Source: Nocardia rhamnosiphila NBRC 108938 (GTDB taxonomy: Bacteria > Actinomycetota > Actinomycetes > Mycobacteriales > Mycobacteriaceae). Taken from it: a DNA stretch of 64,000 nucleotides. The stretch's first letter is position 1. Each line of letters starts with the position of its first letter. The position numbers were made by a program, and so were the translations under genes. Shown here piece by piece: positions 1-64,000 of the stretch. The notes beneath the pieces were generated by a model. The model ran no database searches. It was given only the letters and a program-made list of their open reading frames with translations, and had not been told where the DNA came from. Location of the stretch: positions 1,612,001 through 1,676,000 of the forward strand of contig NZ_JOAJ01000001.1 in NCBI RefSeq assembly GCF_000720425.1, given 5' to 3'.

Positions 1-179
1 CAGCGCTCTTCGCCTGGTCCGGATCCAGCTGGCCGCTTTCGGTCTACATAGTGATCGTCAGTATCATCTCCTTTATCGCTATTTATTTTGCTCGCGAATC
101 ATACCGGGACGATATCGCGTCGGAGAGTGATTCTTCGGAGATTACTGTTCAAGAATCCATTGTGGCGAAAAGCCGGTAG
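1..179 (+). CDS. MFS transporter, C-terminal end (partial)
   Basis: The frame is open from the window edge (first full codon at base 3) to a TAG at 177-179. It encodes one hydrophobic helix (residues SVYIVIVSIISFIAIYF) followed by the typical cytoplasmic ARES-Y end and a short acidic tail. This is how metabolite:H+ symporter (MHS-type) major facilitator proteins end. The substrate cannot be told from this fragment. The base composition is somewhat richer in AT than the rest of the window. Confidence 0.6.
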   Translation, partial: ALFAWSGSSWPLSVYIVIVSIISFIAIYFARESYRDDIASESDSSEITVQESIVAKSR

Positions 180-552
180 ACGACCCGGGAGCGAGCGGAT
201 TCTCGCGGTCGACGGATACGCATCACCGCATAATCGGCAGCTCCCTTCGCGGAGGCGTCGGGCGGCCCCGGCACAGTCGGGTGCCGCCCCGGCGATTCCC
301 ACACCACAGCGCGCCGACTGTCGTGGCCGTTCGACTCATGGATCGGAATCATCATGATCGACCACTCGGCCTCGTTGCGCACGATATTGCACGAGCCGCC
401 GACCAGCGAGACCGCAGTGCCGGAGCTGCTGGTTCGGCCGGCCTGCGAACCGCCTGCCCGTTGCCCGCACCGGAAAGCGCAGAGCGGCACGAGCCGCAGC
501 CCGAGTCCTGGCTCGGGGCTGGGGCCGCAGTATCCGAGCGGAGGAAACCGTA
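180..552. other. intergenic stretch, no recognisable gene
   Basis: About 370 bases separate the partial transporter from the next gene. Several open frames cross it on both strands but none has a family resemblance or convincing start. The only functional element I see is the purine-rich ribosome site just before base 553. Confidence 0.4.
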
Positions 553-1020
553 ATGTTCGAGAGCTGCCACAGTCAGCAGGAGATCGCCCACCTATATCGC
601 GGTATGGGGTTCGACGTGTCGTGCTCGTACCAGCGGGTGGCGTTGATCGCGTCCAGGTCGCTCGGGGCGGTAGCCATGCCCGCCGGTATCGGTGCCCGGG
701 TGCGGCAGGTCGTCGAGGAGAACGACCCGATCACCACGCTGCCGATCATCAGTTATCGGCGGACCGACCGCCAATGGGTCTTTCTGGTCGGCCCGGCAGC
801 GGGCAACAGGGTGCGCAGGACCGGTCCCGCAGCACTCGAAGATGCCGGCGTCCGGATTCTGGAGTCCGGACAGCGGGTGTGGCTACCCATGACCGACCAG
901 CCGATCGGATGGTATTGGGTCTCGCCGCCGGTCAGCGCGAGGATGCTCCCTTCGCGCACCACAGTGGTCGCAGCAGCGCTGCGGCAGCTCACCGCGGCAC
1001 GCCAATCGACGAGGCGGTAA
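553..1020 (+). CDS. hypothetical protein, 155 aa
   Basis: I do not recognise a family. The ATG is preceded by a clear GGAGG (540-544) at good spacing, which supports this start. The protein is soluble, mixed alpha/beta in character, with no signal peptide or membrane segment. The C-terminal third is rich in Trp and Pro (GQRVWLPMTDQPIGWYWVSPP). It stands alone between an upstream transporter on the same strand and the convergent aspA. Codon use matches its neighbours, so it is probably a real gene of unknown function. Confidence 0.6.
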   Translation: MFESCHSQQEIAHLYRGMGFDVSCSYQRVALIASRSLGAVAMPAGIGARVRQVVEENDPITTLPIISYRRTDRQWVFLVGPAAGNRVRRTGPAALEDAGVRILESGQRVWLPMTDQPIGWYWVSPPVSARMLPSRTTVVAAALRQLTAARQSTRR

Positions 1021-1101
1021 CCGATGGCGATGTCACCGGACCGATCGTCGACCGGCCCCGCCGCGAAACACCGGCACTTCCCACGGCCGGATACCGGCCG
1101 G

Positions 1102-2525
<1,424 letters not shown>

Positions 2526-2529
<4 letters not shown>

Positions 2530-3302
2530 GGCGCACTCCGGGTGTCGTCGAGCACCGTATCCAGTACGAGCATATGGCCGGCGCAATGTGTGATCGCGTA
2601 TTCGAGACCGAGCGTGGGCAACGCCAGCTGCGGCGTCACACCACAGGCCCAGAACACGGGCAGACAGCCCGCGGGGACGCCGGCGAACACTCCGAAGTCG
2701 GGTGCGCTCAGATCGGCGATACCCAGCCCCGGCGCGTTGCCGATCTGAACCGGCGCGCCGTGCCCGGTGGGGTACCGGGCGGTCAGCGCCGCGGCGGCGT
2801 CGACCAGCGACTCGGGCACCGGCCGCATGCTCACCACCAGCGGCCCGCCGAACATCCCCGCCGCGGTGGTGGCCCGGTCGGTCACGTACACCGGCGGAGC
2901 CGACCGCGGCACCGGCACTCCGATACGGCGCAGCGGTGCGTCGAACGTATGGCTGCAACCGAGCGCGAACGCCACCGCGTCGTCTCGCCAATGGTCCAGG
3001 ATGTCGCCGGGTTCGGCGACGAGCACACCGTCGTACCACACCCGGTAGCGCGGCAGCGCGGTACGGATGTCCACCGTGCAGTCGTCGTAGGTGAGGAGCG
3101 GCTCACCCGGGTCCGTGGCCGCCAGCAGCGGGCACACCTCCGGATTGGCCGCGCAGTACGCGCGAAAACCCGCCGCGGCCGATTCCGGGACCACGACCAG
3201 ATTGGCCTGCTGGTAGTCGTCGAGGATGCCGGCCGTCGGGGTGGTCCACTCACCGCGCGCGATCCGGTCGCGCAGTTCACGCGGATGAGCCGGTGTGGTC
3301 AT
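2526..3302 (-). CDS. DUF1445 / UPF0317 putative hydro-lyase
   Basis: The 258-residue protein matches the UPF0317 (DUF1445) family, annotated as putative hydro-lyase. Family-type segments are HTFDAPLRRIGVPVPR, FGGPLVVSMRPVP and VFWACGVTPQLA. The mammalian mitochondrial D-glutamate cyclase carries a DUF1445 part, which links the family to 5-oxoproline chemistry, but the bacterial activity is not settled. The ATG at 3302 overlaps the stop of the MHS transporter (ATGA), and its own stop overlaps aspA (GTGA). The operon context with pxpABC supports a role in D-glutamate or 5-oxoproline metabolism. Confidence 0.75.
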
Positions 3303-4618
3303 CGGAGTTCCGCCCGGGACGACTCGCGGACAGTGCGGAGGGTGAGCAACGCGGCGACCACCGCGATCATCAGCAGGAAGCCCGGCGCCAGCAGATTGTC
3401 CGTTTTCGAGATCAACCAGGTCGCGAGATACGGCGTCAGTCCACCACCGACGATGGTGCCGATATTGAACGCGAACGACAGGCCGGTATATCGCACGCGG
3501 GTGGGGAACTGTTCGGCATAGGTCGGGTAGGTCACCGACTGCACGATCGGCATCGGCAGTGCGAGCACCACCATCGCGCCGACGGCGAGCGCGAAACTGC
3601 CGCGATCCATGAGGATCATGGTGGGCAGCACGAGGATCGCGTAGCCGAGGAAGCCGATGGTAATGATCCGCTTGCGCCCGAACCGATCCGACAGGCCTCC
3701 GAAGATCGGCATCAGGGTGGCGACGAACAGGCTGATACCACCCATGATCCAGAACGTGTTCGACTTCGGGTACCCGAGATAGGTGGTGAGATAGATGTTC
3801 ATGAAGATCAGCCCGACCCAGTAGCCGGTGTTCGAGCCGATCGACAGCACGATGACCTTGAACACGGCCGCGGTGTGCTCGGTCAGCACCTCCCGCAGCG
3901 GCGATTTCGCCGGCGCGTCCTTGGTTGTCTCGTCGATGAACGCGTGGGAGTCCTCGAGCTTGCTGCGCGCGGCGAGGGTGATCGCGATGAGCGGCAGTGC
4001 CAGGAGGAAGGGTATCCGCCACCCGAAGTCCCGGAGTTGCTCGTCGTCGAGCAAGGTGGTCGTCAGCCCGGCCACCAGGGCGGCGGCCCCGCCGCCGAGG
4101 GCCACCCCGACCGGGGTGAAGGCGCCGAAGAATCCGCGCCGGCCCCGCGGCGCGGCCTCGGACAGATAGGTGGCCGATCCGGTGACTTCCCCGCCGGCGA
4201 AGAACCCCTGTGCGAGCCGGACCAGCAGCAGCGCCAGCGGCGCCAGCAAGCCGATGCTCCCGGCCGTCGGGAGCAGGCCGACGACAGCCGTCGCGGTCCC
4301 CATGCCCACCACCGTGGTGATCAGGACCGGTTTCCGGCCGATACGGTCGCCGAGCCGGCCCAGCACGATCCCGCCGAGCGGGCGCATGACGAAGGCGCTG
4401 CCGAACACAGCGAGCGTCGCGAGCAGCGATGCGGTCGGATTGTCGCTGGGGAAGAACAGTGGACCGATGATCACGGCGAGGTAGCCGTAGACGCCGAATT
4501 CGTAGTACTCGACGGCGGTACCGGCCGCGGCGGCGATCGCGGCCCGGCGCGGTTGCATGCGCCGGGGCGCGGGTGGGTGGTCACCGTCGATACGGGAGGA
4601 CGTGGGTATTGTGGTCAT
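3299..4618 (-). CDS. MHS-family MFS transporter
   Basis: The 439-residue protein is predicted to have 12 membrane helices. It carries the two cytoplasmic-loop signatures of the major facilitator superfamily, GRLGDRIGRKPVL after helix 2 and GGLSDRFGRKRII after helix 8. The N-terminal EYYEFGVYGY is typical of metabolite:H+ symporters, which import carboxylates, betaines or amino acids. An upstream GGAG supports the ATG at 4618. Given the neighbouring pxpABC, DUF1445 and aspA genes, the substrate may be 5-oxoproline, glutamate, aspartate or a related dicarboxylate. That is inference from context. Confidence 0.82.
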   Translation of the reverse strand: MTTIPTSSRIDGDHPPAPRRMQPRRAAIAAAAGTAVEYYEFGVYGYLAVIIGPLFFPSDNPTASLLATLAVFGSAFVMRPLGGIVLGRLGDRIGRKPVLITTVVGMGTATAVVGLLPTAGSIGLLAPLALLLVRLAQGFFAGGEVTGSATYLSEAAPRGRRGFFGAFTPVGVALGGGAAALVAGLTTTLLDDEQLRDFGWRIPFLLALPLIAITLAARSKLEDSHAFIDETTKDAPAKSPLREVLTEHTAAVFKVIVLSIGSNTGYWVGLIFMNIYLTTYLGYPKSNTFWIMGGISLFVATLMPIFGGLSDRFGRKRIITIGFLGYAILVLPTMILMDRGSFALAVGAMVVLALPMPIVQSVTYPTYAEQFPTRVRYTGLSFAFNIGTIVGGGLTPYLATWLISKTDNLLAPGFLLMIAVVAALLTLRTVRESSRAELR

Positions 4619-4810
4619 GGAGACTCCGAGGTGATCGCGGGCGGAGCTGGCAAGCGGCCCATCGGTCCGAAGGTTTTCGAATGTGTATCGCCTCACGGTG
4701 AGGCTCCCGAGCCGGTCATCGGCAGGAATGCGACTCCTGCCGATGACCACGGCACGCCGGCGCACCAAATGGTGTCCGGGGCCTGCGCCCGGATTGCTCG
4801 CGGGCGACGG

Positions 4811-5260
4811 TCAGACGGCGAACAGCTGCTCGAGATCGGCGAAGGCCTTGAACTCGAGCGCATTACCGGCCGGGTCGAAGAAGAACATGGTCCACTGTTC
4901 GCCCGGCTCGCCCGCGAACCGCACGTACGGCTCGATGACGAACTCGGTGCCGATCGCGGTCAGTTTGTCGGCGAGTACTTTGAACTCGTCCACCGGGAGA
5001 ACCAGGCCGAAATGCGGCACCGGCACGTCGTGTCCGTCGACCGGGTTCGTCCCGGCGACCCCGTCGCGCGGGGCCTTCGGCTGCCCGTCGCCGACCTGGT
5101 GCGTGACCACCTGATGGCCACGGAAATTCCAGTCGATCCACCGTGTGTCCGAACGTCCCTCGCCGAACCCGAGCACTCCGCCGTAGAACTTGCGGGCCGC
5201 CTCGATATCGTCGACGGGAATGGCCAGGTGAAACGGGACGAGATCGGTCTGGTTGGTCAT
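4811..5260 (-). CDS. VOC/glyoxalase-fold protein
   Basis: The 149-residue protein is a single vicinal-oxygen-chelate module made of two beta-alpha-beta-beta-beta repeats. Likely metal ligands are visible: His near residue 11 (VPFHLAIPV), His near 83 (VPHFGLVL) and Glu near 137 (NALEFK). It resembles small VOC proteins annotated as glyoxalase or extradiol-dioxygenase-like, but the reaction is unknown. It lies in line with the pxp genes, 56 bases after pxpC, and about 190 bases before the MHS transporter. It is probably part of the same transcript. Confidence 0.75.
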
Positions 5261-5316
5261 GGGTACCTCTTTTCGGGTAGTGCTGTGCTGTGCTGGGGAT
5301 TCGAGTCGTGTCCGGG

Positions 5317-6234
5317 TCAGGCGCCCCCTCGGGGTAAAGCGGAGAAACGCACCGCGGTACCCGGGCGGGCCTGGGCGAGCCGGTCGATGTCGCGTTCGGT
5401 CACCACGCCGATCACCGGATATCCCCCGGTGACAGGGTGATCGGCCAGGAAGACGATCGGCTCGCCCGACGGTGGGATCTGAACGGCGCCCAGCGCCATC
5501 CCCTCACTCGGCAGGTCCACCGATCCGATGGTCAGCGGGACACCGCTGACCCGGACGCCGACGCGATCGGCGGAATTGCCGACGGCCCAGCACCGCGTGG
5601 TGAAGGCCGCGCGGTCCGCGGGAGAGAAGAGCCGGTCGCGCGGTCCCCAATGAAAGCGCAGGACGAGGGGCCCCGGTTCGGTGCGTGGCGTGACCAGCTC
5701 CAGCGGTACGTCCGGCAGTACACCGTAGGCGTCGCCCAGCGAGAGTCGATCACCGGGCCGCAGCGGGCGCGGGCCGAGCCCGGACAGGCAATCGGCCGAG
5801 GCGGAACCGAAGACCAGACCGGCCTCGATACCGCCCTGGACGGCCAGATAGGTCCGGAGACCCCACTTCGAAAACCCCAGCCGAAGCTGTTGTCCCGCCC
5901 GCAGCAGGGTCCGCGGTTCGGATACCGGCCGACCATCGATCCGGAGGTCGGTGGGTGCCCCGGCGACCGCGATCATCCGGTCGGTGGACAGCGCGACGGT
6001 CAATCCCCCGAACATCGACTCGATCACCGGCGCCCCCGCGACATTGCCGAGCAGGCGGTTGGCCAGCATCAGACTCGACCGGTCCGCGCCGCCGGACGTC
6101 GTGATCCCCAGATGGGCGAAACCGGGCCGGCCGAGGTCCTGGACGGTGGAGGCGGGACCGGGCTCGACGACCGTCACCACGGCGTCACGATCAGCGGGCG
6201 CACGGCCGGCGCGATCGGCGAGGACGGCGGTCAC
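5317..6234 (-). CDS. pxpC: 5-oxoprolinase subunit PxpC
   Basis: The 305-residue protein is the biotin-dependent-carboxyltransferase-like (KipA/PxpC) subunit. Together with PxpA and PxpB it forms the ATP-dependent prokaryotic 5-oxoprolinase, which opens 5-oxo-L-proline to L-glutamate. Family features are the N-terminal [30 protein letters not shown] in the middle and the C-terminal [14 protein letters not shown]. The GTG start at 6234 overlaps the pxpB stop (GTGA), so translation is coupled. Confidence 0.88.
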
Positions 6235-6863
6235 CGCGCCACCGCCCGGAAGACCACCCGGTCGCCCACGGCCAGGCGGCTCGGCTGTTCGGACTCGGGA
6301 TCCCACAGGATTTCGGAGGTGGAACCGATCAGATGCCAACCGCCCGGCGTTCCCCCCGGGTAGACGACCGTCTGCGTTCCGGCGATCGCGACCAGGCCGC
6401 GCTCCACGCGTGGGCGCGGCGAGGTGCGGCGCGGGAGTTTCAGGGACTCGGGCAGTCCGTCGATATAGGCGAAACCCGGTGCGAACCCGAAGAATCCGAC
6501 GCGGTGCTCGGCGCCCGCATGTGCCTCGATGACCTCGTCGACGCTGCAGTCGAGCGTTCGGGCGACACCGGCCAGGTCCTCCCCGTCGTAGCGCACGGGA
6601 ACGATCACCGGGTCGCGGTCGGCCGGGACCGCGCACTCGGCGTCGGCCGTGTCGATCAGGTGCCGGATACGGGTCGCCAGGGGACCCATATCCGCGGAGC
6701 TGTGCGCGCGGAAGAGAACCGAGCGGGCGGCCGGAACGATATCCTGCACCAGGCAGGACCAGGTCTGACGGCGCGCCGAGGCGACCACCGATGCGATCTT
6801 GTCCGGCGCCAGATCCACCATCCAGCCCCGGTCCCCCGCCCGGAGCAGGTCCACGCCGGTCAT
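6231..6863 (-). CDS. pxpB: 5-oxoprolinase subunit PxpB
   Basis: The 210-residue protein is the KipI/PxpB (allophanate hydrolase C-terminal-like) subunit. The diagnostic segments GFFGFAPGFAYIDGLP and AGTQTVVYPGGTPGGWHLIG are present. PxpB and PxpC act together as the ATP-using part of 5-oxoprolinase. The start ATG at 6863 shares one base with the pxpA stop (TGATG), and the stop overlaps pxpC, so the three subunits are made from one coupled message. Confidence 0.88.
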   Translation of the reverse strand: MTGVDLLRAGDRGWMVDLAPDKIASVVASARRQTWSCLVQDIVPAARSVLFRAHSSADMGPLATRIRHLIDTADAECAVPADRDPVIVPVRYDGEDLAGVARTLDCSVDEVIEAHAGAEHRVGFFGFAPGFAYIDGLPESLKLPRRTSPRPRVERGLVAIAGTQTVVYPGGTPGGWHLIGSTSEILWDPESEQPSRLAVGDRVVFRAVAR

Positions 6864-7648
6864 CACCGCGCCCCGATCGGAGCCGGCGCAACACCGTTGC
6901 GCTCCAACGTCGCGCGGGTCTCGCGCGCGATCGCCACGGCGCCCGGGGTGTCGCTGTGGACACAGAGCGCGACCGCCGGAGCCCGCTCGGGTAGCACGGT
7001 CGCCCGGACGCCGTCGACCGAGACGACCTTGCCGGTATCGACCATCTCCCAGGCCCGCGACGCGGCCGCACCAGGATCGACGAGCAGAGCGCCGGGATGA
7101 CTGCGCGCGACGAGCAGACCCTGGTCGGTGTATCCGCGATCGACGAAAATCTCCGCGTGCGGGGTCAGGCCGGCGGTCACGGCGAACTCCCACACCCAGG
7201 TCCCGTACTGGCACAGCACCGGCAGGCTGCGGTCGACCAGTCCGACCGCCTCGACGATCGCCGCCGCGTGCCCTTCGTGGCGCGCCGCGGCGTTGTAGAG
7301 CGCGCCGTGCGCCTTGACATAGGTGACCTCCGTACCGGAGATCCGGGCGAAGGCCTGCAGGGCGCCGATCTGATAGACGATGTCGTTCACCAGGCTGGGC
7401 GCCGGCACATCGATGAACCTGCGCCCGAAACCGGCCAGATCGCGGTAGGACACCTGAGCTCCGAGGGAAACCCCCAGTTCGGCGGCCGTATCGCAGGTGC
7501 GCCGCAGAATATCCGGATCGCCCGCGTGGAAACCGCAGGCGACATTGGCCGCGGTCACCTCCTTCAGCAGGGGCGACTCGTCCGGTACGCCCCACACCCC
7601 GAAACCCTCGCCCACGTCGGTGTTGATGGACACCTTCGGCGCGGTCAT
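6863..7648 (-). CDS. pxpA: 5-oxoprolinase subunit PxpA
   Basis: The 261-residue LamB/YcsF-family protein carries the family hallmarks INTDVGEGFGVWG at the N-terminus, ANVACGFHAGDP near residue 35 and YVKAHGALYN near residue 115. It is the hydrolytic subunit of 5-oxoprolinase. The ATG at 7648 overlaps the stop of the upstream GntR regulator (TGATG). Regulator and enzyme are therefore co-translated, and the operon is probably autoregulated. Confidence 0.88.
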   Translation of the reverse strand: MTAPKVSINTDVGEGFGVWGVPDESPLLKEVTAANVACGFHAGDPDILRRTCDTAAELGVSLGAQVSYRDLAGFGRRFIDVPAPSLVNDIVYQIGALQAFARISGTEVTYVKAHGALYNAAARHEGHAAAIVEAVGLVDRSLPVLCQYGTWVWEFAVTAGLTPHAEIFVDRGYTDQGLLVARSHPGALLVDPGAAASRAWEMVDTGKVVSVDGVRATVLPERAPAVALCVHSDTPGAVAIARETRATLERNGVAPAPIGAR

Positions 7649-8331
7649 CAGGTGCGCTCCGCCCAATAGGAGCGCATCTCGTCGCGCGAGTTCTCCCAGG
7701 CGCGGTGCAGACCGGTCTGGCCGCCCTCGATATGGGCGAGGATCTGCTCGGCGAGCGCCTCGGCATTGCCGTCCACGAGCGCCTGCACCATCGCCTTGTG
7801 CTCGTCCTGCACCCGGTCGTACGCGCAGGTCCGGTGGACATAGAAGCGCGAGTACGGCTCGAGCCGGTGGTACATCTGCGAGATGGTCTCGTACCGCAAC
7901 GGCAGTCGCGACAGCCGGTACATATCCAGGTGGAAGGCGAGGTTGGTGCGTGACCACGAATCGGCGCCCGTCTCGGCCACCTTGTCCATCTGCTCGGCCA
8001 TCGCCGCGAAACGCGAGATATCCCGGCGGGATACGCGTTCGGTCACATGCTCGGCGAAGCTGGGCTCGATCAGCCGGCGCAGGTCGTCGATCTCCTCGAT
8101 ATCCAGTGCGGTGACGAAGGTGCCGCGGCCGGGCAGCGATCGGAGCAATCCCTCACCGGCCAGTGTGCGGATGGCCTCACGCAGCGGGATACGTGACACA
8201 CCGAATCGGTCGGCCAGTTCTTCCTGTACCAGGCGGTGACCCGGCGGATAGATGCCCTCGACGATCGACATCCGCAGGCGGGACGTGAGGTCCTCACCCT
8301 CGAATTCGAAGTCCTGTGACGTAGACGACAT
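7648..8331 (-). CDS. GntR-family (FCD) transcriptional regulator
   Basis: The 227-residue protein has an N-terminal winged helix (LADRFGVSRIPLREAIRTLAGEG, residues about 39-61) and a C-terminal FCD ligand domain. The FCD metal-site histidines are visible in NLAFHLDMY, VQDEHKAMV and ILAHIEGG. It is first in the pxpABC operon and is likely the sensor for 5-oxoproline, glutamate or a related acid. A GTG five codons further upstream is possible, but it would put the TGTATACA palindrome inside the gene. I therefore chose the ATG at 8331. Confidence 0.82.
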   Translation of the reverse strand: MSSTSQDFEFEGEDLTSRLRMSIVEGIYPPGHRLVQEELADRFGVSRIPLREAIRTLAGEGLLRSLPGRGTFVTALDIEEIDDLRRLIEPSFAEHVTERVSRRDISRFAAMAEQMDKVAETGADSWSRTNLAFHLDMYRLSRLPLRYETISQMYHRLEPYSRFYVHRTCAYDRVQDEHKAMVQALVDGNAEALAEQILAHIEGGQTGLHRAWENSRDEMRSYWAERT

Positions 8332-8336
8332 ATCCA

Positions 8337-8346
8337 CTGTATACAC
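8337..8346. promoter_or_regulatory. candidate GntR operator TGTATACA
   Basis: The palindrome TGTATACA (8338-8345) lies seven bases before the GntR start. FCD-type GntR proteins bind short palindromes with GT..AC cores. This fits autoregulation of the pxp operon. The same octamer recurs at 18780-18787 in front of the lysE-like gene. Confidence 0.45.
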
Positions 8347-8558
8347 TGAATGCAGACCCGAAATCCAGCCTCTTCGGCGAATCCGCCGGTTTGTTTACAC
8401 GAACGACCCGCGGCGTAACACCGAACCCCTCGGGCGCGCGATCACCGGCCTGCACCGCCCCGTCTCGCCGTCGCGAGCGCGGGAGCACCGCACGTTTTCA
8501 GAAGCGCCCCGCCGGCCCGGCGCCGAGAATCGGTGCGAACTCGACTTCGAGGAGCATC

Positions 8559-8975
8559 ATGCGAAGCCATACTTGGGGCCGCCTCCTGCTGGGCGCGGCC
8601 GCGCTCCTGCACCTCCTCCCCGCTGTCGCCGTGTTCTCGGTGGAACGGGCGGCTGCGGCATACGGGATCGATCCCGGCGGCGCCGACCTGCGGCTGCTGC
8701 TCCGGCACCGGGGGCTGCTGTTCGCGATCCTGGGAGTGGCTTTGATCGTCGCGGTGTTCCGGCCCCGGCTGCGCTCCGCCGCCATCGGGGCCAACGCGGT
8801 GAGTATGGCGGGATTCGTGGCATTGCTGCCGGCCGAGGGCCCGGTGGGCCCCGAGTTGCTGCGCGTCGCGGCCGTGGACGCCGGTGGCCTGGTACTCCTG
8901 GCCGGCGCCGCGGCCCTCCTTCTCCGGAACCAGCGCACAGAGGGCCGCCCGGTCAGCCGACCGGCAACCCACTGA
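8559..8975 (+). CDS. small membrane protein, 138 aa
   Basis: The ATG follows a clear GAGGA. The protein has about four hydrophobic helices: residues 8-27, 50-67, 72-90 and 100-121. It ends in a basic tail, and no enzymatic motif is visible. It resembles small actinobacterial integral membrane proteins of unknown function. Its 3' end overlaps the 3' end of the convergent D,D-carboxypeptidase gene by 23 bases. I cannot assign a role. Confidence 0.6.
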   Translation: MRSHTWGRLLLGAAALLHLLPAVAVFSVERAAAAYGIDPGGADLRLLLRHRGLLFAILGVALIVAVFRPRLRSAAIGANAVSMAGFVALLPAEGPVGPELLRVAAVDAGGLVLLAGAAALLLRNQRTEGRPVSRPATH

Positions 8976-9870
8976 GGATCGGCACGAAACCCCAGTCCAT
9001 GAGGCGTGCGGCGTCGCCCGCCGCGGCGGCCAGGTCGTCGGGTGAGCTGTTCAGGACCACGCCGATCAGCCGCTGCGCACCCCGGGAGGCTTCGAACAAC
9101 AGGCAGGTCCCGGCAGCGTCCGTGGACCCGGTCTTGATCCCGGTGGTGCCCGGATAATCACGGAGCAGCCCGTTGGTGGTCTCCCAGACGTGGTCCCGGT
9201 TCGCGGGACCGGCGGGCAGGTGGTGGACCTGCGATCCGACGATTTCCCGGAAGACCGGATCGGCCATCGCGTGCCGACCGAGCCGTACCAGCTCCGCCGG
9301 AGTGGAGTACGTGGCGAAATCATCGGGGGCCGGCAGGCCGCTGGGATCGCTGAAATGCGTGTTCGGCATCCCCAGCCGCTGCGCAGCGGCGTTCATCCGG
9401 GCAATGAAAGCGTCCTGACCCGGTCCGAATGCCTCGGCCAGGGCATAGGCGGCGTCGCAGCCCGAAGGCAGCATCATCGCGTACAGCAGCTGACGCGCGG
9501 TCAGCACCTCCCCGGGAACCAGACCGGCGGTACTTCCGCCGTAGGCGGCCGCATAGTCGACGGCCGCTCGCGGCACCGTGACCGGACGCTCGAGATCACC
9601 CGATTCGAGTACGACCACCGCCGTCATCACCTTGGTGATACTGGCGATCGGGACGCGGATATCAGGCTGCCGCGACCACACGATCAATCCGGTACCGGCC
9701 TCCGCCAGCGCCGCCGCCGGCGCCCGCACTCCCTCCGGTTGCAGTGTCAGCGGAAACGGAAGCTGAGCCGAGCCGCCGGGAACCGGGGCCGCCGCAGCGG
9801 TAGGCGCGAAAACGACGAGTATTCCGGCGACGACCGCCGTCAGTACACGGACATAGGTTCGCATCGCCAC
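8953..9870 (-). CDS. D-alanyl-D-alanine carboxypeptidase (S11)
   Basis: The 305-residue protein has a signal peptide (residues 1-28, ending TAAAAP) and a penicillin-binding-protein fold. The three active-site motifs are present: SITK (SxxK, near residue 77), SGC (in the SxN position, near 137) and KTGST (KTG, near 246). It should trim the terminal D-Ala from peptidoglycan pentapeptides outside the cell. There is no long C-terminal anchor. Start is GTG at 9870 or ATG at 9864. It stands alone rather than in an operon. Confidence 0.85.
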   Translation of the reverse strand: MAMRTYVRVLTAVVAGILVVFAPTAAAAPVPGGSAQLPFPLTLQPEGVRAPAAALAEAGTGLIVWSRQPDIRVPIASITKVMTAVVVLESGDLERPVTVPRAAVDYAAAYGGSTAGLVPGEVLTARQLLYAMMLPSGCDAAYALAEAFGPGQDAFIARMNAAAQRLGMPNTHFSDPSGLPAPDDFATYSTPAELVRLGRHAMADPVFREIVGSQVHHLPAGPANRDHVWETTNGLLRDYPGTTGIKTGSTDAAGTCLLFEASRGAQRLIGVVLNSSPDDLAAAAGDAARLMDWGFVPILSGLPVG

Positions 9871-9984
9871 ATTGTGGCCGCCGACCTCCTCGAACAGCGG
9901 GATTTGCGATGGGAGTCGCGGTTGCTCACCCGGCCGGCCGGGGCCGGACGCGGCAGCCCCCGGCCGCGGCGGCGCGCGGAGCCG

Positions 9985-10350
9985 TCAGGCGTCCTGCCTG
10001 ATCTCCGCGAAGCTCGCCCACTGGACCTCGGCGATATCGTTCGCCTCGTCGTTGAAGGTCGTATCGATCCACTCGAGGATCTGGTCCTCCACTTTCCGCA
10101 ATACCGACTCCGGCGCATCGACCGGGGAGGTCATCTCGAGCGAGAAGTAGGTGCGGTCACCCGGATCCTGGCCGGGGTGCTCCTCGGCCCACTCCCGGCG
10201 CATCCGCTGTTCGCCTTCGGCCTTCGGCGCCAGTTCTGTTCTGGCCTCGGCGAATTCGGGAAACTTCGCCAATTCACCGGCCGCGGCCGACCGCACGGAG
10301 TCGGCTTGCGCGGGTGTGCAGTACAGCTGGACAACCAGATAGCTACTCAC
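9985..10350 (-). CDS. hypothetical protein, about 121 aa
   Basis: I do not recognise a family. The protein is acidic and soluble, with a predicted start YLVVQLYCTP that looks like a beta strand, a long charged helical centre (EFAEARTELAPKAEGEQRMR) and a Trp-containing C-terminus. The GTG at 10350 was chosen because AGAGGA lies 13 bases upstream. An alternative GTG at 10380 would add ten residues. It sits upstream of, and in line with, the carboxypeptidase gene but about 115 bases away. Confidence 0.5.
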   Translation of the reverse strand: MSSYLVVQLYCTPAQADSVRSAAAGELAKFPEFAEARTELAPKAEGEQRMRREWAEEHPGQDPGDRTYFSLEMTSPVDAPESVLRKVEDQILEWIDTTFNDEANDIAEVQWASFAEIRQDA

Positions 10351-10651
10351 GCTACCGGCCACATCCTCTCGGTTGATCACATGACAGGGCCGCTCGTCCA
10401 CCGGACCGGTGAACTCGCGTGCACGGCAGCATATCCCGGCCCCCGCCCGCCGTCCGCGTCGGCTTTCGCGACAGCAGTCGGCATGCGTGGCGCGAAGATC
10501 GACCACATCGATCGGCGAGGCTGCATCCAGTACGAACCACCGTCCGCGCCGACCAGCAGAATCGGCGCCTTCGCGGGGGCGCGACCGTCGAGCGGCTCGT
10601 CGAATGGATCCTGCCCTCGACTCGAAGGGCTACGTTCCGGCGAGTGACCGT

Positions 10652-11656
10652 TCAGCCGGGCCGATGCGGCCGGTTGTCGTCGAGCCGGGTGTCCGGCCGG
10701 TCGGCGACCGCCGTGAGCAGGCGCCGCGCGAAGGTTTCGAATCCGGCCAGGAAGCCGGCGGGCGCCGTCACGGTGAAACCGGTTTCCAGGAAGGCGAGTG
10801 CGCCGACCAGCCACTGCCAGGTGTCCAGCCGGACCGTGACAGCGGTATGCCGGTCGTCGTGCGCGGCGATCTCGGCATGCTGGTAGGCGAGCACATCCGC
10901 GACCCGGTCCGGCGGGGCCGCGACCAGCAGATCGACACGTTGCTTGCCGATATCGAGGCCACGCTGCAGGTAGTCGACAGCGGAATCGGCCGGGAGTGGG
11001 CGCGGCTCGTACCGGGCACCGGTACGCAGCAACTCGCCGACACGGTCCACCCGGAACACCCGCCAATCCTCCCGACCGGTATCCCAGGCGAGCAGGTACC
11101 AGCGCAGGTGTTGATGGATCTGCCGATAGGGGTGGACCCGGCGGGAACTCGTCGCACCGTGGACGTCGGTATAGGTGAAGGTCACGATCTCCCGGTCCGC
11201 GCTCGCGGCGGCCAGGGCCGCGAGGTGTTCCGGCGACACCCCGGGCGCGACCTGCCGGCCCGTGTCCAGACCGGCGCGGATCGCCGCCACCCGGGGCCGC
11301 AGCCGGGCCGGCAGGAACTGGTCGATCTTGCCGTAGGCGCGGGTCGCGGCGTCGTCGAGCCCGCCGGCGGTCGCGGGGCCGGTGGCGCCGAGCGCGGCCA
11401 GGCCGAGCAGGGTGGCGATCGCCTCGTCGTCGTCGAGGAGCAGGGGTGGCATCGTGCGCCCGGCTCGGAGCCGGTAATAGCCGCCCGGGCCCGGACGGGT
11501 CTCGACCGGATAGCCGTAACCGCGCAGCCGCTCGATATCCCGGCGCACCGTGCGGGGGCTGCTACCGAGCCGGCGGGCCAGGTCCGCACCCGAGTAGGCG
11601 CTCCCGGTCTGCAGTGTCGACAACAGCGCCAGCATTCGTTCGGTCACATCCGCCAC
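10652..11656 (-). CDS. WYL-domain transcriptional regulator (DeoR-type HTH)
   Basis: The 334-residue protein has an N-terminal winged helix (YSGADLARRLGSSPRTVRRDIERL) of the HTH_11 type. A WYL ligand domain follows, with the family residues in WYLLAWDTGREDWRVFRVDRV, and then a WCX-type C-terminal extension. Such proteins often sense nucleotides or metabolites and respond to DNA damage or antibiotics. It is transcribed divergently from the UvrA-like gene with only 63 bases between, and a perfect inverted repeat lies in that gap. It probably controls both genes. Confidence 0.82.
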   Translation of the reverse strand: MADVTERMLALLSTLQTGSAYSGADLARRLGSSPRTVRRDIERLRGYGYPVETRPGPGGYYRLRAGRTMPPLLLDDDEAIATLLGLAALGATGPATAGGLDDAATRAYGKIDQFLPARLRPRVAAIRAGLDTGRQVAPGVSPEHLAALAAASADREIVTFTYTDVHGATSSRRVHPYRQIHQHLRWYLLAWDTGREDWRVFRVDRVGELLRTGARYEPRPLPADSAVDYLQRGLDIGKQRVDLLVAAPPDRVADVLAYQHAEIAAHDDRHTAVTVRLDTWQWLVGALAFLETGFTVTAPAGFLAGFETFARRLLTAVADRPDTRLDDNRPHRPG

Positions 11657-11661
11657 CGGTC

Positions 11662-11679
11662 CGATTCTTCCGGGAATCG
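11662..11679. promoter_or_regulatory. inverted repeat, candidate WYL operator
   Basis: CGATTC-TTCCGG-GAATCG is a perfect 6-6-6 inverted repeat in the 63-base divergent gap between the WYL regulator and the UvrA-like gene, next to the regulator's start. Confidence 0.4.
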
Positions 11680-11719
11680 CGGTCAGGAGCCGGCCACATC
11701 TGTCCATAGCGTCGAATAC

Positions 11720-13963
11720 ATGGCTACGAGCAGCATCACCATCCGCGGCGCGCGCACCCACAATCTGGCCGGTCTCGACCTCGATATCCCCCGCCACCGG
11801 CTGGTCGTCTTCGTCGGCCGCTCCGGCTCCGGTAAATCGTCACTGGTTTTCGACACCGTGGCGGCGGAGGCCGGCTTCCAGCTCAACGAGACCTATCCGC
11901 CCTTCGTGCGCAACCGGTTGCCGAAGTGGGCGCGGCCGCCGGTCGACCGGATCGACGGGGTGTCGCCGGTGGTGGTGATCGATCAGCGGCGCATCGGCGG
12001 CAACGCCCGCTCGACAGTCGGCACGATCACCGACACCTGGACGTATCTACGCCTGCTGTACTCCCGGATCGGGGAACCGTGGCTCGGGGAATCCGACCAC
12101 TTCTCCTTCAACGAACCGGCGGGTATGTGCCCGGCCTGCGCCGGATTGGGCGAGGTCGTGGTGAGCGCCACCGAACGGTTCCTCGACCTCGACAAAAGCC
12201 TCGCCGACGGCGCGATTCTGCTGCCCGGATTCGGCCACGGCGGATACTGGTACGACCAGTACGCCGGAATCGGTGTCTTCGACCCCGACGTCCCGCTGCG
12301 GGAGTGGGCGGAGACAGCGCGCGACGCGCTGCTGTACGGCGGTTCCGCCGCCGCCCGGCTCGGCCGCCGCCCGCCCAAGGACTACGAGGGAATCGTCGAG
12401 CGCTTCGAACGCATTCATCTGCACACCTCCGACAATCTGTCCGAGCGCAAACAGGAGACGATCCGCCGGTTCACCCGCTCCGAATGCTGTCCCGAATGCG
12501 GCGGTGACCGGCTGAACGAAGCGTCACGCGCCGTCACCGTGCGGGGCCACACAATCGGTGAGCTGGCCCGAATGGAGGTCGGCGAGCTCGCCGGATTCGT
12601 CGCGACCATCAGGGCGCCACAGGTCGCGCCGGTGACCGAGGCGCTCTCCGCCCGGCTGGACGCGATGACCACCATCGGCCTCGGTTACCTCACCCTCGGC
12701 CGGGGCACCACGACGCTGTCCGGGGGCGAATCCCAACGAATCAAAACGGTGAAACACCTGGGTTCCAGCCTCATCGAAATGACCTATGTGGTCGACGAAC
12801 CGACCGTCGGCCTGCATCCCACGGATGTGGAGTCGATGACCCGGCTACTCGCCCGGCTCCGCGACAGCGGCAACAGCGTGCTGGTCGTCGAACACGATCC
12901 CGCCGTGATGGCGTGCGCCGATCAGATCGTGGAACTAGGTCCCGGCGCCGGCTCCGAAGGGGGCCGGCTGGTTTTCCAGGGCACGTTCACCGACCTGCGC
13001 GCCGCCGGGACACCGACCGCGCGGGCACTGGCGCGGCAGCACAAGACCGCACGCCGGGATCCCCGGCAGGCGACCGGCAAACTCACCGTGGCCGAGGCAT
13101 ACCGTAACAACCTGCGCGGCGTCACCGTCGATATCCCGACCGGCGTGCTGACCGTACTCACCGGGGTCGCGGGCTCCGGGAAATCCAGCCTGGCCGCCGA
13201 ATTCGCCGCCCGGCACGAGGTGATAGCGCTCGACCAGAAACCGGTGAGCGCCACGCGCCGATCCACTCCGCTCACCTACACCGGCATCGCTCCCGCCATC
13301 CGCAAACTCTTCGCCCGGCGCAACCGGGTGGCCGCCGCGCTGTTCAGCGCCAACTCCGCGGGTGGCTGCCCGGACTGCGGCGGACTCGGGGTCGTCTACA
13401 CCGATCTCGCGTTCCTCAACGGCCAGGAAACCGTCTGCGACACCTGCCACGGGCGACGCTTCACCCCGGAGGCCCTCTCCTACACCGTCGACGGCCTGTC
13501 CATCGCCGATATCGACGAGCTCACCGTCGCCGAGGCCCTCGAGCGACTGCCCGAGCCGGCGATCACCCGGGCTCTGGAACGACTCGCCGAAGTCGGCCTC
13601 GGCTACCTACGGCTGGGCGAGCCGCTGAGCGGATTGTCCGGCGGCGAATGCCAGCGGGTCAAGATCGCCCGGGAACTCCGGGAAGCCACCCGACCCGCGG
13701 TGTATCTGCTGGACGAACCGACCACCGGCCTGCACCCGGCCGATATCGAAACACTGCTGCGGGTGCTCGACGCCCTCGCGGACGCGGGCCACACCGTAGT
13801 CGTCATCGAGCACAACCTCGAGGTGATCCGGCACGCGGACTGGCTGATCGATCTCGGCCCGGGCCCGGGCAGACACGGCGGGACGGTGCTCTTCGAAGGA
13901 CCGGTGACCCACTACACCGGTCACGCGACGCCTACCTCGCGGGCGCTCGATGGTCTCACGTGA
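11720..13963 (+). CDS. UvrA-like ATP-binding protein
   Basis: The 747-residue protein has two UvrA-type ABC ATPase halves. The first half has the Walker A GRSGSGKSS (about 33-41), the signature LSGGESQRIK and Walker B VVDEPTVGLHP. The second half has GVAGSGKSS, LSGGECQRVK and LLDEPTTGLHP. Zinc-finger Cys pairs appear as CPACAGLG, CCPECGGD, CPDCGGLG and CDTCHGRR. It is about 200 residues shorter than canonical UvrA, like the DrrC/UvrA2 class. These are linked to drug self-resistance or lesion handling. It is unlikely to be the housekeeping UvrA. The divergent WYL regulator suggests induction by a DNA-acting compound. Confidence 0.82.
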   Translation: MATSSITIRGARTHNLAGLDLDIPRHRLVVFVGRSGSGKSSLVFDTVAAEAGFQLNETYPPFVRNRLPKWARPPVDRIDGVSPVVVIDQRRIGGNARSTVGTITDTWTYLRLLYSRIGEPWLGESDHFSFNEPAGMCPACAGLGEVVVSATERFLDLDKSLADGAILLPGFGHGGYWYDQYAGIGVFDPDVPLREWAETARDALLYGGSAAARLGRRPPKDYEGIVERFERIHLHTSDNLSERKQETIRRFTRSECCPECGGDRLNEASRAVTVRGHTIGELARMEVGELAGFVATIRAPQVAPVTEALSARLDAMTTIGLGYLTLGRGTTTLSGGESQRIKTVKHLGSSLIEMTYVVDEPTVGLHPTDVESMTRLLARLRDSGNSVLVVEHDPAVMACADQIVELGPGAGSEGGRLVFQGTFTDLRAAGTPTARALARQHKTARRDPRQATGKLTVAEAYRNNLRGVTVDIPTGVLTVLTGVAGSGKSSLAAEFAARHEVIALDQKPVSATRRSTPLTYTGIAPAIRKLFARRNRVAAALFSANSAGGCPDCGGLGVVYTDLAFLNGQETVCDTCHGRRFTPEALSYTVDGLSIADIDELTVAEALERLPEPAITRALERLAEVGLGYLRLGEPLSGLSGGECQRVKIARELREATRPAVYLLDEPTTGLHPADIETLLRVLDALADAGHTVVVIEHNLEVIRHADWLIDLGPGPGRHGGTVLFEGPVTHYTGHATPTSRALDGLT

Positions 13964-14014
13964 TGACCGGCCGGTCACGCGATACGAGCCCGGACCGGCA
14001 AGCTCGGGGGCGGC

Positions 14015-14049
14015 AGCTCGCCGGTTCCGCGTGGTCGGCCCGGCGAGCT
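14015..14049. terminator. hairpin between convergent genes
   Basis: AGCTCGCCGG (14015-14024) pairs perfectly with CCGGCGAGCT (14040-14049) around a 15-base loop. It ends right at the ligA stop codon and lies 50 bases after the UvrA-like stop. It could terminate both genes. There is no T-tract. A second loopless palindrome, TGACCGGCCGGTCA, lies at 13964-13977. Confidence 0.4.
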
Positions 14050-16041
14050 CTAGACGACGTTCGCGGCGATGAGCAGGTTCCAGATCTTCTCCTGGTCGGC
14101 GACCTCCACGCCCAGTTTCGCGGCCTTGGCCAGCTTGCTCTCGCCGACCCCCGCACCGGTGACGAGCAGGTCGGTATTCGCCGACACCGAGGATGCCACG
14201 GTGGCACCCGCCCTCTCACAGAGGCGTTGGAATGTCGGGCGGGCGACCTTCTCCCCCGAGCGCGGATCGCTGATCGCGCCGGTGACCACCACCGTTTTAC
14301 CGTCCAGCGGCGCACCCGCCGCGACGACCGGTGGTAGATCCTCGTCGAGCACGTCCAGACTCACGCCCGCGGCGCGCAACCGCTCCAGTTCCGGACGCAG
14401 GCGGGTGAGGTGCTCGACCAGGGAAGCCGCCACCTTCGGGCCGATGTCCTCCACGGCCACGAGTCGTTCCTCGCCCGCGTCGGCGACCTCTTCCAGGGAG
14501 CGGAATCCCGCTCGGGCCAAGCGAGCGGCGGTGCCCTCGGAGGCCATCGGGATCGCCAGGCCGATCAGCGCGCGGCGCAGGCCCACCCGGCGGGCGGCGT
14601 CGACCGAGTCGATCATGCGCGCGGCCGAGGTCTCGCCGATCCGGTCGAACTCGAGCAGGCGCTCGGTGGTCAGCGTGTAGAAGTCCGAAGGACGCTCCAG
14701 GATGCCCGCCTCGGCCAAGCGCTCGATCCACACCTGGCCGAACGCCTCGATATCGGCGGCCGGCCGCGACGCCCAGTGGATGAGCCTGCGTACCGTCTGC
14801 GCGGGACAGGCGACATTGGTGCAGAACAGTTCCCGGCTGTTGCCCTGTTCGGTCACCGGCTGCCCGCAGGACGGACAACCGGTGGGCGGCACGATCTCAC
14901 GCTCGGCGCCGGTACGTTTCGAGGCGTCGAGTACACCGGCCACGAATGGGATCACGTCGCCCGCGCGGCGTACCAGCACGGTGTCACCGACCTTGATATC
15001 GCGGGCGCGGATCACCTGCTGATTGGCGAGTGTCGCCTTCGTCACCGTGGTGCCGCCCACGAACACCGGCTCCAGCCAGGCGACCGGGACGATCTTGCCG
15101 GTCTTGCCGACGTCCCAGATCACCTCGTTGAGCAATGTGGTCTTCTCCTCGGCGGCGAACTTGAACGCGAGCGCGCCCCGCGGGCTGTTGGACCGGGTCC
15201 CGGCCGCGGCGTAGGCGTCGCGGTCGGCCAGTCGCAGCACCGCGCCGTCGATGTCGTAGTCCAGGTCGTTGCGACCCTGTTCGATCACGGTGATCGCCGC
15301 CTGCGCCTGCTCGGCATCGGCGCACACCCGCATCTGCGCCCCCGCGATCCCCAGCGCCCGCAGCCCCTCGGCCAGGTCGGCCGCGGCGCCGCCCGCGGAG
15401 GTGTCGAGATCGAAACCGAAGAACCGCAGCCGCCGCTCGGCGACCGTGGCCGGGTCCTTCGCCCGCAGTGTGCCCGCCGCGGCATTGCGTGGATTGATCA
15501 GCGGTTTGTCCGGGTGCGCGGTGTTGTAGGCGAGGAAGGTCGACCGCAGCATCACCGCCTCACCGCGCACCTCCACCCGCCCCGGGACGTCGATCCGGTC
15601 GGGCACCCCGTCGACCAACGCGCGGACCAGCACCGTCACATCGTCACCGGTGGTGCCGTCACCGCGGGTCACGGCACGCACCAACCGCCCGTCCTCGAAC
15701 ACCAGGGCGAGGGACAAACCGTCGAGCTTCGGCATCACCACCACCGACTGCCCGGGAAACCGATCGAAGAACGCCGCGACCTGATCCGGGGTGGTCGCCT
15801 TCTCGAGCGACAACATCGGCCGCGAATGCCGGATCGGGGCGTGTAGCACGGCGGGAGCTCCGACCTGCTCCAAGGGGTTCGGGTCGGGTGCGAGATCGGG
15901 GTGCGCCTCGATCAGACCCCGTAGCTCGTCCTCGATCGCGTCGTATTCCGCGTCGGCGACCAGCGGCGAGCCGCGGTAATAGGCGTCCCGCAGCGCCACC
16001 ACACGGTCCGCGAGCTCTTGGATGCGTTCACCGGTTTCCAC
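14050..16041 (-). CDS. ligA: NAD+-dependent DNA ligase (divergent paralogue)
   Basis: The 663-residue protein has all the LigA domains. These are the NMN-binding Ia helix (DAYYRGSPLVADAEYDAIEDE), the adenylation domain with the lysine of KLDG (Lys105), an OB fold, a four-Cys zinc finger (CPSCG...CTNVACPAQ), helix-hairpin-helix repeats and a C-terminal BRCT domain. It seals nicks using NAD+. Several motifs drift from the usual form: MPKLDGLSL for EPKIDG and KPLINPRNAAAGTLRAKDP for the F-NPRNAAAGSLRQ form. It also lies beside a UvrA-like gene rather than gatCAB. I suspect an accessory ligase, but cannot see whether another copy exists. A slightly earlier GTG at 16050 is possible. Confidence 0.85.
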   Translation of the reverse strand: METGERIQELADRVVALRDAYYRGSPLVADAEYDAIEDELRGLIEAHPDLAPDPNPLEQVGAPAVLHAPIRHSRPMLSLEKATTPDQVAAFFDRFPGQSVVVMPKLDGLSLALVFEDGRLVRAVTRGDGTTGDDVTVLVRALVDGVPDRIDVPGRVEVRGEAVMLRSTFLAYNTAHPDKPLINPRNAAAGTLRAKDPATVAERRLRFFGFDLDTSAGGAAADLAEGLRALGIAGAQMRVCADAEQAQAAITVIEQGRNDLDYDIDGAVLRLADRDAYAAAGTRSNSPRGALAFKFAAEEKTTLLNEVIWDVGKTGKIVPVAWLEPVFVGGTTVTKATLANQQVIRARDIKVGDTVLVRRAGDVIPFVAGVLDASKRTGAEREIVPPTGCPSCGQPVTEQGNSRELFCTNVACPAQTVRRLIHWASRPAADIEAFGQVWIERLAEAGILERPSDFYTLTTERLLEFDRIGETSAARMIDSVDAARRVGLRRALIGLAIPMASEGTAARLARAGFRSLEEVADAGEERLVAVEDIGPKVAASLVEHLTRLRPELERLRAAGVSLDVLDEDLPPVVAAGAPLDGKTVVVTGAISDPRSGEKVARPTFQRLCERAGATVASSVSANTDLLVTGAGVGESKLAKAAKLGVEVADQEKIWNLLIAANVV

Positions 16042-16183
16042 GAGCCAGACGCTACCGAGCCCCACCGACACCCGGTGGGCCGAGTGGTGGCAGCGCGCCC
16101 GGCCGGCACGGCACGCCTGCCCCGATCCGGCTTCAGCGCGCGGACAGCGGTTCCCGGTGCGACCGAGGCGTGCGGTTCACCGC

Positions 16184-17146
16184 TCAGGGAGTGAGGACGA
16201 TCCGCCCGAACACCATGCCGAGATCCATCCGGCGATGGGCTTCGGAAGCGAGCTCCAACGGCAGGATCTCGTGCACGACGGCGTGCAGTTCGCCGCGGGC
16301 GGCAGCGGCGAACTGCTCGGCCCGGACCGCGTCCCGGGTGGGCACCGGGACGGTATCGAGGCTGAAAGTGGCGAACGACCGGGACTGCTGGAACGCCCCC
16401 AGGAGTCGCATGCCGAAATCCGCCGGCGGCAGACCCGCCACCACGCCGGCCAGGACGAAACGCCCGTTCGGTGCGAGGCGGTCGAGGAACGTGGGCAGCT
16501 CCGCCCCACCGGCGATATCGATGATCACGTCGTAGGACGGCGGCGCAGCCGGATCTCCTCCCCCGGACCGGTCCAGGACATGTGTCGCGCCGAGGTCGCG
16601 GAGCCGATCGCCGCGGGCCGGCGACGAGGTCGTGACCGCGACCGCGCTCGCCCCGGCGCGCACCGCGAGTTCCACCGCCGCGATACCGATACTGCCCGCC
16701 GCCCCGCGCACCAGTACGGACTCACCGGGTGCGAAATGCGCGTGGGCGAGCCCGAAGTACGCGACCGGCGCCGCACTGCCCAGCGTCACCGCCGAGACCG
16801 GCGACAGGCCGGCCGGGAGCTCGACGATATCGCCGACCCGGGCCACCGCCTGCTCGACATAGCCGCCACCGGTGCCGGTGAATGCCCACACCCGCCGGCC
16901 CGTCCACGACCGGTCGACCTCGGCGCCGACCGCGGTCACCGTGCCCGCGACCTCGCTGCCGGGTATCAGCCCCTCGGTGAACCCGTATCCATTGAGTGTC
17001 CCGCGCCGGATCACGGCGTCGACGCCACCCACTCCGATCGCCTCGGTCTCGATGACCACCTGACCAGGGGCCGGGACCGGTGCCGGTGTCTCTATCACCG
17101 CCATACCGCTCGGGTCGCCGAATCGCCGGATCGCCACTGCTCGCAC
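16184..17146 (-). CDS. zinc-independent quinone oxidoreductase (MDR family)
   Basis: The 320-residue protein is a medium-chain dehydrogenase/reductase of the NADPH:quinone reductase type. The N-terminal GroES-like domain contains GSEVAGTVTAVG, and the Rossmann domain has VLVRGAAGSIGIAAVEL. No zinc-ligand cysteines are present. It probably reduces quinones or enals using NADPH. A GGAG lies upstream of the GTG at 17146. It is divergent from a TetR gene 87 bases away, with inverted repeats between them, so the TetR protein is its likely repressor. Confidence 0.82.
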   Translation of the reverse strand: MRAVAIRRFGDPSGMAVIETPAPVPAPGQVVIETEAIGVGGVDAVIRRGTLNGYGFTEGLIPGSEVAGTVTAVGAEVDRSWTGRRVWAFTGTGGGYVEQAVARVGDIVELPAGLSPVSAVTLGSAAPVAYFGLAHAHFAPGESVLVRGAAGSIGIAAVELAVRAGASAVAVTTSSPARGDRLRDLGATHVLDRSGGGDPAAPPSYDVIIDIAGGAELPTFLDRLAPNGRFVLAGVVAGLPPADFGMRLLGAFQQSRSFATFSLDTVPVPTRDAVRAEQFAAAARGELHAVVHEILPLELASEAHRRMDLGMVFGRIVLTP

Positions 17147-17199
17147 CGTCGTCTCCTTCTTGTGCTCTCGTTGTCCGAGGTACTGTGGCCGAAAGTAAC

Positions 17200-17213
17200 G
17201 GACGCCCCCGTCC
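17200..17213. promoter_or_regulatory. inverted repeat GGACG-N4-CGTCC
   Basis: A perfect five-base inverted repeat sits in the divergent promoter between the quinone oxidoreductase and the TetR gene. It is a plausible TetR operator, and it abuts the second repeat at 17213-17227. Confidence 0.4.
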
Positions 17214-17227
17214 ACTTCCGTGAAGTG
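17213..17227. promoter_or_regulatory. inverted repeat CACTTC-CGT-GAAGTG
   Basis: A perfect 6-3-6 inverted repeat ends seven bases before the TetR start codon. A repressor bound here would block TetR translation initiation or transcription. It suggests autoregulation. Confidence 0.45.
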
Positions 17228-17233
17228 AGAAGC

Positions 17234-17854
17234 ATGCCGGATCGATTGCCTCATATGCTCCGCGCCGACGCCCAGGACAACCGCGACCGGATCCTCGAGG
17301 TCGCCCGCGCGCTGTTCGCCGAGAAGGGGATCGACATCACCATGCGCGAGGTCGCGCGCCGGGCCGAGGTCGGGCCCGCCACCCTGTACCGGCGGTTCCC
17401 GGCGAAGCAGGCCCTGATCGATGCGGCCTTCGCCGATGAGATGCGATCGTGCCGGCAGATCGTGGAAGACGGCTGCGCCGATGCCGACCCGTGGCGCGGG
17501 TTCTGCTCGGTCATCGAACGGATCACCGTGCTCAACGGCCGGAACCAGGGGTTTGTGGACGCGTTCATGTCCGCGAACCCGGAGACCGACAGCTTCGCCG
17601 CCCACCGCGTGGCACTGCTCTCGATGCTCGCGGACCTGGCCGGCCGCGCCAAGAAAGCCGGTCGGCTGCGACGGGACTTCGTCATCGACGACCTGGTGCT
17701 CGTCCTGCTGACCGGCCGCGGACTGGCCGCGGTGCCACCGGCTCGCCGGGAGACCTCGGCGCGCCGCTTCGCCGCCCTGGTCGTGGATGCGTTCCACGAA
17801 ACCGGTACGAACCCGGACTCACGTCGGCGGTCGCACACCTTTCCGATCGCTTGA
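17234..17854 (+). CDS. TetR-family regulator
   Basis: The 206-residue protein has an N-terminal TetR helix-turn-helix (ILEVARALFAEKGIDITMREVARRAEVGPATLYRRFP, residues about 20-56 in parts). The C-terminal helical ligand domain has a SBP/TetR_C-like FVDAFMSANP region. It is divergent from the quinone oxidoreductase and almost certainly controls it. The ligand may be a quinone or electrophile, which is an inference. Confidence 0.82.
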   Translation: MPDRLPHMLRADAQDNRDRILEVARALFAEKGIDITMREVARRAEVGPATLYRRFPAKQALIDAAFADEMRSCRQIVEDGCADADPWRGFCSVIERITVLNGRNQGFVDAFMSANPETDSFAAHRVALLSMLADLAGRAKKAGRLRRDFVIDDLVLVLLTGRGLAAVPPARRETSARRFAALVVDAFHETGTNPDSRRRSHTFPIA

Positions 17855-17878
17855 TAGACAACGCCGTCGAGGTCTGCG

Positions 17879-18040
17879 ATGACGACGGTGTCGCCGCGCA
17901 GCACGCGCGAAATCCTGGATCCGTCCACCAGTACGGTGATCGATATCGTGGCCGAGCAGGGCGCCGACGCCGTCGACGAGGCCGTCCGGGCCGCCGCGCG
18001 GCCTTCACGGCGCGTCCGCCCTCCACGGCGAACGGCAGCT
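17879..18040 (+). pseudogene. aldehyde dehydrogenase N-terminal remnant
   Basis: The frame begins with ILDPSTSTVIDIVAEQGADA and continues VDEAVRAAARP. This matches the first 40 or so residues of aldehyde dehydrogenases (NPATGEVI...VDxAVxAAR-AF). After that the frame loses all family resemblance, and an AF-like continuation appears only in another frame. No catalytic core follows, and the lysE-like gene lies downstream on the other strand. I read it as a decayed gene end. Confidence 0.55.
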
Positions 18041-18125
18041 CACCGAAGTTCGCGCGGTATGAGCGCGGTGGCGCCGGTCCTCGAACCGCACCGGCAAGAC
18101 CGGCCCGGGTTCGGCGCCGCTCCGC

Positions 18126-18773
18126 TCACCGACGCGCGAAGGCGAGACCGCCCGCGACCGCGAGCATGGTGACGCCGGTGCCGCGATCCAGATAGCGTCG
18201 GGTGCGGGGCGGCATATCGAACGAGTTGAGGGCTCCACCCACCCCCGCGTACACCGTCGCCGCGACGAACTCGATAACGAGGTAGCCGAGGCCCAGCGCG
18301 ATCAGCTGCGCAGGTACGGCCCCTGCGGCATGGTCGACGAATTGGGGCAGGAGCGCGGCGAACAACAGCAGCGCCTTGGGATTGGTGAGCGCCACCGTGA
18401 ACTCCTGCCGGGTCAGCCGGCGGCGTGTCCGGCGCAGTGACGACACGTCCGGCGGCGGGCTGCCGGACGCCTCCGGTGCGCCGGCAGGGCGGCTCCGGTA
18501 GAGCATGGAGACGCCGAGGTAGAGCAGATACGCGACGCCACACCATTTCACGGCCGTGAACACCGGCTCGGAGGTGATCAGCAATTCACCCAGCCCCACC
18601 GCTGTCGCGAGCACCAGCAACAGGAAAGCCGACAGCCGGCCGGACACGGCCACCAGCGCATCCACCGCGCCCTGCTGCACCGCGTTGCGCAACGACAGCA
18701 GTTGGTTCGCGCCGGGAGTGAACGCGATGAGCGGAGCAGCGAGCAGGAACGGCTGCCAGTGGGGAGTCGGCAT
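18126..18773 (-). CDS. LysE/RhtB-family exporter
   Basis: The 215-residue protein has about six membrane helices. It carries the family segments FTPGANQLLSLRNAVQQG near the N-terminus and VALTNPKALLLFAALLPQF in the middle. Members export amino acids such as lysine, homoserine or threonine. The substrate here is unknown. The ATG at 18773 follows AGGGGA at short spacing. The TGTATACA palindrome just upstream matches the one before the pxp-operon GntR regulator. Confidence 0.78.
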   Translation of the reverse strand: MPTPHWQPFLLAAPLIAFTPGANQLLSLRNAVQQGAVDALVAVSGRLSAFLLLVLATAVGLGELLITSEPVFTAVKWCGVAYLLYLGVSMLYRSRPAGAPEASGSPPPDVSSLRRTRRRLTRQEFTVALTNPKALLLFAALLPQFVDHAAGAVPAQLIALGLGYLVIEFVAATVYAGVGGALNSFDMPPRTRRYLDRGTGVTMLAVAGGLAFARR

Positions 18774-18778
18774 ATCCC

Positions 18779-18788
18779 CTGTATACAG
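18779..18788. promoter_or_regulatory. palindrome CTGTATACAG upstream of lysE-like gene
   Basis: This is a perfect 10-base palindrome five bases before the lysE-like start. It shares its octamer core with the site before the GntR gene at 8338-8345. It may be a GntR operator or overlap a -10 element. Confidence 0.35.
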
Positions 18789-19014
18789 CCACTTGCCGCG
18801 GACGAAAACCGGGCAGTTCAGCGGTAGGCTTCCGCCCGGTCCCACCGGCTCCGGCCGATCCACGAGACCACTACCAGTGCGTGGAGGGTAGGCAGGGCCA
18901 ACGCCACGGCGAGCCCGGTATGTCCGGCCGTGGCGAGACCGAAGCCGCCCATATCAGGGCGGGCGCGGCCGGCGCCGGTAGCAGCGCATCCCGCGCTACC
19001 GCCCCGCGAAGTGA

Positions 19015-19074
19015 TTGACAGCACTTTCCCGGCCTTCTAAGTTATTGAACTAATATCAGTTTGGTTCCTGGAGG
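19015..19074 (+). promoter_or_regulatory. promoter and operator of the binding-lipoprotein gene
   Basis: TTGACA (19015-19020) is followed after 17 bases by TAAGTT (19038-19043). An AT-rich imperfect repeat, TGAACT-N6-AGTTTG (about 19046-19063), lies directly after the -10, as a repressor site would. GGAGG (19070-19074) precedes the GTG at 19080. This is one of the few classical promoters readable in this GC-rich window. Confidence 0.55.
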
Positions 19075-19079
19075 TCTCG

Positions 19080-20123
19080 GTGCCCGCGCTTTCTCGACGA
19101 ACTCTCGTTCTCGGCTTCGTCGCGGCTGTCGCGGCGATGAGCACGGCCTGCGGCGGCTCCGCGCCGTCGGCGAATCTGCCGGTATCCGGCGAGTGGGCGG
19201 AGGTGGTGGCAGCCGCCGAGGCCGAGGGCAGCGTCCACCTCTACTCGACCCAGCACCCGGACAACCTGGCGAAGCTGAAAACAGCGTTCGAGCGGAAGTA
19301 CCCGCGCATCACCCTGGAGTTCACCCGCGGCACCGATGTGGAGATCAATCCCCGGGTCGAGACCGAGCACCGGACCGGGCGCGGAACCGCCGATGTGCAT
19401 ATGACCTCCGATCCGGTCTGGACGGCCACCGCGGCCGAATCCGGCACATACTCCGTGGAACCGGTCGGCCCGTCCTTCGCCGACCCGGCCTACGGCCGGG
19501 AGCGCAGCGTCCGTGGTGACCGGTTCTTCCTGACCAGTGCCGCGGTCTTCGGGCTGGGCTGGAACACCACCGCGTTGCCGCGGGGCCTGGCGACACCGGC
19601 GGATCTACTGGATCCCGCACTACGCGGCCGGATCGGCGTGACCAACCCGAGCGGATTCGCCGCGGTGGTGGACCAGTATCAGTTCTTCGACCGCAATTGG
19701 GATCCCGACTTCACCGAGAAACTGGCCGCGCAGCAGCCGCGCATCTATCCGAGCGCGCTCGGTGTGGCGCAGGCGTTGAACTCCGGGGAGATCGTGGCGA
19801 CACCGATGGTGCAACCGCTGGTACGCGAGCAGGCCGCCGGGGCACCGGTCGACTGGAAACTCCCTGGCCCCGCCTGGGGCACACCATGGTACAGCCATGT
19901 CCTGGCCTCGGCTCCGCACCCGAACGCCGCACAGGTGCTCGCCGATTTCCTCGTCACCCGAGACGGGCAGACGGCGCTGTCGACCGGCTATGCCGCCGCC
20001 CTGCCCGATATCGAGGGCGCCGTGGCACGAGCCCAGGACGTCCCCTTCCCCGATACCGCCGCCCTCACCCCGGACGCCGTCACCCGTTACCAGCAGACAT
20101 GGCAGGGGATGTTCCAGCGCTGA
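19080..20123 (+). CDS. substrate-binding lipoprotein, iron(III)-type (SBP)
   Basis: The 347-residue protein has a lipoprotein signal (hydrophobic residues 9-19, then STAC|GG with Cys near 24). The family-1/6 solute-binding fold begins VHLYSTQHPDNLAKLKTAFERKYP, typical of ferric-iron, thiamine or phosphonate binders. Later parts include ALNSGEIVATPMVQPLV and HPNAAQVLADFLVTRDGQ. It should be tethered outside the membrane. No permease or ATPase gene is adjacent, so it is an orphan component. The AT-rich operator-like repeat in its promoter suggests tight regulation. Confidence 0.78.
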   Translation: MPALSRRTLVLGFVAAVAAMSTACGGSAPSANLPVSGEWAEVVAAAEAEGSVHLYSTQHPDNLAKLKTAFERKYPRITLEFTRGTDVEINPRVETEHRTGRGTADVHMTSDPVWTATAAESGTYSVEPVGPSFADPAYGRERSVRGDRFFLTSAAVFGLGWNTTALPRGLATPADLLDPALRGRIGVTNPSGFAAVVDQYQFFDRNWDPDFTEKLAAQQPRIYPSALGVAQALNSGEIVATPMVQPLVREQAAGAPVDWKLPGPAWGTPWYSHVLASAPHPNAAQVLADFLVTRDGQTALSTGYAAALPDIEGAVARAQDVPFPDTAALTPDAVTRYQQTWQGMFQR

Positions 20124-20214
20124 TCACCCGCATGGGCCGGCTCTCGCGACGCCGGGTGGCACGCATCCGCGCCCGGACCGTACGCGCCACGGCGGCGATC
20201 GCCTCGCACGCCAG

Positions 20215-21318
20215 TCACCCGCGAGCCGGGTGGTGATGGTCTCGCGGTGGGGTGAGTTCGTCGACCACCACCAGGTTCCCACCGGATTGTTTGGCGCGAT
20301 ACATGGCGGCGTCGGCGGATTGCAGCAGCCGATCCGGGGTCGGGCGCGGACACCCGGGACAGGCCGCCGCGTCGAAGACCGCGACACCCACACTCGCGGT
20401 GACCTCCACCGCGGTCTCCGGTGGGTCGGCGACCGCACGGCGCAGACGTTCGGCCTCGGCGCGCGCGGCCGCCGCGTCCATCGGCGCGGCCACCACGAAC
20501 TCCTCGCCACCGGTGCGCGCCACCACCGCCGTCTCCCCCGCGGCGGTGTGTAACCGCCGGGCCGTCCGTACCAGGACGGTATCGCCGACACGATGCCCCC
20601 AGGTGTCGTTCACGCTCTTGAACCGGTCGAGATCGAAGCTCATGACGCAGATCGCGGGAAACCGGTCGACCAGCAGCGGCAGCCGGATCTCCAGACCCCG
20701 GCGGTTCAGCAGTTCGGTCAGCGGGTCCGACAGCGATTCGGTGCGCAACAGCCAGTAGAGGATCTGCAACGCGGGTAGCGCGCTGACCACCGAGACGAAC
20801 AGCAGCAGGCCGACCGCGCAGGCCAACCGGATATCGCCGCCCCCGAGGGCGATCCGCACCGAGAACACGATCACCGACAGCAACGACCACGCCGAATGCG
20901 CTGCCAGGGCCCGCGCACTGTGGAAGAAGCCCAGGTAACTGCCGGTGACCACGAGCAGCACCGCGCCCATCGCCCCGAACAGCCGATCCGGGACCTGGAG
21001 GAACTCCATCGTGAACAGCACATCCGCGCCGCCGATCAGCGCCAGCGATTCGGTCTTGCTCGGCCAGGACAGCAACCACCAGCGCAGCGCCCACAGCGTC
21101 CCGCACAGCACCCCGACCGTCGAGGCGATGCCGGGATCACCGGCCGGCCCCACCGGCGTGCCCGCGATCACGGCGCCCATCACCGCGATCGCCGCGCCCG
21201 CGACGCCGATCAGGACTTTCAGCGGACCCAGCGCCGATCGCGCCGCCAGCGTGCGCACCAGCCAGCCGTAATCGACCGGGTCGTTCCACCAGGCCCGCAG
21301 TGTCTTGCTGTCATTCAT
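20215..21318 (-). CDS. membrane GGDEF diguanylate cyclase
   Basis: The 367-residue protein has about six to seven N-terminal membrane helices (residues 35-190) and a C-terminal GGDEF domain. The active-site loop is GGEEF (270-274), preceded by SDPLTELLNRRGLE and MSFDLDRFKSVNDTWGH. It should make cyclic di-GMP. No RxxD inhibitory site is visible just before the GGEEF loop. The ATG at 21318 follows AAGGGTGAG. It is a single gene with no linked EAL domain. Confidence 0.85.
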   Translation of the reverse strand: MNDSKTLRAWWNDPVDYGWLVRTLAARSALGPLKVLIGVAGAAIAVMGAVIAGTPVGPAGDPGIASTVGVLCGTLWALRWWLLSWPSKTESLALIGGADVLFTMEFLQVPDRLFGAMGAVLLVVTGSYLGFFHSARALAAHSAWSLLSVIVFSVRIALGGGDIRLACAVGLLLFVSVVSALPALQILYWLLRTESLSDPLTELLNRRGLEIRLPLLVDRFPAICVMSFDLDRFKSVNDTWGHRVGDTVLVRTARRLHTAAGETAVVARTGGEEFVVAAPMDAAAARAEAERLRRAVADPPETAVEVTASVGVAVFDAAACPGCPRPTPDRLLQSADAAMYRAKQSGGNLVVVDELTPPRDHHHPARG

Positions 21319-21560
21319 CGACTCACCCTTGGTCCCGACCGCGTTGCCCACCGTAGCCCGTACCGACTCCCGGATTTCCGGAAATCCAACCGGCCGGTCC
21401 GGGCAGTCCAGACCGGACATTATTCCCCGGGCCGGAACGGCCGGAGCAGAGACATCGAGGTGTGGCACGCGAGTCGGCCGGCGCATCGGCAGCCGGCGGC
21501 TCCGGCTCCCCGGCTACCCAGGGGCCGGACCCGACCCGAGAGTCCCGGCACTGTGCCCGC

Positions 21561-22949
21561 TCACCGCATATCCGGCGACCGGGGCCCGGGTACTGATGGA
21601 CGGGACGGCGTCCGGTCCGGACGGCCGACCGCCTCCCCACCGCAACCGGCCCGCTCGGCGAGTTCCCGCACTGCACCACGGATTCCTGTCGCGAGCACGT
21701 CGATATCGGGAGTGGAGTCGTAGTCGCCGGTGATGCCGAACACCAGGTGATCGTGATAGCTGAGGATCGCGATCGCGGTCCGTAGGCGCAGGGCGATCGG
21801 CACCGCGGGCAACAGTTCCAGCACCGGCCGGCCCTGCAGGGTGAGCGGGTGCCGGGGACCGGGCACATTGGTCGCCAGCCCCGCGATCCCGTGCTGGGGA
21901 AACCGGGCCGCGAGCCGCAGCGTCCACGCCACGGCAGCGAACGGTAGCCCGCGCGCCAACCCGAGAACGAGGTGTTCGGCACGCGGCGCACCGCCCGACT
22001 TGTGCGCTTTCATGGTCATATGGATCGCGCGTAGCCGGTCGACCGGGTCGACGCGGCCGACCGGCAGATCGGGCAGCACCGCCGAGACCCGGTTGTCCAT
22101 GACATATTTCGCGTGTTCGGCACGCATGGAGACCGGAACCAGAATCCGAAGCGGGTGCGCCTCCGGTTCCTCATCGCGCCCGAGCAACAGGTCCCGGTAT
22201 CCCGCGGTGATCGCGGCCAGGACGACATCGTTGACGGTCACGTGGTAGGCGGCACCGATAGCGGAAACCACCGGCAGCGACAGGCGCACCGCGGTGAACC
22301 GGCGCCGGTGCCCGATCGGACCGTTCAGCGACGACACCGGACCCTGCTCGAGAACCGCGGCACCGACCGGAACGAGGCTGCGCACGGCGCCGAACACCGC
22401 CGCGGGAAGCTTCGCCCACCCCGTGGTTCCCGCCTGCTTCCGTACCCGGCCGGTGCTGCGGGCCGGCCCATTGTCCACCGGTAGCGCATCGCAGAGGGTC
22501 TCGAACACGGCCAGCCCCGATATTCCGTCCACCAGACTGTGATGGGCCTTCAGGATCACCGCCCAGCGATCATCGGCCAAACCCTCCACCGCCACGCACT
22601 CCCACAGGGGACGGTCCCGGTCGAGTCGCTCCTCGATCTCGGCTGCCACCAACTCCCACAACGCTCTGTCCCGTCCCGGCCGCGGCACTGCCACCCACCG
22701 CAGGTGATGGCCCAGATCGAAAGCCGCGTCGTCTTCCCATTCCGGTGCGGCCATGTCGAGCACGGTGCGACGCACCCGCTGCCGCATCCGGGGCATTCCG
22801 GCAATTCGCGTGTTCAGCAGGGCCGCGAACTCCTCGTGTCGCGGCGGCGGGCCGGCCAGCACCGCTGTCACCGCGATGCCCAGACTGATCCGCCGGTCGG
22901 CGTCCTCCAACTCGATGAATCCGGTATCGAGCGGCCGTAGCTCGTTCAC
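21561..22949 (-). CDS. WS/DGAT wax ester/triacylglycerol synthase (Tgs1-like)
   Basis: The 462-residue protein aligns with mycobacterial Tgs1: LDTGFIELEDADRRISLGI at the N-terminus, WEDDAAFDLGHHLRWVAVPRPG, and the catalytic HHSLVDG near residue 136. It transfers acyl-CoA to diacylglycerol or fatty alcohols to make storage lipid. Tgs1 (Rv3130c) is a DosR-regulon gene in M. tuberculosis. The GTG start at 22949 overlaps the stop of the upstream WS/DGAT gene (GTGA), so both enzymes are co-translated. Confidence 0.85.
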   Translation of the reverse strand: MNELRPLDTGFIELEDADRRISLGIAVTAVLAGPPPRHEEFAALLNTRIAGMPRMRQRVRRTVLDMAAPEWEDDAAFDLGHHLRWVAVPRPGRDRALWELVAAEIEERLDRDRPLWECVAVEGLADDRWAVILKAHHSLVDGISGLAVFETLCDALPVDNGPARSTGRVRKQAGTTGWAKLPAAVFGAVRSLVPVGAAVLEQGPVSSLNGPIGHRRRFTAVRLSLPVVSAIGAAYHVTVNDVVLAAITAGYRDLLLGRDEEPEAHPLRILVPVSMRAEHAKYVMDNRVSAVLPDLPVGRVDPVDRLRAIHMTMKAHKSGGAPRAEHLVLGLARGLPFAAVAWTLRLAARFPQHGIAGLATNVPGPRHPLTLQGRPVLELLPAVPIALRLRTAIAILSYHDHLVFGITGDYDSTPDIDVLATGIRGAVRELAERAGCGGEAVGRPDRTPSRPSVPGPRSPDMR

Positions 22950-24370
22950 GATATGCCCGAACGCTCTCCGGAGCGTGCCACCATCCCGTCGTGACGCGGA
23001 TTCGGTTGCGGGGCGAACGCAGCCACCTTGCGGAAACCGGAGGCCAGGCATTCGGTGAACTCCGGTAGATCCGGCACCGCCGCGGTGTCGGCGTTGATCC
23101 CCACCGCGCATGTTCCCATGTGGGAGATGAGCGTCGCGTTGAACGCGGTACCGATGGTCGGCCCGAAGGCGTGTATCCGCTCGACCTCCGCGCCCGCCAG
23201 ATACAGCGGAACCGGGGAGCCCGCAACATCCGAGGCCACGAAATCGACATGTCTGAGCATCTGCGCGACGGCACCGGCGGGAAGCCGGTTGAACACCGCC
23301 GCCACCGCGTTGGACCAGGGGATCGCCGGTTCCCGGCGCCAACGCTCCACGAGGCCACGCACCGCCCACATCAGTTCCCCGACATCGTCGGTGTCGGCGG
23401 GAACGGCGAACCTGGCCAGGGTGATGCGATTACCGCCGGGCGGGTCCTCGGCAGTCCGGGTACTGATCGGCACGGTCACCCGAACCCGGGTGAGCGACAC
23501 GTCGTAACGCCGATGGTAGGAACGCAATCCGAGCAACAGCGCGGTGAGAAAGACGTCGTTGACGGTGCATCCCGCCCGAACCGCGGGCTCCTCCAGCTGG
23601 GCGAATGGCACTTCCAGCACGGTCAGCCGCCGGCCGAGTCCACGTCCGATCATCACCGGCGACATGGTCTCGGTAACCGGACGGGCCAGGCGAGCCAGGG
23701 AGGAAACCATCGCCGCACCGTCACGTACGGCGCCCACTGGATCGGCCGCGGCACGCACCGATGCGGTGGCGACCGCGGCGGCGCCACCCCGCACCAACCC
23801 CCATCCGGCGGACCAGTTCCACGCGAGTACATCGGCGACCGGCGCCGCCCGATGTGGTTCCCGTTCGCGCACCGGTCCGCGTTCGGTGCCCTCCCGGGTG
23901 AAGTCCAGTACTTCCGTGGCGATCTGCATACCGCCGACGCCGTCGGTGAGGCTGTGATGAACTTTCAGCACGGCCGCGCTTCCGCCGCCGGGCCGGCCCG
24001 ACAGCAGCGTGAAGGTCCACAGCGGTCGCACCGGATCGAACGCTGTCATCACCTCGTTGCGGGCGAATTCGAGCACGGCCGCCTGATCCGCCGGTGGCGG
24101 CAGCGCGATACGCCGGAGATGCCAGGAGAGATCGAAATTCGGGTCGTACTGCCAGCGCGGCGGGGTGAGCCCGAGCGGCGCCGCGGCCAGTACATGGCGG
24201 AAACCGGGCGCGACCCGTGTCCCCCGGTCGAAGACGCGCACCAGCCGGTCCCACTCCGGTTCCGAGTCGAGGACCAGGACCGAGACGATTGTCGACCGCA
24301 GCGCGGGATCCTGTTCCATACTCCAGGTGAACAGGTCCGACTGGGTCATATGGGACTCGCGAATGCCCAT
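22946..24370 (-). CDS. WS/DGAT acyltransferase, second copy
   Basis: The 474-residue protein belongs to the same family: LFTWSMEQDPALRSTIVSVL at the N-terminus, catalytic HHSLTDG near residue 142, and the C-terminal GTAFNATLISHMGTCAVGIN of the family's DUF1298 part. It probably makes wax esters or triacylglycerol. It is the first gene of a two-gene operon with the Tgs1-like gene. A later ATG at 24349 is possible. A DosR-like box (24452-24465) lies about 82 bases upstream of the start. Confidence 0.82.
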   Translation of the reverse strand: MGIRESHMTQSDLFTWSMEQDPALRSTIVSVLVLDSEPEWDRLVRVFDRGTRVAPGFRHVLAAAPLGLTPPRWQYDPNFDLSWHLRRIALPPPADQAAVLEFARNEVMTAFDPVRPLWTFTLLSGRPGGGSAAVLKVHHSLTDGVGGMQIATEVLDFTREGTERGPVREREPHRAAPVADVLAWNWSAGWGLVRGGAAAVATASVRAAADPVGAVRDGAAMVSSLARLARPVTETMSPVMIGRGLGRRLTVLEVPFAQLEEPAVRAGCTVNDVFLTALLLGLRSYHRRYDVSLTRVRVTVPISTRTAEDPPGGNRITLARFAVPADTDDVGELMWAVRGLVERWRREPAIPWSNAVAAVFNRLPAGAVAQMLRHVDFVASDVAGSPVPLYLAGAEVERIHAFGPTIGTAFNATLISHMGTCAVGINADTAAVPDLPEFTECLASGFRKVAAFAPQPNPRHDGMVARSGERSGIS

Positions 24371-24451
24371 GCGCAGCCGCTTTCATCGATCGGAGTCGAT
24401 CCCTGCGGAGTCGACCTCCCTACTGTCGCTCCCGTCACCGCGCGGCCGGCA

Positions 24452-24465
24452 GAGGCAAAGGTCAC
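24452..24465. promoter_or_regulatory. DosR-like box GAGGCA-AA-GGTCAC
   Basis: This matches the 6-2-6 half-site layout of mycobacterial DosR sites (core GGGACT-WW-AGTCCC and variants). It is 87 bases upstream of the WS/DGAT start. The right half is GGTCAC, a variant repeated at 27043, 60161 and 61305. Confidence 0.4.
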
Positions 24466-24525
24466 CGATTCGGACGAGTGGGTGACGAGCACCGCGCGCA
24501 ACGACCCGGACCCGCGGTCGCCCGG

Positions 24526-24539
24526 AGGACTTACGGCCC
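24526..24539. promoter_or_regulatory. DosR-like box AGGACT-TA-CGGCCC
   Basis: This is a good 6-2-6 match to the DosR consensus, 142 bases before the stress-protein start at 24681. Confidence 0.5.
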
Positions 24540-24680
24540 CGGCACCTCCGACGTCGGGCTCTTGCCCGCAGTTCCGCGTCAGGGGAACGCTGGTCTCACC
24601 GGTGCACCCGATCGGGCAGCCGGACAGTTCGAGGCCACGTATTCGGAGGACGTCATGCGTATACCGGGCAACCACGAGTC

Positions 24681-25595
24681 GTGTCGAGTACCAGCGACTC
24701 CCTAGCCATGGACGAACGCCCCGAGGGCGACCGGGTACCTCCGGTGATCCTCGGTACCGACGGCTCGTCCGCGTCGTTGAACGCCGCGCGCTGGGCCGCA
24801 TACATCGCCGGAGCACTGCACACCCCGCTTCTGGTGGTACACGTCCTTCCACTTCCCGGACACCGGCACGCCGCAGGTGCGCGACCGTGGTTCCACGGGC
24901 GCCGCCTCGCGAACCCGGTCCCGATCCCGGACCCGGACGCGGCGGTCGTCGTCCGCCGGACCGCATTGATCATCGGCAGCTGCTCCGCACCCGCCGTCGC
25001 GGAGCCGGACACCGAAATCGCCACCGGGTCGGCCACGGTGGTCCTCGTGGAGCGCAGCCGCCGAGCCCGGATGCTGGTGGTGGGTGCCCAGACGGCGTTC
25101 GGGGAGAGGCGAACCGGCCCGACGACGACGGGCGTCGTCGCACGGGCATACGCCCCGGTGGCCGTGTGGCGGGGTATGCCGGGCCATCCGATCCCGCGGG
25201 AGCGGCCGGTGGTCGCCGCGTTCGACGGCAGTGAGTCGACACTGCCGGCGCTGGTCCAGGGGTTCGAGTTGGCGGAAGCCCTCGGCGCGGGCCTCGAGGT
25301 GGTACGCCCTCGGTGCGGTATGCCGGGCGGTCGGTACGGCGCCGCAGCGGTGGTACCCCCGTCCCGGATCGGCGGCTCGACGGCGGGAATGGCCCGCGAA
25401 CATCCCGCGGTCAGGTCGAGCGAAACCACGGTCTCCGGTTCGCTCGCACATGTCCTGGCGCGCAGATCGGCCACGTCCCAACTTCTGGTCATCGCCGACC
25501 GACGCACAACCGGTGCGTCGGCGGCACCCGGGCCGACCGTCATGTTCCTGCTCCGTCATTCGAGGTGCCCGGTGCTCATCTGCCGTCCCCGATGA
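24681..25595 (+). CDS. tandem universal stress protein, degenerate ATP sites
   Basis: The protein (304 residues from GTG 24681, or 295 from ATG 24708) has two universal-stress domains. The first starts VPPVILGTDGSSASLNAARW and the second RPVVAAFDGSESTLPAL. Unlike the other three copies in this window, the ATP-binding G-x2-G-x9-G-S loop is broken in both halves: GAQTAFGERRTGPTTT and ADRRTTGASAAPGPT. It is probably a non-ATP-binding member. Tandem universal stress proteins are a hallmark of the DosR regulon, and a DosR-like box lies upstream. The start is uncertain because no strong ribosome site is visible. Confidence 0.72.
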   Translation: MSSTSDSLAMDERPEGDRVPPVILGTDGSSASLNAARWAAYIAGALHTPLLVVHVLPLPGHRHAAGARPWFHGRRLANPVPIPDPDAAVVVRRTALIIGSCSAPAVAEPDTEIATGSATVVLVERSRRARMLVVGAQTAFGERRTGPTTTGVVARAYAPVAVWRGMPGHPIPRERPVVAAFDGSESTLPALVQGFELAEALGAGLEVVRPRCGMPGGRYGAAAVVPPSRIGGSTAGMAREHPAVRSSETTVSGSLAHVLARRSATSQLLVIADRRTTGASAAPGPTVMFLLRHSRCPVLICRPR

Positions 25596-25612
25596 GCGCA
25601 CCCGACGCCGGC

Positions 25613-25864
25613 TCAGCCCGACCCGGTCAGGAAATCGACACACGACCGGATCGTGGCCAGCCTCGGATAATCGCTTTCCTCGATACGCCGGGAGCCGGCG
25701 GAAAGGCGTTCGACGAAGGTCAGGAAATCTATCGAATCCAGTTCCAGCGTGCTGCGTAGTTCCTCGTCGGCACCGAGTTCGGCGATCTGCTCGTCGGTGT
25801 CGAAGCCGCGCAGCGACGTACGAACCAGACGTTCGGCCTGCTCGGGGTCAGGATCTCGGCTCGC
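25613..25864 (-). CDS. acyl carrier protein, N-terminus frameshifted or atypical start
   Basis: The minus-strand frame reads DPDPEQAERLVRTSLRGFD, then a helix with EELRSTLELDSIDFLTFVERL, and ends SCVDFLTGSG. The DSID serine is in the position of the phosphopantetheine site of acyl carrier proteins. The frame has no ATG, GTG or TTG. It is closed upstream by a TGA at 25865-25867, and an ATG at 25866-25868 (MSEPRS then stop) is out of frame by one base. Either one base has been gained or lost near codon 5, or a non-standard start is used. It follows the Acg-type nitroreductase gene on the same strand by about 60 bases. Confidence 0.6.
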   Translation of the reverse strand, partial: ASRDPDPEQAERLVRTSLRGFDTDEQIAELGADEELRSTLELDSIDFLTFVERLSAGSRRIEESDYPRLATIRSCVDFLTGSG

Positions 25865-25927
25865 TCATAGATCGCTGCGTGCTCGAGCCGGTCGGCCCGG
25901 GTCACCCCCGGCCGCCGACGAAAGGTG

Positions 25928-26908
25928 TTACCGCAGCCGGTCGACCACTTCCGCGAGCGGGCGGCGGGGCGAGACGGGCACGGCGCCGGCGGCGACTTCC
26001 GCCCAGCCGACGCGAATGATCAGTTGTGGGAACCCGATACCGTCGAGTACCTCGCCCTGTACCGCCGCCCGGGTATCCGGCAGTTCCAGGGCCTCGCTCA
26101 TGGGGCAGGTCGCCATGCCGAGCACGGTCGCCGCGAGCAGTACAGCGCTGCCGGTTTCACCTGCCCGCAGGCGGGACAGACGATCGTCGGCAGGGGTGTG
26201 GATCAGGAGGAGACTGCCGCCCTGGGTCATCTCCTGCACCCCGGATTCGCTGAGGGTGGCTTCCGCGAATTCCCGGGTGAACGGATCGTCGTCCGCGACC
26301 GGTACCGCATTGCGCGCGGGTACGCCGTCGGCCGACGCGTGCCGCCCGCTCCACATCGACAGCTCGGCCCGGTACGACGGGTCGCGGCGATGCTGTCCGG
26401 CCGCCCGGGTGAATGCCGACATCAGGGTGGAGCGCCCCGGGCCGGTAGTGATCTCCCGCACCTCGGCGCCCTCCTCGGTACCCGCGGCCAGTAGCGTGGC
26501 CAGATCGGCGGGCGGAGTCTCCCACGACGAAACCCGTCGGCGATCGGTATGCCTGCGGTTGATCGCACGGGCCAGTTCCTCGTCCTCCGCGGTCGGCGTC
26601 ACGCGGGCGAACTCGATCGCGGCCAGATGCGCCGGATCCGCGGGATTCGGAATGCGGTGCACGATCGTCCGCCACCCCAGAGACCTGGCCGCGACCCGGA
26701 AATGGTGCAGCGCGGCCCCGCAACTGAGGATCTCGTCGCGCCCGTCCGGATCCGCGCAGGCCAGCCGCCGGCTCTCGTCGGCGTACAAGTGCACTGTCCG
26801 GTCACCCACCCGCCACTGCCAAGGTTGCGTATTGTGCACCGACGGGGCGCGAACGGCCAGCGCGAGGGCGGCGCGGACGGCCTCGGCGTCGGGGTGGATC
26901 CCGGTCAT
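25928..26908 (-). CDS. Acg-type nitroreductase-fold protein
   Basis: The 326-residue protein has the Acg-family signature RAPSVHNTQPWQW near residue 20, followed by DPDGRDEILSCGAALHH. The C-terminal half contains the second nitroreductase-like unit (GETGSAVLLAATVLGMATCP). Acg (Rv2032), Rv3127 and Rv3131 of M. tuberculosis are strongly DosR-regulated. Their role may be flavin storage or redox rather than nitroreduction. It is one of three copies here. DosR-like box 27043-27056 lies upstream at 27.0 kb. Confidence 0.85.
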   Translation of the reverse strand: MTGIHPDAEAVRAALALAVRAPSVHNTQPWQWRVGDRTVHLYADESRRLACADPDGRDEILSCGAALHHFRVAARSLGWRTIVHRIPNPADPAHLAAIEFARVTPTAEDEELARAINRRHTDRRRVSSWETPPADLATLLAAGTEEGAEVREITTGPGRSTLMSAFTRAAGQHRRDPSYRAELSMWSGRHASADGVPARNAVPVADDDPFTREFAEATLSESGVQEMTQGGSLLLIHTPADDRLSRLRAGETGSAVLLAATVLGMATCPMSEALELPDTRAAVQGEVLDGIGFPQLIIRVGWAEVAAGAVPVSPRRPLAEVVDRLR

Positions 26909-27042
26909 AACAGGTCCTCACTTTCGAATCGGTCCGCGCCCTCGGCCCGGAGAAAGCTGCGGCGCCTACACACCCCGGCCCTCGGGGTGGTCGCGGGCAG
27001 GTGTTCGCCTCTCAGCTTCGCGGCCGCCCGAGCGCGCCGAGA

Positions 27043-27056
27043 CAGGCGAAGGTCAC
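27043..27056. promoter_or_regulatory. DosR-like box CAGGCG-AA-GGTCAC
   Basis: This is a 6-2-6 element 135 bases upstream of the Acg-type gene (leftward) in the divergent gap. Confidence 0.35.
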
Positions 27057-27129
27057 CTGTCGAAGTGTCCTCCGGCAGTACCTCCACAGGCTCGTGCCGT
27101 AGGCCCGGCGCGAGCCCCGGCCCGCGCTC

Positions 27130-27143
27130 GGGTCCATGGTCCC
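27130..27143. promoter_or_regulatory. DosR-like box GGGTCC-AT-GGTCCC
   Basis: This 6-2-6 element has a perfect GGTCCC right half. It lies 58 bases before the ATG of the flavodoxin-PEP synthase operon. A start site 42 bases downstream would fall near 27179. Confidence 0.5.
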
Positions 27144-27200
27144 GGCGGCGGGGGTATCAGGACCCTCCTCCCGTACCGCGACTCGTTGGACCCTGAGGAC

Positions 27201-27755
27201 ATGACACCGAAGCGCCCGCATATCGCAGTCCTCTATGCCACCGAAGAGGGTTCCACCCGTGATATCGCCGAATACGTCGCGGCCGATCTCGAGGAGCGCA
27301 GCGCCGAAGTCGAACTGCACGATATCGACCACGCGCCCGACCCGTCCCGGTTCGACACCGTGATCCTGGGCAGCGCCATCCACGACATGGACTTCCTCCC
27401 GGCGGCCGCCGACTATCTACGCCATCACCGCGACCAGCTCGCCACCACCGACCTCCGGCTGTTCGGGGTGGGCCTCGGCCCGGCCCTGCGCGGCCCCCTC
27501 GGCCGCCGGCTGGGCAGGCTGGTCCCGCCGAAGATCAGCGCACTGTGCAAGGAGGTCGCCGCCCGGGACTACCGGGCGTTCGCCGGGCACTACGAACGCG
27601 CGGGGGTGTCGTTCAAGGCCCGTGCCCTCTACCGGCTCATGGGGGGCGGACGCTACGGCGATTTGCGCGACTGGCCCGCGATCATCGCCTGGTCCACGGC
27701 CCTCGGTGACTCGCTCGGCCTGCCCCGCGCCCGCGTCACCGTCATTCATCCCTGA
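27201..27755 (+). CDS. flavodoxin-domain protein (HemG-like)
   Basis: The 184-residue protein begins IAVLYATEEGSTRDIAEYVA, the FMN-phosphate loop of flavodoxins, and continues VILGSAIHDMDFLPAA. This matches the flavodoxin_5 / menaquinone-dependent protoporphyrinogen oxidase (HemG) family. It may carry electrons or act on heme precursors. The ATG follows TGAGGA. It is the first gene of the PEP synthase operon, ending 30 bases before ppsA, and a DosR-like box precedes it. Confidence 0.75.
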   Translation: MTPKRPHIAVLYATEEGSTRDIAEYVAADLEERSAEVELHDIDHAPDPSRFDTVILGSAIHDMDFLPAAADYLRHHRDQLATTDLRLFGVGLGPALRGPLGRRLGRLVPPKISALCKEVAARDYRAFAGHYERAGVSFKARALYRLMGGGRYGDLRDWPAIIAWSTALGDSLGLPRARVTVIHP

Positions 27756-27785
27756 GACATCGCTGCGCACCCCGGAGGAGCACCC

Positions 27786-30080
27786 ATGGGCCGATATGTT
27801 GCACCTATCGCTCATCTAGGCATCGGCGATGTGGCGGAAGCAGGGGGCAAGGGAGCCAACCTCGGCGAACTCGTGGCGGCGCGGCTGCCGGTTCCGCCCG
27901 GTTTCGTCATCCTGCGTGCCTGCTACGAACACGTGATCACCCACGGCCGCCACGGTGCCGAATTGGACCGTCTGCACGCCGCGGCGCTCGACGCGGTCAC
28001 CGACGGGCCCGAACTGGCGAAACGGTGCCGCGCGATGCGCGAACTGATCCACGACACCGCCCTCGAGCCTTCGGTACGCGAGGTCATCGGCTCGGAATAT
28101 CGGGCACTCGGCACGGATACCCCGGTCGCTGTGCGTTCCTCCGCGGTCGGGGAGGACAGTGCGACCGCCTCCTTCGCGGGCATGAACGCGACCCTGACCA
28201 ACGTGCGCGGTGAGGAGAAGCTGCTGGACGCGGTGATCGAATGCTGGGCCTCCCTCTTCACCCCGCGCGTGCTGGCCTACCGGGCGCGGCGCAAGATCAC
28301 CGACCGTCCGCAAATGGCCGTGGTGGTGCAGGAAATGGTGACCGCGCGGGTGTCCGGAGTCGCCTTCACCGCCGACCCGGCCACCGGCCGCGAGGACCGC
28401 GTCGTGGTGGAGGCCGCGCGCGGCCAAGGGGAGGTGGTGGTTTCCGGCGCCACTGAACCCGATACCTACCTGCTCGACGCCGCCGGGCCGACGCTGCTGA
28501 GCACTCGCGGGGGCCACCAGGAGTACGCCGTGGTGGCCGACGCCGACGGTGACCGGCGGGTCGCGCTGTCCGCGGCCGACACCGCCGCACCTGTCCTGCG
28601 CGAATCCGAGGCCGTCGCTGTCGCACGAATGGCTCTGGCCGTCCAGGAACATCACCACGGCACACCACAGGATGTGGAGTGGGTCTTCGACACCGAGCGG
28701 TTGTGGCTGGTGCAGGCTCGGCCGATCACGACCCTGCCCGGGCGGCGCGCCGGCGACACCGGCGGTACACCGGAGGGTTCCGGAATCCTGGTCCGCGGGC
28801 TCGCGGCGGCTCCCGGCTCGGCCACCGGACCTGTCCGGGTCCTCGATTCCCCTGCCCGGGGCGACACACTGCGCGACGGCGAGATCCTGGTCGCGCCGAT
28901 GACGAACCCGGACTGGCTGCCCACATTGAGCCGCGCCGCCGCCGTGGTCACCGATAGCGGCGGTATGACCTGCCACGCCGCCATCGTCGCGCGGGAACTC
29001 GGCATACCCTGTGTCGTCGGCGCGCGCACCGCCACCACGACGCTCACCGATCACGCGGTGGTCACGGTCGACGGTGCCACCGGCGAGATCCGTGCCGCGG
29101 CCGCGGGTGGAGGTGTGAAAACCATGGCTCGTGAGCCGGACGCCGCCGCGACGGTGGGAGCGGAACCGACCGCCACTCGGGTGTACGTCAACCTCGCGCT
29201 TCCCGAAACCACCGAACGCATCGCCGCGACCGATGTCGACGGCGTCGGATTACTCCGCGCGGAAACCCTGCTGACCCGGGCTCTGGACAACCGGCACCCA
29301 CGTGATCTGATCGCCCACGGCGAGCAGGAGCGGTTCGTGGCCCGCCTGTCGGAAACACTGCACCGCATAGCGACCGCTTTCCGGCCCCGGCCGGTGGTGT
29401 ACCGGGCCAGTGATTTCCGCAGCAACGAGTTCCGCGGGCTGGCCGGAGGTGACCGCTACGAGCCCCGCGAGAACAACCCGATGATCGGCTACCGCGGCTG
29501 CTACCGCTACATCCGCGATCCCGAGGTGTTCCGGCTCGAGCTGTCGGCGCTGGCGCGCGTACGCGAGCAGTCACCGAACCTGCACCTGATGATCCCGTTC
29601 GTCCGTACCCGCTGGGAACTCGAGTCCTGCCTGGAGCTGATCGATTCGAGTCCGCTCGGGAGTCAGCGTCATCTGCATCGCTGGGTGATGGCCGAAGTAC
29701 CGTCGGTGATGTACTGGCTTCCGGAGTACGCCGGGCTCGGCATCGACGGCGTCTCCATCGGCAGCAACGATCTCACGCAGCTCATGCTCGGCGTCGACCG
29801 GGACTCCGAACAGTGCAGCGAGCTGTTCGACGAATCCGATCCGGCCGTACTCGACGCGATCGCACAGATCGTCACGACCGCCCGCGGCGCGGGCATCACT
29901 TCCTCGCTGTGTGGCCAGGCGCCGTCGAATCGTCCGGAGTTCACCGAGCACCTGGTGCGGATGGGGATCACCTCGGTGTCGGTGACGCCCGACGCCGTTC
30001 CCGCGGCCCGCCGCGCGGTTGCCGCCGCCGAACGCCGTCTGCTGCTCGACCACGCGCGGTCCGCGGCGGCCCCCCGGTGA
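27786..30080 (+). CDS. ppsA: phosphoenolpyruvate synthase
   Basis: The 764-residue protein has the three domains of PEP synthase. These are an N-terminal ATP-grasp ([29 protein letters not shown]), the phosphohistidine domain ([18 protein letters not shown], His397) and the C-terminal PEP/pyruvate barrel. The barrel carries [23 protein letters not shown] and the catalytic-Cys loop SSLCGQAPS. It converts pyruvate and ATP to PEP, AMP and phosphate. GGAGGA at about 27775 supports the ATG. Its stop overlaps the next gene (GTGA). A pps gene also lies in the M. smegmatis DosR region, which supports a hypoxia role. Confidence 0.9.
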
Positions 30081-31582
30081 CCCTCTCACCGACCGACTCC
30101 GCCGAGCCGGTGACCCGCATCGAGGCGGCCGAGTTACGGGAAACGCACACCGGTGTGGTCGTCCTGGTCGGCGACCGCGCGTACAAGGTCAAGAAACCGA
30201 TCGCCACCGATTTCCTGAACTTCGCCACGCCGCAGGACCGGGAACGGGCGTGCCGGCGCGAACTCGAACTCAATCGGCGGCTCGCCCCGGACGTCTACCT
30301 CGGTCTCGCGCATCTCACCGATCCGATCGGCGGCGCGGACGAACCGGTACTGGTCATGCGCCGGATGCCGGACAGCCGCCGGTTGTCCACTCTGCTCGCC
30401 GAGACCGGCCGTCCGGTGCACGATCTGCGCGCGCTGGTCGCCACTCTCGTGGCGTTCCACGAGAGTGCCCTGCGGGGCCCGGATATCGATCGCGCCGGGA
30501 CGGGCGCGGCCCTGCGCGACCGCTGGCGGAGCGTTCTCGGCCCACTGCACGGACAGCCCACCGCGGTCGTCGATCCCGCCCGCCTCGCCGCGATCGAGGA
30601 ACGCGCGTTGGACTACGTTCGCGGCCGGGATCGACTGTTCGCCCAGCGGATCGCGGACGGGTGGCTGGTGGACGGGCATGGCGATCTGCTCGCCGAGGAC
30701 ATCTTCGACCTACCCGACGGGTTCCGGATCCTGGACTGCTTGGATTTCGACGACGAGCTCCGTTATATCGACCGTCTTGACGATATCGCCTTCCTGGCGA
30801 TGGATCTCGAATTCCTCGGCCACCACGGGTACGCGGCCCGCCTGCTCACCGACTACCGGCAACTCGGCGGTGACCAGGCACCGTCGTCGCTGGACCATCA
30901 CTATCGGGCCTATCGTGCGGCGGTGCGGGCGAAGGTCGATGTGATCCGCTACGGCCAGGGCGACCGTGCGGCACGAGACCGGGCCGGGCGACACCTGACG
31001 CTGGTCGAACAGCACCTGGAGTACGGCGCGATCCGGCTCGCACTGGTCGGCGGGCTCCCCGGCACGGGCAAGACCACGGTCGCCGAACAGCTCGCGAAAG
31101 CGACCGGCGCGCATCTGCTCTCGAGCGATCCGATACGCCGGGAACTGATGCGCGCGGGCGAGATAGCCGGGGCAGCCGGCGCCTACGACGCCGGAGCGTA
31201 CACACCGGAGAGCAGACACCGGGTGTACACCGAATTGCTGGAGCGGGCCCGCCCGCTGTTACAGATGGGAGTACCGGTCGTACTGGACGCCGGCTGGCCC
31301 GCCGCCGACGAGCGGCGCCGGGCCCGCGAACTCGCCACCACGCTCGGCGCCGAGCCGGTGCAGCTACGGTGCGAATGTCCTCGCGACATCGCCGACCACC
31401 GGCTGCACGACCGGCCCCGCGGCGAATCCGACGCCACCCCGCCGATAGCGCATGCCATTTCCACGACCGCCGCACCCTGGCCCGACGCCGTCGTGCTCGA
31501 CACCAGGCAATCGCCGGATCTCGTCGCGGCCGAGGCGTTGCGCCGGTGGCACGACAGCGGGCACCACCGGAGTCGGCCGTGA
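30077..31582 (+). CDS. Rv2004c-like two-domain kinase
   Basis: The 501-residue protein has an N-terminal aminoglycoside-phosphotransferase-like kinase domain. It contains [14 protein letters not shown], the catalytic [15 protein letters not shown] and [20 protein letters not shown]. The C-terminal P-loop kinase domain starts [17 protein letters not shown] near residue 326. This is the architecture of Rv2004c, a DosR-regulon protein. The substrates of both halves are unknown. It is coupled to ppsA and pfkB through GTGA overlaps at both ends, so the three products are made together. Confidence 0.82.
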
Positions 31583-32604
31583 GCTGCACATCGGACGGAG
31601 CGGTACGGATCCTCACGGTGACGTTGAACCCGACCGTCGACATATGCCTGGAAGTGGACGAGCTGATCGCGGAGGGCAAGAACCGGGCGCGGGTCCGCTC
31701 CGTCCGCGCGGGCGGCGGCGGTATCAATGTGGCGCGCTGTATCCGGCGGCTCGGGGGTACGGCCACCGCCCTGTACGTTTCCGGCGGCGATACCGGGCTG
31801 CGGCTGGACCATCTGCTCGCGGACGAGGGCATGGACAGGCGCCGGGTACCGGTCGGAGGCGGAACGCGGGAAGCCTTCGTCGTCGCCGAAACAGGGACCG
31901 GGCACAGCTACCACATCGTCCCGCCGGGTGCGACGATCACGGAGCAGGAAACGGCCGGTGTGCTCGCCGCGATCCGGGCCGGGCTACCCGGCAGCGCGGC
32001 GCTCGTGGTCACCGGCAGTGTCCCACCGGGCCTCCCCGACGATTTCACGGCGACCGTGGTCCGCCAGGCCCGCCAAGCCCGGATCCCGGTACTCATCGAT
32101 GTGACGGGCGGGCAGCTGCGCCGGTTACCCGGCGAGGACGTATTCCTCATCCGGCTGGACCGCAAGGAGGCCGCCGGGTTGATCGGCTCGCCCATCCGAT
32201 CCTTCGACGACGCCCGGCGGGCGAATCACCGGCTGCTCGAATCCGGCGCGACGAGGCACGCCGTGACCACCGTGGGCGCGCTCGGGGCCGTGTATTCCGA
32301 ACCCGGCGTCGATTACCAGATCTCCGCGCCACCGCTGCCCGGCCGGGCACGCAGCGACGCCTGCGCCGGCGACAGTCTCGTGGCCGCCCTCACCTATCGC
32401 ACCATCCGCGGCGACGGTTGCCTGCGCGCCTGTGAGTTCGGTGTCGCGGCGGCGGCCGCCACGGTATCGCTGCCGGGTACCGATGTTTTCGAACCCGCAA
32501 CCGTCGACGAGCTCGTCCGGCGGGTCCGCAGTGTCGTGCACCGGGCGGACCCGGCGGGCGCCGATCGACCCGATACGGATGTGGGAGCCGGTCACGACAG
32601 GTAG
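31579..32604 (+). CDS. pfkB: PfkB-family sugar kinase
   Basis: The 341-residue ribokinase/PfkB protein opens ILTVTLNPTVDICLEVDEL and has the GGGGINVARCIRRLGG substrate motif. The C-terminal catalytic loop reads SDACAGDSLVA, where the usual GAGD is CAGD, with the catalytic Asp intact. The closest described relative by context is Rv2029c (PfkB), DosR-regulated, which phosphorylates fructose-6-phosphate. It is last of the operon, coupled to the kinase gene by GTGA. A tagatose-6-phosphate or other sugar-phosphate substrate cannot be excluded. Confidence 0.83.
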   Translation: MSCTSDGAVRILTVTLNPTVDICLEVDELIAEGKNRARVRSVRAGGGGINVARCIRRLGGTATALYVSGGDTGLRLDHLLADEGMDRRRVPVGGGTREAFVVAETGTGHSYHIVPPGATITEQETAGVLAAIRAGLPGSAALVVTGSVPPGLPDDFTATVVRQARQARIPVLIDVTGGQLRRLPGEDVFLIRLDRKEAAGLIGSPIRSFDDARRANHRLLESGATRHAVTTVGALGAVYSEPGVDYQISAPPLPGRARSDACAGDSLVAALTYRTIRGDGCLRACEFGVAAAAATVSLPGTDVFEPATVDELVRRVRSVVHRADPAGADRPDTDVGAGHDR

Positions 32605-32642
32605 GTCCGCGACCACCCGATCCCATCCAGCGCGTTCGACGG

Positions 32643-32656
32643 AGGACCTAGTGCCC
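32643..32656. promoter_or_regulatory. DosR-like box AGGACC-TA-GTGCCC
   Basis: This is a 6-2-6 match 162 bases before the DUF1918 gene, in the only gap between pfkB and it. Confidence 0.45.
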
Positions 32657-32804
32657 CGCGGTCGATGACGATCGGGCCTCCCGGCCATTCCGTGCCGGGC
32701 GGAAGCTGAAAGCACTTCGGCAGGTCGGCCGGCGGATCGCCCGCAGCGTCGTCGCTCGGCTGCCGCGTCAGCGATCGGATCCAGTGCGAGGAGGTCGTCG
32801 ATCC

Positions 32805-33062
32805 ATGCGAGCCGCACCCGGGGATTGGCTGATCGTCGAAGGACACGCGGTCGGGGGGACGGTGCGGCGCGGTTTGATCGAGGAGATACACGGCGCCGAC
32901 GGCGGCCCGCCCTATCTGGTGCACTGGGCAGACACCGGCAATCGCGCGCTCACCTTTCCGGGACCGGACTCGCGAGTGGTCACCAGCGCGGAACTGCGTG
33001 GGCAAGAGGAAGTCGTGGCGCATCACTTCTCGTCGAGGCACTACCCGGCGCCGGGCTCCTGA
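32805..33062 (+). CDS. DUF1918 protein (Rv0569-like)
   Basis: The 85-residue protein reads PGDWLIVEG, RRGLIEEIHGADGGPPYLVHW and FPGPDSRVV, the DUF1918 pattern. M. tuberculosis Rv0569 is a DosR-regulon member of this family. The fold is a small SH3-like barrel and the function is unknown. GAGGAGG at about 32788 supports the ATG. The last 22 bases overlap the 3' end of the convergent trehalose enzyme gene. Confidence 0.8.
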   Translation: MRAAPGDWLIVEGHAVGGTVRRGLIEEIHGADGGPPYLVHWADTGNRALTFPGPDSRVVTSAELRGQEEVVAHHFSSRHYPAPGS

Positions 33063-36000
33063 GGACGACCTGTCGCAGTTCCCTGCCCCCGCTTCGGATA
33101 CGGCGATCCGGCGGGCGGACGATCGACCAGCCGGACCGTCTCCCCGGGCTCGAGCCGCACCGGCCGGTCGCGGCAGACCACCTCGATCGGCGGCGCGTTC
33201 CCCGGCTCCGACCCGATCTCGACTCGGCGGCCGTCGACGCGCACGATCAGCCGGTGGCCTCGATACATCATCGGAAAAGATAGGGTGCCCATGGTTTTCG
33301 GCCAGTACGGGCAGAAGATGAGCTGGTCGCGACGTATCTCCAGACCGGTGAAACAGCGCTGCAGCAAATCGACGCTGCCCGCCATTGCGGCCAGATGGAT
33401 ACCCTCGCCGGTGGTCCCACCCTGGATATCGGCAACATCCGAACGGACCACCTGCTCGAAGAACTCCATGGCCCGATCGCGGTGGGCCCGGGCGAGAACC
33501 CACGAATGCACCAGGGCGCTCAGCGTGGAGCCGTGCGAGGTCCGTGCCGTGTAGTAGTCGATCGTCCGCGGGATCATCTCCCCCGGCAGCTCGTAGCCCG
33601 CGCGGGTGAACAGTTCGCGGAGTTCGTCGGCGGAGAACAGGTAGAAGAGCATGAGCACATCGGCCTGTTTGCCCGCGCGATAGCGGCCGATATCGTCGCC
33701 TTCGGCCTCCAGTATCCGGTCCAGCCGCTGAATGTTGCCGTAGCGGCGCCGGTAGTGCTCCCAGTCGAGTTCCCGTAGCCGCTCGTAGCCATCGAACTGG
33801 CTGATCACGCCGTCGTGGAACGGCACGTACATCCGATGGGCGACCTCGCGCCACCGGGCCGGCTCTCCCGGACCGACCCCGAGCCGCTCCAGTAGTTCGG
33901 CGCGGACCCGCGGGGCGAGCGTATCGAGGGCTTCGAGCGCGCAGGTGATGGTCCAGGCGGCCATGACGTTGGTGTAGGCGTTGTTGTCGACGCCGGCCAT
34001 GGGAGCGTGCGGATAGCCCGTGTGGAATTCGTCGGGACCGATGACACCGCAGAGCACATACCGCCCCCGCCGGGGATCGTAATCGGCCAGCCCGGACCAG
34101 AACCGGGCGATCTCCACGAGCAGCTCGGCGCCGTGATCGGCGAGGAATTCGAGATCGCCGGTGGCCTGGTAGTACTGCCACACCGTGTAGGCGACGGCTG
34201 CGCCGATATGGTGCGCCCGGCGGCTCGGATCCGGGTTCCATCGGCCCGAGAGCGGGTTGAGGTGCAGTTGCTGACTCTCCTCACGTCCGTCGCCACCGGA
34301 CTGCCAGGGAAACATCGCACCCGGCACGCCGGCCGCCGCGGCCGCCCGGCGCGCCTCCGGGAGCCGCCGATGCCGGTAGCGCAACAGCGAGCGGGTCAGC
34401 GCCGGGATACGCGGGTTCAGCACCGGGAAAACGAACAGTTCGTCCCAGAAGACGTGACCGCGATAGGCCTCGCCGTGCAGCCCTCGGGCCGGTACACCCA
34501 CGTCCAGTTCCACGGTGTTCGGCGACAAGGTCTGGATCAGATGCAGCAGGTGCAGCCGCAGCACACGCACCGACCCCGCATCGTCGTCGAGATCTATCCG
34601 CATCCTCCCCCAGATCCGCTCCCAGGCCCGGGTGTGGCCGGCGAAGAGTGCCGCGTAATCCGGCGCCGCCGCCAGCATGCGTCCGGCCTGGTCCGCGGGA
34701 CCGGACGAGGCGCGGTCCCGGCCTGTGCACACCGCTGCCGTCTTTTCCAGGGTTACCGAGCCGCCCTCTCCGATCTCGACGCCGTACTCGTGACCGATAC
34801 GGCTGCGTTCCCGCACCTCCACAGCCCTCGCGGGCGCACCCCGCAGCAGGTCACGGATCGCCACGGCCAGCGGGATCTGCGAGTCGCCGGTGCGTGCCGA
34901 GAGAAGTACGGCCGTCTCGGACAACCGGGCGGTTCGCACCGCGTCCAGATGTACTCCGGACAGGGCCCGGTAGCGTTCGACCAGGCTGTTGCTCACCTCC
35001 CCGTCGATCATCGAGCGCAGCTGGAGCGCCCCCGACCAGTTCTCGGCTGTCACAGTCGTGACGAGGGCCCCCAGGTGCGGACGGTGCATCGCCGCGAATC
35101 GCCGCTGCTCGATCCGGGTGATACGGCCCGCGCCGTCCCGGAACCGGAACCACCGGATCAGTTCGGCGCGGCGCAGATCCAGACGCTGCCGGTAGTCCAG
35201 CAGGTCGGCGGTATCGACATCGAACCAGTCACCGTCGGCGATCCGGAATCTCACCGGCAGCCAGTTCGGCAGGTTGACCATGCTCTCGTTGTCGACGGTT
35301 CGGCCGTTCACCCGATCCCGGAGCCGGTTGTAGATCCCGGCCACATAGGTGCCGGGGTAGTGACAAGGTCCCGCCCGGCTCTCCGGGGCCGCCCCGCGCA
35401 CAGCGAAATAGCCATTGCCGACGGTGCAGAGCGCCTCTCGGAGCTTTTCCTGTTCCGGGTCGTAGCCGTCGTAGGGGAACGACCACGTCTCCGATTCCGC
35501 CGCGGCCGGACGGGTGCCGATCAACCGCACGCACCGGGCGAGCAGATCCGCGACCCGGCGGGGGCCGTCCACCGAGAAGTGGGCGGAGGTGTATCGGCCG
35601 GTGTTCTCCGCGGCCCGCACCACGACGGCGACCCCGTCCGGCCCGACGACGTCGAAGGCGTCCTCATCGGTCATATCGTCACCGAGGTACAACGGGACCA
35701 CCGGTCCGTCGATCCGTTCCAGGATCCAGCGCAACGCGTCACCTTTGTCCCAGTCCACATCCGGCCGCAACTCGATCACCTTGCGTCCCGAGGTCACCCG
35801 CAGACCGCGGGCGCGCCCGGCGGCGCCGGCGAGGGCGATCACCTCGGCAGCGTCGGCGTCCGTCGCCGCCCGGAAGTGCACGGCCACGGCGAACCGTTTG
35901 TGCTCGACAGTGACCCCCGCGATATCGCCGAGCCGCACCCGCAGATCCGCGGCGGCACGAGCCAGGTCGGCCTCGGTGCCGGGTAGTGCGCCGGGCAGGT

Positions 36001-37069
36001 GGCGGGTGCCGTCCGGTGCCATCAGTTCGACACCATGGCTGCCCGCGAGCCAGATACCGGGAACGGGCATTCGCGCCCGCAGATCGTCGAGCCCGCGGCC
36101 ACTGAGCACGGCAACCGGGCACCGCGCGGCCAGCTCCGCGAGGGTCGCGGCCACGCCCTCCACCATCTCGGCGGCGGCCGGGTCGGTGACGATCTCGGCC
36201 AGTGTGCCGTCGAAATCCATCAACACAGCGGGTTTCTCGGTCTCCAGCAGATCCGCGAACCGCGGCCAGTACTCGAAAACATCGGGGACCTCACCGACCC
36301 GCCGGAACCCGCCGCGCACACCGATCCGCGCGGCGTCGTCGACCACCGTATCGGCCCCCGCGGACAGCAGTCTGTCCCGGTTACCTGCCCGGTCGATACC
36401 CACGACCAGTCCGAAACCCCCGCGGCGGCCCGCCGCCACACCGGCTTCGGCGTCCTCCACCACGACGACCCGGCCCGGCGCACTGTGCAGACGCGCCGCG
36501 GTTTCGCGCAGCACGGCCGGATCCGGCTTCCCGGGAAGGCCGAGTTTTTCCGCGTCCAACCCGTCGACCCGAACCTCGAAGAGGTGGGCGAGACCGGCCG
36601 CGGCGAGCACCTGCTCGCAATTGCGGCTGGCGGTGAACACGGCGGTCCGGATGCCTTCGGAGCGGAGACGGCGAACCAGCGCGACGGTGGAATCGAACGC
36701 CACGACACCGTCGCGCGCGATACGCTCGCGGAACAGGTGGTCCTTGCGGTTACCCACACCGCATACGGTCTCGGCCGATTCGGGATCGGCCGGTCCGCCC
36801 CAGGGCAGCCGGATATTGCGGGAGGCGAGAAAATCGGTGACACCGCGATAGCGGGGCTTACCGTCCACGTACTTCAGATAGTCGGCCTCGGTGAACGGTG
36901 ACCGGTCCTGTCCGGGGGCGGCCGGCCGGGCGGCGAGGAAGGCGTCGAACAGTTCGGCCCACGCCGCGGCGTGTGTCGAGGCGCTGTCGGTCACCACCCC
37001 ATCCATATCGAAGATGACCGCGTCGTGGCGGCGCGTATCGATCCGCGGCGCGGCAGCACTGTGAGCCAC
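33041..37069 (-). CDS. OtsB1-like fusion: HAD + trehalose-6-phosphatase + GH65 trehalose phosphorylase-like
   Basis: The 1342-residue protein has three parts. Residues about 15-235 are a beta-phosphoglucomutase-like HAD (VIFDMDGVVTDSAS). About 280-510 is a trehalose-6-phosphate phosphatase (VLMDFDGTLAEIV, GDDMTDEDAF). About 525-1300 is a GH65 glycoside phosphorylase with the catalytic Glu in GVIGPDEFH. The set would dephosphorylate trehalose-6-P, split trehalose to beta-glucose-1-P and isomerise that to glucose-6-P. Rv2006 (OtsB1), DosR-regulated, has this layout. A TTG at 37111 extends the frame but lies inside the DosR-like box, so I chose GTG 37069. Confidence 0.85.
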   Translation of the reverse strand: MAHSAAAPRIDTRRHDAVIFDMDGVVTDSASTHAAAWAELFDAFLAARPAAPGQDRSPFTEADYLKYVDGKPRYRGVTDFLASRNIRLPWGGPADPESAETVCGVGNRKDHLFRERIARDGVVAFDSTVALVRRLRSEGIRTAVFTASRNCEQVLAAAGLAHLFEVRVDGLDAEKLGLPGKPDPAVLRETAARLHSAPGRVVVVEDAEAGVAAGRRGGFGLVVGIDRAGNRDRLLSAGADTVVDDAARIGVRGGFRRVGEVPDVFEYWPRFADLLETEKPAVLMDFDGTLAEIVTDPAAAEMVEGVAATLAELAARCPVAVLSGRGLDDLRARMPVPGIWLAGSHGVELMAPDGTRHLPGALPGTEADLARAAADLRVRLGDIAGVTVEHKRFAVAVHFRAATDADAAEVIALAGAAGRARGLRVTSGRKVIELRPDVDWDKGDALRWILERIDGPVVPLYLGDDMTDEDAFDVVGPDGVAVVVRAAENTGRYTSAHFSVDGPRRVADLLARCVRLIGTRPAAAESETWSFPYDGYDPEQEKLREALCTVGNGYFAVRGAAPESRAGPCHYPGTYVAGIYNRLRDRVNGRTVDNESMVNLPNWLPVRFRIADGDWFDVDTADLLDYRQRLDLRRAELIRWFRFRDGAGRITRIEQRRFAAMHRPHLGALVTTVTAENWSGALQLRSMIDGEVSNSLVERYRALSGVHLDAVRTARLSETAVLLSARTGDSQIPLAVAIRDLLRGAPARAVEVRERSRIGHEYGVEIGEGGSVTLEKTAAVCTGRDRASSGPADQAGRMLAAAPDYAALFAGHTRAWERIWGRMRIDLDDDAGSVRVLRLHLLHLIQTLSPNTVELDVGVPARGLHGEAYRGHVFWDELFVFPVLNPRIPALTRSLLRYRHRRLPEARRAAAAAGVPGAMFPWQSGGDGREESQQLHLNPLSGRWNPDPSRRAHHIGAAVAYTVWQYYQATGDLEFLADHGAELLVEIARFWSGLADYDPRRGRYVLCGVIGPDEFHTGYPHAPMAGVDNNAYTNVMAAWTITCALEALDTLAPRVRAELLERLGVGPGEPARWREVAHRMYVPFHDGVISQFDGYERLRELDWEHYRRRYGNIQRLDRILEAEGDDIGRYRAGKQADVLMLFYLFSADELRELFTRAGYELPGEMIPRTIDYYTARTSHGSTLSALVHSWVLARAHRDRAMEFFEQVVRSDVADIQGGTTGEGIHLAAMAGSVDLLQRCFTGLEIRRDQLIFCPYWPKTMGTLSFPMMYRGHRLIVRVDGRRVEIGSEPGNAPPIEVVCRDRPVRLEPGETVRLVDRPPAGSPYPKRGQGTATGRPQEPGAG

Positions 37070-37104
37070 GAATCGAGTGTGAACGACCCGGCGCCCGGCC
37101 GACA

Positions 37105-37118
37105 GGGGCAAAGGTCCG
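37105..37118. promoter_or_regulatory. DosR-like box GGGGCA-AA-GGTCCG
   Basis: This is a 6-2-6 match upstream of the OtsB1-like gene. Its centre is 42 bases from the GTG at 37069, the usual DosR-site to start-site distance, which suggests a leaderless message. Confidence 0.55.
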
Positions 37119-37201
37119 CTCCTTCGCCCGACCGGAACTCCCGGCCCTGGGTGCCGCCCTCTCGAGGCCTGCCCGGCAGTGGCCGCGAGCGTCGTGCCGG
37201 C

Positions 37202-38194
37202 TCACCCCGCCGAAGAGATATCGACGACCTCGAGGACCTCGTCGGTATCACGCCGCGGGGTGCGCGGTGGTGGCGGCGCGAGCGAACGTCCCAACCGGAC
37301 GAGCATCTGGGGGAATCGTGGACCGGCCAGTTCCGCGACCCTCGCGCGGGCCGAGGCGAGTTCGGTGACATGGGTGAGAACGCAGGTCGACAGGTTCTCG
37401 ACGGTGCACTCCAGCAGTACCGCCGACAGCGCCTCCCCGCACCACAGCAGCGACTCGACCGTATCGTCGCGGCTGGACAGTACGACGATCATCGCGTCGT
37501 CCGGGGGAACGTCCTCGTCGGCCGCGCCCAGCGCACCCACCGGGAAACTGCGGTTGACGGGCACCTGGGCCGACAGTTCCGCCGAGGGCAGCCGACCGGC
37601 CGGAATCCCGGCACCGCCGTGCGTGCCGGCACCGGCCCACCACAGCAGTTCCGTCTGGTATCGGGGATCGTGTCGGCGCAGTTTCGCGGTGGTCCGGGAG
37701 AGACCGTCCAGCTCGGCTCGGAGACGTGGGTCCACCACATGCAGTGCGGTATCGCGGTGCCGGCACAGACTCTGCAGCACCGGCTCGAGTTCGGCCCAGC
37801 CACCGGGAGCGGCCATGGGCGACCGGTCGGTGTATCGGCTGTCGATCGCGGCGGCGGACAGCACATCGATCTCGAACGGCTCGCGCCGCCCCGCGAACGA
37901 CAGGGCGGCCAGATTCGCCCGCACGGGAGGTTCCGGGAACCGGTTGACGCGCACATCCCAGCCGGCGGCCGCCCACGCGACGAGGGCATGGTCGAGCAGT
38001 GCACCACAGGCGAGGATGCCCTGGCGGTTCAAGGGATCGGTACCGGGCAGTAGCCGTTCGGCGTCGACGAAGAGTTCCAGTGTGCTGCCGTCCCAACGCC
38101 ACCGCCAGGGTTGACTGTTGTGCAGGGACGGCGCGCGGCAGGCGCGCTCCAATACCGCACGCACCGTCTTCTCATCGGGCTTCTGCTCGAGCAT
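37202..38194 (-). CDS. Acg-type nitroreductase-fold protein, second copy
   Basis: The 330-residue protein has the family signature RAPSLHNSQPWRW near residue 20 and the paired second unit WCGEALSAVLLECTVENLSTC. It is close to Rv2032/Rv3131. It probably binds FMN with a lid, as in mycobacterial Acg, so ordinary nitroreductase activity is doubtful. It is divergent from a universal stress gene, and a DosR-like box (38282-38295) sits 88 bases before its ATG. Confidence 0.85.
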   Translation of the reverse strand: MLEQKPDEKTVRAVLERACRAPSLHNSQPWRWRWDGSTLELFVDAERLLPGTDPLNRQGILACGALLDHALVAWAAAGWDVRVNRFPEPPVRANLAALSFAGRREPFEIDVLSAAAIDSRYTDRSPMAAPGGWAELEPVLQSLCRHRDTALHVVDPRLRAELDGLSRTTAKLRRHDPRYQTELLWWAGAGTHGGAGIPAGRLPSAELSAQVPVNRSFPVGALGAADEDVPPDDAMIVVLSSRDDTVESLLWCGEALSAVLLECTVENLSTCVLTHVTELASARARVAELAGPRFPQMLVRLGRSLAPPPPRTPRRDTDEVLEVVDISSAG

Positions 38195-38281
38195 GCCGAC
38201 ACCTCCGCTGCCCCGCGCACACCACCGGGTCGCCGCGACCCCACTCCCTGCATACTGACGGACCCCGGCAGCCTCACGAGA

Positions 38282-38295
38282 GTGCCGAAGGTCCC
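38282..38295. promoter_or_regulatory. DosR-like box GTGCCG-AA-GGTCCC
   Basis: This is a 6-2-6 match with a perfect right half, placed to drive the leftward Acg-type gene (centre about 94 bases from its ATG). Confidence 0.55.
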
Positions 38296-38356
38296 CGGTC
38301 CCGGAGGATCAGGGCCCGGGCCCGCCGCACCGGCACCCGAATATCGCCGCCGAGAA

Positions 38357-38392
38357 TCGACTTTGGTCTCTTCCGGCCGGGACCAAGGCCCC
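38357..38392. promoter_or_regulatory. tandem DosR-like boxes
   Basis: TCGACT-TT-GGTCTC (38357-38370) and GGGACC-AA-GGCCCC (38379-38392) lie 22 bases apart, about two helical turns. Paired DosR boxes of this spacing occur in mycobacterial promoters such as hspX. They precede the rightward universal stress gene. The second box is the best match in the window. Confidence 0.6.
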
Positions 38393-38514
38393 CATCGTCG
38401 GCGTGGTCCGCGCTTTACCCTCGCTGTATCCGGAGGAACCGGAGCGGCGGAGAAACCGTGTCCGATAGCCGGGCCCGGATTTCCGGAGCCGATGAGCGAG
38501 AAGGTGAGCCCACC

Positions 38515-39381
38515 GTGAGCACACATACCCAAGACCCCGTGGTCGTCGGTGTCGACGGCTCGGCCGCGTCGTTCGCCGCCGTCCAGTGGGCGGCCCGGAC
38601 AGCGGCCGGACACGGCGACCCGCTATACCTGGTGTACGCCGTCGGGGCGCCGCTGGATTTCGGGCCCGGACTCGGGGTCGTCGCCTTCGACAATCAGGCG
38701 CTGCGAGCCGACGGCGAGTCCGTGTGTGCCGCCGCCGCGAAGATCGCCCGCGAGATCGCCGGTGAGCTGGAGATCACCACGATCGTGGTCGATCCGGACC
38801 CGGCGCCCACGCTGATCGAGAGATCCCGGACCGCCCGCCTGGTCGTGGTGGGCACCTACGGCCGTAGTGCGATCGGGCGGGGGCTGCTCGGCTCGGTGAG
38901 CACCTCCCTGGCGCGGCACGCGCACTGCCCGGTCGCCGTGGTCCCGCAGAGTTACGCCGAACACGGCGAACGCCCCGGCGCGCCCGTCGTGGTCGGGGTG
39001 GACGGGTCACCCCGCAGTGCCGAGGCCGTCGATATCGCCTTTTCCGAGGCCTCCCGGCGCAGCACCGGTCTCGTCGCGGTCACCACCTGGTCGGAGTTTT
39101 TCCGGTACCGGTCACGACCGGAAATGCAGGAGCAGGCCCGCGCGCTACAGGCGGAGAGCCTGGCCGGGCACACCGAGCAGTATCCGGACGTCCCGGTGAC
39201 CCGCGTCGTCGTCGAGGACCGGCCCGCACGGAGGTTGCTGCACGAGGCCGAGGACGCGCAACTGGTTGTCGTCGGCAGTCACGGTGGCGGCGGTTTCGCC
39301 GGGATGAGCCTGGGCTCGACCAGCCAGGCGGTGTTGCACGGGGTATCCGTACCGCTGATCATCGCCCGGCCCCGCGCCTGA
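38515..39381 (+). CDS. tandem universal stress protein
   Basis: The 288-residue protein has two UspA domains, PVVVGVDGSAASFAAVQWAA and APVVVGVDGSPRSAEAVDIA. Both keep the ATP loop: GTYGRSAIGRGLLGS and GSHGGGGFAGMSLGS. This matches the ATP-binding DosR-regulon proteins such as Rv1996, Rv2005c and Rv2623. It starts at GTG 38515 after GAAGGTGAG. It closely resembles the copy at 62487, including the VTVWSE/VTTWSEFFRY segment, so they are paralogues. Confidence 0.88.
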   Translation: MSTHTQDPVVVGVDGSAASFAAVQWAARTAAGHGDPLYLVYAVGAPLDFGPGLGVVAFDNQALRADGESVCAAAAKIAREIAGELEITTIVVDPDPAPTLIERSRTARLVVVGTYGRSAIGRGLLGSVSTSLARHAHCPVAVVPQSYAEHGERPGAPVVVGVDGSPRSAEAVDIAFSEASRRSTGLVAVTTWSEFFRYRSRPEMQEQARALQAESLAGHTEQYPDVPVTRVVVEDRPARRLLHEAEDAQLVVVGSHGGGGFAGMSLGSTSQAVLHGVSVPLIIARPRA

Positions 39382-39486
39382 GCGGATCCTTATCGACGCG
39401 GCGGCGGTCGGGAACACCCGGCCGGCCCCGCCACGTCCAGCGCCGCCTTCACACCGTTCGCGTGGACCGGAACTCGTCTCCCGATA

Positions 39487-40497
39487 TCAGGGCAGTAGCA
39501 CGGCGGCACCGTCGAAACGGCCGTGCGCGAGATCGGCGAGGGCCCGGTCGGCCCGCTCCAGTGGGTAGGGATGGGTCGTCACCCGCAGCCGATGGCGCGC
39601 CGCGAAGGCGAGAAAATCACGGGCGTCGGTCCGCGTATTGGACGTGACGCTGCGGACCTGCCGCTCACGGAACAGATGGCGGCGATAGTCGAGCGGGGGA
39701 ATATCGGTGAGATGGATCCCCGCCACCGCCAGGGTCCCGCCCGGCCCGAGGGCTTCCAGCGCCGGCGGTACCAGCTCGCCCGCCGGGGCGAACAGAATGG
39801 CCGAATCCAGCCGCTCCGGCGGCGGATCCGCGGCGTGCTGTACCGACATCACACCGAGACCGAGCGCGAGTTCGCGGGACGCGGCGCCGCGGGTCATCAC
39901 ATGGACGCGAGCGCCTCGGGCGAGAGCGACCTGAGCCGTCAGGTGGGCGCTGCCGCCGAATCCGTAGATACCCAGTACCCCGCCCTCGGGTACCAGGGCG
40001 CGGGTGAGCGCCCGGTAGCCGATGATGCCCGCGCACAACAGGGGTGCCAGCTCCCGATCTGTGTATCCGGCCGGCAGCGCCAATGCGAAATCTGCCGGTA
40101 CCGTGACATATTCGGCATAACCGCCGTCGGCGTCCCATCCGGTGTACCGCGATTCCGGGCACAGGTTCTCCGCACCTCTCCGGCAGAATTCGCACACCCC
40201 GCAGGTGTGTCGCAACCACGGGATGCCGACACGATCCCCCACCGTGAAGTCATCCCGTTCCGCGGTGGCAACAACCTCGGCGACGACCTCGTGCCCCGGA
40301 ACGATATGCGGCCGATGCACGGGCAGGTCGCCCTCCACCACGTGCAGATCGGTACGGCACACACCGCAGGCCAGTACACGGGCGAGTAGCTCACCGGGCC
40401 CCGGTCGCGGAAGCGGCTCCCGTCGCGCGATGATCGGTTTCCGGTCGATGCTCCGAGGCGCGTCCACCCGCCACGCCCGCATGGTCACCGGGTTCAC
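39487..40497 (-). CDS. zinc-dependent alcohol dehydrogenase
   Basis: The 336-residue medium-chain dehydrogenase keeps both zinc sites: catalytic [13 protein letters not shown] and GHEVV, and structural [15 protein letters not shown]. The NAD-binding loop is [16 protein letters not shown]. It resembles the AdhA/Rv1862-type enzymes that reduce aldehydes or oxidise primary alcohols. The GTG start at 40497 overlaps the stop of the PNPOx gene (GTGA). In an oxygen-poor setting it could recycle NADH by making alcohol or fatty alcohol for wax esters. Confidence 0.85.
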
Positions 40498-40946
40498 ACC
40501 GCGACCTCCGCGATCAGCCTCGTCCCGGTGACCAGGGTGGGTTCGATACCGATGACGACGCCGCTGTCCGGATCGTCCCAGGGGCCCAGCCGCCGCGCGT
40601 ACTCCGCGGCGAGGCCACCGGCGGTGACCAGCCGCGCCGGCCCGGTGACCAGCACCGACCATCCGATCCGCCGCACCGGGTCGATTTCGTCGGCGTGATA
40701 GGCGACGATGGCCGGGCGGCCGAGCGCCGCCCGGGCCAGCCCGGCGAACGGCTGGGTCCGCACGATCACCTCCCCGTCGTCGCCGATGAGATGATTCACC
40801 GGCCGCACCGCAGGTAGCGCGTCGGCGGTGAACACGAGGCGCCCGAACGGGGCGGCGGCGAGCAGGCGCAGGGCTTCCGCGCGCTCCAGCTGCACGGTTC
40901 GCCGCGCAGCTCCGCCGTAGCCCGGGGCCAGTTCGGGACCGATCAC
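40494..40946 (-). CDS. pyridoxamine 5'-phosphate oxidase-like flavoprotein (Rv3129-like)
   Basis: The 150-residue split-barrel protein has the PNPOx pattern [21 protein letters not shown] and [14 protein letters not shown]. Such proteins bind FMN, F420 or heme. M. tuberculosis Rv3129, a DosR-regulon member, is of this kind. The GTG at 40946 follows GGGGAA. It is first in a two-gene operon with the Zn alcohol dehydrogenase. A DosR-like box lies 66 bases upstream. Confidence 0.78.
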
Positions 40947-41011
40947 CTCGTTTCCCCGCTTCCTCTGTCGGCACCTCTCCCCAGATCACCACCCCGACAA
41001 GGAAACAGACA

Positions 41012-41025
41012 GGGCCGAATGCCCT
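41012..41025. promoter_or_regulatory. DosR-like box GGGCCG-AA-TGCCCT
   Basis: This 6-2-6 element is 66 bases upstream of the PNPOx start. A start site 42 bases from its centre would fall near 40976. Confidence 0.5.
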
Positions 41026-41137
41026 CTGCCACCGCTCACCAAGTACCTTCCCGGCTCACCGCGACCGCGAGCAGGCCGGCGGATTCGAACGCCACTTCCC
41101 CGCCTCCGGGCCACGGAAGTCCCATATCCCTCGGACG

Positions 41138-41151
41138 GGGCCGAATGTCCC
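41138..41151. promoter_or_regulatory. DosR-like box GGGCCG-AA-TGTCCC
   Basis: This is a strong 6-2-6 match about 200 bases before the rightward GyrI-DUF302 gene, implying a leader of roughly 160 bases if it drives that gene. Confidence 0.5.
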
Positions 41152-41347
41152 CGGCACGGGAGCCGAGCGACCCTGGGGATGCCCGGCCGGCACCGGATAT
41201 CGTCGAAGCATTGTTGCGCGCAGCGAGATCGAGGATGCAAGTACGGCGCCCCGGTCACGACGGCGAATTCGGTCACGCGTGCGCACCCGATACACGGCCG
41301 ACGCGCTCCGCCGCAGCGGCCGACGGCGCCGAAAGGATCGGCGGGTC

Positions 41348-44808
<3,461 letters not shown>

Positions 44809-44968
44809 CCTGACCCCACGGGTCCGTCGAGCCCGGCCCGTGACCACTCGGCCGGGCCGGGCCGAATCCCGATATCGGTTGCGCCCACGTCGATCACGCC
44901 GTCGGGGATCCGGTACCGACGCGGGAGGCCCCGCCGACAGGGTCGAATGTCGTGAAACGGGAGGCCCG

Positions 44969-44982
44969 GGGACCACGGTTCC
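44969..44982. promoter_or_regulatory. DosR-like box GGGACC-AC-GGTTCC
   Basis: This 6-2-6 element has a perfect left half. It lies 64 bases before the third Acg-type gene. A start 42 bases from its centre falls near 45018. Confidence 0.55.
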
Positions 44983-45045
44983 GGTGCCCCACGTACCGTC
45001 GACCGGCCCTGCCCGGCACCGCGGCCACGCCCCCACACTGGCGAT

Positions 45046-46077
45046 ATGACCGACAACGACGTCCCCGGCGCCACCTCCGCACCCGGCCGTGCCACCTTGT
45101 TCGACGCCATGCGCGTAGCGGCACGCGCGCCGTCGGTGCACAACACGCAGCCCTGGCAGTGGGTGTATCGCGACGGCGAGCTGTACCTCTACCGCGACGA
45201 CGAACGGCTTCTCACATCGGCCGATCCCACTGGCCGCCAACTCGTGATCAGCTGTGGCACCATGCTGCACCACGCCCGCGCCGCCTTCGCGGCGGCCGGG
45301 TGGCGGACCGGAGTCGAGCGTATGCCCGACCCCGACGACCCGGGCCTACTGGCCATCCTCACCTTCGCGCCGTGGCCGGACGCACCGGCCGCGCTGCGCA
45401 CGCTCCCCGAGGTCATCGAGCGCCGCCGCACCGACCGTCTCCCGCTGATGGACCCGGGCGACCTGTCCGGCCGGGCCGAGGCGGCCCGGCTCCTGGCCCG
45501 TGAATACGAGGTCGAACTGGACGTCCTCGACGCGGAGGCGGCCACCCGGCTGAGCCGGGCCTCGGAACATTCGGCCGCGCTCCGGCACTACGACATGCCC
45601 TACCACAGCGAACTGCAATGGTGGGCCGGTCACGAGAATCTTCCCGAAGGAGTACCCGCCACGGCCCTGGTCTCGGAGGTGGAGGCCGCCCGGGTGCCGG
45701 TCGGGCGCAAATTCCCGTCCCCGGCTCACGCCGCACACGGCGGCGCACAGGAAGACCGCGCGCAATTATGGGTGCTCGGTACCACCGATGAGTCCGGCCT
45801 CGCATGGCTGCGGACCGGTGAGGCACTGTCGGAGATCCTGCTCGAATGCACCGCGGCCGGCCTGGCGACCTGCACGCTGACCCATATCACCGAACTCCCC
45901 ACGACCCAGCGCATCGCCTCGACCCTGATCGGTGGGCACGGCACGGCCCAGGTGGTGCTGCGCGTGGGGCTCGCGCCCCACCGAGCGGACCAGGAGCCCA
46001 CCCCACGCCGACCGGTGACCGATTTCCTGACCGTCCACCCCGACGCCTTCGGCACCGGCGACGCGGGCATCCGCTAG
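45046..46077 (+). CDS. Acg-type nitroreductase-fold protein, third copy
   Basis: The 343-residue protein has RAPSVHNTQPWQWVY near residue 27 and SADPTGRQLVISCGTMLHHA. The second half has RTGEALSEILLECTAAGLATC. It is nearer in sequence to the 37202 copy than to the 25928 copy in this second half. It is DosR-regulon type, and a strong DosR-like box lies directly upstream. The natural substrate is unknown. Confidence 0.85.
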   Translation: MTDNDVPGATSAPGRATLFDAMRVAARAPSVHNTQPWQWVYRDGELYLYRDDERLLTSADPTGRQLVISCGTMLHHARAAFAAAGWRTGVERMPDPDDPGLLAILTFAPWPDAPAALRTLPEVIERRRTDRLPLMDPGDLSGRAEAARLLAREYEVELDVLDAEAATRLSRASEHSAALRHYDMPYHSELQWWAGHENLPEGVPATALVSEVEAARVPVGRKFPSPAHAAHGGAQEDRAQLWVLGTTDESGLAWLRTGEALSEILLECTAAGLATCTLTHITELPTTQRIASTLIGGHGTAQVVLRVGLAPHRADQEPTPRRPVTDFLTVHPDAFGTGDAGIR

Positions 46078-46323
46078 CACCCGGGCGGCGAACGCGCCGA
46101 GCCGTGGCCGCGTCGCCGGTGCGCGCCGCGAGCGGCGGACCCTTCCGCCTGCCCGGAGTCCGCACGCCGCCCGAGGTCGGCCCGTCCACCGGTGACTTTC
46201 TGCTCTGTCCGGAGCTGTTCCGCGGCGCGAGACTGGCGATACAGCGTCCGCGACGAATTTCCGCAACCCGGAGAGCGGATCGAGGAGACGCCGCGGTAGC
46301 CCGACCGTAAGCGAGGACCTCCG

Positions 46324-47037
46324 ATGTCTCATCTCCATGATCCCGTGGCAGCGGCCGCGGGCACAGCGCACGAGTGGATACGCGCGGTAGCGGCCTCCCT
46401 CGGGACCGACGAACCCCGCGCCTACCGAGTTCTGCGGGCCTGGTTGCACACAGTCCGTGATCAGCTCGGGGTCGCCGGAGCGGCGCATCTGGCCGCCCAG
46501 CTGCCCGAACTGCTGCGCGGGACCTACTACAGCGGCTGGATGCCGAGCCGGGTACCGCTCCCGCACGACGCGGAGGATTTCGCGGCCCGGTTCGCCCGCG
46601 AGGCCGGGATCGAGCGCGGCGAGGTCGGTTACATCGCCGGTGCGGTGACCGGGGTACTCGCCGGAAGGTTCTCACCGGGACAGCTCGGCCGGGTCTTCGG
46701 GGTTTTGCCCGAACCGCTGTGCCGGTTGCTGTCCGGCGCGTCGGCTCCGTCCACCGACGGGTCCCGGCGCCGGAAGCAGAGCCGGATCCAGGGGCACGCC
46801 GCGGACCTGAGCGCATCGGTCCGCGCGCTGGGTGAGGCCGTCGGCGTACTCGCCCGGGGACTCGAACGTTCTCCGATCGAGCCGGACGAGGCCGACGACG
46901 CGCGGATGCGCGCCGCCGCTCAACAGGCCCATCGCATCCTGCTGGCCGCGGGAGTGACGACCCCACCGGAACTCCAGCCGCACCACGACCGGATCACCAT
47001 CGCGTCCGCGGGCCGTGTGCCCGGAGACGGGCGATGA
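46324..47037 (+). CDS. DUF2267 protein
   Basis: The 237-residue protein has one clear DUF2267 unit: YRVLRAWLHTVRDQLGVAGAAHLAAQLPELLRGTYYSGW (parts, residues about 38-75), then HDAEDFAARFAREAG. The C-terminal third is a charged helical tail with a second weak helical repeat. Function is unknown, although such genes often sit beside stress-protein and P-type ATPase genes. Its stop overlaps the next start (ATGA). It begins the DUF2267-usp-ctpF operon. The 246-base gap in front shows no convincing DosR box. Confidence 0.78.
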   Translation: MSHLHDPVAAAAGTAHEWIRAVAASLGTDEPRAYRVLRAWLHTVRDQLGVAGAAHLAAQLPELLRGTYYSGWMPSRVPLPHDAEDFAARFAREAGIERGEVGYIAGAVTGVLAGRFSPGQLGRVFGVLPEPLCRLLSGASAPSTDGSRRRKQSRIQGHAADLSASVRALGEAVGVLARGLERSPIEPDEADDARMRAAAQQAHRILLAAGVTTPPELQPHHDRITIASAGRVPGDGR

Positions 47038-47975
47038 ACCGGGTAGGTGAAACACAGCGGGAACCGGAACCGGTGGACGATGTCCCGTCCCCGCGACCCG
47101 GGCAGATCGTTGTCGGCGTCGACGGTTCCGAGGCATCCGATCTGGCGGTGCGGTGGGCGAGCGAGACAGCCGCGCACCGCCACCGGGTGCTACGGATCGT
47201 GCACGGCTACAACCTGCGCGCGGCTCGGGCCGTCCGGAGAGTCCACGACGCCGTGAAACCACCCGTGGTCGACACCCTCCGCCGCCGAGGTGCCGAATTA
47301 CTCGCGGCCGCACGCGAAGAGGCTCTCCGCATCGACCCGTCGCTGCCGGTGGAGACCGAACTGTCCGAGGAGAGTGCGGCCCGGCGGCTCATCGACCTCT
47401 CGGCCACGGCCGACCTCACCGTCCTCGGCGCATCCGGCCACGGATCGACCCTCACCCATCTCGGTTCGACCCTGTTGTCCGTCGTCGCCCACGGCCACGG
47501 CCACGTGGTCGTCGCATGCTGCGCCACCCCCGGCCGGCCGGCGCACCGGCACGGGCCGGTCGTCGTCGGCCTGGACGGTTCCCCGTGCAGTGCGGCCGCC
47601 GCGGCGGCCGCCTTCGCCGAGGCGGACGCCCGCGGTGCGGACCTGATCGCGCTCCACACCTGGCACGATCTACGCGCTCACTGGTTCGCCGGGATGCCGG
47701 ACATGATCGAGGATCCACCGATCGCGGAGGCTGCCGACGCCGAGCTCAGCAGCTGGCTGACCGACTGGATGGAGAAATATCCCGGTGTCCGGGTGACCCG
47801 CCGGACCTATCTGGCGGGACCGGATCTGCACCTGATCCAGTGGTCGGAGTCCGCCCAGCTGATCGTCGTCGGAAGTCGCGGACGCGGTGGTTTCCGCGGA
47901 CTGCTCCTGGGATCCAAGAGCAATATCGTGGTCCAGCGCGCCCACTGCCCGGTCCTCGTCGCCCACACCACCTGA
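47034..47975 (+). CDS. tandem universal stress protein
   Basis: The 313-residue protein has two UspA domains: [20 protein letters not shown] and [23 protein letters not shown] loops [14 protein letters not shown] and [15 protein letters not shown] are intact. It has a 22-residue acidic N-terminal extension lacking in the other copies. It is coupled to the DUF2267 gene (ATGA) and followed 11 bases later by a P-type ATPase. This is a usp-ctpF order like Rv1996-Rv1997 in M. tuberculosis. Confidence 0.87.
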
Positions 47976-47985
47976 GAACTCCGGC

Positions 47986-50697
47986 GTGGCCTCCCTTGCC
48001 GAGTCCGCGCGCCCGCCCGAGCGGGCGCGCTCCGAGACGGTGATCGACCCACGGGAGCCCGTCTCGGCCCTGATGCGGGACCTGCGGACGGGCCCCGAAG
48101 GGCTCACTGGCCGGGAGGCCGCGCGCAGGCTCGAGCTGTACGGTCCCAACGAACTCCCCCTGCGTCGCGGACAGCCCTGGTGGGCAGCGCTGGGCCGGCA
48201 GTTCAGTCATCCGCTCGCACTGTTGCTGTGGGTGGCGGCGGTGCTCGCCCTCGGCAGCGGGGCGGTCGCGCTCGGCCTCGCCATCCTCGTTGTCATCGTG
48301 CTCAACGCGGTTCTCGCCTTCTGGCAGGAGAACCAGGCCGAACACGCGGTCCGCGCACTGGGCCGGTTCCTGCCCGCACAGGTGTGGGCGGTGCGCGACG
48401 GAAGCCGGACCCGGGTGCCGGCCGGACAGCTGGTCCGCGGCGATGTCCTGCTCCTCGAAGAGGGCGAACGCATCCCCGCCGACGCCCGGATGATCGACGG
48501 AGGTGTCGAGGTCGATATGTCCGCGCTCACCGGCGAATCCGAGATCCTGGACCGTCGCGCCGGTGCCCCCGACCATGCCGACCGATCACTGGATTCACCC
48601 GTACTCGTCTTCACCGGCACCGCCTGTGTGGGCGGCGCGGGTCGTGCGCTCGTGCATGGCACCGGTGTGCATACCGAACTCGGCCGGATCGCGGCCCTGT
48701 CCCAGCACATCCGCCCCGAGGAGAGCCCGCTCGAGCATCAGGTGCGCCGGGTCGCCTGGCTGATCGCCGCGGTCGCCGTGGGTGCGGGCGCGGCCTTCCT
48801 GCCGCTCGGGCTGCTGGCCGGGCTGTCGCTGGGATCCGCTTTCCTGTTCGCCATCGGCCTGCTGGTCGCCAATGTCCCGGAAGGTCTGTTACCCACCATC
48901 ACGCTCGCGCTGGCCGCCGGCGTCCGATCCATGGCGCGGCGCGGTGCGGTGGTCAAACGCCTGTCCGCGGTCGAGACCCTGGGGTCCACCACGGTGATCT
49001 GCACCGACAAGACCGGCACCCTCACCATGAATTCGATGCGGGTCGCGGAGGTCACCGGCGAACCGGGCGAGACCGCCGAAATAGTGGCCAGATGCGCTAC
49101 CGCGGAGCTGGGCGACCACGCCGGCGGTGACCCGATGGAACTCGCACTCCTGCACTACGCGGCGGACAGCGGCCACGGCCTGTCTCCGGCACAGCGGGAC
49201 GCCGAGCGCTCGGCGCTCAATGCGTTCGACCCGGAGCGGAAGATGATGTCGACGGTGGACTCCGTCGCCGGAGCACCTCGTGTGCACGTCAAAGGAGCAC
49301 CCGAAGAGGTACTCCCCCGCTGCGCCCGGTGGCCGGCGGACACGACACCACAGCAGGTCCGGGCACAGATCGACGAGCTGGCCGGGCGGGGGCTACGGGT
49401 GCTCGCGGTGGCGACACGCCCCTGGGATCCCGGCTCACCCACCGATTCCGGGCACGTCGAGCGGGACCTGACATTCGTGGGTCTGGTCGGTCTGCTCGAT
49501 CCCCCGCGACCGGAGGTCCCCGCCGCCGTGCGAGCCGTCCACGCCGCCGGTATCACGGTGCATGTCATCACCGGCGACAACGGGCGGACCGCCGCCGAGA
49601 TCGCGCGGCGGGTGGGCCTCGGGGCCGACCGCGTGATCGACGGCACCGCTGTCGACGCGATGTCCGACGACCGGTTGGACACTGTCCTCGCCGAACCCGG
49701 GGAAATCGTTTTCGCCCGGGCAACCCCGGAAATGAAGCTGCGCATCGCGGACGCGCTCCGCCACAACGGCGAAGTGGTGGCCATGACGGGGGACGGCGTG
49801 AACGACGCTCCGGCCCTGCGCCGTGCCGATATCGGTGTCGCGATGGGACGCGGCGGTACGGATGTCGCCCGCGAAGCCGCAACGCTGATCCTCACCGACG
49901 ACAATTTCGCCACCATCGTCACCGGTATCGAGGAAGGGCGCCGGGTATTCGACAATGTCCGGAAATTCGTGCTGTACATCTTCGCGCACGCGGTGCCCGA
50001 GGTCGTGCCCTTCCTGCTGTTCGCACTGTCCGGCGGTCTGATCCCGCTACCGCTGACGGTCCTGCAGATCCTCGCGATCGACCTCGGCACCGAAACACTG
50101 CCCGCGCTCGCGCTCGGCCGGGAACCGGCCGAGCCGGGTCTCATGGACCGCCCGCCGCGCCCGCGGCGTGAGGGCGTGATCACCAGGTGGCTGCTGGTGC
50201 GGGCGTGGGCTCTGCTCGGCGTGGTCTCGGCCCTCCTGGTGACCGCCGGTTTCTTCGTCGTCCTGTGCGTCGCCGGCTGGCGACCGGGCGACCCGGTGGG
50301 ACCGGGCGCGCCGCTGCACCATGCCTATGTCCAGGCCACCACCGTGACTTTCGCCGGTATCGTCGCCTGCCAGCTGGGCACCGCGTTCGCGGCCCGCACC
50401 GAGTGGGCGTCGCTGTTCTCGGTCGGTCTCACGAGCAATCGGCTGTTACTGGCGGGCTGTGCGTTCGAGATCGTCTTCGCTGCCGCACTCGTCTACGCAC
50501 CACCGCTACAGCAGGTCTTCGGCACGACCGGGCTCGCTCCGTGGATGGTCGCGCTGATACTGCCCTTTCCCGTCGTGGTCTGGGCCGCCGACGAGGTGCT
50601 GCGATGGCGCCGCCGACGACGACCGGCCCACCGCACCACGCCGGATCGGCGACTCCCGCACCATGACTTCGAGTCCGGGACTTCGGTCCCCGGATAG
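47986..50697 (+). CDS. P2-type cation-transporting ATPase (CtpF-like)
   Basis: The 903-residue protein has a cation ATPase N-domain, TGES, the phosphorylation site DKTGTLT, KGAPEE and the hinge [11 protein letters not shown]. The ion-binding helices read [11 protein letters not shown] (M4), [12 protein letters not shown] (M5) and [16 protein letters not shown] (M6). The PEGL and IDLGT pattern is of the P2 group and recalls Na+/K+-type pumps as much as Ca2+ pumps. CtpF (Rv1997) is DosR-regulated and calcium-linked. It pumps cations across the plasma membrane. The GTG start is 11 bases after the usp stop. Confidence 0.85.
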
Positions 50698-50831
50698 AGG
50701 TATTCGTGCACTGGTACTCCCGAGCACCGGCAGCGAGTCTGGACGGGAAAGGCGATCCGCGGCGGCTCCCACTCGCAATACACCGCGGTCGCGGTTCCTG
50801 TTCGTCCCGGTAAGCAGGTGAGGTCGTCACA

Positions 50832-51395
50832 ATGCGCGCACGCGATATTCTCAGCCGCCCGGTGGTCACCGTCCATCCGGACACTCCGCTTCCGGAGGCG
50901 GTCGCCCTGCTGACGGGTCACGGCTTCGCCGCGCTACCGGTGGTGGACGATGAGGACCACGTGGTGGGAATTCTGTCCGAATCCGACGCCATGAGCGCCG
51001 AAACGAGCACCGCCGCCGTGGAAACCGCCATGACCGTACCGGTCGAGGTGGTCGGGCCCACGACGGATGCCGCCGCCGTGGCCGCGTCCGCTCTGGAACA
51101 CCGCGTGCGGTCGCTGCCGGTGGTCGAGGCCGGTGTACTCGTGGGCATGGTCTCCCGCCGCGACCTGTTGCGGGCACTCATCTGTGACGAAGCCGCGGTG
51201 GAGGCCAAGGTGCGAGCCCTGCTCGACGACTACGCCGGCAGCCATCGCCAATGGGATATCGACGCCGGCCACGGTGTGGTGACGATCCAGGGAATCTTCG
51301 CCGACGAATCCGAGCAGCGGGTCGTGGCCGCGATGGCCCGCACGGTCGCCGGCGTCGGCGAAGTCCGTATCGTGGACACCGCCGCCGGCCGGTGA
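50832..51395 (+). CDS. CBS-CBS-BON protein (Hrp1-like)
   Basis: The 187-residue protein has two CBS motifs (residues 1-58: ARDILSRPVVTVHPDTPLPEAV, then VVGILSESDAM; and 66-118). A C-terminal BON domain follows (about 122-183: WDIDAGHGVVTIQGIFADESEQ). Rv2626c (Hrp1), a strongly DosR-induced protein, is a CBS pair without BON. CBS pairs bind adenine nucleotides, and BON binds lipid or protein surfaces. A clear paralogue lies at 60486. Confidence 0.82.
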   Translation: MRARDILSRPVVTVHPDTPLPEAVALLTGHGFAALPVVDDEDHVVGILSESDAMSAETSTAAVETAMTVPVEVVGPTTDAAAVAASALEHRVRSLPVVEAGVLVGMVSRRDLLRALICDEAAVEAKVRALLDDYAGSHRQWDIDAGHGVVTIQGIFADESEQRVVAAMARTVAGVGEVRIVDTAAGR

Positions 51396-51411
51396 TCCCC
51401 GCCGCGACCGA

Positions 51412-51819
51412 TCAGTTCTCGCCGGTATTCAGCGATTCGAGAGCCGCCCGCAGTTTCGCGGTGGCCTCCTCGGCCACCGGTTCCAGCGCCTTTTCCTCGG
51501 TCACCTGGACCATGACCTCCGGATTCATCGCCTCGACGAGAACCGCGGTGTCGGAATCGCGATCGCGACGCACCACCACATTGCAGGGCAGCAACAAACC
51601 GATTCGGCGGTCGACGCCGACGGCTCGGTGGGCCAGGGGCGGATTGCAGGCGCCGAGGATCAGATAATCCTCCATCTTCTCGCCCAGTTTGGCCTCGAGC
51701 GTGGCCCGCATATCGATCTCGGTGAGCACCCCGAAGCCCTGCTCGGCAAGGGCAGCACGGGTGCGCTGAACGGCTTCTTCGAAGCTGGTGTGCAGAGTAG
51801 TGGACAGACCGATTTCCAT
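51412..51819 (-). CDS. DUF302 protein
   Basis: The 135-residue protein matches DUF302: EEAVQRTRAALAEQGFGVLTEIDMRATLEAKLG, then LILGACNPPLAHRA and IGLLLPCNVVVRRD. The two cysteines in ACNPP and PCN are typical. The fold may bind a small ligand or metal, but function is unknown. AAAGGAGG at the ATG is one of the strongest ribosome sites here. It follows the CsoR-family gene by 31 bases in the same operon. Confidence 0.8.
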   Translation of the reverse strand: MEIGLSTTLHTSFEEAVQRTRAALAEQGFGVLTEIDMRATLEAKLGEKMEDYLILGACNPPLAHRAVGVDRRIGLLLPCNVVVRRDRDSDTAVLVEAMNPEVMVQVTEEKALEPVAEEATAKLRAALESLNTGEN

Positions 51820-51850
51820 ATGTCGGCCTCCTTTCGGGCGCTCTCGATGA

Positions 51851-54330
<2,480 letters not shown>

Positions 54331-54376
54331 TGCCGCACCTTTCGTCTTCGACGACTCGTCGCCGTGGCTTCCATGG

Positions 54377-54392
54377 ATACCCCCTGGGGTAT
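54377..54392. promoter_or_regulatory. CsoR-family operator, site 2
   Basis: ATACCCC-CT-GGGGTAT is a perfect palindrome in the divergent gap between the MMPL gene (start 54330) and the Rv2466c-like gene (start 54503). Confidence 0.72.
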
Positions 54393-54406
54393 ATTGGTAG
54401 AAGACG

Positions 54407-54422
54407 ATACCCCCCGGGGTAT
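54407..54422. promoter_or_regulatory. CsoR-family operator, site 3
   Basis: ATACCCC-CC-GGGGTAT is a perfect palindrome, 30 bases from site 2. One site may control each divergent promoter. Confidence 0.72.
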
Positions 54423-54502
54423 ATTCCGGCGGAAGTGGTCGAGCTTGCGTTCATCCGCCCGGGGTACTGCCGTCGAGAACAACGACCGGAAACGAGGAAC
54501 CG

Positions 54503-55105
54503 ATGGCCGATATCGCTCTGTACGTGGACCCGGTATGCCCCTTCGCTTGGGTCACCGCGCGATGGTTGCTGACCAGCGCCGGAGACCGGCACACCATCAC
54601 CCTTGAACAGCTCAGCCTGGCAGTGCTCGACCAGGAGCGCTCCCCGGACGACGCCGGTCACCGGGCGATGCTCACCCGTTCACGACGGATCGGGCGGGTA
54701 TTCGCCGCAGCTGTGCGGTCCACCGGCCACGGGTCGTTCACTCCGCTCTACCTCTCCGTGGGTGCTCGGCTGCACCCACGCGATCCGGGCCTCGAGGACG
54801 AGTCGGCCGTCGCCGACGCCCTCACCGAAGCCGGCCTGGACCGCGCTCTCGTCCTCGCACTCGACGACCCCGCGTACGACGCCGATGTCGCCGAGGCGCA
54901 CCGCGCGAGCCAGACGGCGCTCGGTGGGCCCGGTGGCAGTCCGATCATCACGGTCGACGGTCACGGATTCTCCGGTCCGGTGCTCACCGCCCCACCGGAC
55001 GGACACCGGGCCACCGAACTACTGGACGCACTGGTCACCGTCGCGACCGCCCCCGAATTCGCCGCCCTGCAACGCCCCTACGCGGGACCACCGGCACTCG
55101 GATAG
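54503..55105 (+). CDS. Rv2466c-like DsbA-family protein with one cysteine
   Basis: The 200-residue thioredoxin-fold protein opens IALYVDPVCPFAWVTARWLL, matching the mycothiol-dependent reductase Rv2466c family. Rv2466c has a CPWC active site; here the motif is CPFA, keeping only the first cysteine. The family cis-Pro region reads GGSPIITVDG. A one-cysteine enzyme would need mycothiol for turnover. It is divergent from the MMPL gene and shares the CsoR-family operators. Its last 28 bases overlap the hydrogenase protease gene tail to tail. Confidence 0.8.
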   Translation: MADIALYVDPVCPFAWVTARWLLTSAGDRHTITLEQLSLAVLDQERSPDDAGHRAMLTRSRRIGRVFAAAVRSTGHGSFTPLYLSVGARLHPRDPGLEDESAVADALTEAGLDRALVLALDDPAYDADVAEAHRASQTALGGPGGSPIITVDGHGFSGPVLTAPPDGHRATELLDALVTVATAPEFAALQRPYAGPPALG

Positions 55106-55590
55106 GCCCGGGCCGCACCGGGCCGGCCGCGCGCGTACCGCTCGAGTTCGGCGGATATCGCCGCAACCAGCCGCGGTACCGCAGCCGACACCGGCGCGGA
55201 CAGGCCGAGTCCGAGATCATGCCGTTCGACATCGACGGCGAAGATCACCAGGCGGTCCGGCAGCCGGCCGAGTACCTCGCCCAGGCGCACGGCCTCGATC
55301 ACGCCGAGCGAATGCGAACTCGTCACAGCGGACGGTCCGCGCAGGCGATGCTCGTCCACCCGCCGGACCCGCCCCGGCCGCGGCGGAGTATCGACCACCG
55401 CGTCCACCACGACCGCCAGGCCCGATCCGGTCCACAAATCCAGCAGGCCGGTGCATTCTCCGTCCGAAATCGCCACCCGAACGCCGGGAATCCGCAGGCC
55501 GGCAATCCGCGACGCGACCTCCGGGCCTACTCCGTCGTCATGGCGACAGCCGGTTCCGATACCGATGACCACAGCACGCGCGGTGGTCAT
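55078..55590 (-). CDS. hydrogenase maturation protease
   Basis: The 170-residue HycI/HybD-type endopeptidase has the family N-terminus VVIGIGTGCRHDDGVGPEVA and the central DAVVDTPPRPG. SSHSLGVIEAVRLGEVLG supplies the conserved His. It removes the C-terminal peptide of the large subunit after nickel insertion. The ATG at 55590 overlaps the large-subunit stop (ATGA). It is last in the hydrogenase operon, and no hypABCDEF genes are in this window. Confidence 0.85.
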   Translation of the reverse strand: MTTARAVVIGIGTGCRHDDGVGPEVASRIAGLRIPGVRVAISDGECTGLLDLWTGSGLAVVVDAVVDTPPRPGRVRRVDEHRLRGPSAVTSSHSLGVIEAVRLGEVLGRLPDRLVIFAVDVERHDLGLGLSAPVSAAVPRLVAAISAELERYARGRPGAARAYPSAGGPA

Positions 55591-56879
55591 CGGCCCGTCA
55601 CATCGAGGGTCAGGAAATGCGCCGAACAAGAGATACACGGATCGTAATTGCGGATCGTTCGTTCGCAGAGTTCGGTCAGCGCCGGATCCGGCAGGTCGAG
55701 GTGGGCCCCCACCATCCGGCGTAGGTTCTCCTCCATCACCGCCTGGTTCTGCGAGGTCGGCGGCACGATGGTGGCGGACCGTACGAGAGCGTCGGCACCG
55801 ATGTCGTACCGGTGGTACAGCAGCCCCCGGGGCGCCTCGCTCACGCCGTAGCCGGTACCCGCACGCGGTCGCACGGGGACCGCCGGGCGAGGCGGGCGCC
55901 GGTAGCCGGCGATGAGTGCCAGGGCCTCCTCCATCGCATAGGCGACCTCCACCAGCCGGACCAGAATGCTGCGGAACGGATTCCGGCAGACGCTACCGAG
56001 CCCGACCTCCGCCGCGAGCCGGCGGGCGACCGGCGACAGCTGACCGGAGTTCAGCGCGTACCGGGCCAGCGGGCCGGTGAGGTAGCGGCGGCCGTCGAAT
56101 GTGGCGTACAGCGCCGTGGAATGCCGCACCTGACGCTCGACCAGGTGAGCGGCAAAACCGTCGGCGGGAAAGAGTAGACCGCCGCTGGTCCGGACCTCGC
56201 CGGTTTCGATGGCGTAGCGCGTCGCATCCGTCGCCGAGACGAAATCGCAGTCCAGTTCGGCCTCGGGGAATTCGAACTCGGCCACCCGCCGGGCAATACT
56301 CACCGCACTGCCCAAACCCCGGCGCAACTGTTCGGCCACGGGGGTGAATTCCCGTGGCTCGGGCGCCGAATAGAAACCGCCGAGGCGGACGTTCACGGGA
56401 TGGATCGCGCGGCCACCGATGAGCTCGAGCAGCATATTGCCCGCTTTCTTCATCGCCAGCCCCTGCTCGACCAGCTCCCGCTCGACCCGGGCCAGCGCCA
56501 CCGCGTCGGGAAATCCGAGGAAATCGGGGATGTGCAGCAGGAAGATATGCAGGCAGTGGCTGGCGATCCACTCTCCGCAGTAGAGCAATCGGCGCAACTC
56601 GCGCAACGGTGGATCCAATTCCACCTCACAGAGCTGTTCCAGAGCATTGCAGGCGCTCACCTGGTAGGCCACCGGGCAGATTCCGCAGATGCGGGAGGTG
56701 ATGTCGGGCGGCTCGGTGTAGGCCCGGCCACGCAGAAATGCCTCGAAGAAGCGCGGCGGCTCGTAGATCCGGAGTTCGGCGGACTCGACGGCACCGTCGT
56801 GCACGACGATGTGCAGGGCCCCTTCACCTTCCACCCGCGCCAGCGAATCGACGGTCAGTGTTCTACGCCGGGTCGTCAC
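55587..56879 (-). CDS. [NiFe] hydrogenase group 3b, large (alpha) subunit
   Basis: The 430-residue protein has both nickel-binding motifs: [10 protein letters not shown] near residue 61 (L1) and [10 protein letters not shown] at the C-terminus (L2). It is followed by a short tail that the adjacent protease would cut. The group 3b type is indicated by the size, the L1 form and the linked NAD(P)-linked subunits. It carries out reversible H2 oxidation coupled to NAD(P). The GTG start overlaps the small subunit end by 17 bases. M. smegmatis Hyd3, of this group, is DosR-controlled. Confidence 0.9.
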
Positions 56880-57636
56880 AGCGGTGCTCCGCGAATTCGG
56901 GTGCGCCGCACGCGTAGGTCCGGAAGGCACGATCGACCTCGTCGACGGACATACCGTTGATCCGGAGAATCGGCAGCAGCGCGTGGATATTGGGCCGGGC
57001 CATCGGGCCGAAACAGCCGAAACAGCCCCGATGGTAGGCCGGGCACAGCGCCCCGCACCCCGCCTGGGTGACCGGCCCCAGACACGGAATCCCCTCGGCG
57101 ACGGTCACGCAGGTGGTGCCGCGGCGTTTGCATTCGGTGCAGACGCTGGTGTTCGGGATATCGGGAGCCCGCCCGGCCAGGAAGGCGCACAGCGTGTCGA
57201 GCAGCTGCCGGCGATCGATCGGACAGCCGCGCAGCTCGAAATCGGCCGGGACATGGTCGGAGATCGGCGTGGACGTGGACAAGGTCGCGATGTATTCGGG
57301 CTGCGCGTAGACGACCGAGGTGAATTCCTCGATCTCGGCGAAATTACGCAGTGCCTGGATACCGCCGTGCGTCGCGCACGCCCCGATCGCCACCAGAATG
57401 CGTGACTGCGCACGGATTTCGGCGACCCGCCGGATTTCCTCGGGGGTGCTCACCGAGCCTTCTACCAGGGAGACATCGTAGGGGCCCGGCTCCACCGCGC
57501 TCGACGCCTCCGTGAAATGCACGATGCGGATCCGGCCCGCGAGCGCCAGCAATTCGTCTTCGCAATCGAGCAGGGTGAGCTGACATCCATCGCAGGAAGT
57601 GAACTTCCAGACCGCGAGAGTCGGTGGCGCGCTCAT
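56863..57636 (-). CDS. [NiFe] hydrogenase group 3b, small (delta) subunit
   Basis: The 257-residue protein carries the proximal iron-sulfur cysteines in [17 protein letters not shown] and LRGCPI. Extra cysteines come later: [11 protein letters not shown] and a Cys-rich end, [20 protein letters not shown]. It passes electrons from the nickel site to the gamma and beta subunits. The ATG at 57636 overlaps the gamma stop (ATGA). There is no Tat signal, consistent with a cytoplasmic enzyme. Confidence 0.9.
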
Positions 57637-58487
57637 AATTCCGGCACCGCCAGCAGCGGCTCGGCCACCGCGTAATCGACGATCGGGCCATCCCGGCACA
57701 GCAGCAGGGGGCCCAGCTGACAGTGCCCACACCGGGCGACACCGCATTTCATGTTCCGCTCCAGCGATACCCGGATACGTTCGCCGGGCACCTTCTTGCC
57801 GAGCAGCGTCTGGGCGCAGAATCGCATCATCGGCTCGGGTCCGCACAGAAAGCCTGTGGTCCGGGCCGGGTCGACATCCAGCTGCGCCAGCGGCTCGGTG
57901 ACGAAACCGATCCGCCCCGTCCAGCCCGGGCAGGGATGGTCCACGGTACGCAGCACGTCGACGGAATCGGTGTGCGCCCACCGGTCCTGGTCCTGCCCGA
58001 ACAGCACTTCCGCGGGCGAGCGGGCGCCGGTGATCACGGTGACCCGCCGGTAGTCGGCACGGGCGGCGAGCACAGCGAGTACGAGCGGTCGCAGCGGAGC
58101 CAGCCCGAGACCGCCGCCGACGACCACGATGTCGCCGCCGGCGGCCGCTTCCACATCCCATCCGGTGCCGAACGGCCCGCGTACCCCGATCAGCCCGCCG
58201 AGCGAGGTGTCGCTCAGCGCGCGACTCACCGCGCCGACAGTGCGGATCGTGTGCTCGAGCAGCCCGTCCTCGGCGGTGGGGTCACCGCTGAGCGAGATCG
58301 CGACCTCCCCCACGCCGAAGCTGTAGAGCATCATGAACTGTCCGGCACGGAAAGGTCCGGCCCGACGGTGGACCGGCCGGAGCAGCAACGTGACCGTGTC
58401 CCGGGTCCGTAGTGTGCGCCGTACCACCCGATACGGCAGCATCACGTCCTCCGCGGCGGACAGTTCGGACCGCACCACGCTGGTCAT
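57633..58487 (-). CDS. hydrogenase gamma subunit (FAD/NAD(P)-binding)
   Basis: The 284-residue protein is a ferredoxin-NADP reductase-like flavoprotein. It has an FAD domain ([19 protein letters not shown]), the nucleotide-binding loop [16 protein letters not shown] and the C-terminal CGPEPMM. A [2Fe-2S]-type cysteine set closes it ([19 protein letters not shown]). It links the hydrogenase to NAD(P)H. The ATG overlaps the stop of the upstream cyclic-nucleotide-domain gene (ATGA). Confidence 0.88.
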
Positions 58488-58975
58488 GATCCACCGCAGC
58501 TGGGGTGCCAGGGCTTGTCGGCCGGGTTGCGGTACAGGTCGATCAGGCGGGCCCGCGTGGCCTGTAACCGGATGACCAGCACCTCCGTCAACGCAAGCAG
58601 TAGCGCCCGGCCGAACCGCGGATCATCGGCCGAGAGCCGGTTCAACGCGGTGGCATCGAATTCGACCGCCTCCACCGGCTCGGTGGCCAGCGCACCGAAG
58701 TGCCAGCGGTACGGGGGCACCAGCCACGACCAGCCGAGCAGGTCACCGCGGTGCAGGGTTTGCAGAACGATTTCGGTGTGCCCGCCCACCCGCGCGTCGA
58801 GCCGTATCTGCCCGCCGCGGATCAGCCAGCACCGGTCCGCCGGCTGCCCCTCCTGGATCACCCGGTGACCGGCCGGAAACGTGACCTCGTGTCCCGCCCG
58901 CGCCAATGTCCGCAGCTCCTCCCGGTCGAGGGCCGCCAGACTCGGAAACGCCGACAGATCATCAAGAACCGGCAT
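58484..58975 (-). CDS. stand-alone cyclic-nucleotide-binding-domain protein
   Basis: The 163-residue protein is a single cNMP-binding beta-roll (residues about 10-130: VTFPAGHRVIQEGQPADRCWLIRGGQIRL, RGDLLGWSWLVPPY). A C-terminal helix follows, but no DNA-binding wing is present. The phosphate cassette is degenerate, so ligand binding is uncertain. It is embedded between the beta and gamma subunit genes and overlaps both, so it is made with the enzyme. It may be an allosteric or assembly partner of the hydrogenase. It is not a Crp-type regulator. Confidence 0.8.
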   Translation of the reverse strand: MPVLDDLSAFPSLAALDREELRTLARAGHEVTFPAGHRVIQEGQPADRCWLIRGGQIRLDARVGGHTEIVLQTLHRGDLLGWSWLVPPYRWHFGALATEPVEAVEFDATALNRLSADDPRFGRALLLALTEVLVIRLQATRARLIDLYRNPADKPWHPSCGGS

Positions 58976-60089
58976 CCGTGGTCTCCTCGGCCGCTGCGGC
59001 GAGGCTCGCCACCTCCGCCGTCAGGTCGATGCCGGCCGGGCACCAGTCGATGCACCGTCCGCAGCCCACACAGCCGGAGCTGCCGAACTGCTCGTGCCAG
59101 GTGCCGAGCTTGTGGCTGAGCCATTGCCGATAGCGGCTTTCTCCGCTCTGCCGCACATCTCCGCCGTGCACATAGGAGAAGTCGAGTTCGAAGCACGACG
59201 CCCACCGCTCCCAGCGCTCGGCGTGGTCGCCGGTGAGGTCGGTGATGTCCTCGGTGGTCGTGCAGAAACAGGTGGGGCAGACCATCGTGCAGTTTCCGCA
59301 GGTGAGGCAGCGTGACGCCACATCCTGCCAGTGCGGGGATTCCCGGGAGTCGCGCACCAGGCGCGGTAGATCGACATCCGGCATCGTCCGGCCCATCTTC
59401 CCGGCCGCTGCCGAGACCGCGTCACGGGCCTGCGCGACCTCCGCGTCCCCGGCTTCTCGCACGGACCCGAGTTCGCCGAGTACCTCCGCGCCGGCCTCGG
59501 AGCCCACGTCGACCACGAATCGGTGCTCGGGCCCGGTCTGCTCGGTGAGTGCGAGGTCGTATCCGGCTGTCACCCCGGGCCCGGTGCCCATGGACGCGCA
59601 GAAGCACACACCACCCGGTTCCGTGCAGTTCGCGGCGACCACGAACAGATCGCCGGTGCGCGCGGTGAACCCGGCATCCGGCTGGGCGCCACCGCCGAGA
59701 ACCCGGCGCAGTATGCCCATGGCCGCCAAGTCACAACCGCGGACACCGAGAAAGGCCGAACGGGCGGGCACCGCCTCCGCCGGTTCGGGTTCGAGATCGG
59801 GGCCCATGGCGGAAATCCTGCGCCGCGGCGGATGCAGAAACTGTTTCCAAGAGCCCGGGCCGGCGGAATGCGCGAACACGGCATGGTCGGCGCGACGGCG
59901 GAGCCGGTAGTATCCCGGGGCGGTCTCCACACCCCATCCATCGGGCAGTTCGGATCCCGATTCGAGTTCGTCGAGCACCACCGCACCGTCGCGGACACGC
60001 GGTCCTATCACCCGGTATCCGCGCGCACGCAACACCTCCACCAGCCGATCCAGGCCCGCACGGTCGATCATCGCCGTCGCACCCGGCAT
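58962..60089 (-). CDS. hydrogenase beta subunit (4Fe-4S, HyhB-like)
   Basis: The 375-residue protein carries two 4Fe-4S ferredoxin motifs: CLTCGNCTMVCPTCFC and CVGCGRCIDWCPAGI. A conserved upstream region (FLGVRGCDLAAMGIL, GVCFCASMGTGP) is typical of the sulfhydrogenase beta family. It accepts or passes electrons in the group 3b complex. Several starts are possible near 60098. I chose ATG 60089, eight bases after a GGAGG. It begins the operon, and a weak DosR-like box lies 72 bases before it. Confidence 0.85.
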   Translation of the reverse strand: MPGATAMIDRAGLDRLVEVLRARGYRVIGPRVRDGAVVLDELESGSELPDGWGVETAPGYYRLRRRADHAVFAHSAGPGSWKQFLHPPRRRISAMGPDLEPEPAEAVPARSAFLGVRGCDLAAMGILRRVLGGGAQPDAGFTARTGDLFVVAANCTEPGGVCFCASMGTGPGVTAGYDLALTEQTGPEHRFVVDVGSEAGAEVLGELGSVREAGDAEVAQARDAVSAAAGKMGRTMPDVDLPRLVRDSRESPHWQDVASRCLTCGNCTMVCPTCFCTTTEDITDLTGDHAERWERWASCFELDFSYVHGGDVRQSGESRYRQWLSHKLGTWHEQFGSSGCVGCGRCIDWCPAGIDLTAEVASLAAAAEETTDAGS

Positions 60090-60160
60090 CATCACCACCT
60101 CCGATCGGTCCGGACACCTCGCCCGCTTCCGAGTCTGGACCGGTCGGACAGCCCCCGCGA

Positions 60161-60174
60161 GAGAAGAAGGTCAC
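60161..60174. promoter_or_regulatory. weak DosR-like box GAGAAG-AA-GGTCAC
   Basis: This 6-2-6 layout has a good right half only, 72 bases from the hydrogenase operon start. Confidence 0.3.
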
Positions 60175-60204
60175 CGATCGGCATCGCCGTGCGCGTCGGG
60201 GGTC

Positions 60205-60426
60205 GCCCCGGTGGGCCGGTACGGACGCCAACCGCGCGACGAACCAATCGCGGGCCAGTTCGGCGACCCGCTCCAAAGCTCCCGGCTCGGCGAACAGATG
60301 AACGAATCGGTTGCGCGGACTGTGCCGGCTGCTGCCGCTGCCGTGCGCGAAAACGACCAGCCCGAGTGCACCTTCCGGCACTACAAGATTTCCGGCCAAC
60401 TGCCCGCCGCGGACCTGGACGCCTAC
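60205..60426 (-). pseudogene. dienelactone-hydrolase-family gene with internal deletion
   Basis: The minus frame has the N-terminal part of an alpha/beta hydrolase (LAGNLVVPEG, GLVVFAHGSGSSRHSPRNRFV). It then jumps directly to the usual C-terminus (HLFAEPGALERVAELARDWFVARL). The catalytic middle of about 150 residues is missing; the junction lies near 60300. The two ends are still in frame. I read it as a deletion relic. It lies between the two leftward genes, CBS-BON and hydrogenase beta. Confidence 0.6.
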
Positions 60427-60485
60427 CTGCTCGTCGCGCTGTGGCCGGTGGGCAGCCGATCGCCGCCGGGGACCGTCCTGGAACG

Positions 60486-61067
60486 TCATCCGGCGGACCG
60501 AACGTGCGCGGTATCCACCACTCGGGCTGCTTCGACACCGGCGACCGTCTGGATCATGGCCGTCAGGACGCGCCGCTCGGCCTCATCGGCACAGGAGCCA
60601 TGGACGGTGACCGTCCCGTCGGCTACCTCTACTTCCCATCCGCGTTGGCTGCCCGAGTAGTCGTCGAGCAGGGAGCACACCCGCGCTTCGATCACACCCT
60701 GGTTCAACGCGAAGGCACGGAGTAGATCGCTACGCGATATGACGCCGACGAGCACCCCGGCCGCGACGACCGGAAGCGACCGGCGATGGTGGTCGAGCGC
60801 GGCCTTCACTACGTCGGATACCTCGGTGGTGGGCTCGACCACCTCCACCGGGGTCGACATCGCCACCCCCACCACCGCCGCGGCGTTCCGGGATTCGAGC
60901 GCGGCCATGGCATCGGACTCGGACAGGAGGCCGACCACCCGCTCCCGGTCATCGACCACCGGCAGCGCCGCGAAACCGTGAGCGGTCAGGAGTCCGACCG
61001 CTTCCGAGAGCGGTGTCTCCCGGCGGACCGTGACGACGGGGCGGCTCATTATGTCGCGTGCACGCAC
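60486..61067 (-). CDS. CBS-CBS-BON protein, second copy
   Basis: The 193-residue protein has two CBS motifs (ARDIMSRPVVTVRRETPLSEAV, VVGLLSESDAMA; VISRSDLLRAF) and a BON domain (GWEVEVADGTVTVHGSCADEAERR). It is clearly paralogous to the protein at 50832, with the same domain borders. GTG start at 61067 follows GGAGGGAGC. It reads leftward, upstream of the hydrolase relic and the hydrogenase operon. It is probably an Hrp1-like dormancy protein. Confidence 0.82.
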   Translation of the reverse strand: MRARDIMSRPVVTVRRETPLSEAVGLLTAHGFAALPVVDDRERVVGLLSESDAMAALESRNAAAVVGVAMSTPVEVVEPTTEVSDVVKAALDHHRRSLPVVAAGVLVGVISRSDLLRAFALNQGVIEARVCSLLDDYSGSQRGWEVEVADGTVTVHGSCADEAERRVLTAMIQTVAGVEAARVVDTAHVRSAG

Positions 61068-61195
61068 GGTGATCAGCTCCCTCCGGCGGGCCTGTTCCCA
61101 CAGCAGCCCCTTTGCCGAAGCGGCGGAACATACTGTTCCTCACCACACTCGTCATCGGCGATCACGGCCGATAGTGCAGAAGGTGCTTCGGGACG

Positions 61196-61209
61196 AGGAC
61201 CAATGTCAT
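61196..61209. promoter_or_regulatory. DosR-like box AGGACC-AA-TGTCAT
   Basis: This is a 6-2-6 element with a good left half, 129 bases from the leftward CBS-BON start. Confidence 0.35.
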
Positions 61210-61304
61210 CGGCCACGGCCTGCCCGAGCCGCACCGACAGCGCCATCGCCGCGCCACCCCCGCAACCCGGCCGCCGCACCGGCGGGTACTCGTCCGGTAT
61301 CGAC

Positions 61305-61318
61305 AGGACCGAGGTCAC
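61305..61318. promoter_or_regulatory. DosR-like box AGGACC-GA-GGTCAC
   Basis: This is a 6-2-6 element 101 bases before the rightward membrane-protein gene at 61419. Confidence 0.5.
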
Positions 61319-61418
61319 CTTTCCGGTGACCGGGGCACCTCACCCGTCGGCCCGGCGCGCGAGAAGATGGTGTTCCGATCGGTCTCAGCACGGCAGGCCG
61401 ACGAGGAAAGACGAGGTC

Positions 61419-62363
61419 ATGGCCCGTCCGGAGATCACCATGCGGTTAGGTTGGCGCACTGTCGCCTGGATCGCGGTGACCGTTGTGGCCACCTATATCC
61501 TGTTACCGCAGCTCACTCGGCTCGGCCGGTCCGGCGCGGCCCTGGGGGAAGCGCGCTGGCCGTGGCCGGCGGCAGCGCTGATCATGTCGATGGCGACCTA
61601 CGCGGCCGCCGCGCTGGCGCTGATGGGGGCCTGCCCTCGCCGGCTCGTCTTCGTTCGCACAATGGAAGTGCAGCTGGCGACTTCCTTTGCGAATCTGCTG
61701 CTGCCCTATGGGCTCGGCGCGACGGCGGTGAACGAACGATATCTGGAGCGGTCCGGCCTACCACCGGCCACAGCCGTCGCGACGGTTGCCATCACCGTGA
61801 GCACCGGTATGGTCCTGCACATCGCGGAATCGGCCGCGGTGGGCCTCTGGCTCGGCGGGACCGGGCAGCTGTTCTCGGCCACCCTGCCCGGCGGCCGGAC
61901 CGTGCTGATCGGTGCCGGCATCGCGTTGGCGATCTCCGGGCTGATCGTCGCGACCGCGGTGCGGCGGCCGGAGCTGCTCCGCGACGCGCGCGACACCCTG
62001 CGTTCGATGCTCCGCCTGCTCCGGCAACCCCACCGGGCGGCGCTGCTGTTCGGCGGTCAGTTGAGCGTGAACCTCGCGTATATCGCCGCACTGGGGTTCG
62101 CGCTGCATGCTTTCGGGCAGTATGTGTCCCCGGGCCGGCTGGCAGCCGCATATCTGGCCGGTTCGGCGCTCGGCGCCGTCGGCCCGACACCGGCCGGGCT
62201 GGGCGTGGTCGAGGCTTCCCTGGTCGCGGGTCTGGTGGTGGTCGGCGTGCCGACCGGCCCCGCGGTGGCCGGGGTTCTCACTTTCCGGCTGGCGACCTTC
62301 TGGTTGCCGGCGGCACTCGGCTTCTTCTCGTATCGCGCGCTGAAGCATCGCCACCGGCTGTGA
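61419..62363 (+). CDS. LPG-synthase-TM/UPF0104-like membrane protein
   Basis: The 314-residue protein has about eight membrane helices. It matches the flippase-like family of lysylphosphatidylglycerol synthase TM domains, with NLLLPYGLGATAVNERYL and GSALGAVGPTPAGLGVVEASLVAG as the family segments. Such proteins are suspected to move lipids across the membrane. No synthase domain is attached. GAGGAAAG supports the ATG. It is followed in line by a universal stress gene 123 bases on, and they may share a transcript. Confidence 0.8.
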   Translation: MARPEITMRLGWRTVAWIAVTVVATYILLPQLTRLGRSGAALGEARWPWPAAALIMSMATYAAAALALMGACPRRLVFVRTMEVQLATSFANLLLPYGLGATAVNERYLERSGLPPATAVATVAITVSTGMVLHIAESAAVGLWLGGTGQLFSATLPGGRTVLIGAGIALAISGLIVATAVRRPELLRDARDTLRSMLRLLRQPHRAALLFGGQLSVNLAYIAALGFALHAFGQYVSPGRLAAAYLAGSALGAVGPTPAGLGVVEASLVAGLVVVGVPTGPAVAGVLTFRLATFWLPAALGFFSYRALKHRHRL

Positions 62364-62486
62364 GTCGCGGTCCGCGCATCGAGAGTATTTCGTCCACCGC
62401 GACCGGTGACGACCGGCCGCAGACGCCGGCCGCAGACTCGGATAGCGTCCGTCCCGGCCACACTGCCAGAGCGGAGGCTCGACGAA

Positions 62487-63359
62487 ATGCCCACACACAG
62501 CGAACCCGCCGTTGTCGTCGGAATAGATGGATCGTCCGCGTCTTTCGGGGCGCTGGCCTGGGCAGCGCTGGAAGCGGAACTACGGCGGGCGCCGATGCGA
62601 CTCGTCTATGCCGTCGGCGCACCCGTCGACAGCGGCCCGGCCGCCAGCGCCGTCTTCGACAGAGCCGCGATGCGCGCCGAAGGTGAAGCCATACTGCGCA
62701 CCGCCGAGAAAACGGTACGGGCGACGGTCGAGCGGCCGGACGACCTCGACATCGAGACCACGGTCGCCGATCCGCCACCGGCGCTCGTACTGGTCGACCA
62801 CTCCGAAGGCGCCCTCATGATCGTCGTGGGCACCACCGGCTGTGACGCGACAGGGCGCACTCTGCTCGGCTCGGTGAGCGATTTCCTGGCCCACCACGCA
62901 CACTGCCCGGTAGCGGTGGTCCCCCAAACGACCGATGTCGATCCGGGACGACCACCCGGTCCCGTCGTGGTGGGGGTCGATGGGTCGGCGGACTGCGTCC
63001 GGGCAATCGATACGGCCTTCGACGAAGCCGCCCGCCGCCGGACGAACCTCGTCGCCGTCACCGTATGGTCGGAGCTCTTCCGGTACGTCTCCCGCGATGA
63101 GATCGCAGGACGGGCACAGGCTGTGCAGTCGGAATGCCTGGCAGGCCACTCCGAGCAGTATCCGGATATCGAGGTCGTCCGAGTCGTCGACGAAGATCTC
63201 CCCGCACGACGTCTGCTGGAGGAAGCGGACAGGGGCCGGCTGCTGGTGGTGGGTGCCCGCGGGAACGGAGGATTCGCCGGAACGACACTCGGCTCGGTAG
63301 TCCGAGCGGTTCTGCACGGCGCCGCTACCCCGGTGATCGTCGCCCGCCCCCGTGCCTGA
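62487..63359 (+). CDS. tandem universal stress protein
   Basis: The 290-residue protein has two UspA domains: AVVVGIDGSSASFGALAWAA and PVVVGVDGSADCVRAIDTAF. The ATP loops GTTGCDATGRTLLGS and GARGNGGFAGTTLGS are intact. It is the closest relative of the 38515 copy: shared HAHCPVAVVPQ and the VTVWSELFRYVSRDEI region. CGGAGG at 62472 supports the ATG. Confidence 0.88.
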   Translation: MPTHSEPAVVVGIDGSSASFGALAWAALEAELRRAPMRLVYAVGAPVDSGPAASAVFDRAAMRAEGEAILRTAEKTVRATVERPDDLDIETTVADPPPALVLVDHSEGALMIVVGTTGCDATGRTLLGSVSDFLAHHAHCPVAVVPQTTDVDPGRPPGPVVVGVDGSADCVRAIDTAFDEAARRRTNLVAVTVWSELFRYVSRDEIAGRAQAVQSECLAGHSEQYPDIEVVRVVDEDLPARRLLEEADRGRLLVVGARGNGGFAGTTLGSVVRAVLHGAATPVIVARPRA

Positions 63360-63377
63360 TCCCACCGACCTACGCGT

Positions 63378-63406
63378 CCTCCGCGCGACCTCGGCGACGG
63401 CGGAGG
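63378..63406. terminator. possible hairpin after the universal stress gene
   Basis: CCTCCGC pairs with GCGGAGG around a 15-base loop, 18 bases after the stop and between convergent genes. The 200-base gap otherwise holds nothing I recognise. Confidence 0.3.
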
Positions 63407-63572
63407 TGACCGGTGACAAGTCGGCTATCGATCCGAGTGGTGATGCCCAGCGCACTCCGCCGGCACGCCCGCGTCACATCCGTCGCGGTGACCACGGCGA
63501 GCGGACCACGGGCATCGCGACGGAGATAGCGGTCTTGGTGGCCCACGCGCGCGACCGGCGGACAGCCACCGT

Positions 63573-64000
63573 TCACAGACCCGTGGGGTAGCTCTCCGGC
63601 ACGGTGCCCGGACTCCAGCGGCCACCCGGTTCGAGCGGCTGAAGAGCCGTGGTGGACTCGATGTGGACGAGCGCATCGAACTGCCGCGCCGCACGGGTAT
63701 GGAAATAGTGGCTGCGACGTTCGGTCCCCGGGCTGTAGACGACGCCGATCGCCCGCTGAATGCGCGGCATATCCAGTAGTTCCGTCGTCGCGGACGGATG
63801 GTCGAGCCGAAGCAGGAACGCGGGCTTCCCGGTTGCGCTCAGGTGGCTCTCGAGGCTTCCGTCGAGTGGCGGACGTACGGTTTCACGTAAAGCCGGTCCG
63901 CCCCACTCCTGGGCAGCGGTGACCGTCCCCGAAGCGGTGCTGAAACCGAGAAGGCAGCAGTGGCGTCCGTGACGCTCTCTGACGAGCTGCCCGACGGTGA
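63573..64000 (-). CDS. erythromycin-esterase-family protein, C-terminal part (Rv2030c-like)
   Basis: The frame is open from the window edge to TGA at 63573-63575. It reads LLGFSTASGTVTAAQEWGGPA, the segment RETVRPPLDGSLESHL, and the typical end RAIGVVYSPGTERRSHYFHT. This is the C-terminus of the erythromycin esterase family as fused in Rv2030c, a DosR-regulon protein. The N-terminal part lies outside the window. Whether it also carries a phosphoribosyltransferase domain cannot be seen. Confidence 0.78.
   Translation of the reverse strand, partial: TVGQLVRERHGRHCCLLGFSTASGTVTAAQEWGGPALRETVRPPLDGSLESHLSATGKPAFLLRLDHPSATTELLDMPRIQRAIGVVYSPGTERRSHYFHTRAARQFDALVHIESTTALQPLEPGGRWSPGTVPESYPTGL

Follow-up and report, generated by a model that had tools for sequence, protein, structure and literature searches.

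A probable, largely metabolic DosR-DosS island of about 45 kb in a Nocardia close to N. sienata

In a Nocardia close to N. sienata, the locus described here is very probably a hypoxia/NO-response island under DosR-DosS, about 45 kb long, in which DosR would activate the neighbouring operons. Family assignments, an enriched and diverged DosR-like box, and conserved clustering support a DosRS-centred, largely metabolic island, in agreement with a preliminary description that called the region metabolic rather than just regulatory. Genes for Acg proteins, universal stress proteins (USPs), and WS/DGAT acyltransferases (TGS) lie near dosRS. The island had been described as 42 kb long (21561..64000); the island itself stands, and its extent is corrected to 21561-66969 (45 kb, 38 genes), with the right end beyond the edge of the window (i.e., the whole 64-kb stretch of DNA that was analysed). 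The region left of 20215 was covered by gene calls, with Pfam scans of three genes.

The DosR/DevR response regulator (42356..43000, plus strand) has M. tuberculosis (Mtb) DevR as its best solved relative (3c3w, E 2e-95). Alignment to 3c3w demonstrates the phospho-acceptor Asp54, Lys104, and a DosR recognition helix with one differing residue, at what we take to be the place of that helix. The DosS/DosT heme sensor kinase (43069..44808, plus; best solved relative Mtb DosT GAF-A, 2vzw, E 3e-66) has a GAF-GAF-HisKA_3 architecture with heme His148 (equivalent to DosS His149), distal Tyr170, and phospho-His395, residue roles being those given in PMC4082495. The earlier statement that DosR and DosS carry all key residues is thereby confirmed. 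Gly83, nearly invariant in 12 homologues, replaces Glu at the position of DosS Glu87, which marks a DosT-like O2-binding sensor. The gene before dosR encodes a GyrI-like and DUF302 fusion (41348..42214, plus; PF06445 and PF03625).

The Tgs1-like enzymes first reported are two WS/DGAT acyltransferases (PF03007/PF06974) whose genes overlap by 4 bases; TGSa (21561..22949, minus) passes the TIGR02946 cut-off and TGSb (22946..24370, minus) misses it. All three proposed Acg-type proteins exceed the curated NF047509 cut-off for Acg family FMN oxidoreductases (Acg1, 25928..26908, minus, 314.5 bits against a cut-off of 199; Acg2, 37202..38194, minus; Acg3, 45046..46077, plus, which also matches Acg structure 2ymv at E 2e-71). 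The count of four universal stress proteins (PF00582) is right for the window (USP1, 24681..25595, start 24681 or 24708; USP2, 38515..39381; USP3, 47034..47975; USP4, 62487..63359, scanned from a longer start at 62406; all plus) and is five for the whole island, the fifth lying outside the window (65666-66577) and followed by a small protein (66574-66969). Between USP4 and this fifth gene is a phosphoribosyltransferase/erythromycin-esterase-family protein, presumably Rv2030c-like, which begins at 65609 outside the window and has its C-terminal part inside (63573..64000, minus).

Profile matches bear out the PfkB, PPS, OtsB1-like, and CtpF-like assignments. These are a PfkB-type hexose/phosphofructo kinase (31369..32604, plus; called start 31618; TIGR03168 over cut-off), a phosphoenolpyruvate synthase (PPS; 27786..30080, plus) that passes the PRK06464 cut-off (729 bits against 598) and just misses that of TIGR01418, an OtsB1-like fusion of HAD/beta-PGM-like, trehalose-6-P phosphatase (T6PP), and GH65 parts (33041..37006, minus; start uncertain, 37006-37111; PF00702, PF02358, and PF03636/PF03632/PF03633, with T6PP over cut-off), and a CtpF-like P-type cation ATPase with E1-E2 ATPase domains (47986..50697, plus). 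The island also encodes a flavodoxin-domain protein (27201..27755, plus; PF12724), which accompanies DosS in 6 of the 80 named loci compared (the top-ranking 80 of at least 575 relatives), every one from Nocardia; an AAA kinase-type protein (30077..31582, plus; PF13671 AAA_33), presumably Rv2004c-like; a DUF1918 small protein (32805..33062, plus; PF08940); a zinc-type alcohol dehydrogenase (39487..40497, minus; PF08240/PF00107); a flavin-binding PNPOx-like protein (40494..40946, minus; PF12900) that we take to be of the Rv3129/Fsq type; a DUF2267 protein (46324..47037, plus; PF10025); and an LPG-synthase-TM-type membrane protein (61440..62363, plus; PF03706). Where an Hrp1-like protein had been named, there are two CBS-pair proteins (PF00571; 50832..51395, plus, and 60486..61067, minus, called start 61049); the CBS pair holds, but comparison of one of them, the 50832-51395 protein, with solved relatives places Rv2626c far down the list, and for this protein the Hrp1 identity is not kept. 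The reported lack of hspX-like and FdxA genes agrees with the absence of any HSP20 gene from the 64-kb window (of the three in the genome, the closest one on this contig is 53 kb beyond its left edge) and of a 7Fe-ferredoxin motif, sought with one regular expression, from the surrounding 184 kb.

The hydrogenase operon, announced earlier as group 3b, is confirmed. On the minus strand it encodes a maturation protease (55078..55590; PF01750, TIGR00072), a [NiFe] large subunit (55587..56930; start uncertain, 56834-56930) with both CxxC nickel-ligand motifs (RICGIC and DPCISC), a small subunit (56863..57636; PF01058), a flavin/NAD(P) subunit gamma (57633..58487; PF00175), a cNMP-binding-domain protein (58484..58975; PF00027), and an Fe-S subunit beta (58962..60098; PF17179), and so contains the large, small, FAD/NAD(P), and Fe-S subunits of a group 3b enzyme. 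The best solved relative of the large subunit is sulfhydrogenase 1 alpha (9nez); the gamma and beta subunits match sulfhydrogenase models below cut-off, and the curated equivalog cut-offs are missed (ShyA, 254.7 bits versus 700; HydA, 234.2 versus 880). Because these models are named for single enzymes, assignment to the group 3b type is based on solved relatives and operon make-up, from which NADP(H)-linked H2 production is predicted. A HypD gene is present elsewhere in the genome. Searching the literature for group 3b hydrogenase together with Nocardia and hypoxia gave no paper.

The strict Mtb-type box GGGAC-N4-GTCCC occurs once in the window and in 10 places in the genome versus 7 for a control reading; it is not enriched and does not mark the upstream regions of the island. 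The 20-bp Mtb consensus, in the form that we take it to have, has 3 island matches versus a mean of 2.0 and a maximum of 5 in 20 shuffles. Since both are at chance level, a box was learned from other Nocardia; a palindrome-constrained motif search of the window alone had given unstable motifs and was dropped. Training excluded the window and used every gap, in Dos operons and others alike, of 13 hand-chosen loci out of the 26 Nocardia loci among the 80 top-ranking of at least 575 relatives. Of the 19 island gaps, 13 contain a match of at least 10 bits to the resulting box, which keeps the DosR dyad spacing, versus 32 of 218 background gaps sampled from the rest of the genome (p = 1e-6); none of 300 column-shuffled matrices did as well. 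The same method was applied to 13 Pseudonocardiaceae and 14 mycobacterial loci (also hand-chosen), and from the latter it recovered the type of box already known for DosR. The one from Nocardia is weak (information content 9.9 bits versus 13.6 for the mycobacterial box), and 7 of the 218 background gaps reach 12 bits, one of them at 15.1 bits, above every island site.

Island sites lie in the Acg1/flavodoxin gap (27041..27058, minus; 12.3 bits), the Acg2/USP2 gap (38280..38297, minus; 13.9 bits), and the CBS2/LPG-TM gap (61194..61211, minus; 11.8 bits), as well as before the GyrI-dosR-dosS genes (41136..41153, minus; 12.1 bits), Acg3 (44938..44955, minus; 12.3 bits), DUF2267-USP3-CtpF (46190..46207, plus; 13.0 bits, identical at 18/18 positions in N. 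sienata), the hydrogenase operon (60159..60176, minus; 14.6 bits, one of the two strongest in the island), and USP4 (62404..62421, plus; 11.6 bits, running into the USP4 gene if its longer start at 62406 is used). Of the 13 best island sites, four overlap called start codons; taking these into account, together with the second-best site of the dosR gap (42258..42275; 10.6 bits), a well-placed site is present in 10 of 19 gaps. That nearly all gaps carry a DosR-like box, as claimed earlier, is therefore too strong, while its core, an enriched and diverged box, is retained.

A count of 10 in 19 also suits a general stress neighbourhood served by several regulators, with DosR controlling only those operons that have a good upstream box (about half of the gaps), which we regard as quite possible, if on the less probable side. 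The best site off a start codon in the TGS/USP1 gap has 9.7 bits, and one module appears to have its own regulator. It comprises a DUF302 protein (51412..51819, minus; PF03625), a CsoR/CstR-type repressor (51851..52117, minus; PF02583), and an MMPL transporter (52183..54330, minus; PF03176). Three near-perfect ATACCCC-N2-GGGGTAT palindromes, one at 52151..52166 and two within 54377..54422 (at 54377 and 54407), are putative CsoR-family operators through which the repressor would govern this module, whose two gaps reach only 4.7 and 4.8 bits. The next gene encodes an Rv2466c-like mycothiol-dependent nitroreductase (54503..55105, plus; PF22234). The closest solved relatives of the repressor include InrS and CsoR chains; with two conserved Cys and no Cu-ligand His (Cys35-Gly60-Cys64), it falls, by what we take to be the CstR class rule, among persulfide sensors, and a response to sulfane sulfur is putative. 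Against divided control stands the strong enrichment of the box over the sampled rest of the genome. Furthermore, the six gaps without a site at 10 bits comprise three inside same-strand gene runs, the two of the CsoR-family module, and one ahead of a GGDEF gene outside the island.

Recent acquisition of the island as a mobile element, suggested by the shuffled gene order between species and by the large parts missing from the N. sienata locus, is disfavoured and very unlikely. The G+C content is 0.695 versus 0.682 in the 60 kb to the left and 0.692 in the 57 kb to the right, the window contains no tRNA gene, and the blocks common to N. sienata and the island share 86-89% DNA identity. When 12 of the 45 kb were compared with 72,556 plasmid records, similarity was found only within the PPS gene (4 records), giving no support for a plasmid origin of those 12 kb. 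The clustering had itself been called notable, and that it is peculiar to the strain and meaningful in itself might be argued from the several separate loci that hold the regulon genes in Mtb; this is extremely improbable and is refuted for the genomes sampled. Where a marker was found in other genomes, it lay within 60 kb of a DosS gene in 14/16 (OtsB1), 18/21 (PPS), and 11/12 (hydrogenase, HyhL) cases, against a rough null of 3%, and all three were near DosS in 8 of 32 other genomes. The 33 genomes were hand-chosen and are related rather than independent (24 of 39 Nocardia, five of genus g2, and four of family f14). The OtsB1 count leaves out 8 rows, from 7 genomes, that matched in GH65 only, as well as a second fragment in G175; the PPS count omits a 44% match of G150 and a second piece in G160, and the HyhL match of G021 is a 129-residue piece. 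Among the related genomes sampled, clustering near DosS is kept and gene order is not. The statement that the clustering is notable is not supported, since such clustering is their usual arrangement and has been published for M. smegmatis (PMC2799521) and, more loosely, S. coelicolor (PMC5069765).

For the DosR-DosS island, we infer from sequence how sensing, induction, flux, and phenotype may be linked under control by DosR. The DosT-like kinase would sense loss of O2, or the presence of NO or CO, at its GAF-A heme and phosphorylate DosR, which would activate the adjoining operons through the diverged box with its usual dyad spacing (GAC-N4-GNC). The induced enzymes may then maintain flux without respiration in non-growing cells, with TGS enzymes storing acyl chains as triacylglycerol, the T6PP/GH65/beta-PGM-like fusion mobilising trehalose, PfkB and PPS running lower glycolysis, Acg and PNPOx-like proteins holding flavins, and the group 3b hydrogenase venting NADPH electrons as H2. 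This would extend a well-studied latency programme to Nocardia and supplies a usable box for the genus; no paper title among the literature matches listed concerns DosR of Nocardia. A hydrogenase-bearing Dos island is common to Nocardia and mycobacteria, and the biology is otherwise as expected. On a bolder and less likely reading, the ancestor shared by Nocardia and Mycobacterium would already have had the Dos regulon, hydrogenase included, as a physical island, kept together despite shuffling and module loss. The DosR of Nocardia would have moved towards a relaxed box (T or G at position 3), and a CstR-type persulfide switch, equipped with operators of its own, would have settled in as a module; signals of hypoxia and of sulfur would then meet in one locus beside a sulfhydrogenase-type enzyme.

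The DosR regulon of Mtb has homologues of the Acg, USP, TGS, PfkB, OtsB1, CtpF, and, by the labels that we take to apply, Rv2004c and Rv2030c types. Its genes form several separate groups, and to our knowledge it includes no group 3b hydrogenase; beside the island common to Nocardia and mycobacteria, this scattered, hydrogenase-free regulon looks derived. The nearest relative, N. sienata NBRC 100364, has a DosS that is 96% identical and a reduced, 20-kb version of the locus; of the 39 query proteins, 16 are represented in the 80 kb that was examined. The hydrogenase, PPS, CtpF, and two of the Acg genes are missing from that locus and are therefore not essential to the programme, and the whole genome has no hydrogenase large subunit (E 1e-60) or PPS (E 1e-100).

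Published precedents are the M. smegmatis MSMEG_3926-3955 cluster and the S. coelicolor osdRK region. In the former, 31 adjacent genes that hypoxia induces lie close to a DevR/DevS pair, likewise with a NiFe hydrogenase of five genes (Hyd3), a P-type ATPase, and a PEP synthase (PMC2799521). By that account the PPS, hydrogenase, and P-type ATPase of the cluster are not homologues of the Mtb Dos regulon, so the earlier reference to homologues of so many regulon genes does not extend to PPS and hydrogenase. Compared by published gene content, the Nocardia island differs in the cNMP-binding gene inside its hydrogenase operon and in its GyrI-DUF302, flavodoxin, DUF2267, and CsoR-family/MMPL genes. 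In the osdRK region, too, a DosRS-type pair is surrounded by USPs and by genes for PPDK and the nitroreductase family; it differs in its Nar2 nitrate reductase and development genes, and the word "hydrogenase" is absent from PMC5069765. OsdR sites such as AGGGACCTTCGGCCCC have the core GACCTTCG in common with the Nocardia box, whose third position, by alignment, is T (0.50) or G (0.39) versus G in the OsdR site; a G to T change there cut OsdR binding by about half (PMC5069765). The island thus belongs to a kind that mycobacteria and Streptomyces are already known to have; its mix of genes is its own, and the control sequence is slightly altered.

The island runs from 21561 to 66969 and, with the three genes at or past the window's right edge, comprises 38 genes in 45.4 kb of a 7.66-Mb genome assembled in 93 contigs (the window being bases 1612001-1676000 of contig 1). 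Genes were called with a codon-usage script; Pfam scans of all 38 island proteins and NCBIfam scans of 19 window proteins and part of the edge protein bear out nearly the whole gene list of the preliminary description, but the island continues beyond the window edge, where that description had ended it. A phosphoribosyltransferase/erythromycin-esterase-family protein (63573-65609) crosses the edge, and a fifth universal stress protein (USP; 65666-66577) and a small protein lacking a Pfam match (66574-66969) lie outside. The left limit was placed at 21561 because the gap ahead of the adjoining GGDEF gene has no DosR-like box (6.3 bits); this GGDEF protein (20215-21486) occupies the same position in N. 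sienata (94%). Six genes for Acg-family FMN oxidoreductases are present in the genome, three in the island and at least two elsewhere among the matches listed. There are three HSP20 genes in the genome and none in the window; the nearest (C1:1558617-1558907, window about -53422 to -53000) is preceded by a gap without a box at 10 bits (best 8.4).

DosR aligns along its length to M. tuberculosis DevR, and the DosS heme histidine (H148), distal tyrosine (Y170), and phospho-histidine (H395) are invariant across 12 aligned homologues. The GAF-A domain of the island's kinase is nearer to that of DosT than to that of DosS (227 versus 195 bits) and has glycine at the DosS Glu87 position, a residue that accompanies stable O2 binding according to sections of a review that also describes the redox-sensor reading of DosS as disputed (PMC4082495). 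A DosS profile search of named genomes (best 80 loci) places the window in Nocardia, and its closest named record is N. sienata NBRC 100364, at 96% DosS identity. At E 1e-100 the genome carries one DosS copy; of the 23 further Nocardia examined, 17 carry two to four. Immediately upstream of dosR lies a GyrI-like and DUF302 fusion (41348-42214), seen near DosS in 6 of the best 80 named loci, all Nocardia; in M. tuberculosis, a USP gene takes this position.

The strict M. tuberculosis box occurs only at chance level. With the window left out, expectation-maximisation over 13 other Nocardia loci (120 gaps) gave cggtGACcaTCGnCcc, a weak motif of 9.9 bits. Run on 14 mycobacterial loci, the script produced GgGACtt.tGgCCCTg (13.6 bits), and on 13 Pseudonocardiaceae loci cgGGGACtTTCGgCcCtt (14.4 bits). 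The mycobacterial motif has the shape of the known DosR box, and all three are therefore read as a single box of unchanged spacing. Of the 19 non-convergent gaps in the island, 13 score at least 10 bits with the Nocardia matrix, versus 32 of 218 background gaps from about 520 kb of the same genome (Fisher p 9.8e-7), and 8 reach 12 bits, versus 7 of 218; none of 300 column-shuffled matrices equalled it. Two points weigh against this reading: the top background gap (15.1 bits) exceeds all island sites, and four of the 13 best sites overlap called start codons (24707, 37003, 42348, and 50854), although the dosR gap has a further site at 42258 (10.6 bits), so that a well-placed site is found in 10 of the 19 gaps. 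The earlier statement that almost every gap carries a DosR-like box is too strong. The six boxless gaps comprise three within same-strand gene runs, two in the CsoR-family module, and one before the GGDEF gene. Sites 38280, 41136, and 46190 retain 16 to 18 of 18 bases in the N. sienata alignment, but their flanking sequence is itself 82-88% identical, so this conservation favors the box only slightly. For five of the nine best sites clear of start codons, the N. sienata locus has no stretch that aligns.

The N. sienata locus retains, collinear with the island, both WS/DGAT acyltransferase (TGS) genes, USP1, OtsB1 (a HAD/trehalose-6-P phosphatase/GH65 fusion), Acg2, USP2, ADH, PNPOx, GyrI-DUF302, DosR, DosS, DUF2267, and USP3, as well as an inverted CsoR/DUF302 pair. 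Absent are blocks 25.6-33.1, 44.8-46.1, and 48.0-51.2 kb, and all of 52.2-67 kb except an 84-base stretch of the CBS2/LPG-TM gap containing the 61194 box, which recurs with 17 of 18 site bases (G177:C5, about 89938-90021) past the last mapped island gene, at the site of the missing right half, and is perhaps a remnant. Loss of these blocks from N. sienata would be the simpler reading, because the next nearest genome by DosS (G021) has both phosphoenolpyruvate synthase (PPS) and hydrogenase pieces no more than 14 kb away from its DosS.

Among the best 80 named DosS loci (10 kb flanks, shorter near contig ends), 64 have DosR homologues, 37 Acg1-type and 29 Acg3-type best matches, and three hydrogenase genes. 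A flavodoxin-domain protein (27201-27755) and the DUF2267 protein (46324-47037) are each near DosS in six of these 80, all Nocardia. In 33 author-selected whole genomes (32 besides our own), the markers lie within 60 kb of a DosS gene far above the roughly 3% expected for random placement: OtsB1 in 14/16 other genomes with the full-length protein, PPS in 18/21 with PPS, and the hydrogenase large subunit (HyhL) in 11/12 with HyhL. All three do so in 8/32, including three of genus g2 (G007, G052, and G130), of which G052 and G130 are taken as mycobacteria because at the DNA level they match named mycobacterial loci best. OtsB1 and PPS homologues were matched in pieces in G175:C14 and G160:C1. 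Gene order and orientation vary among five mapped relatives, our island counted; the gene set is conserved and the order is not.

The hydrogenase operon is preceded by a box at 60159 (14.6 bits), and the enzyme looks usable, judging from its two metal-binding motifs, a protease gene, and a HypD gene about 390 kb away. Within the operon, a cNMP-binding-domain protein of 163 aa (58484-58975) overlaps its neighbours by 4 and 14 bases; it is also found in L107, G182, and G170, with no match in L070, L115, G130, or G052. A further module (51412-54422) contains a CstR-like CsoR-family repressor (Cys35-Gly60-Cys64, without the copper-ligand His) adjoining DUF302, MMPL, and Rv2466c-like genes, and three ATACCCC-N2-GGGGTAT palindromes (0.0005 expected per 184 kb), which also adjoin CsoR genes in N. 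sienata, N. puris (L062), and G170.

In the proposed mechanism, low O2 or NO/CO would alter the heme state of DosS, whose kinase would phosphorylate DosR, and DosR would activate the box-bearing operons, among them the hydrogenase operon and the Acg, USP, and pump genes. From the protein families we infer a metabolism that may combine triacylglycerol storage, trehalose use, and glycolysis with PPS, and H2 as an electron outlet.

The words Nocardia, hydrogenase, and cluster are absent from a 2026 study of dormancy-regulon reduction in M. tuberculosis (PMC13284343). In M. smegmatis, as outlined in portions of Berney and Cook 2010 (PMC2799521), MSMEG_3926-3955 form a hypoxia-induced cluster with Dos homologues that includes Hyd3 hydrogenase, a P-type ATPase, and PEP synthase, the last three of which, by that account, have no homologues in the M. 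tuberculosis Dos regulon. The S. coelicolor counterpart has a 16-bp box in which a G-to-T change at position 3 cuts OsdR binding by about half (PMC5069765, in part); in our alignment this corresponds to the position at which the Nocardia box has T as frequently as G. Given the published M. smegmatis cluster and S. coelicolor counterpart, this type of island is already known, and what is added here is its Nocardia member, the Nocardia box, and additional modules.
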